The notes below the pieces were generated by a model. That model was not told where the DNA came from and did no database searches. It saw only the letters and a list, made by a program, of their open reading frames with translations. DNA of 41,083 nucleotides. Origin: Anaerolineales bacterium UBA877 (GTDB lineage: Bacteria > Chloroflexota > Anaerolineae > Anaerolineales > Villigracilaceae). The stretch lies in assembly GCA_002294405.1 (NCBI GenBank), contig DBFP01000041.1, positions 1,029 through 42,111 on the forward strand. The letters are read 5' to 3'. The translations under genes and the position numbers were made by a program. This document shows positions 1-41,083 of the stretch, one piece after another; within the stretch, counting starts at the first letter, position 1; the number at the start of each line of letters is the position of its first letter.

Positions 1-200
1 TCCGGGATTTTACCGAGGGTTTGGTCAAAATCCAATTCCTGCAATGCGTTCAGTATTTGCTCCCGTTCAGCTAGGAGTGTTGAGGTTTCCTGACTGCTCT
101 CCACAGCCCGGCGGCTGCTTCGTTCGAAAAACGGCCGGCTAACGTAGAAGACGATCAGGGCGAATACCAAAAAGATGAGGAAAATAGCAACTGGATCCAT
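1..200 (-). CDS. CcmI-like cytochrome c biogenesis protein, N-terminal part (3' end cut by window)
   Basis: About 66 residues are visible, running off the window edge. They begin with one membrane helix (residues 4-22), followed by a charged stretch containing LAEREQILNALQELDFD and LGKIP. This 'E..L.AL.ELDFD...GK' pattern is typical of the segment after the first helix in CcmI/CycH-type proteins and their short bacterial relatives, which present apocytochrome to the heme lyase. The ATG at 198-200 has a GGGGAG ribosome site just upstream and follows the ccmG stop by 5 bases, so the gene is the last visible member of the ccmE-F-H-G run. Whether the missing part carries TPR repeats or a zinc ribbon cannot be seen. 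Confidence 0.72.
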   Translation of the reverse strand, partial: MDPVAIFLIFLVFALIVFYVSRPFFERSSRRAVESSQETSTLLAEREQILNALQELDFDQTLGKIP

Positions 201-205
201 ACAAA

Positions 206-793
206 TTATCTCCCCGCCAGCAATGGATCGATGAGAGCCTGAATCTCCGCCACGGATTGAAAAGGACCAATCTGGATGGAGCGCAGAATTCCCTGCTGGT
301 CAATAATATAAGTCTCGGGGACGCCCAGGTTGCGGTTGAAAATTTGCGAAATTCGAGTTCCCATATCAGGTCCATTGGGGTAGGTGAGGTTAAAGTCGGT
401 CATATATGAACGGGCTTCAGGTTCTGTGTCCACGTAGTCCACACCCAAGAACACCACCTGCCCAGTTTCTGCATATGAACGCCAGGCAGTTTCCAGTGCC
501 GCAGCTTCGGTCCGACAGGGCTGGCACCATGAAGCCCAGAAATTTACCAAAACCACCCTGCCTTTCAGTTCGGATAATTTGACGGCTGAAGCTCCATTGT
601 ATTCATAACCGCTGAAAAGCGGCAGTGAGAAATCAGGGACCACTGAGCCTTTCCCGAGGATGGGATTTTTCGCCTTCATGAGCCCGGTCGCAAGAAGCCC
701 GAGCAACCCGAGCAAGCCGACCCAGATAAGGACCTGCGCCCAGACCGGAACCCCCCGTTTTGGTGCAGGTGCAGATGTGGAATCTTGCAGCAT
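206..793 (-). CDS. ccmG: Thiol:disulfide oxidoreductase of the CcmG/ResA/TlpA type
   Basis: A membrane-anchored thioredoxin-like protein of 195 residues, a normal length for the family. A helix at about 19-40 anchors it, with the redox domain expected outside the membrane. The active site is WCQPC (Cys90, Cys93), preceded by VVLVNFWAS. Later VPETYIID fits the cis-proline loop and following strand. Family members reduce the CXXCH cysteines of apocytochromes, or CcmH, so that heme can be attached. The start has an AGGAGG site 8 bases upstream. It sits 12 bases after ccmH and 5 bases before the ccmI-like gene, clearly one transcript. It could equally be named resA; the ccm context favours ccmG. 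Confidence 0.9.
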   Translation of the reverse strand: MLQDSTSAPAPKRGVPVWAQVLIWVGLLGLLGLLATGLMKAKNPILGKGSVVPDFSLPLFSGYEYNGASAVKLSELKGRVVLVNFWASWCQPCRTEAAALETAWRSYAETGQVVFLGVDYVDTEPEARSYMTDFNLTYPNGPDMGTRISQIFNRNLGVPETYIIDQQGILRSIQIGPFQSVAEIQALIDPLLAGR

Positions 794-805
794 TCTTCTA
801 ACCTC

Positions 806-1336
806 CTAGTTGCGTTTCCTGAGTTCTTCTTCGAGACGGGACGTATACTCATCGTCCTGATTTGGAATGGGCTTCCGGGTGACCTCATCCCCGGACCCTT
901 GAGTTGATGTGTCACCGCCCGTGGCAACGGGTTCACTCCCGATCCGTTTCCATGTCCGGAATGCCAGGAAGAGCAAAGTTGCACCGGCGATAAAGGCAAC
1001 CGGCGGGACGACATACACCAGCCAGTTAATTCCCGTGCGCGGCGGTTCTGACAGAACCCGGGCACCATAATAATCCACAAAATACTGCTTTATCTCAGCC
1101 TCGGTCTTCCCTTCAGAAAGCATCTGGCGGATGAGCTCGCGCCACTGATGGCAGGCAGTGGTTGGACAAACATCCAGGGGAGTGTTTTCACAAACCGGAC
1201 AATACAACTGATGGGCAATGGCGTTCACTTCGTCGTCGGAGGGTGTTGCTTTCTGGGCTGACACGGTGAAAACAGGAACCAAGATTGCCAGTAAAAGCAT
1301 GCAGAAAGAAAGAAGAAGGATGGGTTTCGTTTTCAT
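806..1336 (-). CDS. ccmH: Cytochrome c maturation protein CcmH
   Basis: 176 residues. A signal/anchor helix (5-27) is followed by the CcmH domain with LYCPVC (Cys46, Cys49), the thiol pair that in known CcmH proteins forms a mixed disulfide with apocytochrome c. The usual 'RELI..ML..GKTE.EI..YFVD.YG..VL..PP' block follows. A second helix is near 107-128 and the tail is charged. Two extra cysteines (Cys57, Cys62, in VCPTTACHQW) lie in the insertion after the active site. The ATG overlaps the ccmF stop as ATGA and has AGGAGGGG upstream, showing translational coupling. Its presence beside a cysteine-type CcmE is notable, because that CcmE variant is usually discussed for systems lacking CcmH. 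Confidence 0.92.
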   Translation of the reverse strand: MKTKPILLLSFCMLLLAILVPVFTVSAQKATPSDDEVNAIAHQLYCPVCENTPLDVCPTTACHQWRELIRQMLSEGKTEAEIKQYFVDYYGARVLSEPPRTGINWLVYVVPPVAFIAGATLLFLAFRTWKRIGSEPVATGGDTSTQGSGDEVTRKPIPNQDDEYTSRLEEELRKRN

Positions 1337-3357
1337 TTATTCCCCTCCTGCCTGTCTTCATCTCGGTTCGGCCAGGCAGCCACCAGGAATCCGAAAACGA
1401 ACATCAGGCTGCCGATCCAAAGCCAATTGACCAAAGGATTATGATAAACCTTAAAGGGTGCCTGTGCAGAAGACACGTTCTCCCAATTAACCAATACAAC
1501 ATACAGATCATCTGCCAGCGTTGAGCGAACCCCCGCAATCGTCATGGGCTGTCCGCCGGCGTAATAATCATAACGGGGGTAGAGTTCCCCCAGTGATTTT
1601 CCATTCTTGAAAACGGTGAGAACAGCACGGGTGACGATGCGTCCATCCGCATAAGGGAATTGTGCCAATGAGTCAAACCGGAGGGTATAGCCGGAAATCT
1701 GGATATCCTCACCGACCGCCATGGTTTTTTGAGTCGTGGTCTGAAACAACTCAATCCCCAGGATGCCTATGGCCATCACAACCATGCTGAGATGGATCAG
1801 GTAACCGCCATAACGTCGGCGATTATGCCCACCCAACTTCCACAGGGCGACCAGGAAATTCTCATCGGTTTTTTTCTGCCGGGAACGGGTTCCGCGCCAG
1901 AATTCAAATAGGGTCACGAAAACCACGAACGCCACCAACAAGAACCCAACCAGCGCGATCCAATTTCGCATTCCCAGGATCAATAACACTGCCAGAACCA
2001 AACCTGTGGGAATCGCAGGTTTCCATAAGGCACGCCCCAGGGTCTTATATGTTGATTTTCCCCAGGCTGAAAGTGGAGCGATGCCCATCAAGGCCAGCAG
2101 GGCGCCAAACAACGGCCCGTTGGCACGCAGGTAGAACGGGGGTCCGACAGTCACTTTCTGACCCGTGACCAGCTCGGAGATCAATGGGAAAATCACACCC
2201 CAAAAGCAGACGATTAGAACTCCCATAAAAAGCAGGTTGTTAAGCAGGAAAAGTGCCTCGCGAGAAAAAAGCGAGTGCATCTCCACCTCGGCATGCAGAT
2301 CCTTCCAGCGGTATATCAAAAGGGCTACAGAGGTGGCAAAGGTGATCCCAATGAAAACAAAGAACATCGGTCCGATGGCGCTTTGAGCGAACGCATGCAC
2401 GGATGAAAGCACCCCAGAGCGGGTGAGGAAGGTTCCAAAAATAACCAGGGCGTATGTCAAAATGATGAGCAGCATATTCCATTGTTTGAACATGCCCCGC
2501 TTTTCCTGGATCATTACACTATGCAGGAAGGCGGTTCCTGTCAACCAGGGCATCAGGGCAGCGATCTCGACCGGGTCCCAAGCCCAGTACCCCCCCCAAC
2601 CAAGTACATCATATGCCCAGCGCATTCCCAACACCAATCCGAGAGAAAGGAACACCCAGGCGACCAGGGTCCAGCGCCGGGTGAGTCGAATCCAACGGTC
2701 ATCTGAGCGACCGGTGACCAGGGCTGCGATGGCGAAGGCATACGGGATGACAAAAGCCACGAACCCAAGATACAGCATTGGAGGGTGGATGATCATGCCG
2801 GGATGACGCAGTAGCGGATTAAGCCCCTGGCCATCTGCGGGTGTAAAGGGAAACGCTCCAACGGGAGCGAACATGCGCCCAATAAATTCTCCCCCGGCAG
2901 TCTGCCACCAGCGTGTAAAAGGATTCTCATAAAGGATGGTCAGGGATAAGAAAAATGCAAGTGTGAGTGAAGTTACCACGATCACCCAGGGTAACAGTTC
3001 ATGGTCGCGGTCCCATTTGCGTAAGGTAACCGCAAAGGCAAAGGCTGCCATCAACCACGACCACAAGACGAGTGATCCGGCCTGGCCCCCCCATAATGCC
3101 GTCAGCTTAAGATAGAACGGCATGTCGTTGCTGGTGACTGAATAAACATATTGGAGTTCATAGTGACCCGTGACCAGCAGGTAGGCAAGAGTCAAAACTC
3201 CGGTTGTGATAAGGGGAAATATCAAAAACAAACCACGCCGGGCAGCCTCCACCCAGCGGTCAGATTTATTAAAATACCCTGCAACCGCCGCACCCAAGCT
3301 GAAAAGTGCCAGCAGGAATGTCAGCACGAATACGCCATAGCCAAATTGTGCCAGCAT
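1333..3357 (-). CDS. ccmF: Cytochrome c heme lyase subunit CcmF
   Basis: A polytopic membrane protein of 674 residues, typical for CcmF/NrfE. It carries the signature GLNPLLRHPGMIIHPPMLY (about 178-196) and the WWD heme-handling motif WGGYWAWDPVE (about 254-264). A periplasmic domain of about 120 residues precedes the last helix. CcmF takes heme from CcmE and, with CcmH/I, ligates it to CXXCH motifs. The start at 3357 has AGGAG five bases upstream. The 147 bases between it and ccmE hold no gene I can support. CcmA, CcmB and CcmC, which load heme onto CcmE, must be encoded elsewhere if the system is complete. Confidence 0.95.
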   Translation of the reverse strand: MLAQFGYGVFVLTFLLALFSLGAAVAGYFNKSDRWVEAARRGLFLIFPLITTGVLTLAYLLVTGHYELQYVYSVTSNDMPFYLKLTALWGGQAGSLVLWSWLMAAFAFAVTLRKWDRDHELLPWVIVVTSLTLAFFLSLTILYENPFTRWWQTAGGEFIGRMFAPVGAFPFTPADGQGLNPLLRHPGMIIHPPMLYLGFVAFVIPYAFAIAALVTGRSDDRWIRLTRRWTLVAWVFLSLGLVLGMRWAYDVLGWGGYWAWDPVEIAALMPWLTGTAFLHSVMIQEKRGMFKQWNMLLIILTYALVIFGTFLTRSGVLSSVHAFAQSAIGPMFFVFIGITFATSVALLIYRWKDLHAEVEMHSLFSREALFLLNNLLFMGVLIVCFWGVIFPLISELVTGQKVTVGPPFYLRANGPLFGALLALMGIAPLSAWGKSTYKTLGRALWKPAIPTGLVLAVLLILGMRNWIALVGFLLVAFVVFVTLFEFWRGTRSRQKKTDENFLVALWKLGGHNRRRYGGYLIHLSMVVMAIGILGIELFQTTTQKTMAVGEDIQISGYTLRFDSLAQFPYADGRIVTRAVLTVFKNGKSLGELYPRYDYYAGGQPMTIAGVRSTLADDLYVVLVNWENVSSAQAPFKVYHNPLVNWLWIGSLMFVFGFLVAAWPNRDEDRQEGNK

Positions 3358-3504
3358 GAAAACTCCTATATAGTTGTTTGCGAGCAGACTGGGAAGGAGA
3401 CTGCTTCTATCAAGAAACCGTAAATTCCCTGGGGTAAAGGATTCTAAAAATTCCTAATCCGGTCATTTATTTTGTTGTTTTTACCAGTCAATCACACGCT
3501 GCGG

Positions 3505-4014
3505 TCAGTTCCCTGGAACAACCTGGCTGGGAACAGCTTCCTGGTATTTGGTGGGGCATTTGAGCAACAGCTCATCTGCATGGAAGGCGCCATCCTCACC
3601 CAAATGCCCGGTGACAATCGCCTGGGCCTCATTTCGCAATAGATCGGGTTTTGGACCGTTGTAGATTACTTTTAACCGAGCCCGCGCAGGATCCGAGACC
3701 GCGGCATGCAGTACGGCAGCCAATCCACCACCCGCCTCAATTGCTGAGTTATCCCCGGGAACGTGGGCGATGTCAAAAGATAAATCCATCGTCTGGGGAT
3801 CGAAATTGATGGAGTCACCGATCACCGCGCCGGAGAGACGCAGACTGCGTCCCACCAGGGAGGAGTTCTTGGATTTTAATTCATTTACGGTCATGAAGTA
3901 TTCGGCATTGGCCTGGGTTGCTGAAACGATAAGATAAATCACCGCCGCCAAAATGAGCAGGCCGCCAAGAATAAATTTTCCGCGACCTTGTCCTAGCTTA
4001 TTGGGGATCTGCAT
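3505..4014 (-). CDS. ccmE: Heme chaperone CcmE, cysteine (CxxxY) variant
   Basis: 169 residues from the ATG at 4014, chosen because GGAGGT lies five bases upstream; an in-frame start at 4047 has no ribosome site. One anchor helix (about 14-30) leads to the OB-fold: FMTVNELK, GRSLRLSGAVIGDSI, LKVIYNG, VTGHLGEDGAFHADELLLKCP. CcmE carries heme covalently to CcmF. In E. coli the bond is to a histidine in HxxxY. Here the equivalent stretch is CPTKY, so Cys153 replaces the histidine and Tyr157 is kept. This variant is known from archaea and sulfate reducers. The gene lies 89 bases after the response regulator and may be cotranscribed with it. Confidence 0.93.
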   Translation of the reverse strand: MQIPNKLGQGRGKFILGGLLILAAVIYLIVSATQANAEYFMTVNELKSKNSSLVGRSLRLSGAVIGDSINFDPQTMDLSFDIAHVPGDNSAIEAGGGLAAVLHAAVSDPARARLKVIYNGPKPDLLRNEAQAIVTGHLGEDGAFHADELLLKCPTKYQEAVPSQVVPGN

Positions 4015-4103
4015 TTCATACCTCCAAAATATTCTCGCACGTTCCAAACTAATTTTACATATATAGATTAGCGCAAGGTGAGAATGTGAAAGATGGTACC
4101 AGT

Positions 4104-4799
4104 TTAGTGCAGCTGAACCAACCCGGTTCGAATGGCAAATTTCACCAATTCCGTACGGGAATGCATATTAAGTTTATGCATGATGCGTTCACGATGCCGG
4201 GCGATCGTCTTGGGGCTGAGCTCGAGTTGTTTTCCTATTTGTTGATTATTGGAACCGTGCGCCACCAGTTCCAACACCTGGCGTTCACGCTGGCTGAGAA
4301 CATCCAAGCCAATGGCATGGGTAATCCCATTTTCCACCTGGGCGGACGATTGGAGCGGAGAAGACTGCCTGACCAGCCGCTGGTAATCTTCAAGGAGCCA
4401 GCGCGCCAGCGCAGGTTGGAGAAAAACATTACCGGCATATATGGCGTGGATGGCTGCTATGAGATCATCCCCAGCAGCCTGCTTGGTGATATACCCCGAG
4501 GCTCCAGCCGCCAGCATTTGCATGAAATACTGCTTGTCGTCGTGGACAGTCAAAGCAAGGATCAGGCTCTGTGGGCACAAGACCCGCAGCCGGCGGGTGG
4601 CCTCCAAACCGTCAACACCTGGCATGGTAATATCCATCAGGATCACATCGGGGTGTGATTCCAATGCCCGGCTGACGGCTTCTTCACCGTCACTGGCCTC
4701 CGCCACAACCTCGAAATCCTCCTGGGTTTGCAGGAAGTTCTTTAAACCAACGCGAACAACTTCATGGTCATCCACGAGCATTAATCGAATTTTTTTCAT
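4104..4799 (-). CDS. NarL/FixJ-type response regulator (pair 1)
   Basis: 231 residues. A receiver domain (about 4-120) shows Asp10/Asp11 and phospho-acceptor Asp56 in DVILMDITMPG. The LuxR-type helix-turn-helix (about 165-228) contains LSQRERQVLELVAHGSNN and SPKTIARHRERIMHKL. The ATG at 4799 is preferred because AGAGGA lies six bases upstream and the protein then begins directly with the first receiver strand; a longer in-frame start at 4865 would run back into the kinase gene. It starts 28 bases after the kinase stop and is surely its partner. It is paralogous to the regulator at 19329. Targets are inferred to be the TTGGG-N8-CCCAA boxes in front of the kinase and cytochrome genes. Confidence 0.93.
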   Translation of the reverse strand: MKKIRLMLVDDHEVVRVGLKNFLQTQEDFEVVAEASDGEEAVSRALESHPDVILMDITMPGVDGLEATRRLRVLCPQSLILALTVHDDKQYFMQMLAAGASGYITKQAAGDDLIAAIHAIYAGNVFLQPALARWLLEDYQRLVRQSSPLQSSAQVENGITHAIGLDVLSQRERQVLELVAHGSNNQQIGKQLELSPKTIARHRERIMHKLNMHSRTELVKFAIRTGLVQLH

Positions 4800-4827
4800 G
4801 GTAGTCCTCTCTCCCGATAAATGGAAT

Positions 4828-6312
4828 TCAGGGGATGATATCAAATGCAGGGACTGAAACCTCAACGATCGTCCCTACACCCGGTTCGGAAGCGATGTAC
4901 AGGTCACCGCCCACCGATTCCACCCTCTCACGCATCCCTGCCAAGCCCCAGCCGCGCGGGGGGGCAAAAGATTCCACAGGGTTAAAACCAACTCCTGAGT
5001 CTTCTATTTTCATATTAATTTCCTGGAGGTTGAAAACCATTAAGATCCTGGCTTGTGATACTTGAGCGTGACGAATAACATTATGCAGGGCTTCCTGAGC
5101 AACTCTAAAGAGAACGGTTTCAATCACTGAATCAAGCCGCCGGGACTTTCCCTGAATTTCAATTGAAACATTCAATCCTGAGGTCTTGCTGTCATCCTTC
5201 AGGTAATCCAGTGCAGAAATAAGTCCCAGATCATCCAGCTGCGCCGGGCGCAGACCGTGAACCATCCGGTAGAGGCCCTTGGACATTTGCTTGCCAAGGC
5301 TTTGAAGCCTGTCGACCAGTTTAATGATTTCCGGTCGTCCGCCCAGAGTGCGGAGGGTGGCCAAATCCAGGGAAAATGCCGTTAATACCTGGGAGGTTTC
5401 ATCATGGAGCTCACGAGCGATGCGGGACCGCTCCTCCTCCTGAGCCATTACCGTGTGTCGCAGCAATTCCCGCCTCATCGCTTCGCGCCTGGTTAATTCC
5501 TGTTGGATCTGTTCCAATGCATCCAGGCGTTCTTTTTGGGCAAAAACCAACTGCCGCTGTCGTTCCTTCTCGAGGATCTGGGTGGCCCTCAAGAGGCTTA
5601 GCGTGATGAGCACAGCCAGGATAGCCCGCAAGCCTTGAATGGGGAAACCGGTCATGGTTCGAAAGGAAGTCGAGTTTAGGACCCGGGCGGGGAACATATC
5701 GATGGCGGGGACGAAAAATTGCGATAAAGCATACAATCCAAATCCGATGGCTGCCCAGGTTAGTAATATCATCACCCACCTGCGTCCGCCGACCCTGGCG
5801 CTTTGTGCTTCAGCTTGCAAGGCGAAGGCTGCAAGAAATGCACCGGGAACCGCCAACAAATAACGGGTCAAAATATCGAGAATGTTTACGAATAATGTTG
5901 TACCTGTGCGGTAGGTGAAAACACAAGATGCCAGGATTCCAATCCCGTAAATGGCCAGCGTTCCCCAACCAAAATATGTGGATATGCCCGGATTTAAGTT
6001 GTGTGCATGCAAAGTCAAGATACCGAAAAGCATCAGCGAAAAAAAAGATGCTGCCAATATTACGAGTCGAAGCCAAATAAGCCAGGCTGGCAGCTGGGTT
6101 CCCTGCGAAACAGATTGCAGCAAAAAGGCCTCCAGCCATTCATGAGCTCCATGAATCAAACCAAAGGCTGCCAGCAGAGGGAGGAAGCGTGTCTCAGCCA
6201 AAGAGGGGGAGCGTTCCGATTCAAGGGCTAGCGTGAGCCCCATGCCAAAAAAGGCCAGGCCGTAGGCAAAATATATTACCAGTAAAACCAAATCTAGAGA
6301 TTGACCAGACAT
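4828..6312 (-). CDS. Membrane sensor histidine kinase, NarX/LuxR-partner type (pair 1)
   Basis: 494 residues. About seven membrane helices fill residues 8-240, then comes a coiled coil (about 245-290). A HisKA_3 box follows with His303 in RIARELHDETSQ, then a HATPase domain with ALHNVIRHA, DSGVGF and GWGLAGMRERV. There is no separate extracytoplasmic sensor domain, so the membrane part is the likely sensor. Its start shares a YGLAFF.MGL...LE..RS...L.PLLAAFGL.H...EWLE.F pattern with the kinase at 19951, including buried His and Glu residues. There is no Shine-Dalgarno sequence before the ATG at 6312, and a TATAGT -10 element ends only 7 bases upstream, so the message may be leaderless. The signal is unknown; a redox or quinone cue is a guess. 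Confidence 0.92.
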   Translation of the reverse strand: MSGQSLDLVLLVIYFAYGLAFFGMGLTLALESERSPSLAETRFLPLLAAFGLIHGAHEWLEAFLLQSVSQGTQLPAWLIWLRLVILAASFFSLMLFGILTLHAHNLNPGISTYFGWGTLAIYGIGILASCVFTYRTGTTLFVNILDILTRYLLAVPGAFLAAFALQAEAQSARVGGRRWVMILLTWAAIGFGLYALSQFFVPAIDMFPARVLNSTSFRTMTGFPIQGLRAILAVLITLSLLRATQILEKERQRQLVFAQKERLDALEQIQQELTRREAMRRELLRHTVMAQEEERSRIARELHDETSQVLTAFSLDLATLRTLGGRPEIIKLVDRLQSLGKQMSKGLYRMVHGLRPAQLDDLGLISALDYLKDDSKTSGLNVSIEIQGKSRRLDSVIETVLFRVAQEALHNVIRHAQVSQARILMVFNLQEINMKIEDSGVGFNPVESFAPPRGWGLAGMRERVESVGGDLYIASEPGVGTIVEVSVPAFDIIP

Positions 6313-6319
6313 GTTCGCA

Positions 6320-6325
6320 ACTATA
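6320..6325 (-). promoter_or_regulatory. Probable -10 element of the kinase gene (leaderless)
   Basis: On the minus strand this reads TATAGT. The expected transcription start falls at 6312-6313, at the kinase ATG. It overlaps the edge of the TTGGG-type box at 6326-6343, which would allow autoregulation. No convincing -35 hexamer is seen. Confidence 0.4.
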
Positions 6326-6343
6326 TTGGGTATTTTACACCAA
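6326..6343. promoter_or_regulatory. TTGGG-N8-ACCAA inverted repeat (operator candidate 1)
   Basis: The half sites extend to ATATTGG (6323-6329) and CCAATAT (6340-6346). The box lies 11-34 bases before the kinase start. Its centre (6334.5) is 55 bp from the centre of the GTGAC palindrome. It is related to the boxes at 6435 and 14238, with one mismatched position in the right arm. Confidence 0.55.
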
Positions 6344-6382
6344 TATCTGTTTTATTATTGTGCACATAATCACGGATAGATT

Positions 6383-6396
6383 GTGACGAATGTCAC
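6383..6396. promoter_or_regulatory. CRP/FNR-superfamily-like palindrome GTGAC-N4-GTCAC
   Basis: The sequence GTGACGAATGTCAC has perfect 5-base arms and fits the GTGA-N6-TCAC layout of CRP/FNR family sites. It sits midway between two TTGGG boxes in the divergent region, so it could serve both directions. The same core occurs at 14194-14217. No CRP/FNR gene is in the window. Confidence 0.55.
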
Positions 6397-6434
6397 GTTT
6401 GTTTGTCTCATTTTTCACTTGCTTTTTAACCATA

Positions 6435-6452
6435 TTGGGGTTATAAACCCAA
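6435..6452. promoter_or_regulatory. TTGGG-N8-CCCAA inverted repeat (operator candidate 2)
   Basis: TTGGGGTTATAAACCCAA, with arms extending to TATTGGG (6433-6439) and CCCAATA (6448-6454). It matches the box at 14238-14255 at 16 of 18 positions. A possible -10 (TATTAA, 6458-6463) follows six bases later, so the box would lie in the promoter of the nonaheme cytochrome gene. Confidence 0.65.
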
Positions 6453-6467
6453 TAGTTGTATTAATAT

Positions 6468-6485
6468 CCCCAATCATTATTGGGG
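6468..6485. promoter_or_regulatory. Everted CCCCAAT-N4-ATTGGGG repeat
   Basis: Perfect 7-base arms (6468-6474 and 6479-6485) around CATT. They contain the same CCAAT/ATTGG half sites as the neighbouring boxes but in the opposite relative orientation. It lies just downstream of the presumed -10, so it may be a further operator or a hairpin at the start of the transcript. The remaining leader to 6699 holds only a 48-codon ORF without a ribosome site. Confidence 0.45.
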
Positions 6486-6699
6486 TAATAACTTATGCGT
6501 GTGAAGAACAGATCTTTCATATTTCAATTCAACACCTTAACTGAAACAAATCCTTTTCCGGGTGGGTTGAAACCAACAGATAACAGGATCCCCCGGTTAA
6601 TGACCAGTTCGATCATTTGCTTGAAAACGCTATCCAGGTAAATTTTACGCAGGATCAATAAATTTATTTAGCTCATCCAGTATTTTCTAGGAGAATGTA

Positions 6700-7875
6700 A
6701 TGCGAAGGGAAAAAATAAATCTCCGGTTAAAACTCTTGATCCTGATCGGTGGATTCGGGTTGATAGCTTTGGCTTTTGTTGAGCTGATAAACCCTGTCTC
6801 AGCCTCCCCGGCAGCAAAAATAATTCAAAATACTGTTCAGGCACAAACAGGAGATCCTGATAATTCCGCCTGCTTGTTCTGCCATGGGAAGCCTGGAATG
6901 ACGCGAACACTTCCGAGCGGGGAACCGCTCTCTTTGACCATTGACTCAAACCATTTTGGCTCCTCGGCCCATAAGAGTGTTGCCTGCGTGGAGTGTCACA
7001 CAAACATATCCACGTTCCCTCACCCCGACCTCCAGGCACAGTCCCAACGCCAGTTTTCTATGGAAATGTATACCATCTGCCAGAAATGCCATGTGGATCA
7101 ATACAATAAAACCCTTGATTCTGTCCATATGCGGCAGGTAGCAGCAGGGAATACGAATGCAGCCATCTGCACAGATTGCCATAACCCGCACACACAACCG
7201 GTCATAACTGATGCGAATGGAGGTCTCCTGCCGAATGCTCGCCTCAGCATTCCTGAAATATGTGCCCGCTGTCACAGTGCAATTTACGATACATATAAGA
7301 AGAGTGTCCACGGGGCGGCTTTAACCCAGGAAGGCAACACGGATGTCCCCACCTGCATCGACTGCCATGGGGTACATAATATTGGAGATCCGACCACAAA
7401 TGCGTTTCGGCTCCAATCCCCCCAATTGTGTGCCAAATGCCATACCAATGCAGCCATAATGAACAAATATGGTATCCCCACGCAGGTGCTAAATACCTAT
7501 GTCGCGGATTTCCACGGGACAACCACAACCTTATTTGAAAAAATCACTCCTGACCAGGTAACCAATAAACCGGTCTGCTTTGACTGCCATGGAGTGCATG
7601 ATATCAAGAGGGTGGATGACCCGGTTTACGGCTTGCAAATGAAGACCAATCTGCTTAAGGCGTGCCAGCGCTGTCATCCAGACGCCAGCACCAGTTTTCC
7701 TGATGCATGGATGAGCCATTACATTCCCAGTCCCACTCATTATGCACTCGTCTATTATGTAAATATATTCTACAAGTTCTTTATCCCCACCGTAATCGGT
7801 TCAATGGGTATTTTTGTCACCAGCGATATTGTCCGCCGATTGATCGAGCGCCGTAAAGGAGTCAAGCACGGATGA
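6700..7875 (+). CDS. Nonaheme c-type cytochrome, membrane-anchored
   Basis: 391 residues. A signal/anchor helix (11-35) is followed by nine CXXCH heme sites starting at Cys58, 96, 127, 157, 188, 219, 244, 293 and 322. The spacing is wide and CHGVH occurs twice (222-226, 296-300). A C-terminal helix at about 350-375 ends in a basic tail, so the heme domain should be tethered outside the membrane at both ends. The ATG has AGGAG upstream. Its stop overlaps the next start as ATGA, pairing it with the b561-type protein much as multiheme electron carriers pair with membrane cytochrome b in formate dehydrogenase- or Hmc-like complexes. No catalytic residues of NrfA or Hao type are evident. Role inferred as electron transfer. 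Confidence 0.88.
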   Translation: MRREKINLRLKLLILIGGFGLIALAFVELINPVSASPAAKIIQNTVQAQTGDPDNSACLFCHGKPGMTRTLPSGEPLSLTIDSNHFGSSAHKSVACVECHTNISTFPHPDLQAQSQRQFSMEMYTICQKCHVDQYNKTLDSVHMRQVAAGNTNAAICTDCHNPHTQPVITDANGGLLPNARLSIPEICARCHSAIYDTYKKSVHGAALTQEGNTDVPTCIDCHGVHNIGDPTTNAFRLQSPQLCAKCHTNAAIMNKYGIPTQVLNTYVADFHGTTTTLFEKITPDQVTNKPVCFDCHGVHDIKRVDDPVYGLQMKTNLLKACQRCHPDASTSFPDAWMSHYIPSPTHYALVYYVNIFYKFFIPTVIGSMGIFVTSDIVRRLIERRKGVKHG

Positions 7876-9068
7876 GTAAAAAGGCCATCATGCAGCAACC
7901 CGACGCAACCAAAGAACCAGTTCACAAATTCGAAAGATTCCACTGGACACAACGTGTAGAACATGCCGTCCTGCTGACCTCTTTTTCCCTGCTGGGAATC
8001 ACGGGCTTACCCCAGAAATTTTCAACCAGCGGATGGGCGCAAGGCTTGATCGGTTTCTTTGGCGGAATTGAGACCACGCGTTTGATCCATCATGTATGCG
8101 CCGTGGTTATGATAATCCTTGGGATCTATCACATTCTGGACATTGGTTACAAGATTTTTGTCCGTCGAACGCGATTGAGTATGCTCCCGGGCATCCAGGA
8201 TGTGAAAGACGCTTTCCAGGCATTTCTATACAACCTGGGGCTTGGCAAAAAACGCCCCCAGATGGGACGCTATACCTTTGAAGAAAAGGCGGAATATTGG
8301 GCGTTGATCTGGGGAACAGCGATCATGGCTGTAACCGGTTTCATAATGTGGAATCCAATCATCACTGCCAGGTTCCTGCCGGGTGAAATCATCCCGGCAT
8401 CCAAGGCGGCGCACGGCGGAGAGGCCCTGCTGGCGGTCATGGCGATTGTCGTCTGGCATATGTACGGCGTTCATTTGAAGCGGTTCAACAAGGCCATGTT
8501 CACCGGGAAACAGACTGAAACCGAGATGCTCCATGAGCATCCGCTCGAATTGGCCGATATCAAGGCGGGGATTGCTGAACGACCGGTGGACCCAAAAACC
8601 CTGCGCAAGCGTCAGGCGGTTTATTTCCCCGTTGCGGGGGTGTTGGCGGTTGCCATGCTCTTCGGCACTTACGGCTTTATCAGCGGAGAAAAGACCTCCA
8701 TCACCACGGTTCTGCCGATTTCCAACCCGGTAACCGTATATGTGCCACAAACACCCACACCGATCCCAACGGTGAGCGTCCCGGTGGTACCTTCCGGCAC
8801 GCTGTCCTGGGATGCCAACATCGGAATCATTTTCCAAGCCAAATGCGCCCTGTGCCATAATGCCTCCCTGCCCACAAAGGGATTGTCATTTGCCACATAT
8901 GTCGAAACCATGCTTGGTGCGAGCGATGGTCCGGTAATCCGACCCGGCGATGCTGCCAACAGCAAACTTGTGATACTGCAATCCGCCGGCGGTCATCCCG
9001 GACAATTAAGCCCGGATGAATTGACCGCGGTAAAAAATTGGATCAACGCTGGCGCACTTGAGAAATAG
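7872..9068 (+). CDS. Cytochrome b561-type membrane protein with C-terminal c-heme domain
   Basis: 398 residues. The first 205 form a four-helix diheme cytochrome b like formate dehydrogenase gamma/hydrogenase cytochrome b, with candidate heme histidines in FHWTQRVEH, RLIHHVC..., GIYHILD and VVWHMYGVHLKRF. A fifth helix (about 252-271) is followed by a Pro/Thr linker (about 290-308) and an 85-residue domain with one CALCH site (Cys325). That domain, with 'IFQAKC..CH...GL...Y...........PVI.PGD...SKL', resembles the planctomycete-type cytochrome c domain and recurs at the ends of two later proteins. The likely job is electron exchange between menaquinone and the nonaheme partner. The c-heme tail on this family is unusual. 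Confidence 0.88.
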   Translation: MSKKAIMQQPDATKEPVHKFERFHWTQRVEHAVLLTSFSLLGITGLPQKFSTSGWAQGLIGFFGGIETTRLIHHVCAVVMIILGIYHILDIGYKIFVRRTRLSMLPGIQDVKDAFQAFLYNLGLGKKRPQMGRYTFEEKAEYWALIWGTAIMAVTGFIMWNPIITARFLPGEIIPASKAAHGGEALLAVMAIVVWHMYGVHLKRFNKAMFTGKQTETEMLHEHPLELADIKAGIAERPVDPKTLRKRQAVYFPVAGVLAVAMLFGTYGFISGEKTSITTVLPISNPVTVYVPQTPTPIPTVSVPVVPSGTLSWDANIGIIFQAKCALCHNASLPTKGLSFATYVETMLGASDGPVIRPGDAANSKLVILQSAGGHPGQLSPDELTAVKNWINAGALEK

Positions 9069-9087
9069 GTAAATAACATGTAAAATG

Positions 9088-9127
9088 AAAAGGTCTGGTA
9101 ATATATATATTACCCAGACCTTTTGTT
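9088..9127 (+). terminator. Long hairpin with T-rich tail inside the cytochrome operon
   Basis: AAAAGGTCT (9088-9096) pairs with AGACCTTTT (9116-9124) across a perfect 18-base palindrome, GGTAATATATATATTACC (9097-9114), with one bulged C at 9115. TTTTGTTTTG follows. It could end transcription after the b561 gene, cause partial read-through, or act as a processing or stability hairpin. No promoter is evident before 9146. Confidence 0.6.
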
Positions 9128-9145
9128 TTGTCCGTGGAGGAGTTA

Positions 9146-10843
9146 ATGAAAAGATTTTTTACCTGGTTGAAACATTTCTTTTTCCCACCTGCCAATGCCC
9201 CGCTTTCAATCCGGATTCTTCCTTACGCCATCCTGGGGATCCTGACCATCGGAGTTCTTGTTGGAGGGGCATACGGCTGGCAGTACACAAACTCTCCCTC
9301 CTTCTGCGGTACCACCTGCCATACCATGCCCCCCGAATACGCTGCTTACCAGGTTTCACCACATGCCCAGATCGCCTGCGTGGAATGCCACATCGGGAGG
9401 GAATTCATTGGCAACCAGATATTCCGTAAGGCTGGCGACATCAGGCATCTTATTGCCACCACATTCCATACATATGAATATCCCATCATGGCCACCAGCA
9501 TGCGCCCGGCACGCGAAACTTGTGAAACGTGTCACTCGCCTCAGAAATTTTCGGATGACAGCCTGCGCCTGATCTCCCATTTCACCCCCGATAAAATAAA
9601 TACCCCGTACAGCATAACCCTGGTTCTTAAAACCGGGGGAGGCACCAAACGCGCCGGCCTGGGGCGCGGCATCCACTGGCACATTGAGAACAAAGTCTAT
9701 TACTATGCCACGGATGCAAATGAACAGACCATCCCGTTCGTCCGGGTTGTCAATGACGATGGCAGCGTGACCGAATATACAGATGTATCGTCCAATTTCG
9801 ACCCCGCTAGCATAGATCCCAGCAAGCTGCATGAAATGGACTGCATCACCTGCCATAACCGCATCACCCATCGGACTTATACCCCGGAGGAATCCGTGGA
9901 CACATCCCTCGGTCTCGGTAAAATTTCCAACCGCATTCCCGAGATTCGACTTAAAGGCGTGGAAGTTCTGCGGGGATCTTACGCCACCCAAAGCGACGCA
10001 CTCGCCGGGATCGCCGCGCTTGTAGATTATTACAAAACCAATTATCCAGATTTTTACAACGCTAACCAGGAAATGGTCCGATCGGCGGTTACTGATTTGC
10101 AAACGATTTTCAAAAATTCAGTCTTCATCGATCAAAAAGTGAGCTGGGATACACACCCGAATAATATTGGTCACATTAACAGCCCGGGTTGTTTCCGCTG
10201 TCACGATGGGAAACACCTGGATACCCAACAGCAAGCCATCCGGTTGGAATGCAACCTTTGCCACTCCATTCCTGTTGAAACCAGCGCCCAAGACCTGACC
10301 AGCAGGATTGAGATTAATCGAGGTCCAGAACCCAATTTGCATTTAAACCCCAATTGGATCAGCCTGCATCACAGCGCATATGATGCTACCTGTTCCAACT
10401 GCCATACCACCGGGGACCCGGGTGGGACTTCCAATACATCCTTTTGTTCCAATAGCGCCTGTCATGGGACGATCTTTACCTATGCCGGTTTCGATGCTCC
10501 TGCGCTGCGCGCCATTCTCGAGAAGCAACTCCCCATACCTACGCCTCCAGCAGTTACGCCCGTACCCGTAAGTGGTACACCGACTTTCGTCGATAATATT
10601 GCACCGATTTTTGCAGCCCGCTGCACTATGTGTCACAGCGGTTCCGGTGCCCTGGCGGGACTCGATCTTTCCACATATAGTGGGATAATGAAAGGCAGCC
10701 AAAATGGTGCGGTGATCGTACCGGGTGATTCAGCCGGAAGTAAATTGATCCAGGTGCAAAGTGGAAAACACTTTGCCAACTTGAGCGGACCGGAACTGGA
10801 AATGGTCAAACAGTGGATCGATGCCAATGCACCAGAAAAATAA
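9146..10843 (+). CDS. NapC/NirT-like multiheme cytochrome c with extra heme domains
   Basis: 565 residues from the ATG at 9146, preceded by GGAGGAG; the in-frame TTG at 9128 lies before that site. A single helix (23-45) is followed by a NapC/NrfH-like start, SFCGTTCHTMPPEY, then CVECH. Heme sites begin at Cys54 (CX3CH), 78, 126, 233, 349, 369, 416, 434 (CX4CH, CSNSACH) and 493: nine in all, seven canonical. A Pro/Thr linker (about 463-480) leads to the same c-heme tail as the b561 protein. NapC relatives carry electrons from quinol to periplasmic reductases. The central 135-345 stretch has long heme-poor parts I do not recognise. It follows a hairpin and precedes the Rieske gene by 34 bases. 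Confidence 0.87.
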   Translation: MKRFFTWLKHFFFPPANAPLSIRILPYAILGILTIGVLVGGAYGWQYTNSPSFCGTTCHTMPPEYAAYQVSPHAQIACVECHIGREFIGNQIFRKAGDIRHLIATTFHTYEYPIMATSMRPARETCETCHSPQKFSDDSLRLISHFTPDKINTPYSITLVLKTGGGTKRAGLGRGIHWHIENKVYYYATDANEQTIPFVRVVNDDGSVTEYTDVSSNFDPASIDPSKLHEMDCITCHNRITHRTYTPEESVDTSLGLGKISNRIPEIRLKGVEVLRGSYATQSDALAGIAALVDYYKTNYPDFYNANQEMVRSAVTDLQTIFKNSVFIDQKVSWDTHPNNIGHINSPGCFRCHDGKHLDTQQQAIRLECNLCHSIPVETSAQDLTSRIEINRGPEPNLHLNPNWISLHHSAYDATCSNCHTTGDPGGTSNTSFCSNSACHGTIFTYAGFDAPALRAILEKQLPIPTPPAVTPVPVSGTPTFVDNIAPIFAARCTMCHSGSGALAGLDLSTYSGIMKGSQNGAVIVPGDSAGSKLIQVQSGKHFANLSGPELEMVKQWIDANAPEK

Positions 10844-10877
10844 ACCCGAGGCGGAATCCCCCATAGGAGAATAATCC

Positions 10878-11363
10878 ATGGAAAATGATGAAAAGAAAGA
10901 AATATCGCGGCGCGATTTTATGAAAATCGCCATAGGCGCAGTTGGAGGATTGATCGGCCTGGGATACGGGATCCCGGCAATCGCCTACGTGATAACTCCC
11001 GCCACGGCGAAAACCCAGGCCCAGCAATGGATCCAGCTGGGGGCTGTATCCAAAATCGAACTGGGAACACCGACATTATTCAAGGTTAACGTTAAACGTC
11101 AAACCGGCTGGATAGTTAACCAGGAAGAACTCTCCATTTATGTGATCACCGAAGACGGACGTGAATTTGTCGCCCTGTCAAACGTGTGCACCCACCTTGG
11201 ATGCCGAATTCGCTGGGTGGCGGACCAAAATAAATATTTCTGCCCATGCCATAATGGCGTTTTTGACAAGCAGGGTAATGTAGTCTCTGGTCCTCCGCCT
11301 CGACCGCTTGACAGGTACCAAACCAAGGTTGAGAACGATCAATTGTTCATCCTGGGAGGTTGA
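10878..11363 (+). CDS. Rieske iron-sulfur protein of a bc-type complex
   Basis: 161 residues, the usual size. The N-terminus has the twin-arginine motif SRRDFMK followed by a hydrophobic anchor (about 16-40). Cluster ligands are Cys104 and His106 in CTHLGC and Cys122 and His125 in CPCH. Cys109 and Cys124 form the expected disulfide. The protein accepts the first electron from quinol and passes it to a c-type heme. The ATG has AGGAG eight bases upstream. The gene runs directly into cytochrome b and subunit IV, so these three form the core of a quinol:cytochrome c oxidoreductase. Confidence 0.96.
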   Translation: MENDEKKEISRRDFMKIAIGAVGGLIGLGYGIPAIAYVITPATAKTQAQQWIQLGAVSKIELGTPTLFKVNVKRQTGWIVNQEELSIYVITEDGREFVALSNVCTHLGCRIRWVADQNKYFCPCHNGVFDKQGNVVSGPPPRPLDRYQTKVENDQLFILGG

Positions 11364-11365
11364 TC

Positions 11366-12034
11366 ATGCTGGCAAAATTTGGCAATTGGTTGGAAGAACG
11401 TGTCGGTTGGAAACCTGTATGGGAAACCATTTTCCTGCGAAAAGTTCCAAGGGTAAATTGGTTCTATACCCTCGGGAGCGCAACCCTGTTTGTCGCAGTT
11501 AACCAGGCGGTTACCGGAATCCTCCTGACGTTGTATTATGTTCCCACCCCTGATCATGCTTATGACAGCGTTCAATATATAACCACCCAGGTTGCCGGCG
11601 GCTGGCTCATTCGCGGCCTGCACCATTGGGGGGCGAGCGTCATGGTGGTGCTGGTAGTTTTACACATGCTCAGAGTAATCATATATGGGGCGTACAAATA
11701 CCCACGCGAAGTCACCTGGATGACCGGTGTCGTGCTTCTGCTGGTGGTAATAGGTTTTGGATTTACCGGGTATCTCCTGCCGTGGGATCAGAAGTCTTAT
11801 TGGGCTACCACCGTGGGCACACGCATTGCTGGAGTGGCACCGTTTATCGGGAATTGGATCTTACGGGTGATGCGCGGTGGTGACGATCTTTCTGCGGTGA
11901 CCCTGGCCCGCTTTTTTGGTGCCCATGTATGGGTGTTGCCGGTCACCCTTTTACTCCTCATCGGAACCCATCTCTTCCTGGTGATCCGGAATGGGATCAG
12001 TGAGATTCCCAAGCGTGAGGGAGGCAAGCAATGA
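11366..12034 (+). CDS. Cytochrome b, b6-type, of the Rieske/cytochrome b complex
   Basis: 222 residues with four helices. The ATG at 11366 sits five bases after GGGAGGT and two bases after the Rieske stop. Heme ligands are His86/His100 and His187/His202; the 14- and 15-residue steps match b6-type rather than mitochondrial-type cytochrome b, and the split from subunit IV agrees. VQYI, GWLIR and TGYLLPWDQ are family signatures. Position 35, the cysteine that binds the extra heme ci in b6f and in related Firmicutes complexes, is Thr here (WFYTLGS), so only the two b hemes are expected. The stop overlaps the next start as ATGA. Confidence 0.95.
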   Translation: MLAKFGNWLEERVGWKPVWETIFLRKVPRVNWFYTLGSATLFVAVNQAVTGILLTLYYVPTPDHAYDSVQYITTQVAGGWLIRGLHHWGASVMVVLVVLHMLRVIIYGAYKYPREVTWMTGVVLLLVVIGFGFTGYLLPWDQKSYWATTVGTRIAGVAPFIGNWILRVMRGGDDLSAVTLARFFGAHVWVLPVTLLLLIGTHLFLVIRNGISEIPKREGGKQ

Positions 12035-14133
12035 ACGAACAGGAGAAAAAGGAATCCCTGGAGAAATACCAGGAAGCCAAGAAAAAAGGCGTTCCCTTTT
12101 TTCCAGACATCATATTTTCCGATGCGCTGGTCTCCTTCGGCATTTTTCTATTGTTGATCGCGCTGGCCTATTTCTTTGGCGCCCCCCTTGAGGCGCGCGC
12201 CAACCCAGCCGATACCACTTATACCCCCCGCCCTGAATGGTATTTCCTGTTCCTGTTCCAGCTTCTAAAATACTTTCCCGGAAAGCTTGAAGTGGTGGGT
12301 GTAATCGTCATTCCAACCCTTGCGATCCTGACCCTTTTCCTGCTGCCCTTCCTGGACCGAGGCGCGCGCCGTCACTTTCTTAACCGACCAATCGTAACCG
12401 GGGTGACCCTTATTGCGGCAGCCGGAATCCTGTTCCTGACCGTGCAAGCAGCCCGGGAAAGCCCTGCGCCCACAGGGATCTCCTCGGGTGACCAAACTGC
12501 GGCATTGTACGCGGCAAATTGTGCTCCCTGTCACGGCGCGTCCATTATTGTCCCGCCGGGAACCAACCTGCATGATGTGATCGCCCAGGGAAAACATGAA
12601 GGGATGCCTGCATGGGGCGCAGATCTTTCGACGGATCAAATTGACGCCCTGGTGGGGTTCATCTTGTCTCCCGGTGGGAGTGCACTGTTTACCCAAAACT
12701 GCGGAAGCTGCCATGAAGCCACGGAATTGGTCGCCCTAAACCCGCTGGAACTTAAAAAAGCGTTGGACGAGGGCACAGCTTATGCGCCTCACAGTAAAGT
12801 GAAGATCCCAGACTGGACTTCCGTAATGACCACCGAGGAACGGTCCCGGCTGCTTAATTTCCTGGTGGCACCGGATGGGGCAAGGTTATTTGCAACCAAC
12901 TGTTCCTCCTGCCACGGCCAATCGGTAGCCTTCACGGGTTCTGAAAGTGAGCTGCATACATTGATCAGCCAGGGAGGGCTTCACCTGGAGATGCCGCCAT
13001 GGAAAGAAAAGCTCACCTCCGAACAGATCGATGCCCTGGCACGCTTCGCGGTAGACCCGGCAGGGAACACATCGACCAAGGCATTGTTCGACCAGACCTG
13101 CTCCTCCTGTCACGGCAGCCGCATCCCCGTGGAGACAAATGTTGACCAGGCGCGTCAAGCCATCTCAACAGGTGGGGCGCACAAAACCATGCCCATTTGG
13201 GGCCAGATCCTGACCGCTGAACAACTGGATGCCTTGGTCAAATATACCCTGCAGGCAGCCCAGGGAACATCCCTGACCACCGGACGCGACTTGTTCGTCC
13301 AGAATTGCGCAGCATGCCACGGAGAATTCGGGGAAGGCGGACCCAACCCGGCCCTGCCCAGCTTTATCATTCCACCGATCAGCTCCTCGGAATTCCTGAA
13401 AACACGGGACGATACCACGCTGACCGCGATCATTACCCAGGGACAGCCAAATTTTGGCATGTCACCATTTGGATCCGCATTTGGAGGCCCCCTGGAAAAT
13501 GATGCCATTGATGCCATCGTAGCCTACATGCGGTCCTGGGAAGCCAACCCCCCGGTTGAGGCACCTCCAACGGTACCCACACCCACTCCCGGCGCCCCGG
13601 CTCTCAGCGGGACGGAGATCTACTCCCAGTTATGCTCGCAATGTCATGGGCTGTCAGGTGAAGGTGGAAGCGGTCCAGCCTTGAACAGCGAAGCATTTAA
13701 GCAGGGAAGGACCGATCAGGAAATCTTCGATACCATTAACCTGGGAAAAGCATCCACACCCATGATCGCCTGGGGAAAATTCCTTTCCGTGGATCAAATC
13801 AACCAACTGGTTCAATACCTGCGCGGGTTAAGCAGCAAACCCGCCAGCGGGACCCCTTCATTCGTCACGGATGTACTGCCGATCTTCCAGGCAAAATGCA
13901 GCGTGTGTCATGGAACGCTGGGAGGCTGGACAGCTTCCGATTATTCCAGCGTTATGACCAGCGGTGCGCACGCACCTGTGATCAAGGCGGGAGACGCGGA
14001 CAACAGCCTGCTGGTCCAAAAGCTCTTGGGAACCCAAAAGGTGGGTTCCTTGATGCCGCCTACGGGGAAATTGTTAGACGCGGAGGTACAACTCATCATC
14101 AACTGGATCAAGGCTGGGGCACCGAATAACTAA
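12031..14133 (+). CDS. Subunit IV of the b6-type complex fused to seven cytochrome c domains
   Basis: 700 residues. The first 140 are a three-helix subunit IV with the Qo-site motif PEWYF (68-72). Seven c-heme sites follow at Cys164, 224, 291, 357, 426, 535 and 623. Domains 1-4 are compact repeats of about 65 residues with the pattern '..NC..CHG...MP.W...L...Q.DAL'. Domains 5-6 look like class I cytochrome c with G.GG..P.L and GMSPF or PMIAW ligand loops. Domain 7 is the planctomycete-type tail shared with the b561- and NapC-like proteins. In repeat 2 the expected axial Met is Ile259 (KIPDW). Subunit IV fusions with one or two c-hemes are known in Gram-positive and related bacteria; seven is exceptional. 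The protein likely replaces separate cytochromes as acceptor for the Rieske protein. Confidence 0.93.
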   Translation: MNEQEKKESLEKYQEAKKKGVPFFPDIIFSDALVSFGIFLLLIALAYFFGAPLEARANPADTTYTPRPEWYFLFLFQLLKYFPGKLEVVGVIVIPTLAILTLFLLPFLDRGARRHFLNRPIVTGVTLIAAAGILFLTVQAARESPAPTGISSGDQTAALYAANCAPCHGASIIVPPGTNLHDVIAQGKHEGMPAWGADLSTDQIDALVGFILSPGGSALFTQNCGSCHEATELVALNPLELKKALDEGTAYAPHSKVKIPDWTSVMTTEERSRLLNFLVAPDGARLFATNCSSCHGQSVAFTGSESELHTLISQGGLHLEMPPWKEKLTSEQIDALARFAVDPAGNTSTKALFDQTCSSCHGSRIPVETNVDQARQAISTGGAHKTMPIWGQILTAEQLDALVKYTLQAAQGTSLTTGRDLFVQNCAACHGEFGEGGPNPALPSFIIPPISSSEFLKTRDDTTLTAIITQGQPNFGMSPFGSAFGGPLENDAIDAIVAYMRSWEANPPVEAPPTVPTPTPGAPALSGTEIYSQLCSQCHGLSGEGGSGPALNSEAFKQGRTDQEIFDTINLGKASTPMIAWGKFLSVDQINQLVQYLRGLSSKPASGTPSFVTDVLPIFQAKCSVCHGTLGGWTASDYSSVMTSGAHAPVIKAGDADNSLLVQKLLGTQKVGSLMPPTGKLLDAEVQLIINWIKAGAPNN

Positions 14134-14156
14134 TAATGGGAAAATGAATGTTACTG

Positions 14157-14182
14157 CAGCCGCCTGAGGGCGGCTGTTTTTT
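14157..14182 (+). terminator. Rho-independent terminator of the cytochrome operon
   Basis: The stem CAGCCGCC (14157-14164) / GGCGGCTG (14169-14176) closes a TGAG loop and is followed by six Ts. It starts 24 bases after the subunit IV fusion stop. Confidence 0.92.
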
Positions 14183-14193
14183 ATACGTGCCCA

Positions 14194-14217
14194 TAATAGT
14201 GACAATTGTCACTATTA
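14194..14217. promoter_or_regulatory. Perfect 24-bp palindrome with CRP/FNR-like core
   Basis: The centre reads AGTGACAATTGTCACT, with A/T arms completing 24 symmetric bases. GTGA-N6-TCAC is the CRP/FNR family layout and shares GTGAC-N4-GTCAC with 6383-6396. The centre is about 65 bp upstream of the predicted transcription start and 41 bp from the centre of the TTGGG box. Confidence 0.65.
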
Positions 14218-14237
14218 CATTATGACATTTATGGTGC

Positions 14238-14255
14238 TTGGGGTTATCAGCCCAA
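14238..14255. promoter_or_regulatory. TTGGG-N8-CCCAA inverted repeat (operator candidate 3)
   Basis: TTGGGGTTATCAGCCCAA matches the box at 6435-6452 at 16 of 18 positions. It occupies the -35/-10 spacer of the hexaheme gene promoter. Confidence 0.65.
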
Positions 14256-14256
14256 T

Positions 14257-14264
14257 GGTATAAT
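14257..14264 (+). promoter_or_regulatory. Promoter of the hexaheme lipoprotein gene, near-extended -10
   Basis: A consensus TATAAT lies at 14259-14264, preceded by TGG. No good -35 is present because the TTGGG box takes that place, which suggests regulation by a bound protein. Start of transcription is expected near 14271, giving a leader of about 120 bases. Confidence 0.6.
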
Positions 14265-14279
14265 CTTAATGTTGTACTC

Positions 14280-14312
14280 ATATTGTGTTGATTGTGTTAA
14301 ATAACACAATAT
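14280..14312. promoter_or_regulatory. Overlapping inverted repeats in the hexaheme gene leader
   Basis: ATTGTGTTA (14291-14299) and TAACACAAT (14302-14310) form a 20-base near-palindrome. ATATTGTGTT (14280-14289) can pair with the same right arm, AACACAATAT (14303-14312). This could be an operator with alternative half sites or a switching hairpin in the RNA. Confidence 0.4.
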
Positions 14313-14390
14313 CGTAGGAGGTGCTCACACCCATAATCCAATTATGTGTTTTTTTTCAGTAAAACAAATTCATATAAGGAGAATGTAGAA

Positions 14391-15446
14391 ATGTCGATCA
14401 AAAAATTACTGTTAGTTGTTGCTGTTCTTTTGGCTGCGGCTTTCGTGCTGGCAGCCTGTGCCGGTCCTGCCGGCCCCGCTGGCCCTGCGGGTCCGAAAGG
14501 TGACACCGGTGCTGCGGGTCCCGCTGGCGCTGCTGGAACAATTCCAGCTGCTGCTGACTTAACCTGCACCCAGTGCCATAATGACACCACCCTCCTCGAT
14601 GGCAAGTTCTTTGCCTGGGAAGGTTCCCGCCATGGAACTGCTGGCGTAGTATGGGAAGAGGAAGCGGGCGTCCAGGCGTGTGACGGCTGCCACGAAGGCT
14701 CCTCATTCATTCAACGAATTGCTGCCGGGCAGGATTTCGCAGCCTACGGTTCAGCCAAGGATGTCGTCCTCCCGGATGCCACCCCGCAGACCTGCCGTAC
14801 CTGCCACGTGATCCACACCACCTATACTAAGGATGACTTCGCTCTGCGGACCCTCGCACCTGTAGCGATGGTAGTCAGCGGCCAGACCTTCGATAAGGGT
14901 ATGGGAAACTTGTGCGTCAACTGCCACCAGGCTCGACGCTATATGGCCAACTTCCCCAACAAGGACGCAGCTGGTAATGTCGTTGCGGGAGAATACAAGG
15001 CTACCGTGCGCTTTAACCCGCACTTAAGCAACCAGTCCGACTTTATGCTTGGTGTTGGCGGTGGCGGCACCGTGACCGGATCTCCGAGCGCCCACTACAC
15101 CATGACCACGGATGCATGCGTCACCTGCCATCTTGGGCCGACCAACAATCATACCTTTGATGCGACTGTGTCTGCCTGCGTAGCCTGCCATGCAGATGCC
15201 ACCAACACCGATATTAATGGCGCAGTGACCAAAATCCAGGCGAAGTACGATGAACTCAAGGCTGGATTAACCAAGGCTGGTTTGCTGGATGCAACTGGCG
15301 CAGCAGTACCCGGAGTTTATGCCGAGGCCAAGGCCTTCCCGCTGTGGGTCTACGGCTACATAACAGAGGACGGCAGCATGGGCGTGCACAATCCAAAGTA
15401 CGCCAATGACCTGCTCGACGCTGCCATCACCGGATTACCCAAGTAA
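14391..15446 (+). CDS. Hexaheme cytochrome c lipoprotein with collagen-like segment
   Basis: 351 residues from the ATG at 14391 (AAGGAG eight bases upstream; a longer in-frame start has none). A signal peptide ends in the lipobox LAAC (Cys23). Gly-X-Y triplets follow (G25-G49, GPAGPAGPAGPKGDTG and on). The body has six CXXCH sites at Cys59, 97, 135, 175, 243 and 263, and the end contains GVHNPKY. The last 80 residues have no heme site. The lipid anchor and collagen-like stalk would hold the heme domain away from the membrane surface. It has its own regulated promoter and is flanked by terminators, so it is a single-gene unit. Function inferred as a surface electron carrier; a reductase role is not excluded. 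Confidence 0.9.
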   Translation: MSIKKLLLVVAVLLAAAFVLAACAGPAGPAGPAGPKGDTGAAGPAGAAGTIPAAADLTCTQCHNDTTLLDGKFFAWEGSRHGTAGVVWEEEAGVQACDGCHEGSSFIQRIAAGQDFAAYGSAKDVVLPDATPQTCRTCHVIHTTYTKDDFALRTLAPVAMVVSGQTFDKGMGNLCVNCHQARRYMANFPNKDAAGNVVAGEYKATVRFNPHLSNQSDFMLGVGGGGTVTGSPSAHYTMTTDACVTCHLGPTNNHTFDATVSACVACHADATNTDINGAVTKIQAKYDELKAGLTKAGLLDATGAAVPGVYAEAKAFPLWVYGYITEDGSMGVHNPKYANDLLDAAITGLPK

Positions 15447-15475
15447 TTAGACGGTTAGCAGATCTATTAAAATTG

Positions 15476-15514
15476 CATGGCCCATCCTCTTGAGGATGGG
15501 CCATGTTCTTTTAT
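15476..15514 (+). terminator. Rho-independent terminator after the hexaheme gene
   Basis: A perfect 14-base stem (15476-15489 with 15492-15505; core GGCCCATCCTC/GAGGATGGGCC) has a TT loop and is followed by TTCTTTTA. Confidence 0.9.
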
Positions 15515-15543
15515 TTAGGATCAAATTGTTGTGAGATACCGAA

Positions 15544-15570
15544 GAAGGCGACTGTTTGGCAATCGCCTTC
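15544..15570 (-). terminator. Stem-loop at the end of the NrfD operon
   Basis: GAAGGCGA (15544-15551) pairs with TCGCCTTC (15563-15570) around an 11-base loop, 58 bases beyond the NrfD stop. There is no T-run on the minus strand, so this is a weak or Rho-assisted terminator at best. Confidence 0.4.
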
Positions 15571-15627
15571 CTGTGCTATACATTTGATGTAGGTTCCCTC
15601 CGGACGGTTAACTTATTTCCCCCCTTA

Positions 15628-16881
15628 TCAATCTCCCGCCACGGGGACTGCCCCTATTACCTTCGCATCAGTAACATGGACTTTTGTCGAGTTGTGGTCC
15701 ACCACTCTCAGATAGCGTACTCCAAGGGAGAATGAAAGCAAACCGTAACTGATGATCCCTGCACCGGTGAGGATTTCGATGACGGAGGGAAAATAAGCCC
15801 CAGAGTATGCCACGGCAGGTTCACCGGGAAGATAGGAGAGGGTGATCAACAGTCCCGAAATATTCGTATCCCAACGATAGGCCACCACTCCACCAACCAC
15901 AAGCGCCAGGGCGAGCATGCGCCAGAGCGGCAGGGAACGGGTGCGCTTGTTAAGCAGCAGGATGATCGGAACCACGGCGCCCAGGAGCATTTCACCGATC
16001 CAAAAGTTGAATGACAGGTTACCTGCGGTCAACTGCGCCAATCCTTCCGTCCGGCCAGGTTCGTAGGTATAAGTCATGGAAAGGGCATCCCAAAATCGGA
16101 AATACAGATAAACAACCAAAACCCAGCCGATGATTTGTGCGACCCGATCCAAAATATTATTGTCAACGTTGGCACGTTTGGTCAGGCGGACTGATAGCAT
16201 GGATGCAAGGATGGTAAGCGACATGCCTCCCGCGATGGCGGAAACGATGAACAGCACTGAAATGTCGGGCCGGTACCAAAGCGGGCGCGCCTTGAGAACG
16301 CCGTACAGTGCTCCCAGGGAAGACTGGTGCAGCATGGAAAGGGCGAGTCCAGCAATCGCAAGATAGGGAGCGAAATGGTGGATGCGCGACATCCTGTCTG
16401 CCAACTTTGGCCAGTGAGAACGCAGCCAGCTAAAATTGGCAAATATGGGCAATGCTTCCAGCGCCAGTACCCCCAGGTACAGGGTCACGCACATGGTCAC
16501 TTCCCAGAGCAATGAATGCTTGTTCCAGAATATCAAGGAATGCCAGAAGCGGTCCGGGCGCCCAATGTCCAGCAGCAAGGTCAGCACGGCCATGGTGTAG
16601 CCGATCAAACCGATGAAAGTGGCGGTGCGCGCCACCGGCTGGTAGCGCTTAAGATTGAGCAGGTAAACCACTGCGCACAGGCTGAAAGCCCCTGCACTCA
16701 TGGCGATGGAAGATAGATCGATGGTGATCCACAATCCCCAGGGGATCATGTCGGTCAGGTGGGTCAATGAGAGACCCTTCCACAGGACCATTACGCCAGC
16801 TACAACACCAGCGACCAGCAAAACCGCCAGCCCGCCCACCCATGCCATCCAGAGGGAGAATTTGGGAAGTTTAATTTTCAT
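15628..16881 (-). CDS. nrfD: NrfD/PsrC-family quinone-interacting membrane protein
   Basis: 417 residues, about ten helices. The conserved region IPWGLWITIDLSSIAMSAGAF, the later DIGRPDRFWH and SLLWEV are typical of NrfD/HybB/DsrP-type subunits, which have no heme of their own and exchange electrons and protons with menaquinone. GAGGAG lies nine bases before the ATG, which overlaps the ferredoxin stop by four bases. With the ferredoxin and octaheme genes it forms a cytochrome-FeS-NrfD module as in Nrf, Qrc, Hmc and alternative complex III systems. No molybdopterin or other catalytic subunit is present. Confidence 0.9.
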   Translation of the reverse strand: MKIKLPKFSLWMAWVGGLAVLLVAGVVAGVMVLWKGLSLTHLTDMIPWGLWITIDLSSIAMSAGAFSLCAVVYLLNLKRYQPVARTATFIGLIGYTMAVLTLLLDIGRPDRFWHSLIFWNKHSLLWEVTMCVTLYLGVLALEALPIFANFSWLRSHWPKLADRMSRIHHFAPYLAIAGLALSMLHQSSLGALYGVLKARPLWYRPDISVLFIVSAIAGGMSLTILASMLSVRLTKRANVDNNILDRVAQIIGWVLVVYLYFRFWDALSMTYTYEPGRTEGLAQLTAGNLSFNFWIGEMLLGAVVPIILLLNKRTRSLPLWRMLALALVVGGVVAYRWDTNISGLLITLSYLPGEPAVAYSGAYFPSVIEILTGAGIISYGLLSFSLGVRYLRVVDHNSTKVHVTDAKVIGAVPVAGD

Positions 16882-17648
16882 GACAGCGGCTCCTCAGTGG
16901 CTGATAAATAATAGACTCGTGGCGAAGTACCCAGGTCCTCGCGCAGGCGATAGGAAGTTCGTCCTTTTAGCAATTTACTTACATTTGAATCGGGATCGTT
17001 CAGGTCACCGAACAGCCGCGCGCCCACCGGGCAGACCACTGAACAAGCTGGAGTGGCATCTTCATCAATGCCGGGAGTTAAACCCAGGGAAAGACCGCGG
17101 TCTATGCGTTGAAAGCAGAAGGAACATTTCTCTACAACACCCCGAGGGCGGCGTTCGATCTCAGGCTGACCCCACTCGGGAACGGATGGGTTCGGGCCAT
17201 CAAAATATTTCCAATTGAAAGAGCGGGCACCATAAGGGCAGGCGATTTCACAGTAACGGCAGCCAATGCAGCGGTCATAGTCCATCTTCACGATCCCATC
17301 AGGACGGTATGTGCTGGCGCGGACCGGGCAGACATCCACGCAGGGGGCGTGGGCACACTGCATGCACGGTCGGGCGATGAAGACATCCTGTGCTCCGACG
17401 GTGCCTGTCTTGGTAACCACATTCCAGGATATTTCAGGTGGGACATCATTGTGAGCCCGGCAAGCCAGGGTGCAGTATCCGCAACCCGTGCATTTGGATT
17501 GATCAATCACCATGACCCATTGGCGACCACCTGATTCGGCTGTTTCCAGGGCTTGAGCCCGACGAATGACCTGCGATCCAGCCAGGACGGTTGCACCGAC
17601 CGCAGTGAGCTTGATAAAATCCCGGCGGGTGATCTTTTTTTGAGTCAT
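16878..17648 (-). CDS. nrfC: Four-cluster ferredoxin subunit with twin-arginine signal
   Basis: 256 residues. The signal TRRDFIK plus a hydrophobic stretch (11-30) indicates export by Tat as a folded cluster protein. Sixteen cysteines are arranged as in DmsB/NrfC/TtrB: 53-56-59-63, 95-98-103-107, 127-130-133-137 and 175-178-202-206, enough for four [4Fe-4S] clusters. It would form the wire between the exported octaheme cytochrome and the NrfD-type membrane subunit. Its start overlaps the octaheme stop as ATGA, and its stop overlaps nrfD in the same way. Gene symbol by analogy only. Confidence 0.92.
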   Translation of the reverse strand: MTQKKITRRDFIKLTAVGATVLAGSQVIRRAQALETAESGGRQWVMVIDQSKCTGCGYCTLACRAHNDVPPEISWNVVTKTGTVGAQDVFIARPCMQCAHAPCVDVCPVRASTYRPDGIVKMDYDRCIGCRYCEIACPYGARSFNWKYFDGPNPSVPEWGQPEIERRPRGVVEKCSFCFQRIDRGLSLGLTPGIDEDATPACSVVCPVGARLFGDLNDPDSNVSKLLKGRTSYRLREDLGTSPRVYYLSATEEPLS

Positions 17649-18598
17649 TTTTTAATATCCTTTTTGTTCATTTTGCGGTAAACCTTTTCCAACCAAGGTT
17701 CCAGGACCATGCCGCCAGCCAGGCCGATGAGGCCCGCAAAACCTGCAAATCCCAGCGGGCTGACGGGGGAGGGACCACTGGTGACTTCACCCGGGGTTGG
17801 GGTCATTTGCTGGGGACTGGTGGGCGTAGTCTGGTCGGGGGTAACGGCAGGAGGCTGGGCATGCATCTGATCGGAGTGACAGGCGGAACAGGTCATGATG
17901 CTGGCGGTGAAACTGTGATCCGGGATGGCATGCACATCGGTGGTACCAATTTCAAAATGACGCAAATGGCAATCCACGCAGCTAACCCCTTTCTGATTGT
18001 GCTTGGAATAGGGGAAGTTCATCGCCACTTCCTTGTGGCAGTTGATGCATAAGGCTGACGGACCGGCATCTTCCTGCCCCGGGATCTTTTTCAAAGAGGA
18101 TGAATGCGGGTCATGACATACAGTGCAGGTCATCCCCCTTTGGAAATGCGTGCTGGTCTGCCAGGATGAAACATTGAACCGATCACCGGCATGACAGCGC
18201 CCGCACAGGTCACTGGTTCTATCCACGGGCACAGGGTTGGCGGAGGGTTGGGTAATATGTGCTGACGGTATTGGTCCATGGCAGGCTTCGCAAGTGACCC
18301 CATCCTCTGCCCAGGTCCCAAGAGCCGGATCATACCCGGTGACGTGGCAGACCAGGCAGGCTCCTGGTTTCCCCTGATCGGTCCACATCTGATTAAAGAG
18401 AGGGTCACTGATCGCGTGCCCGTGTTTGCTTCCTGTCATGGCATCCGTGAATTTTGAATGGCATCCGGAACACGCGTCTTGCTTTAAAACTTCCACCGCC
18501 TCCCTGGATTGTGTGCTGGCTTGAGCAATCACATAGGTGGCGCCTGTTACGAGCAGGGAAAATATTATGGCTATCATGAAGCGCTTGATTAATTTCAT
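17645..18598 (-). CDS. Octaheme c-type cytochrome, membrane-anchored
   Basis: 317 residues. An N-terminal helix (7-25) is followed by eight CXXCH sites at Cys43, 81, 103, 132, 158, 184, 207 and 237. A Pro/Thr/Gln linker (about 248-280) and a C-terminal helix (281-300) with a basic tail follow. The layout GS.HG near the start, VTCEACHGP and CHDPHSSS are common in NrfB/DmsE-like electron-transfer cytochromes; no catalytic motif is seen. AGGAG lies eight bases before the ATG. It is first in the cytochrome-ferredoxin-NrfD chain and 27 bases after the small cysteine-motif protein. Confidence 0.9.
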   Translation of the reverse strand: MKLIKRFMIAIIFSLLVTGATYVIAQASTQSREAVEVLKQDACSGCHSKFTDAMTGSKHGHAISDPLFNQMWTDQGKPGACLVCHVTGYDPALGTWAEDGVTCEACHGPIPSAHITQPSANPVPVDRTSDLCGRCHAGDRFNVSSWQTSTHFQRGMTCTVCHDPHSSSLKKIPGQEDAGPSALCINCHKEVAMNFPYSKHNQKGVSCVDCHLRHFEIGTTDVHAIPDHSFTASIMTCSACHSDQMHAQPPAVTPDQTTPTSPQQMTPTPGEVTSGPSPVSPLGFAGFAGLIGLAGGMVLEPWLEKVYRKMNKKDIKK

Positions 18599-18625
18599 AG
18601 TGGTATCTCCTCGCAGAAAATATGG

Positions 18626-18961
18626 TTAATTTGAAACCGGTGCAGGTGCCAGTCGGAAAACATCGCAATCCAGGCAACCCTCCCTCAACCCGCCATTTCT
18701 CGATCGAAATACCTGCCAGCAAGGTATTTTGGATTGGCTGTAAGCAAGGCAATTTTTCCGGTTCTCCTCGGAACACCCTTTAATATCCCAGCAGGGCTGG
18801 CGGGGTGAAATGACCGGTAACGCAAGTGCTTCCTTCTGCCAGTGTTCATCCAGGCGGCGAAGGAGGAAAAACACAATCCCGGTCACGATGAGGGGGAGGC
18901 CAATCCGGAGTAGAAGCCCAATAATAAAAGTCAAGATCGGATCCATTGGCGGATCAGACAC
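18626..18961 (-). CDS. Small membrane protein with cysteine-rich CW motif domain
   Basis: Up to 111 residues. One helix (about 10-34) is followed by a soluble part with CWDIKGC, NCLAY, IPCWQ and GCLDCDVF. This CW..KGC.....CPAY..PCW arrangement is a recurring small domain in anaerobe sensor and redox proteins and probably binds metal or a cluster. The start is uncertain: a GTG at 18961 abuts AAGGAG with no spacer, and an ATG at 18946 lies 14 bases from it. Either start is coupled to the stop of the 39-residue gene upstream (18954). It precedes the octaheme gene by 27 bases. The function is unknown; a redox-responsive accessory role is possible. Confidence 0.7.
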   Translation of the reverse strand: MSDPPMDPILTFIIGLLLRIGLPLIVTGIVFFLLRRLDEHWQKEALALPVISPRQPCWDIKGCSEENRKNCLAYSQSKIPCWQVFRSRNGGLREGCLDCDVFRLAPAPVSN

Positions 18962-19073
18962 TCCTTCTTTGCCCGAAGCGGTGTTTCACAGCCTCGCCGA
19001 CAAGTAAAAGCACAGTAGTGGGGATGCCAAGCCGAAGGATTGTGAGAAGTGAAATTACCAGTATGCTTTTCAT
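18954..19073 (-). CDS. 39-residue single-helix membrane peptide
   Basis: This short gene starts at ATG 19073 with AGGAGG seven bases upstream, and its TGA overlaps the beginning of the next gene. The peptide begins MKSILVISLL, has one helix to about residue 26, and ends basic (KHRFGQRRSV). Its LTILRLGIP resembles LLLRIGLP in the helix of the following 111-residue protein, so the two may share an origin. The strong ribosome site and tight coupling argue that it is translated. It may be an accessory subunit of the NrfD module or a leader peptide that couples expression. Confidence 0.6.
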   Translation of the reverse strand: MKSILVISLLTILRLGIPTTVLLLVGEAVKHRFGQRRSV

Positions 19074-19268
19074 GGGAAACCTCCTTCTTTCTATTTGTAC
19101 CTGATTTCACTAACAGTTTATCCCCTGGCACGGAGAAATACAATTCGGCAGGAATACTATCTTTGATATGGGAGCGGAACCCCATTCAAAAAAAGTTTTT
19201 TCCCGCCCAAATACTATTTCCACCCCATCTTGATGGAAACATTGGGTCGAAATTGTGTATTCAGACCC

Positions 19269-19297
19269 AAAAAAAAACCTGCTGGGAGTCCAGCAGG
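19269..19297 (-). terminator. Rho-independent terminator of the second kinase/regulator operon
   Basis: On the minus strand CCTGCTGG-ACTC-CCAGCAGG (19297 to 19278) is followed by nine Ts (19277-19269). It lies 32 bases beyond the regulator stop. The gap onward to 19073 must hold the promoter of the octaheme operon, but I see no clear hexamers. Confidence 0.92.
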
Positions 19298-19328
19298 CCG
19301 GGAAAATTTTGGGAGGAGTGACCCCGTG

Positions 19329-19979
19329 CTAAGGCTTGATGATCCCCTTGCGAATGGCGTAGCGAACCAACTCGGAGCGGGAGTGCAATCCAAGTTTATT
19401 CATGATATTTTCGCGATGTCGGGCAACGGTTTTATTGGAAATAACCAAAGCCTGGGCAATCTCCTCATTATCCGCCCCCTCTGCAAGGTAGCGCAGGACT
19501 TCCTGTTCACGATCGGTCAGACCGTCAAGAGTGGAAGCTGCATCCGTGCCTCGATCCTGGGATAGATAATCCTTCACCAATAATTTTGCCATGGAGGGAT
19601 ACAGGTATACCTCCCCGGCAGCCGCGGTGCGGATGGCGGTTAATAATTCCTCAGGCGCGGCCCGTTTTGGAACGTAGCCTCCAGCACCCGCTTCCAGCAT
19701 CTTGAAGAAGTACTCTTCGTCCTCGTGGATGGTCAGGGCTACCACGGCAACCTCGGGGTTGGTGCGTTTTATTTCGCGGGTGGCATCAATTCCCGATAGA
19801 TCTGGCAGACCGATATCCATCAGGACCACATTTGGTTTTAACTGGCGAACGGCTTCCAGGGCTTCCCTGGCAGTCCCGGCTTCCCCAATGATCTCAACAT
19901 CGTTCTCACTGGCAAGCAGCATGCGCAAACCGGAACGGACAACCTGGTGGTCATCCACCAGCAGCAGGCGAATTTTCAT
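19329..19979 (-). CDS. NarL/FixJ-type response regulator (pair 2)
   Basis: 216 residues from the ATG at 19979, where AGGAGG is six bases upstream; the ATG two codons earlier touches the ribosome site and longer forms run through the kinase gene. The receiver has Asp9/Asp10 and phospho-acceptor Asp55 (VVLMDIGLPD). The LuxR-type helix-turn-helix has LTDREQEVLRYLAEGADN and NKTVARHRENIMNKL. The gene overlaps the kinase by 29 bases. It is close to the regulator at 4104 across its length, including the recognition-helix region, so both may bind similar DNA sites. Confidence 0.94.
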   Translation of the reverse strand: MKIRLLLVDDHQVVRSGLRMLLASENDVEIIGEAGTAREALEAVRQLKPNVVLMDIGLPDLSGIDATREIKRTNPEVAVVALTIHEDEEYFFKMLEAGAGGYVPKRAAPEELLTAIRTAAAGEVYLYPSMAKLLVKDYLSQDRGTDAASTLDGLTDREQEVLRYLAEGADNEEIAQALVISNKTVARHRENIMNKLGLHSRSELVRYAIRKGIIKP

Positions 19980-21438
19980 CTGCATCCTCCTGAAGATACG
20001 GGATGGATACTTCAACTTCCGTCCCTTGACCGGATCCTGAATGGACCTCAAACCTGCCGCCCAACAGCGAGGTGCGTTCCTCCATCCCTTTAAGACCCCA
20101 CGAAACACGTTTGGCTGATCTGATCGTCTCTATATCGAACCCTCGTCCATCATCCAGCACCCTGATAATTACCGATTCATCCGTGTAGGATAAAACTACC
20201 AGGATGTAAGTTGCCTGGGCGTGTTTGACCACATTTGTCAGCGCCTCCTGGGCAATACGGAAGAGGGCGATTTTTACTGGAGAAGCAACTTCCCGTTCTT
20301 CCCCCTGTATCTCCACATGAATTTCCAACTTGGTCCTTTCCTGAAGGGTGCTGGCGTACCAGCGCAAAGCAGAAGAGAGACCCAGGTCATCAAGATGAGA
20401 TGGACGCAAATCCGCGATCAGACGCTGCAGTTCATCAAGCGAATGGGCGGTGAGCAGCTCCAATTGGTGCAGGTTCTGTTTGGCGTGATCCATTTTAGAG
20501 GTTCGCAGCGAACCGGTAAGCCCGCGCAACCCAAGGCCGATGGCGGTCAAGGCTTGACCGGTTTCATCATGAAGCTCACGAGCGATCCTTTGGCGTTCCG
20601 ATTCCTGGGCAGCCACAACCCGCTTGTATAATTCCCCGCGCAGCCGCTCACGTTGCTTTGCTTCCTTTAGTCTTGCTTCCTGCAGACTGCTGATTTGCCT
20701 GTCATTTTCAACCTGGAAAGCGCGCAGGAATCGGATGACAAAGAAGGCAGCCAATCCTGCCATGACGGCCCGGAATAATTGAACCGGGATTCCAGACAGG
20801 TCATTAAAAAGAACTTCGTTGATGAAATTCGAAGGGGGCAGGGGAGAAGAGCGGACGAACAACTGTCCAACCAGGCCGTACCAGCTGAAGGCAACCGCGG
20901 CCCATAATGCATCCCTGCCAAATGAGAACAACCTGGCCTGCCGAAAGACACGCTGCTGAATAACCAGTCCAATGGCTGCAAGCAGAGCGGAGGGTATGGC
21001 GAGCGAATACCGCGTCCAGACGTCACTAACATCCCAAAGCAGGGGAAGGGAATATTGTCCTTTTAACAGGATCAGGCCAAATACCCACACCGCTTCCAAT
21101 CCAAGCGGAACCAGGAGGATCAAACGCCTTGCGGTCTTAGAAACGACCAAAAGGTAACTGCCAAAGGCAGCCAGAGATATAAATGAAAATGCCAGAGTCG
21201 CCAGCCTGATTCCCGATAACCAATCAGTGGAGATGTGCCCACCCTGGAGACCAATCACTTCGAACATCTCCAACCATTCGTTGACGGCATGGACCAAACC
21301 AAAAGCAGCCAGGGGACGCAAAGCGCGGCGAAGGCGGGCATCGGAAGACCGCCCGCCTTCGAGCATCACCAACAGGCCCATGCTGAAAAATGCCAATCCA
21401 TAGAAAAAATAGATCGGGATGATGGGAGAAATATTCAC
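19951..21438 (-). CDS. Membrane sensor histidine kinase (pair 2), paralogue of the kinase at 4828
   Basis: 495 residues, built like the first kinase. A multi-helix membrane region (about 8-240) begins YFFYGLAFFSMGL and contains AAFGLVHAVNEWLE. A coiled coil follows, then the HisKA_3 box with His290 in RIARELHDETGQ, and a HATPase domain with ALTNVVKHA, DDGRGFD and WGLKGMEER. It lies 25 bases after the zinc-ribbon protein gene and overlaps its regulator. The shared sensor region suggests both kinases detect a similar membrane signal with different thresholds or specificities. Confidence 0.93.
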   Translation of the reverse strand: MNISPIIPIYFFYGLAFFSMGLLVMLEGGRSSDARLRRALRPLAAFGLVHAVNEWLEMFEVIGLQGGHISTDWLSGIRLATLAFSFISLAAFGSYLLVVSKTARRLILLVPLGLEAVWVFGLILLKGQYSLPLLWDVSDVWTRYSLAIPSALLAAIGLVIQQRVFRQARLFSFGRDALWAAVAFSWYGLVGQLFVRSSPLPPSNFINEVLFNDLSGIPVQLFRAVMAGLAAFFVIRFLRAFQVENDRQISSLQEARLKEAKQRERLRGELYKRVVAAQESERQRIARELHDETGQALTAIGLGLRGLTGSLRTSKMDHAKQNLHQLELLTAHSLDELQRLIADLRPSHLDDLGLSSALRWYASTLQERTKLEIHVEIQGEEREVASPVKIALFRIAQEALTNVVKHAQATYILVVLSYTDESVIIRVLDDGRGFDIETIRSAKRVSWGLKGMEERTSLLGGRFEVHSGSGQGTEVEVSIPYLQEDADENSPAAGG

Positions 21439-21463
21439 GACACTGCGCCTTTAAGCAATGGGA

Positions 21464-22366
21464 CTATGCTTCTTTCTGCAACCGTATCCCACATGTTCTG
21501 CAAAACACATCCCCCGCCTGGGCGCGCTTTCCGCATTGATGGCAGTAGATCTCTTCGGTTTCGATTTCAGGTTTTGGCTGTGGCCTGTGCTTGCGCGTAA
21601 CCGTTCCCCGGCGTGTACCGTTTTTCCAAAGATACAAACCACCCACGATGCCGATAGCGAGCAATATTACTCCAGCCCCTGCCAGCAACCAGGGGAGGAG
21701 AGCGCTCATGGTGATTCGTCCCGGAGTACTCCCACTGATCGGCTGGGTTGGTTGAACTGGAAGCCCGGTGGTACTCAAGTCATCCGTGGGTTTTTTATAG
21801 TCTGCAGTCAGCGTTATTGATTGTCCCGCGGTCAGAACCTGGGAAGTGGATTTGTAATAGGTGAACCCATCTTGATTCACTCCGGTTGAAGCAAGGACGG
21901 GGACAATTGCCAGATCTGTCGCCCCAACAGGTTGCTGAAATACAATAGAAAAATCATCTGTCGCATAGTCACCAGCCCAATTGAAGACGATGTGACGGGA
22001 GGTCTTGTTTTTTATCAAGACATCGTAATATTCCACCTGCACATCAGCCAAACTGGTAGTAATCGTCAATTCCGCCCATGATCCATCCACGGTCCGATCA
22101 TACGGTGTATTAAGGAGTCCCTTCACCGGATCGTTGACGGCAATAGCAAAGACTTCCGCTTGCGCAGGGATTCGCAGGTGAAGGGTGACCGGAAACTTGG
22201 CGTCGGAAGGTAAAACAAGGTGATATATTACCAAAACAGCTGGCCGGTCATATTCCGGCCAGATATCCACGGTCACTGATTTCAGGCGTAAACCACTCTG
22301 CGCTCGTACCGGGAAGGAAATCCAAACTGCCACCAGGAGCACCACAATGGCAATGAGTTTCCTCAT
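21464..22366 (-). CDS. Exported protein with C-terminal helix and zinc ribbon
   Basis: About 300 residues. A signal peptide (1-23, ending VRAQS) is followed by a beta-rich domain of about 190 residues that I cannot assign, a low-complexity linker, and a helix at about 233-256. A cytoplasmic tail ends in a zinc ribbon, YCHQCGKRAQAGDVFCRTCG. The second of two adjacent ATGs (22366) is preferred because GGAGGT then lies five bases upstream. Its stop is 25 bases from the second kinase, so it is probably cotranscribed and may be a signal partner or accessory sensor of that kinase. Such a link is inferred from position only. Confidence 0.75.
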   Translation of the reverse strand: MRKLIAIVVLLVAVWISFPVRAQSGLRLKSVTVDIWPEYDRPAVLVIYHLVLPSDAKFPVTLHLRIPAQAEVFAIAVNDPVKGLLNTPYDRTVDGSWAELTITTSLADVQVEYYDVLIKNKTSRHIVFNWAGDYATDDFSIVFQQPVGATDLAIVPVLASTGVNQDGFTYYKSTSQVLTAGQSITLTADYKKPTDDLSTTGLPVQPTQPISGSTPGRITMSALLPWLLAGAGVILLAIGIVGGLYLWKNGTRRGTVTRKHRPQPKPEIETEEIYCHQCGKRAQAGDVFCRTCGIRLQKEA

Positions 22367-22392
22367 CATTTACCTCCAATAACAATAATTGT

Positions 22393-23307
22393 TTACATCT
22401 TAATCTTACCACGAACAGGAATGGCTTTCACCAAGGACCATACCACCCGGTTGACAGGCACATGGACGTGCTCCAGGTCAGCCAGGTGAACAATCGCCCC
22501 GTTGATGGCGTCAATTTCAGTGGGCGCGCCGCGCAGGATATCCCGGAGCATGGAAGATCGGTTCTCTGCAGTGCGGGCAGCCACCTCCTCAACCGCGAGT
22601 TCGGCATTCACGAATGGAAGCACAATCCCCAATTTATTTGCCAGCATGCTGGTTTCAATGGTCAGTTGACCCATCAGGTAACGAGCAGAAGGAAGATTAA
22701 GCAGTTCACCATTTTTTACCCGCAGCAGGGCGGTCAACGGAACAATGGCTGAACTGATCACCAGTTTGCCCCAGATAAGAGATTGAATGTCTGCGACGGT
22801 TTTCACCTCAAAACCTGCCCTGCGGATCATCTCTTCCAGTGGAGAAAGGCGTGGGTTAGATTCCAATGATATTGGCCCTGCCCCACCAAGATGGACCAAG
22901 CCAGGTGCGACCAAATATGAACCAAGAGTGGTCACCCCTTGGGCGACGCGATGCAGTCCCAGGTGATTGGAAAGGATCGTATCGTTCCCGAGACCGTTTT
23001 GCAGGGTTAGTGCAATCCCATTTTCAACAAGACATCCAGTCAGGTATTCCGCAGCGCGTTCTGTCTGCCAGGCTTTGACCAACACCATGGCGAAATGGAA
23101 ACCTGTACATTCATCCGGGTCAGCCGTGGCATGAACAGGAAAGAACCGGCTTTCACCGTCCACTTGCACCCCTTTTTTATTTATGGCATTTATTCCCTGC
23201 TTCCACGACCCGAGCATGGTGACGGATATCCCCGCTGAGGCAAAACGGGCAGCGAAAAATGTTGCCAAGGCTCCCGTGCCCAGAATGAGTATCGAATCAC
23301 TATTCAT
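22393..23307 (-). CDS. panE: 2-dehydropantoate 2-reductase
   Basis: 304 residues. Dinucleotide-binding start ILGTGALATFFAARFASAG, the catalytic lysine region MVLVKAWQTE, and the C-terminal helical domain with LGKLVI-like WGKLVISSAIVPLTALLR and EIDAINGAIV are typical of PanE/ApbA. It reduces ketopantoate to pantoate with NADPH in pantothenate and coenzyme A synthesis. It starts 15 bases after panB, which makes the preceding intermediate. panC and panD are not nearby. Confidence 0.93.
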   Translation of the reverse strand: MNSDSILILGTGALATFFAARFASAGISVTMLGSWKQGINAINKKGVQVDGESRFFPVHATADPDECTGFHFAMVLVKAWQTERAAEYLTGCLVENGIALTLQNGLGNDTILSNHLGLHRVAQGVTTLGSYLVAPGLVHLGGAGPISLESNPRLSPLEEMIRRAGFEVKTVADIQSLIWGKLVISSAIVPLTALLRVKNGELLNLPSARYLMGQLTIETSMLANKLGIVLPFVNAELAVEEVAARTAENRSSMLRDILRGAPTEIDAINGAIVHLADLEHVHVPVNRVVWSLVKAIPVRGKIKM

Positions 23308-23322
23308 GAGATACCCACCCCT

Positions 23323-24207
23323 CTATAACTTCAGCTGGTTCAGCAGAGACTCCCATTCATCCTCCTGCATTTCGACGGTGTGCTCTGAAGCGGGGAATTT
23401 GTGTTCCTGCACATCAGTTATAAAGGCCTCAAAAGCTGATTGCATTTCATTATGAAGGTCTGCATATTTTCGGACGAATTTGGGGGTGAAACGGTCGAAC
23501 AATCCCAGCAGGTCGTGTGTAACCAGGACCTGGCCGTCACAGCCAACCCCTGCACCGATACCAACGGTGGGGATGGAGAGCCGGTTTGAGATCAACTCGG
23601 CCAGTTTGCCGGGAATTGATTCGAGCACCAAACCAAAACACCCGGCATCTTCAAGCAGCAAGGCGTCTTCGAGAAGCCTTTCGGCGGCAACTGCATTGCG
23701 CCCCTGGGGTTGAAATCCGCCCATGAGTTTGACTGATTGGGGCGTCAAACCGAGATGACCCATCACCGGGATCCCGGCACCGAGGATTGCGCGGATGGCA
23801 TCCAGGCGTTCCCTCCCTCCTTCAAGTTTAACAGCTTCCATGCCACCCTGCTGCAAGAGGCGTCCTGCATTACGGACGGCATCTTCCACGGATGCCTGGT
23901 AGGACATGAAAGGCATGTCTCCAATCAGGAGAGCGGATCTGGCTCCGCGCGCCACTGCACGGCAATGGTGCAGCATTTCGTCCATTGTGACGGGCAGGGT
24001 ATTGTCATATCCCAGGACCACCATGCCAAGAGAATCGCCGACCAGGATGACGTCGATCCCCGCCTGGTCCAGAGCCAACGCCATGGGGTAATCGTACCCG
24101 GTTAACATGGTGATTGGTTCGCGGCGCTCTTTTTTCTGACGAAACGCGCGTATGGTAAATTTTTTGCGTAAAGTTTGGCTATTTGAATCGGGGGAAATTG
24201 CAGACAT
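23323..24207 (-). CDS. panB: 3-methyl-2-oxobutanoate hydroxymethyltransferase
   Basis: 294 residues. Signatures are MLTGYDYPMALALDQAGIDVILVGDSLGMV with the metal-binding Asp, the LPVTMDEM loop, EAVKLEGG, MGHLGLTPQ and GIGAGVGCDGQVLV. It transfers a one-carbon unit from methylene-tetrahydrofolate to alpha-ketoisovalerate, giving ketopantoate in the cytoplasm. AAGGAGGG lies five bases before the ATG. It is the first gene of a panB-panE pair and is divergent from the YtxH-like gene. Confidence 0.96.
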   Translation of the reverse strand: MSAISPDSNSQTLRKKFTIRAFRQKKERREPITMLTGYDYPMALALDQAGIDVILVGDSLGMVVLGYDNTLPVTMDEMLHHCRAVARGARSALLIGDMPFMSYQASVEDAVRNAGRLLQQGGMEAVKLEGGRERLDAIRAILGAGIPVMGHLGLTPQSVKLMGGFQPQGRNAVAAERLLEDALLLEDAGCFGLVLESIPGKLAELISNRLSIPTVGIGAGVGCDGQVLVTHDLLGLFDRFTPKFVRKYADLHNEMQSAFEAFITDVQEHKFPASEHTVEMQEDEWESLLNQLKL

Positions 24208-24334
24208 GGTACCCTCCTTTCAGGTAGGGGCCGGCTTGATATGTTGGATGCAAGGCAGGAAAACGCTTTGCTGTCGCGTTCAAAAGATACGCGCAACAAG
24301 TGTATTATTCCACAAAAACCAATCTTCGGCAATC

Positions 24335-24363
24335 TTCCATCGGATTTCAATATGCTCTATAAT
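24335..24363 (+). promoter_or_regulatory. Probable promoter of the YtxH-like gene
   Basis: TATAAT at 24358-24363 with TTCCAT 17 bases upstream. The -10 is consensus and the -35 weak. The start codon follows about 38 bases later. Confidence 0.5.
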
Positions 24364-24401
24364 ATAGAAGCTTCATAACCAGTTATCCATAGGAGGCTTC
24401 C

Positions 24402-24617
24402 ATGCGTCGCGCTTTTAGTTTTTTTATCGGGACATTAGTCGGTGGAATTGTTGGTGGGGTACTTGCCCTGCTCTTCGCCCCTTCAAAGGGGGTGGAATTG
24501 CGCATCCAGATCAACGATCGGACCCAGGGATTGATATCCAATATCCGTCATGCTGCCAGTACGAAAAGGATTGAATTGCAAGAAAGGCTGGAGACATTAC
24601 GCGCCCCCCGGGCGTAA
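24402..24617 (+). CDS. YtxH-like small membrane protein
   Basis: 71 residues. One glycine-rich helix (about 7-26, GTLVGGIVGGVLALLFAPSKG) is followed by a charged helical tail. G..VGG..G..ALLFAP..G is the hallmark of the YtxH-like family, small general-stress-associated proteins of unknown function. AGGAGG is five bases before the ATG and a TATAAT promoter lies close by. It is a single-gene unit between panB and a glycosyltransferase. Confidence 0.8.
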   Translation: MRRAFSFFIGTLVGGIVGGVLALLFAPSKGVELRIQINDRTQGLISNIRHAASTKRIELQERLETLRAPRA

Positions 24618-24636
24618 AAGAGACCAAGGCGACCAA

Positions 24637-25833
24637 CTAGTTTACAGTAATTAATTTTTTATAAAACGCCTCTGTCATTGCCATGCAGCGCTGGTAAGTT
24701 GCGCGTTCGGCTATGATAAGGGCGTTTTGGTTTTTTGCGGTGGCACATAAACCAGGGTTTTCCAAGGCGGTAATAATCCCCTCAGCCAGGGAACGGGGGG
24801 AGGTGGCGTCCACCAACAAACCATTCACACCGTGGGTTACCCATTCTCTCATGGACTCGATATTCCCCACCACTGGGAAACATCCGCAAGCCATCGCCTC
24901 CAGGAGTGAATTGGGAGTACCATCGTGAAGGCTGGGGGAAACGTATACCCGTGCCATTTTGAAGGCCTGCCATAATTGTGGCCGCTCCAGGCGCGGCCAA
25001 AGCCAGGTGTTATCCCGGATGTTCAACGACTCCACGAAATTTTCAGATTCCAAGTCTCCAGCGAGCGATGGGCAGATGAAAAGAGTTGTTGGGTGTTTTT
25101 CCAACACCCGGGGTATGGACTGAAAAAAAACATCCTGCCGAAGACTGCCAGGCCGCTGCCCGCGCGGATTGATCACGATCGGGACATCCGGAAGATCTTC
25201 GGGTAAATTTACCGAGCTGGAAGTCGAGTCGATTTCTTCGAGCCTGATGCCACCACCCCCCGGAACCACCAGGGTTGGCTTTTCCTGAGAGAAACCCCAT
25301 TCCTGTCCCAACCGGATATCACGGGATGCATCCGCAACGAGACCATCAGCACGCAGCATTGTTTTGCGGGTGGATCGTTTCATTAAAAGGGATCCGTGCG
25401 CATGAAGCGTGAAATCGTTACCCCAGGCGGAGACCACCAGGGGATAATCCCCTTGGGTGACAGCAGCCAGCATCCCTTCAAATGGGATCCGCAGAGCATG
25501 GACAAGGTCCGGGTGGATCTCTTCCACCAATTTCCGGAAACGTATTTCTGATAAAGGTAGACTTAGTGGACCAACCAGGTACCGCGCATTGCGCATAGTC
25601 GTGCGAAAGCGACCAATCAACTTGCTGAAAAAACTTGGCGCTCCAAACTTATCCGTCGACCCGCGGGCAAATCCGCCAAAAGCCACAGGTAGAACAAGGA
25701 AAGATGATAATCCGGGGGGAGGGTCACAAGGATATGTCGAAACAAGGTGAGTTTGGTGACCAGATTCCACCCAATGACGCAACCAGGAAAGTGTGGTGGG
25801 TGACCTTCCGTCGGCAACAAAAAGCAGACGCAT
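24637..25833 (-). CDS. Glycosyltransferase family 4-like protein
   Basis: 398 residues, GT-B fold. It starts MRLLFVADGRSPTTLSWLRHW, has VVSAWGNDF in the N-terminal half, and the nucleotide-sugar site DGTPNSLLEAMACGCFPVVG in the C-terminal half with the expected glutamate. Such enzymes add sugars to lipid or polysaccharide acceptors at the cytoplasmic face. The ATG at 25833 is chosen over an upstream TTG because the protein then opens with the first beta strand; the ribosome site is weak. It is divergent from the methyltransferase gene. Substrate unknown. Confidence 0.88.
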   Translation of the reverse strand: MRLLFVADGRSPTTLSWLRHWVESGHQTHLVSTYPCDPPPGLSSFLVLPVAFGGFARGSTDKFGAPSFFSKLIGRFRTTMRNARYLVGPLSLPLSEIRFRKLVEEIHPDLVHALRIPFEGMLAAVTQGDYPLVVSAWGNDFTLHAHGSLLMKRSTRKTMLRADGLVADASRDIRLGQEWGFSQEKPTLVVPGGGGIRLEEIDSTSSSVNLPEDLPDVPIVINPRGQRPGSLRQDVFFQSIPRVLEKHPTTLFICPSLAGDLESENFVESLNIRDNTWLWPRLERPQLWQAFKMARVYVSPSLHDGTPNSLLEAMACGCFPVVGNIESMREWVTHGVNGLLVDATSPRSLAEGIITALENPGLCATAKNQNALIIAERATYQRCMAMTEAFYKKLITVN

Positions 25834-25870
25834 GGGTGGACTATACCACAAACATGGTTCGGAAAATTGT

Positions 25871-25899
25871 TTGACGAATGCCGGCAGTTTGGGTATAGT
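25871..25899 (+). promoter_or_regulatory. Sigma-70-type promoter of the methyltransferase gene
   Basis: TTGACG (25871-25876), a 17-base spacer and TATAGT (25894-25899). The leader is about 95 bases. Confidence 0.75.
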
Positions 25900-25999
25900 G
25901 TATGAATTCGAGGATTAGTGCGCTGTGAACAAAAGAATTTATCCTGCATAATCCACGTAAAAAAATGAAAACCCTGAGGAGCATTAGATAAGGAAAAAT

Positions 26000-26905
26000 A
26001 TGCCAGAAAAAGACCGTCCTCCAGTTTGTGATTATGAAGGATCCGATTATCAAACCCGGTTCTGGGAGACCGGGGGGCGCGATTATGAAGATCGATGCGA
26101 GGCGATCGCCCTCAAGCGCCTGCTCCCGCGAAGTGGAAAACTGATGCTGGAACTTGGGGCCGGGGCGGGTAGAAATACCCTGCGCTACCAGGGTTTTGAG
26201 CGTGTAGTACTGCTGGATTACTCAACGACCCAACTCAAGCAAGCCCAGGAGAGGCTTGGGAACTCCGAGAGGTACACCTATGTCGCGGCTGATATATATC
26301 GCTTACCCTTCGTGAAAAACCTTTTTGACGCGACAACAATGATCCGCACTTTGCATCACATGGCAGACGCTCCCGCTGCACTGCAGCAGGTGCGTAGTGT
26401 CCTCCAGCCGGGGGCGACCTTCATCCTGGAATATGCCAACAAACGGAATTTGAAGGCCATCCTGCGATATGCGTTTAGACAACAATCCTGGAGTCCTTAT
26501 TGCACGGATCCGATTGAGTTTGCTCCTCTGAATTTCGACTTCCATCCGTGGGCGATCCGCGGCTGGCTAAAGGAATTGGATTTTCTAGAGGAAAAGACCC
26601 TGGCTGTCTCTTACTTGCGAATTGAGTTGCTTAAGCGCATCATTCCAGCCGGTGTGTTGGCTGGTCTTGATTCTCTTTTGCAATGGACCGGGGATTGGAG
26701 ACCGTATTCGCCCAGCGTATTCATGAAATTGAAGTTGGAAGGTGTGTCAACAGGCAGCTTACCAGCCAACCCCAAAGAGTTTTTTAAATGTCCCGAATGC
26801 AAAACCTTCCCTCTTATGGATGAAGGGGACCAACTTGTCTGCCCAAGTTGCCGCCGTGCATGGAATATTAAGGACGGCATATTTGATTTTCGGGGAAGTG
26901 AATAA
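26000..26905 (+). CDS. SAM-dependent methyltransferase with C-terminal zinc ribbon
   Basis: 301 residues. The class I methyltransferase fold shows motif I LMLELGAGAGRNTLRY, an acidic strand end VLLDYS, AADIYRLPF, and motif IV DATTMIRTLHHM. The last 45 residues form a Trm112-like zinc ribbon (FKCPECKTF and LVCPSCRRAW). The substrate cannot be told; relatives modify lipids, quinones or small molecules. AAGGA lies before the ATG. The 260 bases that follow, up to nusA, contain the nusA promoter and leader only. Confidence 0.85.
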   Translation: MPEKDRPPVCDYEGSDYQTRFWETGGRDYEDRCEAIALKRLLPRSGKLMLELGAGAGRNTLRYQGFERVVLLDYSTTQLKQAQERLGNSERYTYVAADIYRLPFVKNLFDATTMIRTLHHMADAPAALQQVRSVLQPGATFILEYANKRNLKAILRYAFRQQSWSPYCTDPIEFAPLNFDFHPWAIRGWLKELDFLEEKTLAVSYLRIELLKRIIPAGVLAGLDSLLQWTGDWRPYSPSVFMKLKLEGVSTGSLPANPKEFFKCPECKTFPLMDEGDQLVCPSCRRAWNIKDGIFDFRGSE

Positions 26906-27037
26906 TGAAACGTCCTTGAAAAATGGAATCCAATTGAGGAAAAAACCCACAGGCACCTAAACATCCGTCTCTTGGACTAAAGTGAAATATTCATCCAGGG
27001 TAATTAAATAGAAGGCACACAAAGGGGGTCATCAACC

Positions 27038-27066
27038 TTGCATCCCATCCATTTTTGTGTTAAAAT
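27038..27066 (+). promoter_or_regulatory. Sigma-70-type promoter of the nusA operon
   Basis: TTGCAT (27038-27043), 17 bases and TAAAAT (27061-27066). Transcription should start near 27073, giving a leader of about 93 bases that contains the hairpin at 27101. Confidence 0.75.
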
Positions 27067-27100
27067 TCCTGTGTCTGATAACCCAATATTGCACGCATCG

Positions 27101-27123
27101 AAAAGTGGGCAACCCCCACTTTT
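27101..27123 (+). ncRNA. Leader hairpin before nusA, similar to rimP-leader-type elements
   Basis: AAAAGTGGG (27101-27109) pairs with CCCACTTTT (27115-27123) around CAACC. A short A-GTGGG/CCCAC-T hairpin in front of the rimP-nusA operon is known in several bacterial groups. Here it stands directly before nusA with no rimP between. It may control early termination, with NusA as a possible feedback factor. Confidence 0.5.
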
Positions 27124-27165
27124 CTGCATGTAACAGGAAACAAAACCCTGGGGAGCAGGTTAACC

Positions 27166-29037
27166 ATGAAAAATGAATTTGCCCTGGCATTTAACGAAGT
27201 CTTGGAAGAAAAACAACTGCCCAAAGAGATCATAATGGCTGCCATCGAGTCAGCCATGGTCTCCGCGTACCGGCGGGCAGTCAACGCTTCCAATGCCCAA
27301 GAAGTTGTAGCCAAAATAGATTCGGAATCCGGCAAAGTCACCATTTTTGCTGAGAAAGAAGTAGTTGAAGATATTCAAGACCAGCGTACAGAAGTTGGGC
27401 TTGAATTAGCCCGAACAGTGAATCCGGAAGCCAATTTAGGTGACATGGTCGTGGTCGAATCCACGCCTTCAGATTTTGGACGCGTAGCTGCACAGACCGC
27501 ACGCCAGGTGATCCAACAACGGATCCGTGAAGCTGAACGCCAAATGCAGGCTGAATTCTTCAACAAGCAAGTGGGCGAGATCATCAGCGGGGTGATACAG
27601 GCAGTCAGCATGACCCAGGGTGTTACCATCGGGCTGGACATGAAGGCGGAAGGCATCATGCCGCCGAATCAGAAGATTCCTGGAGAGAAATTCAAGGTAC
27701 ATGAACGGGTTCGATCCATTGTCCTGGAGGTCAAGGACAGCCCACGCGGTCCGCAAATCATCCTTTCACGATCCCATCGCAATTTCCTGCGGCGGTTACT
27801 TGAAAACGAAGTCCCTGAAATCTATCACGGCATCGTGGAGATCCGCGCCATCTCGCGCGAACCAGGACAGCGAGCCAAGGTAGCCGTCTCGGCCACCCAG
27901 CCAAACGTTGATCCGGTGGGAGCCTGTGTGGGGATCAAGGGTGTACGCATTCAAGCCATTGTCAAGGAATTACATGACGAGAAAATTGACATCATCGAAT
28001 GGAATGCCGACCCGGTGATGTATATTTCCAAAGCCATCAGCCCGGCCAAGGTATCAGGCGTCTATCTCAATGAAGCGGAAAAAACCGCCACGGTGGTTGT
28101 CCAGGAAGACCAGCTTAGCCTGGCGATCGGCCGCGATGGACAGAACGCGCGCCTGGCAGCCAAGCTAACCGGCTGGCGCATAGACATCAAGTCCCTGATC
28201 GAGGCAGCCGCGGATGCGATCGTAAAAGTGCAAACTGACCCGACCTTGGCCAATATTGCTGAAATTGAGCATAAAAATATTCCGCTGGTTGAAGAAGTAT
28301 TGGCGAAAAAGAGCGAAGGTCGCCCGGTAACACCGGAAGAATTCTTGACCCTGATCCAATTTGTGGAGCGCGTGGAACGGCGGACAGTTGAGCAGAAGAA
28401 AGCAACTGCAGCAGCCGAAGAAGAAAGAGTTACTGCCGCCCGCTCCGAAGTCCCGACTGCAGCATTTGCTACCGGGGTCGACGCCCTGGGACTGGCAGAG
28501 CATACTTATAACATCTTGACCGAGGCAGAATACCGCACCGTCGGCGACCTGATGATGGCAATGAAATTGAACCCTGACAGCATTTTGGGCCTGGCAGGGA
28601 TTGGTCCCAAATCGATGGAAGCCATCCAGAAAGCAATTGCGAATATTACCTTCCCTGAACCCGAACCGGTCGCTGAACCCGTGGCAGAGATACCCGCAGA
28701 GTTGCTTTCCGAAACTGTGGAGAAAGTGACACAGGAGTCCCTGGGTGTTGAGGTTCCTGCAGAACCTGCAACAAAAGAAGGCGAGACCGTATCCACGGTG
28801 GGGGAGATCTTGGAAGAAAAGGTTGAACAAAAACCACTGGAGGAAATCTTTACCCTTCGACCAGATATGCTGCAACCTGTTGCTGCCGCGGTTGATGAAG
28901 ATGAAGATGAAGCGGATAAGAAAAAAGGCAAGAAAAAGAAAAAGAAAGTTGTCGAGATCGTATATGATGAAGATCTCGATAAGGCCATTGCCAAGAAGAA
29001 ACACAAACGAGGTGACGAAGGCTGGGAAGAAGAATAA
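27166..29037 (+). CDS. nusA: Transcription termination/antitermination factor NusA, extended form
   Basis: 623 residues, against about 370-500 in most bacteria. The order is the N-terminal RNA polymerase-binding domain (1-125), S1 domain (about 135-205), and two KH domains (about 230-350, with [17 protein letters not shown]). A long C-terminal region follows with a helix-hairpin-helix repeat ([15 protein letters not shown], about 470-490). An acidic stretch then leads to a lysine-rich tail ([10 protein letters not shown]). NusA modulates pausing, termination and antitermination. It is first in nusA-ylxR-infB-rbfA-nrnA-truB-ribF; rimP, which normally precedes it, is absent. Confidence 0.96.
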
Positions 29038-29089
29038 CCCGCCCGCAAGGACCCAATCGATCCTGGTAAATCATTAATGGAGTTTGATA

Positions 29090-29401
29090 GTGACTGGCAA
29101 ACCGGTGAAACCACCCAAACACATCCCCCAACGCACCTGTGTGGGCTGCCGAACAGTTTTGCCCAAACGCACATTGATCCGCATGGTGCGCAATCAGGAT
29201 GGGGTTCAAGTGGATCCGACCGGGAAATTAGCCGGTCGAGGCGCTTATTTACATAATCGTCGGACTTGCTGGGAAAATGGATTACGAGGACCTTTGGCTC
29301 ATGCTCTCAGGACTACATTCACAGCGGAAGAAAGTCAATACCTCCAACAGTTCATGCTATCCATTCCAGAAGATGATGAGGGCACTCGTGCACACGCATA
29401 A
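29090..29401 (+). CDS. ylxR: YlxR family RNA-binding protein
   Basis: 103 residues from a GTG at 29090, supported by GGAG seven bases upstream; a TTG at 29084 is too close to that site. The motif RTCVGCRTVLPKRTLIRMVR followed by D..GKLAGRGAY is diagnostic of YlxR (DUF448), reported in Bacillus as a regulator/binder of RNase P. Its place between nusA and infB is the standard one. No L7Ae-like gene lies in the 115 bases before infB. Confidence 0.92.
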   Translation: MTGKPVKPPKHIPQRTCVGCRTVLPKRTLIRMVRNQDGVQVDPTGKLAGRGAYLHNRRTCWENGLRGPLAHALRTTFTAEESQYLQQFMLSIPEDDEGTRAHA

Positions 29402-29516
29402 GGCCACCATGAATTGATGAACCGCTGATCGTCCAACGGCAGGCTTGAGGGAACCAGCTCGACCCGGTCAGCAGGCGGGATATGCCACACAAGTGTTTTA
29501 ACCAAGGAGATACCGT

Positions 29517-31304
29517 ATGAGCGTTCCAGATCGTAAAAAAATAGAACTCCCTGCGAATATATCGGTGCGTGATTTCGCGCAGATAATTGAAGTGAGCCCA
29601 ATCCAGATCATCAAGAAATTAATGACCAACGGGGTGATGGCAAGCATCAATCAAACAATCGATTATGATACCGCGGCGATCCTGGCAGATGAAATGGGTT
29701 TTGAAGTCGCGCTGGAAAATCAACCGGTGCCGGTTGTTAAAGAGACCGGTGACGTCCCCATGTGGCGTCAATTGATCTCCGATGAAAAGGAAGCCTCGCT
29801 TTCCCCGCGTCCACCTGTCGTGACGATCCTTGGTCATGTGGATCACGGAAAGACATCCCTGCTGGATGCAATTCGGGATGCAGATGTTGCGGGTGGAGAA
29901 GCGGGTGGGATCACCCAGCATATTGGTGCTTACCAGGTGGAGCTGAAGGGTAGACAGATCACGTTCCTGGATACCCCCGGTCATGCGGCCTTCACTGCCA
30001 TGCGTTCGCGAGGTGCCCAAGGTGCAGACATTGTTATCCTGGTGATAGCTGCCGACGATGGTGTAATGCCCCAGACAAAGGAAGCCATTGCGCATGCCAA
30101 GGCTGCTCGGGTACCCATCATCGTAGCATTGAACAAGGTGGATAAACCAAATTCCAACCCTGACCGGGTTAAAAAACAACTTGGTGAGAACGACCTGATG
30201 CCGGATGATTGGGGTGGCAATACCATGGTCATCCCAGTCTCTGCAAAGCAAAAACAGGGGATCGGGGATCTCCTGGAGGCCATCCTGCTGGTGGCGGATA
30301 ACACGGACATCCGCGCGAATCCCAAGGGCACGGTCATTGGTACGATCATCGAAGCCGAGTTGGATAAATCCAAGGGACCGGTTGCCACACTTTTGGTGCA
30401 GAACGGAACGCTCAACACGGGCGATATCGTGGTGGCAGGGAATACTTACGGCCGCTTGCGGGCACTGTTTGACTTCCGGGGACGGAAAGTGCAGAAAGCG
30501 GGCCCGTCCATACCTGTCTCAGTGATGGGATTAAGTGAGCTGCCTTCCGCAGGAGATATTTTCAGGGTGGTGGAATCCGAGAAGGAAGCCCGGCAGGACA
30601 TCCTGGAGAGACAGGAACTCAATAAAAAGCAGAGTTCGGTGGCGAAAAAGATCACCCTGGAGGAGCTGTTCTCGAAGATCAAAGCTGGAGAAGCCAAGGA
30701 GTTCAACCTTATTCTGAAAGCGGACGTGCAGGGTTCACTGGAACCCATCGTCAACGAGATCAACAACCTGGGAACTGGTGAGATAAAGATAAATATTTTA
30801 CATGCAGAAACAGGTAACATCAGCGAGAATGATGTTTTATTGGCATCCTCCTCCCAAGCGATTGTCTTTGGATTCAGTGTCCAGGCAGATGTTGCAGCCC
30901 GTCGACTGGCGGATACGGAGGGTGTCTCCATTCGGTTGTATGACATTATCTACCGCCTGGTGGAAGATGTGGATAAAGCCCTCAAAGGCATGCTGGCACC
31001 GGAATATACCGAGAAAGCAATTGGCAAGGCAGTTGTGTTGCAGGTGTTCAGCCTATCAAAGGGAACCAAAATTGCCGGCAGCCGGGTCACGGATGGCGAA
31101 ATCCGCCGCAACGGAAAGGTTCGCGTCACCCGCGGAAAAGATATCATCTATGAAGGGGAGATCAATTCGCTAAAACATGAGAAGGAAGATGTGCGCGAAA
31201 TGCGGACCGGCTTCGAATGCGGTATTGGTCTTAAAAACTTCAGCGATATCCAGGTTGGCGATGTCATCGACTGTTACCTGCTGGAAAAGAAGGAAATCGA
31301 ATAG
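29517..31304 (+). CDS. infB: Translation initiation factor IF-2 (short form)
   Basis: 595 residues. There is a single IF2-N domain (about 12-65) and no long charged N-terminal extension. The GTPase has G1 GHVDHGKT (106-113), G3 DTPGH, G4 NKVD and G5 SAK. Beta-barrel domains and the fMet-tRNA-binding C-terminal domain complete it. IF-2 brings initiator tRNA to the 30S subunit and promotes subunit joining. AAGGAG lies seven bases before the ATG. Confidence 0.97.
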   Translation: MSVPDRKKIELPANISVRDFAQIIEVSPIQIIKKLMTNGVMASINQTIDYDTAAILADEMGFEVALENQPVPVVKETGDVPMWRQLISDEKEASLSPRPPVVTILGHVDHGKTSLLDAIRDADVAGGEAGGITQHIGAYQVELKGRQITFLDTPGHAAFTAMRSRGAQGADIVILVIAADDGVMPQTKEAIAHAKAARVPIIVALNKVDKPNSNPDRVKKQLGENDLMPDDWGGNTMVIPVSAKQKQGIGDLLEAILLVADNTDIRANPKGTVIGTIIEAELDKSKGPVATLLVQNGTLNTGDIVVAGNTYGRLRALFDFRGRKVQKAGPSIPVSVMGLSELPSAGDIFRVVESEKEARQDILERQELNKKQSSVAKKITLEELFSKIKAGEAKEFNLILKADVQGSLEPIVNEINNLGTGEIKINILHAETGNISENDVLLASSSQAIVFGFSVQADVAARRLADTEGVSIRLYDIIYRLVEDVDKALKGMLAPEYTEKAIGKAVVLQVFSLSKGTKIAGSRVTDGEIRRNGKVRVTRGKDIIYEGEINSLKHEKEDVREMRTGFECGIGLKNFSDIQVGDVIDCYLLEKKEIE

Positions 31305-31420
31305 CATTCAGCCAATGAGGATCATTGCCTGGTTTGCATAAATTTCGAAACCCTGGCATCCCTTGGGCTGGAATTGGAATATTATTTTGCTCACCACCGT
31401 ATTCGAAAAGAAATAAAATT

Positions 31421-31789
31421 ATGCCAACTGGTATCCGTCTTCAACGCATCGCAGACCGCATCCGCCAGGAGATCTCGGAAATGCTTATCCGGGAGATCAA
31501 TGATCCGAGACTGCGTCAAATCTATATCACTGACGCAAAGGTTGATCGGGAGCTGGCCTTTGCTGATATCTTTGTTTCAGCAGTGGAAGGATCATCGCGC
31601 AGCCCTGAAATCCTTGAAGGGCTTGAACATGCCAGCGGTTTCCTGCGCCATGAATTATCTACCCGCATCGAGCTGCGGACTTTTCCACGTTTGCGCTTTC
31701 ACTGGGACCCCACACCAGAAAACGCCGACCATATCGAACGCTTGCTCGCGGATATAAGAAAGAATGAACGACCTGCAGAAAAAAATTAA
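31421..31789 (+). CDS. rbfA: Ribosome-binding factor A
   Basis: 122 residues from the ATG at 31421, where the family's usual start R..RIADRIRQEISEML begins; an earlier in-frame start at 31325 adds unrelated sequence. EINDPRL, DAKV and FLRHELSTRIELRTFPRLRFHWD are typical. RbfA assists 16S rRNA 5'-end maturation of 30S subunits. Its ribosome site is weak, so coupling to infB is possible across the 116-base gap. It overlaps the next gene by 26 bases. Confidence 0.92.
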   Translation: MPTGIRLQRIADRIRQEISEMLIREINDPRLRQIYITDAKVDRELAFADIFVSAVEGSSRSPEILEGLEHASGFLRHELSTRIELRTFPRLRFHWDPTPENADHIERLLADIRKNERPAEKN

Positions 31790-32723
31790 AGACAGCATAC
31801 AGTCATCGCAGCGCATCCTGGTGACTTCCCATGTGCGCCCCGATGGGGACGCCATTGGATCCAGCATTGGACTCGCCCTTGCACTGCAGGACTCTGGTAA
31901 ACAGGTCCAGGTGGTGCTCTCGGACGGCGTTCCGGTTAATTTCAGGCAGCTGCCGGGAGCAGAAATGGTCAGGACAAAAGCCGATGGCGAATTTGACCTG
32001 ATCATCTGCGTGGATTGTTCAGACTTGCAAAGGGTCGGGGATGCCTTGGACGGATATCATTTACCGGATATTGTCATTGACCATCATGTCACCACAGAAG
32101 GATTCGGAACCTTGAACCTGGTCGAGCCCAAAGCGGTTGCCACTGCCTCGATACTGGTACGCCGAATGCCAACTTGGGGGTTTGTCATTACTCCACCCGT
32201 TGCTACAAATTTATTAACCGGCCTGATCACCGACACGCTCGGCTTCCGGACCTCGAACACCAGTCCCGAAGCGTTGCGTCAGGCAGCTGATCTTTTGGAG
32301 TTGGGCGTGGATATGAGCACGCTCTATTATCGCAGCCTGGTGCGGCGATCATTCGATGAAGCCAAATACTGGGGGGCAGGCCTCACCAGCCTGGAGCGGG
32401 CGGATGGCATCGTTTGGGCCACACTCACCCTGGCGGATCGAAAATCCTCGGGATATTCCGGCAAGGATGATGCCGACTTAATCAACATCGTCTCAGCCAT
32501 AGATGACGCGGATATTGCCATCATGTTTGTCGAACAAAATGCAGAAAAAACGAAGGTGTCCTGGAGGGGATTGAAATCCCACGTTGATGTCTCGGAAATC
32601 GCCTTGCGATTTGAGGGAGGCGGACATGTGGCTGCCTCCGGGGCGGAATTATCAGGCAGCCTGGCAGAGGTAAAAGAACGCGTATTGGAGACCACGCGGG
32701 AAATATTAAATCATTCCAATTAA
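31764..32723 (+). CDS. nrnA: DHH-family phosphoesterase (NrnA-type oligoribonuclease/pAp phosphatase)
   Basis: 319 residues. The DHH domain has VTSHVRPDGDAIGSS (metal ligands), VDCSD and DHHVT. The DHHA1 substrate domain ends in FEGGGHVAASGA. NrnA proteins degrade nano-RNAs and dephosphorylate 3',5'-pAp. The position between rbfA and truB is common in Gram-positive and related phyla. It overlaps rbfA and ends 30 bases before truB. Confidence 0.92.
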   Translation: MNDLQKKIKDSIQSSQRILVTSHVRPDGDAIGSSIGLALALQDSGKQVQVVLSDGVPVNFRQLPGAEMVRTKADGEFDLIICVDCSDLQRVGDALDGYHLPDIVIDHHVTTEGFGTLNLVEPKAVATASILVRRMPTWGFVITPPVATNLLTGLITDTLGFRTSNTSPEALRQAADLLELGVDMSTLYYRSLVRRSFDEAKYWGAGLTSLERADGIVWATLTLADRKSSGYSGKDDADLINIVSAIDDADIAIMFVEQNAEKTKVSWRGLKSHVDVSEIALRFEGGGHVAASGAELSGSLAEVKERVLETTREILNHSN

Positions 32724-32753
32724 GAAAATTGGGATATCAGGAGGAAAGATAAA

Positions 32754-33668
32754 ATGGAAAGTCAAGATATTAAAAATGCCATATCCGGAATTCTCGTGAT
32801 CGATAAGCCAGTTGGATTGACCTCCCACGATGTGGTCGACCATATCCGCCGCGGCACCGGTATACGGCGAGCGGGGCACACCGGCACTCTCGATCCGCGG
32901 GCTTCCGGTGTGCTGGTGATCCTGGTTGGTCCTGCGGTGCGCTTGAGTGAGTTTGTTTCCGCTTCAGATAAGCGTTACCAGGCCATCCTGCGTCTCGGCA
33001 ACTCCACGGATACATTTGATGCAGAAGGGAAATTCACCCGCCAGCCATCAACGGCTCCGCTGGATGTCACAGAACAACAGTTTAATGAAGTGCTGCAGCG
33101 TTATGTTGGGGAGATTGAGCAGACACCTCCGGCGTATTCTGCCGTGAAGATCCACGGGCGCAAAGCCTACGAGATGGCCCGGCAGGGAGAGGAAGTTGAA
33201 ATTGCCCCCAGGAAAATAAATGTCTACCATCTTGAAATACTGGAATGGGCGCCGCCGGAGGTGGTGATCGATGTGCACTGCTCCTCCGGGACCTATGTCC
33301 GGTCATTAGCCAATGATTTGGGGATCGCCCTGGGTTGCGGAGCATATTTGGTGGGACTGCGCAGGACCAAGTCGGGTCGTTTCAGTTTACGGGATGCCAC
33401 GCCCTTGAGAAAACTTGAAGAGGCATTTACCGCAGGAAATTGGTACCAATACTTGATCCCTGCGGCCGAAGCCCTTGCAGAATGGTCTGCCGTGGAACTC
33501 ACCCCTGATGAAGTGGAAGAGGTAAAACATGGGCATCGAGTAAAGGCAGCACCAGATACGAAACCTGGCATGGTAAGGGGCGTCAGCATGGCCGGTGAAT
33601 TGATCGCCATCCTGGAGCTTGATGAAGTTGCTCTGGAATGGCAGCCGAAGAAAGTGTTCTTCTCGTAA
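32754..33668 (+). CDS. truB: tRNA pseudouridine(55) synthase TruB
   Basis: 304 residues. GILVIDKPVGLTSHDVV and the catalytic motif AGHTGTLDPRASGVL with Asp47 identify it, along with CSSGTYVRSLANDLG. It converts U55 to pseudouridine in the T loop of tRNAs. CAGGAGG lies upstream of the ATG. Its stop is followed without a gap by the GTG of ribF. Confidence 0.97.
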   Translation: MESQDIKNAISGILVIDKPVGLTSHDVVDHIRRGTGIRRAGHTGTLDPRASGVLVILVGPAVRLSEFVSASDKRYQAILRLGNSTDTFDAEGKFTRQPSTAPLDVTEQQFNEVLQRYVGEIEQTPPAYSAVKIHGRKAYEMARQGEEVEIAPRKINVYHLEILEWAPPEVVIDVHCSSGTYVRSLANDLGIALGCGAYLVGLRRTKSGRFSLRDATPLRKLEEAFTAGNWYQYLIPAAEALAEWSAVELTPDEVEEVKHGHRVKAAPDTKPGMVRGVSMAGELIAILELDEVALEWQPKKVFFS

Positions 33669-34616
33669 GTGCGCGTGATTCACACCCATTCCATTGACGA
33701 GGTTCTTCTTCAAAATGCCTGGCTAACCATCGGCATCTTTGATGGAGTTCATCGCGGTCATCGTGAGATCCTGCAACCTCTCGTTTCCGGGGCGCATGAA
33801 GCAGGAGACCCTGCAGTTGTATTGACCTTCAGCCCTCACCCGGCGGTTGTTTTGGGCGGTAAAACAGATTATAAATACCTGACCACACCAGACGAGCGAC
33901 AGCAACTGCTGGATGCACTCGGGGTAGATGTTTTCATCACACAGTCCTTCAACCGGGAATTTGCCAATCAGACTGCCCGTGATTTTATGAACCAGATCTC
34001 ATCGAGCCTGGGTATGCACCACCTTTTGATTGGATATGATACCGCCCTTGGCCGGGGGAGGGAGGGAAACGCAGCCCGCTTGAGCGAGATCGGGGATGAG
34101 TTTGGATACACGGTCAGGGTTATCCCCCCGCTATCAGATGATTGGGGTATTATTTCATCCACCCGCATTCGCCAATCAATTCTTGAAGGCAATGTTTCAG
34201 CTGCTGCCGAAGATTTGGGACGATACTTTAATCTCACCGGCCCGGTCGTTCATGGAGATGGGCGTGGACACAGAATAAATGTCCCCACCGCGAACATCCA
34301 GGCTCCCGACGGAAAGATAATCCCTGCCAACGGTATCTATGCCTGTTGGGCATGGTTGAATCCGGACCAGGGGTCAGCGATGGAGAAAAAATACATGGCT
34401 GCCACCAATGTCGGCGTCCGACCCACCTTCACGCCTGACCTTCCAGCTCCAACCATTGAGGCATATTTGCTGGATTTCAACCGTGACCTTTACGGTCAGC
34501 AAATCAGGCTTGATTTCGTGGAATATCTTCGCCCCGAACAGAAATTTTCTTCGGTGGAGATGCTGGTCGAGCAGATCCAGGCGGACGTTAGTCGCACCCG
34601 GGAGGTTTTGGGATGA
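33669..34616 (+). CDS. ribF: Bifunctional riboflavin kinase/FAD synthetase
   Basis: 315 residues. The N-terminal nucleotidyltransferase has GIFDGVHRGH and SSTRIRQSI; the C-terminal kinase has HRINVPTANI, NGIYACW and NVGVRPTF. It makes FMN and FAD from riboflavin. The start is GTG (33669), directly after the truB stop; a second GTG two codons on is also possible. No good ribosome site exists, so it is likely translated by coupling. It ends the operon; I see no clear terminator before the fmdB-like promoter. Confidence 0.95.
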   Translation: MRVIHTHSIDEVLLQNAWLTIGIFDGVHRGHREILQPLVSGAHEAGDPAVVLTFSPHPAVVLGGKTDYKYLTTPDERQQLLDALGVDVFITQSFNREFANQTARDFMNQISSSLGMHHLLIGYDTALGRGREGNAARLSEIGDEFGYTVRVIPPLSDDWGIISSTRIRQSILEGNVSAAAEDLGRYFNLTGPVVHGDGRGHRINVPTANIQAPDGKIIPANGIYACWAWLNPDQGSAMEKKYMAATNVGVRPTFTPDLPAPTIEAYLLDFNRDLYGQQIRLDFVEYLRPEQKFSSVEMLVEQIQADVSRTREVLG

Positions 34617-34720
34617 TGGTTCCCGGTCATCCTAGAGATCAAAATTTCGTATTTGGCAGTTCGATATGTGGTCGAATAGGGTCCAATGTTAGAAAAATGT
34701 TGGTTTCTCCCACGGACCTC

Positions 34721-34749
34721 TTGCCTGCGCCTCGTGAGTAGGCTATAAT
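34721..34749 (+). promoter_or_regulatory. Sigma-70-type promoter of the FmdB-type gene
   Basis: TTGCCT (34721-34726), 17 bases and a consensus TATAAT (34744-34749). The start codon is 36 bases downstream. Confidence 0.8.
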
Positions 34750-34784
34750 GTTCCGCCAGCAATACAGGTAACAAGGAAGTAAGA

Positions 34785-35135
34785 ATGCCAGTTTATACGT
34801 ACCATTGCAGCAACTGCGGTGTGCAGTTCGAAAAACAACAATCATATTCAGACCAGTCGCTCCTGCGCTGTCCGGAGTGCGGGAAACGAGCTCTCAAGAA
34901 GATCTACCTGCCGGTAGGAATCGTCTTCAAGGGATCTGGTTTCTATGCCACAGACCATCATTCACCGTCCGGTCAGGCACCCAAGAAGTCGGATGAGAAG
35001 GCAGAAGAAACAGCCAAAGAGAAAAAGGACACCAAGGAACCCACCGAAGGCAAGGAACCTGTTGCCAAGGTCGAAAACAATAATGAGAAACCTTCAGAAA
35101 AAAGTGCGGAGAAGGTATCTGAAACGAAGAAATGA
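34785..35135 (+). CDS. FmdB-type zinc ribbon protein
   Basis: 116 residues. The first 55 match the FmdB/regulatory zinc-ribbon family: MPVYTYHCSNCG, later LRCPECGK, then GIVFKGSGFYATD. The tail (about 65-116) is Lys/Glu-rich and unstructured. Members are small, widespread and poorly understood; one was first noted near formamidase genes. It has its own promoter and terminator. Confidence 0.9.
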   Translation: MPVYTYHCSNCGVQFEKQQSYSDQSLLRCPECGKRALKKIYLPVGIVFKGSGFYATDHHSPSGQAPKKSDEKAEETAKEKKDTKEPTEGKEPVAKVENNNEKPSEKSAEKVSETKK

Positions 35136-35151
35136 ATTTTAGCAAGAGAAT

Positions 35152-35181
35152 CAGCGCCTGACCAATGGCGCTGTTTTTATT
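35152..35181 (+). terminator. Rho-independent terminator after the FmdB-type gene
   Basis: CAGCGCC (35152-35158) and GGCGCTG (35167-35173) around an 8-base loop, then TTTTTATTG. From here to 35481 there are about 300 bases with no gene; a TTGACG at 35236 and another at 35433 lack well-spaced -10 elements. Confidence 0.85.
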
Positions 35182-35481
35182 GTAGGGGATCGTGAACCGA
35201 AAATGAATAACACCATCCAATTGGCTAAAAATCGTTTGACGAGAATTGGATCGGGTAAAAAAGGTGTTCGCTTTATTCTGATATCTGGATAAGTGGAAGG
35301 GTACAACCTATAGGAGTTAAGATATCTACTATTGATTATTCGGGATGCATTAATTTTGTTAGTGGATGGACAGCACAAAAGGTATTTTAGGTGCTGGCAA
35401 TCGGGAAGCAGATAAATTCTCGACAACATGTTTTGACGAACGGGAAAAATATTCCGAGGGATAAATTTCTTGGAGGAATAG

Positions 35482-37539
35482 ATGACATCCATAAAAAGAA
35501 TGGTTTTTGGGAAGATGATTGGAATTTTATGCGGGGCTGTACTAATGATCCTCATCCTTGTTGGAGCCAATCCAGTCCAGGCGCGCCCCCCCGTCAGCGA
35601 GGCAGGGAATATGGCTCACAAGGTGCTCCCACAACAGGAAAATATCATCGAGATCCCCGGGCAACCCCTTCGGATCCAGGTTGGGCTGGATGGGAGCCTG
35701 CAGGTTTATCATGAAAAGTATGTCAGTGGAGCCACGTATGGTTCAGCCGGCAGTGGTTTCTTTATTGCTTCAGGACCAAACATCTATGGCCCGAACCACA
35801 TTTCTTTCGTATATTCAAGCAAAGACGGGTTATCTGGGAACGGTTCATCTGGTAACCCATTTCGGGTCGTCTCACGAGGACAGATCCAAAGTGACGCAAT
35901 GCTGCTGGAAGTCATCCAGACTGTAACCTATATCAACGGGAACAACTTTTTTCAACTTAAATGGGAAATTTCAAACGGGGGAAGCGGCAAGACCTGTATC
36001 AAAGCTTACCACGCGGCGGATTTATATTTTGCCAATGATGACTTCGGGATTGGCTATTATGATCCCCGGAGTGGAGCGGTGGGCGGCTTCAACCAGGCAC
36101 GGGATTGGTACATGGTTTTCATCCCCAACCCCAAGCCCGCACATTATGAAGAAGCGTTTTATTCGACCATCTGGGATCGCGTGGGAACTGCAGCGGACCT
36201 CCAGGACTCAATTGACACGAATTACATCGATAATGGTGCAGCGCTTCAGTGGGATACCTGCCTGCAGGGCGGCCAGTCATTGACGGTCGGCGACCAGTGG
36301 AGCTTTGGGGTATCTGAAGCCGAGGTGATTCACCCAGGAGGAGCGGTGGCACCATTCCGTCAACCAGGTCCGCTAACACCTGCGATCACGACCTACATTC
36401 CCACCCCTCTCGATATATCCCTGGATCCAAAGGTGATCGGTTCAAATCTGCTCCTGGCAGCCATTGCGATGATCGTTTTCACAATTGCGTCTGAAATTCT
36501 CAACCGCACGCTGGTAAATAATGAGACATTCCTGCAACAAATCTTAAAACCATTTAAGAGGGTTGGCGAGCTGACAGAACGCCTCAACATCACCAAGCGC
36601 CTGGGGCACCCAATATGGTTCGAGATACTAAAACTCATCCTGGTGACATTGATATATGGATTCATTTTCTCCCTCCTCGAGCCCGGTTGGAAACCCTTCA
36701 GCCTGACGGGAGTTTTTCTATTCATCACCATGGTCATTGCTTATGGTTTCATTGGGTTGGCAGATGATATTATCCAATGGGCTGCTGCGCGGCGTTGGAA
36801 GCTGCCTTCCAGCCTGACTATCCGCCCAGGCAACCTGATCCTCGTGGTAGCCTCCACCGCTTTTTCACGGGTCTTTGGGATACTCCCCGGTATCATGTTC
36901 GGCACTCCAGAGGCATTCGATATAAATGAGACAGCCCTGAAAGATCGGAAAACAGAGAATGCCCTACTGAGAGTGGCTGCCGGAGTTTTGTTCCTGATCT
37001 TATTCAGTGCCTGGCTGCCCACCACCCTGACCGGGTTGTTATTACGGGTTAACTTACCGAATTTCATATCAGTAGTGATCGGGGGGATGGAAAGTTTCCT
37101 TTTATTGGTATTTGCCATCACAGTGCAAAATATCTTCCTGCAAATGCTGGCCCTGCCAAACACGTTCGGGCAAGCGCTTGCCCGCTGGAACAAGCCAACT
37201 TGGGCGGCCTGTTTATTCGCGGCTGCAATGCTTTTCCTGCACACTCTGCTCAACCCACGGGGAAGCCTGGCAGAGGCAATGACTTCAGCCAATACCCTTT
37301 TCTTCCTGATCACGATCTTTCTGTTCCTTGTATTTACCATCCTGGTGTGGTTATTCTTCAAGGTCGCCAATTCATTGAACAAGGAACCTGGTGTATCCCA
37401 ACCAGGATTTTCCTCTCCCTCGACGGCTGAGAAAAAATCAAACCTTTGGGTCTGGGTCCTGCTGGGAGCGATCGTGGTGTTATGCTTGTGTCTGATCGTG
37501 ACCGCCGTCATCGTTTATATTGTCCTGCAGCGTAAATAG
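35482..37539 (+). CDS. Large exported/membrane protein of unknown function
   Basis: 685 residues. A signal helix (about 10-32, ending NPVQARP) is followed by a beta-rich extracytoplasmic domain (about 35-290) with many Gly, Ser and aromatic residues. A membrane region follows with roughly ten helices (about 315-685), a Pro/Ser break near 640 and a last helix at 650-680. Phrases such as AFSRVFGILPGIMFGTPEAF sit in the membrane part. I do not recognise the family. GGAGGA is close before the ATG. No partner gene lies alongside: the next gene converges. Confidence 0.8.
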   Translation: MTSIKRMVFGKMIGILCGAVLMILILVGANPVQARPPVSEAGNMAHKVLPQQENIIEIPGQPLRIQVGLDGSLQVYHEKYVSGATYGSAGSGFFIASGPNIYGPNHISFVYSSKDGLSGNGSSGNPFRVVSRGQIQSDAMLLEVIQTVTYINGNNFFQLKWEISNGGSGKTCIKAYHAADLYFANDDFGIGYYDPRSGAVGGFNQARDWYMVFIPNPKPAHYEEAFYSTIWDRVGTAADLQDSIDTNYIDNGAALQWDTCLQGGQSLTVGDQWSFGVSEAEVIHPGGAVAPFRQPGPLTPAITTYIPTPLDISLDPKVIGSNLLLAAIAMIVFTIASEILNRTLVNNETFLQQILKPFKRVGELTERLNITKRLGHPIWFEILKLILVTLIYGFIFSLLEPGWKPFSLTGVFLFITMVIAYGFIGLADDIIQWAAARRWKLPSSLTIRPGNLILVVASTAFSRVFGILPGIMFGTPEAFDINETALKDRKTENALLRVAAGVLFLILFSAWLPTTLTGLLLRVNLPNFISVVIGGMESFLLLVFAITVQNIFLQMLALPNTFGQALARWNKPTWAACLFAAAMLFLHTLLNPRGSLAEAMTSANTLFFLITIFLFLVFTILVWLFFKVANSLNKEPGVSQPGFSSPSTAEKKSNLWVWVLLGAIVVLCLCLIVTAVIVYIVLQRK

Positions 37540-37604
37540 AGGGAATTATTGAAATTTCGGGGAGAGGAGGTAAATTGGCAAATTTAATCTGGGATAACCA
37601 ATCC

Positions 37605-37671
37605 AACCATGGAACCACTTGTCATTCAGAGACTGGGGGCAACAAAAGATCCCCCAAAGGACTCCATGGTT
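37605..37671. repeat. Nested inverted repeats between convergent genes
   Basis: AACCATGGA (37605-37613) pairs with TCCATGGTT (37663-37671). Inside it GGGGG (37635-37639) pairs with CCCCC (37651-37655). It lies between two convergent genes and could form a long stem-loop on either strand, perhaps a bidirectional transcription end; there is no T-run. Confidence 0.4.
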
Positions 37672-37697
37672 CTCTGTAACCTAACCATAAATAATCA

Positions 37698-39038
37698 TTA
37701 AACCATCAAAGCCAGAAATCTTTCTATATCATAAGTTGCCGACTGCGCGGCAGGTGCCACGCGCCGGGAAACGCCAAAATATTGATCGAAACCGTGAACG
37801 GTGTTGGGAATCTCTATGTAAACCGAGGTTGCGCCAGCCTCGCGCAGGGCTTGGTGCAAGTGACGCCCATGGGATGCATTGACTATGAAATCATTTTCAG
37901 CAAATATCTGCAAAGTGGGTGGACAATCAGAACGCACATGAACAATCGGTGAAGCCATGTGATAAATATCCGGTTTTTCTTTTAACGTGCCTCCAAGAAG
38001 ATAAACCAGCAACAATGGTCCTCCAGGCATATTGGCATGACGGTAGGCAGGAAAGACACGCATACGGGTCAGGAACTTGTCCAACCAGGTCCTGTCAAAA
38101 AAATGCGGGCGAATATCGTCTGTGATTTGTGAACTGTATTCAGGCTGTTTGCGATTTGATTGTCCATATTCGCGAAAAAAGGCACTCATGTCGGTCATCC
38201 CAAACATCGAGACCACAGCCCGGACTGAAATTTTATCCTGTGGGGAAACAAATTGAAATGCCGGATGATCAGCAGCGTAACCTGCAAGCAATGCCAAATG
38301 AGCCCCTCCCGAAACCCCCATCAGTACAATGCGATCTGGATTGATTTGATATTCCGAGGCATGATTCTTCATCCAGACTACAGACTGTTTGACATCACCC
38401 AACATGCGATTTAAATCCGCCCCGGGTGCCAGGGAGTAAGCGACATCCATGATCACATGACCCTGACCCGCCAATCGACGAAACAACGGTTGGGTCAGGA
38501 AATCTTTGTCCAGAGCCTGCCAGGCTCCCCCGTGAAAATATATGAGCGCCATACCTGTATGGGGAATTCCCATTGGGGGCTGCCAAATGTCGCACAAAAG
38601 AGGTTCTTCGGTTTTTCCAGATAATCCAAGGTCGATATTTCGCTGCCCCGGCACAGCGGGAGGGGCAGGTTGAATTAATCGATAGCGTTTTGAGGCCAAA
38701 CGAGCCTTCAAATCCGGGGGAATTCGATCCACCCATCCCGCCCCAAAGGTCTGTTCAAAGGGATCATGCTGGCGGGTGACCAGGATCGTAAAGCGGATTC
38801 CCAATAAGGCGCCGAAGAATCCTGCCAGAACTGCTGGGTAATCCTTGACCAACCATCCAAGGGATGCCCCCAAAACTCCCAGCAGGGCAAGAAATGGAGC
38901 CCAGGCGCCGGCCCACAAGATCGGCAACCAAAGAATCCCACCGATCACCCCGGAAGGGCATTTGACCAATGTCCAAAGACAACAAACCAATGATAAAAAA
39001 CTGAGGATTCTCGACAACTGCGTCAAAAAAATCAACAT
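37698..39038 (-). CDS. Alpha/beta hydrolase (esterase/lipase, HSL-like) with N-terminal membrane helices
   Basis: 446 residues. Three or four helices fill the first 110 residues, then an alpha/beta-hydrolase domain follows. Oxyanion motif YFHGGAW, nucleophile elbow GVSGG, an acid in AENDFIVN and the catalytic His in NTVHGFD are all present. It likely cleaves an ester at the membrane; substrate unknown. The ATG abuts the stop of the upstream gene at 39039 with GGGGGGAAG in front, so the two are coupled. Confidence 0.85.
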   Translation of the reverse strand: MLIFLTQLSRILSFLSLVCCLWTLVKCPSGVIGGILWLPILWAGAWAPFLALLGVLGASLGWLVKDYPAVLAGFFGALLGIRFTILVTRQHDPFEQTFGAGWVDRIPPDLKARLASKRYRLIQPAPPAVPGQRNIDLGLSGKTEEPLLCDIWQPPMGIPHTGMALIYFHGGAWQALDKDFLTQPLFRRLAGQGHVIMDVAYSLAPGADLNRMLGDVKQSVVWMKNHASEYQINPDRIVLMGVSGGAHLALLAGYAADHPAFQFVSPQDKISVRAVVSMFGMTDMSAFFREYGQSNRKQPEYSSQITDDIRPHFFDRTWLDKFLTRMRVFPAYRHANMPGGPLLLVYLLGGTLKEKPDIYHMASPIVHVRSDCPPTLQIFAENDFIVNASHGRHLHQALREAGATSVYIEIPNTVHGFDQYFGVSRRVAPAAQSATYDIERFLALMV

Positions 39039-39416
39039 TTACTTCCCCCCTTGTGAATAATCTGCCGCCCGGGAGAGTGAATCTCCACCTGATTTTTCAG
39101 CATGTGAGTGAGTCTCATAGATAATGAATTTGCGCTCCAACTTGACGATGTAACCCGCAACCAGGCGTTTGAACTCCCCTGTTGTTAAGTGATTCTTTTC
39201 GCCGATTTTTATTTTCGCAACGGATAGACCTAGGATAACCGTGATCCCATTGTAACCACGCATGATCCCATAATTGTTGGTCAGGGACTCGCAAATCAAC
39301 TCCACTTCATTGAGTGGATACCTGTCCTTCCCCATCATCTTTCGAAGCCTGTGGACACAAAGGCGGTCAAGCACCAGCGCCAAGTTGTTATCGAATACCC
39401 TTTCGAAATCTTCCAA
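39039..39416 (-). pseudogene. Small conserved-looking protein, probably frameshifted at its 5' end
   Basis: The open frame from a TTG at 39416 gives 125 residues, with FERVFDNNLALVLDRLCVHRL and PLNEVELICESLTNN. The same frame stays open upstream to about 39470 and reads NALARLATDKTLYFT, which looks coding but has no start. In another frame an ATG at 39505 gives MAVIHEQIARNKNMVMP and then stops at 39452. Joining the two needs a single-base shift near 39460 and yields one sensible protein of about 155 residues. So it is either a recent frameshift, a sequence error, or a gene with an odd start. Family and function are not recognised. It is coupled to the hydrolase. Confidence 0.6.
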
Positions 39417-39522
39417 TGTAAAGTAGAGAGTTTTATCGGTCGCCAGGCGCGCTAGGGCATTACCATATTCTTATTCCTGGCAATTTGCTCGTGGATGACA
39501 GCCATGCCATGATCCAATTATT

Positions 39523-40803
39523 TTATAACAGTTTCATTTTACGCGGCTCATGAACCGTAAAATGCAGCAAAGCCCAACTCAGGGTCCCGATGATTGCTGA
39601 AAGGATAAACAATAATTGGTAACTTACAGCACCGGCCAACCAGCCGCCAATCAAGGGGGCTACAGAGCCTGCAATCCCCGGGAGGGTGTTAGCCAGACCG
39701 ATATAGGTGGGGCGGTTTTCCGGATCGGTAAATTCATATACAATGGAAACGCCCGAGATAAAGCTGCCCCCGTTGACCGCTCCTCGAAAGAAGAAGATCG
39801 GGTAAAACCAAATGGGGTTGGGGGCGATAATCACCAAAACGAGGGAGATGACGCTCAATGCCAGGCAGAGTTCCAGATTTAATTTATGACCCTTGCGGTC
39901 TGCCAGGAATCCAAAAAAAAGGTTAGCCAGCGCCAATCCGACCTGCATGGAGATCACAAATCCACTCGCCTGGGCATCCGACAAATTCCAAAACTTTACC
40001 GTATAAACCACCAGAAAACCGGTTGCCATGCCACTCAATGTAAAAACGATCTGTGACAACAGATACATGCTGAAGTTGCGATCTTTACGCAGGATTCCGG
40101 GCAAGGAGCGCAGGTATTCCGTCTGGGAGACAGGCGGCTTGCTGCTGTGAACAACCGGTTCGCGAGCAAGAGAGAGGAAGATCCAGGAGATGAAAATTAG
40201 GACGGCTGCTATGGCGAAAGAATAAATAAAACCGAATGGGAAAGTATATTTTTCAAGCATAAAGGGTACTGCCAGCGCACCCAAGATACCTGTTCCGTTA
40301 CCGAGAAAATTGGTAATTCCAAAGAATCGCCCACGTTTTTCCACGGGAATGATCTTGGCGATCATATCCTGCCAGCCTACAATGATGAATCCCGCCCCAA
40401 AGGTGTGCCAGGCATATAACATAAGGAAGACAACCAGAGCAACCAAAGGACGGCTGGCAGCCAGGAAATATGCAGTTGGAGCAAGCAGGATAATTGGCAG
40501 ACGTTCGAGAAAAAAGCCGAGGTTCACCGGGAAGAACTTTTTCAGGGGTGCCCTCCCGATGGCATTCGCGGTAAAGAGCTGCGGTATGAGGTATCCAGCG
40601 GTGGTGATAAAGGGGATCAAACCAATTATTATCGGGTTGTTGGTGAAATGGCTGACGTACAACGGAAGGATGATAGTTGAGGCGATAAAGCTAATACCAA
40701 ACCAAAAGAACACCCCATCCAGGGAATTGACCCAGAAATTCCAGCGATAATTACGCTCGATTTGCGGTTGAACATCGGGATTGGCAGTGATGGATTCGTT
40801 CAC
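39523..40803 (-). CDS. Major facilitator superfamily transporter
   Basis: 426 residues, about twelve helices. It has the MFS A-like loop GFLADRKGHKLNLE between helices 8 and 9 and a matching GRFFGITNFLG in the first half. Family members move small solutes by proton symport or antiport; the substrate cannot be inferred. The start is a GTG (40803) with AAGGGA eleven bases upstream, so it is not certain. Confidence 0.85.
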   Translation of the reverse strand: MNESITANPDVQPQIERNYRWNFWVNSLDGVFFWFGISFIASTIILPLYVSHFTNNPIIIGLIPFITTAGYLIPQLFTANAIGRAPLKKFFPVNLGFFLERLPIILLAPTAYFLAASRPLVALVVFLMLYAWHTFGAGFIIVGWQDMIAKIIPVEKRGRFFGITNFLGNGTGILGALAVPFMLEKYTFPFGFIYSFAIAAVLIFISWIFLSLAREPVVHSSKPPVSQTEYLRSLPGILRKDRNFSMYLLSQIVFTLSGMATGFLVVYTVKFWNLSDAQASGFVISMQVGLALANLFFGFLADRKGHKLNLELCLALSVISLVLVIIAPNPIWFYPIFFFRGAVNGGSFISGVSIVYEFTDPENRPTYIGLANTLPGIAGSVAPLIGGWLAGAVSYQLLFILSAIIGTLSWALLHFTVHEPRKMKLL

Positions 40804-40989
40804 AGGTACGGGTCCCTTTTTTCCTAAGGAGGGAAATATACTATTAAACTTTCACTCAAGAGTAAAAGGAAAAGTCTCGTAATATTGGATCCGCCCATTT
40901 CACGCAGTGTTTGAAGAACTCACGCCACTTGGGCATCGTGGAACATTAACGGGTTAACCGTCCATGCACCGTCAGGGGAAAAATTCCCC

Positions 40990-41038
40990 AATTATCGGGA
41001 TTCAAATCAGCACTTCATAAGAATAATTCCCGATAATT
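40990..41038. repeat. Widely spaced inverted repeat near the window end
   Basis: AATTATCGGGA (40990-41000) and TCCCGATAATT (41028-41038), perfect 11-base arms 27 bases apart. It sits in the 280-base stretch upstream of the MFS gene, which otherwise holds nothing I can call. It may be a pair of operator half sites or a hairpin. Confidence 0.45.
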
Positions 41039-41083
41039 AATTCATAACGGCTGATTATACACAAGTATTACATATAAATATAA

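Follow-up and report, generated by a model that had tools for sequence, protein, structure and literature searches.

A heme-rich gene block in an Anaerolineae-like bacterium with four candidate quinol modules and a collagen-stalked hexaheme lipoprotein as candidate surface reductase

Through which protein, and to which acceptor, would electrons be passed by a gene block that encodes 40 heme c sites and in which the preliminary description had seen no catalytic subunit? The window, i.e. the whole stretch of 41,083 nucleotides that was analysed, contains six ORFs with 9, 1, 9, 7, 6 and 8 heme motifs (A, B, C, F, G and J in Table 1), which confirms the earlier count. The motifs are 38 CXXCH, one CX3CH and one CX4CH, and CXXCH is absent from every other stop-to-stop ORF of at least 80 codons in the window. 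When each of the six heme proteins was shuffled 2000 times the mean number of CXXCH was at most 0.043 and the maximum 1, and these shuffles together with the recurrent neighbourhood in relatives rule out a chance or artefactual origin of the heme block. We consider it fairly probable that the block constitutes an extracellular electron transfer (EET) outlet of an Anaerolineae-like bacterium, presumably with a single membrane.

Table 1. Features predicted in and around the heme block, with positions in the window.
Feature	Position	Strand	Basis or remarks
ccmG, ccmH, ccmF, ccmE, cytochrome c maturation	206..4047	-	Pfam AhpC-TSA, CcmH, CcmF_C, CcmE
Response regulator 1, NarL/LuxR type	4104..4865	-	Response_reg and GerE; likely start about 4799
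Sensor histidine kinase 1	4828..6312	-	HisKA_3, HATPase_c; six predicted membrane helices
A, nonaheme cytochrome c	6700..7875	+	9 CXXCH; C-terminal membrane helix
B, b561/FdnI-like membrane cytochrome b with C-terminal monoheme domain	7872..9068	+	PF01292
C, NapC/NrfH/ImcH-like nonaheme predicted quinol dehydrogenase with C-terminal monoheme domain	9128..10843	+	
D, Rieske iron-sulfur protein	10878..11363	+	PF00355
E, cytochrome b6-type subunit, 4 helices	11360..12034	+	PF00033, E 8.5e-53
F, subunit-IV-like membrane part with seven fused heme c domains	12031..14133	+	PF00032, Cytochrome_CBB3 x5, 7 CXXCH
G, hexaheme lipoprotein with collagen-like G-X-Y stalk	14391..15446	+	ORF from 14346; candidate surface terminal reductase
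H, NrfD/QrcD-type membrane quinone subunit	15628..16881	-	PF03916
I, ferredoxin subunit, four [4Fe-4S] sites	16878..17648	-	Fer4 families
J, octaheme cytochrome c, C-terminal membrane helix	17645..18598	-	8 CXXCH; Cytochrome_C554 and c7
K, small one-helix Cys-rich protein	18626..18961	-	No Pfam or NCBIfam match
Response regulator 2	19329..20108	-	Response_reg and GerE; likely start about 19985
Sensor histidine kinase 2, paralog of kinase 1	19951..21438	-	Pfam and 36.6% identity
Zinc-ribbon protein, exported/membrane	21464..22369	-	Zn_ribbon, below cut-off

The two paralogous kinase/regulator pairs described earlier are supported by Pfam, with 36.6% identity between the kinases and 42.7% between the regulators, but regulator 1 (4104 to about 4799) falls outside a block that starts at 4828. 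The previous assignments of b561, NrfD/FeS, Rieske, cytochrome b6/subunit IV and ccmEFHG are likewise all supported by Pfam, and the order of the ccm genes beside the block is repeated in three loci of relatives (L001, L004 and L031). K has no Pfam or NCBIfam match, and its family is present in 11 of 118 loci; the family of the zinc-ribbon protein is a recurrent neighbour, found in 16 of the 118.

Two quinone modules had been proposed, and this number should be raised to four candidates, namely AB (6700-9068), C (9128-10843), DEF (10878-14133) and HIJ (15628-18598). The first resembles a Geobacter CbcL divided over two genes, as judged from features and not from an alignment of the sequences. 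CbcL consists of a nonaheme part and an FdnI-like b domain according to the accessible text of PMC9129911, and A and B together have nine c-hemes, nine further conserved His and an FdnI-like b domain. In A, the nine motif His are invariant and the nine further His are at least 98% conserved among 51 sequences, which by count alone would be enough for the all-bis-His ligation of the nine c-hemes of CbcL. B scores above the cut-off of PF01292 and below that of TIGR01583, and its conserved residues are His31, 73, 87, 181, 196 and 201 and CXXCH325 with His375. In contrast to the single polypeptide of CbcL, A and B are separate overlapping genes and B bears an extra monoheme domain, and where the FdnI/HydC-like b domain of CbcL has six helices, hydropathy predicts five in B and one at the end of A.

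ImcH is needed for respiring high-potential external acceptors, and C carries the hallmarks of this protein, which is a match of features rather than a homology test. The likely start of C is 9146 (homologs are usually 564-565 residues long), and the N-terminus has one TM with matches to PF03264 (E 1e-8) and NrfH (E 9.8e-10). In the part of PMC6295460 that was accessible, ImcH is defined by an atypical CX3CH beside the TM and 5-9 CX2CH; C has an N-terminal TM, NapC-like first hemes, CX3CH by the TM (residue 60) and seven CX2CH. C departs from ImcH in its single TM, where ImcH has three, in an additional CX4CH and in the FoxE-like monoheme domain at its C-terminus. The same text gives one TM, as in C, for the ImcH homolog of Anaerolinea thermophila, and the tally of its Chloroflexi survey is one ImcH and no CbcL homologs (PMC6295460). 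The Cys and His of both CX3CH and CX4CH are invariant in 61 aligned sequences, and C has no tblastn match among plasmids. The structure model of C has a mean pLDDT of 71.7, with heme-rich parts below 50, and with the full model Foldseek found nothing at E 0.001; NrfH is absent among the matches listed, which excludes nothing. The C-terminal domain alone has a clear structural match, FoxE, and among the 26 window proteins searched homologs of this domain are found on B (E 9.5e-30) and on F (E 6.2e-19).

DEF had been called a bc-type complex, and Rieske motifs, b-heme His and subunit IV are indeed all present. As in bc1/b6f, the Cys/His of both cluster motifs in D and the His of the b6-type subunit E are conserved (10 sequences each), and the subunit-IV-like part of F contains the PEWY motif; the difference is the seven heme c domains joined to subunit IV in F, where class-I cytochrome domains with conserved Met are found. 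HIJ resembles the Qrc/Hmc modules in having an NrfD-type subunit, a four-cluster ferredoxin (16 Cys conserved in 15 sequences) and a multiheme cytochrome c, but there is no QrcB-like subunit, and J is an octaheme protein with a C-terminal helix. The best NCBIfam match of H is QrcD with 226.5 bits, under the cut-off of 570, and H has no match among PDB sequences at E 0.01. A search for a QrcB-like molybdopterin subunit with PF00384 gave no match among 35 window proteins.

The "missing catalytic subunit" is, judged from its predicted structure, probably the hexaheme lipoprotein G, and the earlier statement that there is no catalytic subunit is weakened by this plausible terminal reductase with the fold of known surface reductases. 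G should start at 14391 (Met16 is conserved to at least 90%), and has an export signal, a lipobox-like LAAC followed by the stalk, and six heme motifs that are all CXXCH. The model fits best to surface cytochromes from two iron-reducing Gram-positives, the terminal reductase OcwA (6i5b) of Thermincola potens and the S-layer undecaheme cytochrome of Carboxydothermus ferrireducens (6qvm), both better than to NrfA. The heme domain and C-terminal helices of G match the C-terminal part of OcwA, whose heme domain is NrfA-like, as is that of G, and an export signal with lipobox is shared with OcwA and 6qvm, in what is presumed to be a Gram-positive-type setting. Unlike OcwA, G has six hemes instead of nine and lacks the N-terminal c554-like tetraheme part, and in contrast to both surface cytochromes a collagen-like stalk follows the lipobox. 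Collagen-like runs were found in 16 of 16 relatives of G and in 25 of 28 octaheme relatives.

CXXCK is the usual, although not the sole, form of the NrfA catalytic heme. G as NrfA is rejected at the family level only, by the missing CXXCK and the lack of a PF02335 match at E 0.001; the only PF02335 match in the window proteins scanned is a sub-threshold one of 20.3 bits on J (17645-18598). The claim that nothing resembles NrfA thus holds for families, whereas by predicted fold the product of 14346-15446 groups with OcwA and NrfA. A remote kinship of G to MtrC may also exist: PF22113 is passed with 35.9 bits (cut-off 30), not in a single stretch, an MtrC chain was the second match in one comparison (E 0.016), and TIGR03507 (decaheme OmcA/MtrC) fails with 24 bits against a cut-off of 209. 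OcwA is preferred because the structure matches listed have OcwA, 6qvm and NrfA first, with MtrC and OmcA absent.

C is found with E < 1e-90 in 88 of 298 genomes of the class to which a relative belongs (G002, the genome of locus L002). The 40 loci taken from this class come from top-scoring genomes among the 88 and not from a random draw; four lie on contigs already represented in the first 80 loci and were dropped from the 54- and 116-locus counts but kept in the 118-locus counts, L078 and L110 have no C at the threshold, and L081-L090 were left out of the counts. Fifty-four loci have 5 kb or more of flank on each side, and among these A lies within 8 kb of C in 34 and both A and B in 28; a further protein with at least five CXXCH is within this distance in 47 and was not found there in 7. 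A member of the family of G, of a decaheme family (T10h) or of a collagen-stalked octaheme family (O8h) is present in 39. Relatives retain a quinol-oxidising core and differ in the large exported multiheme protein next to it. The stalked octaheme in the same slot of locus L040 matches OcwA (E 4.2e-19). The T10h profile matches G with 99.8% over 312 columns in hhalign, a value possibly raised by the CXXCH motifs common to both; the profile built from 25 decahemes did not match OcwA at E 0.1, with a nine-heme cytochrome as best match (E 0.057), and one decaheme protein had no match among PDB sequences at E 0.01. The kinship between decahemes and OcwA therefore derives solely from the profile match of the decahemes with G.

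As to whether relatives contain scattered pieces only, the full set of A-B-C, bc and NrfD genes occurs in only 3 of 116 loci, many of which are interrupted by contig ends, but the pieces recur as cassettes. A known catalytic subunit as a constant neighbour, which would have spoken against the preliminary description, was not found, and known reductases are seldom or never near C. Mo-enzyme ORFs near C were seen in at least 2 loci with 20 seeds, which unlike enzymes would escape, and an OTR-family octaheme in one locus by Pfam, with a gene pair of similar size in one more (L032). The description as a possible new island is weakened, since C is widespread in the class sampled and the modules have counterparts in ImcH, CbcL, bc and Qrc/Hmc.

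Since the fold of G is also NrfA-like, a soluble acceptor is possible, and G might be a terminal reductase for nitrite, hydroxylamine or a sulfur oxyanion, fed by the quinol modules and with its active heme at the position of the NrfA/OcwA active site. We find this unlikely, because of the family-level result and the better fit to surface cytochromes given above, because dissimilar multiheme proteins occupy the slot of G in relatives, and because a strong NrfA match lies elsewhere, on a different contig or 80 kb or more away (contig gaps may hide neighbours), in 24 of the 60 C-bearing genomes, out of 88, that were searched for NrfA and Mo-enzymes. In the accessible text of PMC6703420, OcwA turns over nitrite only about once per minute and leaves heme sites open although its His would suffice, so the 6/6 His count of G is no proof of an all-bis-His wire.

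The block could instead be a quinol-to-cytochrome relay for reductases or oxidases whose genes lie in other parts of the genome, such as these NrfA proteins or the molybdopterin oxidoreductases that, among the matches listed, are present in all 60 genomes. Class-I cytochrome domains with conserved Met, as in F, are used to feed oxidases. Mo-enzymes are, however, also found in the control genomes (at least 11 of 14) and are therefore hardly informative, and a relay would not need an exported stalked lipoprotein, yet the further large multiheme protein stands beside C in most loci; we regard this explanation too as improbable. A reverse flow, where electrons from Fe(II), a cathode or a partner cell reduce quinone, is very unlikely, since ImcH-type proteins were tied solely to quinol oxidation as of 2018 in the available text of PMC6295460 and the FoxE-like heme domain indicates fold, not function.

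The favoured reading remains the EET outlet, and long-range transfer toward the cell surface, proposed earlier, gains support from the conserved core with its varied multiheme head and from the surface-reductase fold of G; a wall-spanning carrier was not identified in the window. Menaquinol would be oxidised at the membrane by AB, C, DEF or HIJ, and the homologous single-heme ends of B, C and F might dock to a common carrier, from which electrons would pass to G. G would be lipid-anchored, kept off the membrane by its stalk and exposed at the surface, and may reduce Fe(III)/Mn(IV) minerals, humics or a partner cell, with the two kinase pairs perhaps selecting modules by redox state.

In Geobacter the ImcH-, CbcL- and bc-type outlets are at separate loci. 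A more far-reaching version, which we consider doubtful, is that the block represents a complete single-membrane EET system with quinol outlets in one island, three with a FoxE-like end, an interchangeable surface head and stalks through the wall. The outlets would then be of ImcH-, CbcL- and bc-type and probably tuned to different acceptor potentials, and the heads hexaheme, decaheme, octaheme or giant 21-32-heme proteins, with trimeric collagen-like stalks for hexaheme and octaheme heads.

Sediments and digesters are rich in Anaerolineae. Mineral or electrode respiration in Chloroflexota is described for one isolate that performs EET (PMC5808234) and by genome and biofilm hints (PMC7399161), in the accessible parts of these papers. 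Neither the cluster nor collagen-stalked multiheme proteins are described in the accessible text of the open-access literature among the matches listed, including PMC7829351, PMC12307469, PMC11748557 and PMC11495043, and the metagenome papers PMC9671151 and PMC11650866 sought iron genes via FeGenie or Mtr markers and, in the text available, make no reference to the cluster. The arrangement is probably new, with parts that are known separately from metal-breathing bacteria. If the EET reading is true, A-B-C with a surface head would be a searchable EET marker in as many as three of ten genomes in the class sampled, going by the occurrence of C, and collagen-stalked hemes would be a new route for electrons across the monoderm wall.

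Two cassettes facing each other, one rightward (A-G) and one leftward (H-K), lie between ccmEFHG and panE/panB in the window, and each end of the set carries one kinase/regulator pair. The preliminary description of this block holds with corrections, and its count of 40 hemes is right, namely 38 CXXCH, one CX3CH and one CX4CH. When the six heme proteins were shuffled the mean number of CXXCH was at most 0.043 per protein, and with non-motif His counted as ligand candidates at a 60% conservation threshold there are 9 conserved His beyond the motif His for 9 hemes in A (51 sequences), 6 for 6 in G (17 sequences), 9 for 8 in J (14 sequences) and 11 for 9 in C (85 sequences); both results fit an island that is more than chance. 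K has no family match in Pfam or NCBIfam and adjoins J and the regulator in relatives too, and several relatives likewise have a zinc-ribbon protein between kinase 2 and panE.

Positions and contents of the features in the window and in two related loci
Feature	Position	Strand	Content
A	6700-7875	+	9 hemes
B	7872-9068	+	b561 + 1 heme
C	9128-10843	+	9 hemes, NapC/NrfH/ImcH-like
D, E, F (bc)	10878-14133	+	Rieske; cytochrome b6; subunit IV + 7 hemes
G	14391-15446	+	6 hemes, candidate surface lipoprotein
H, I, J, K	15628-18961	-	NrfD; ferredoxin; 8 hemes; K
K	18626-18961	-	Small, one helix, Cys-rich, two CW pairs
Zinc-ribbon protein	21464-22369		Exported
685-residue protein	35482-37539		No Pfam match
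L026 group	12890-18943		PF11783 octaheme, 7-heme/b561 fusion and sulfur transporter/rhodanese gene adjoining decaheme-C
L117 giant cytochrome	13345-19013		Upstream of A

B, C and F each end in a homologous monoheme domain; a profile made from C's terminal domain and searched against 26 window proteins matched B (E 9.5e-30) and F (E 6.2e-19), and no other below E 1. In a predicted model this domain of C is a good Foldseek match to FoxE. Sequence points to His as the probable distal ligand in both B and C, and to Met in F. The three domains may dock to one carrier.

Judged by described features, C matches ImcH, which has an atypical CX3CH beside a membrane helix, NapC-like similarity and 5-9 CX2CH, including the one-helix form of the A. 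thermophila homolog (PMC6295460). By the same measure A and B look like a split version of CbcL, which itself has nine bis-His hemes and a six-helix di-heme b domain (PMC9129911); the 2018 survey gives zero CbcL in Chloroflexi (PMC6295460). The Geobacter ImcH, CbcL and CbcBA each serve a different acceptor potential (PMC12307469). Comparable modules stand side by side in the window.

A profile built from 26 C homologs yielded 80 loci, apparently all Chloroflexota. In the class of one relative, 92 of 298 genomes match at E 1e-20, 88 of them at E < 1e-90 and the remaining 4 via the C-terminal domain only. The closest named contig found, L001 of MAG Anaerolineales Chersky.4_57, encodes a C homolog with about 80% identity and shares the gene order of the window from ccm through F. 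Neighbourhoods at 118 loci (114 distinct) show a block built from modules. Among the distinct loci, 54 have 5 kb or more of sequence on either side; of these, 34 carry A no further than 8 kb from C and 28 carry B there as well, A-B-C is uninterrupted in 15, and NrfD and bc are found in 14 and 8 respectively. An additional protein with at least 5 CXXCH (47/54) is variously a hexaheme of the G type, a decaheme, an octaheme on a collagen-like stalk, another multiheme or a giant 21-32-heme protein. The giants (21-32 CXXCH; L117, L118, L121, L130) lie upstream of A, in the place held by G or its counterparts in other relatives. The leftward H-I-J-K-regulator-kinase set faces a rightward cassette in L019, L020, L035 and L094; the contig of L094 is 4.4 Mb long. 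A, B, C, bc and NrfD occur together in 3 of 116 loci examined (L004, L010, L020).

A known catalytic subunit as constant neighbour was looked for, as it would count against an island lacking one, and none was found. Molybdenum-enzyme ORFs are near C in two loci, L027 (4.4 kb, a fragment) and L031 (8.2 kb), although molybdopterin enzymes occur somewhere in all 60 C-bearing genomes searched. NrfA gave a strong match in 24 of the 60, a 25th being a weak fragment, and was on the contig of C in four cases, the nearest about 81 kb off. In L026 an octaheme of PF11783, the OTR-related family, adjoins a 7-heme/b561 fusion, some 1.2 kb away from C. C thus has no constant neighbour among known catalytic subunits. 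The L026 group is possibly a sulfur-oxyanion branch.

The island consists of known kinds of part in an arrangement of which no published description was found in the open-access literature searched. The system could instead target a soluble acceptor, serve enzymes encoded elsewhere, or run electrons in reverse through the same parts; surface electron transfer is rather likely the better reading of the island than these.
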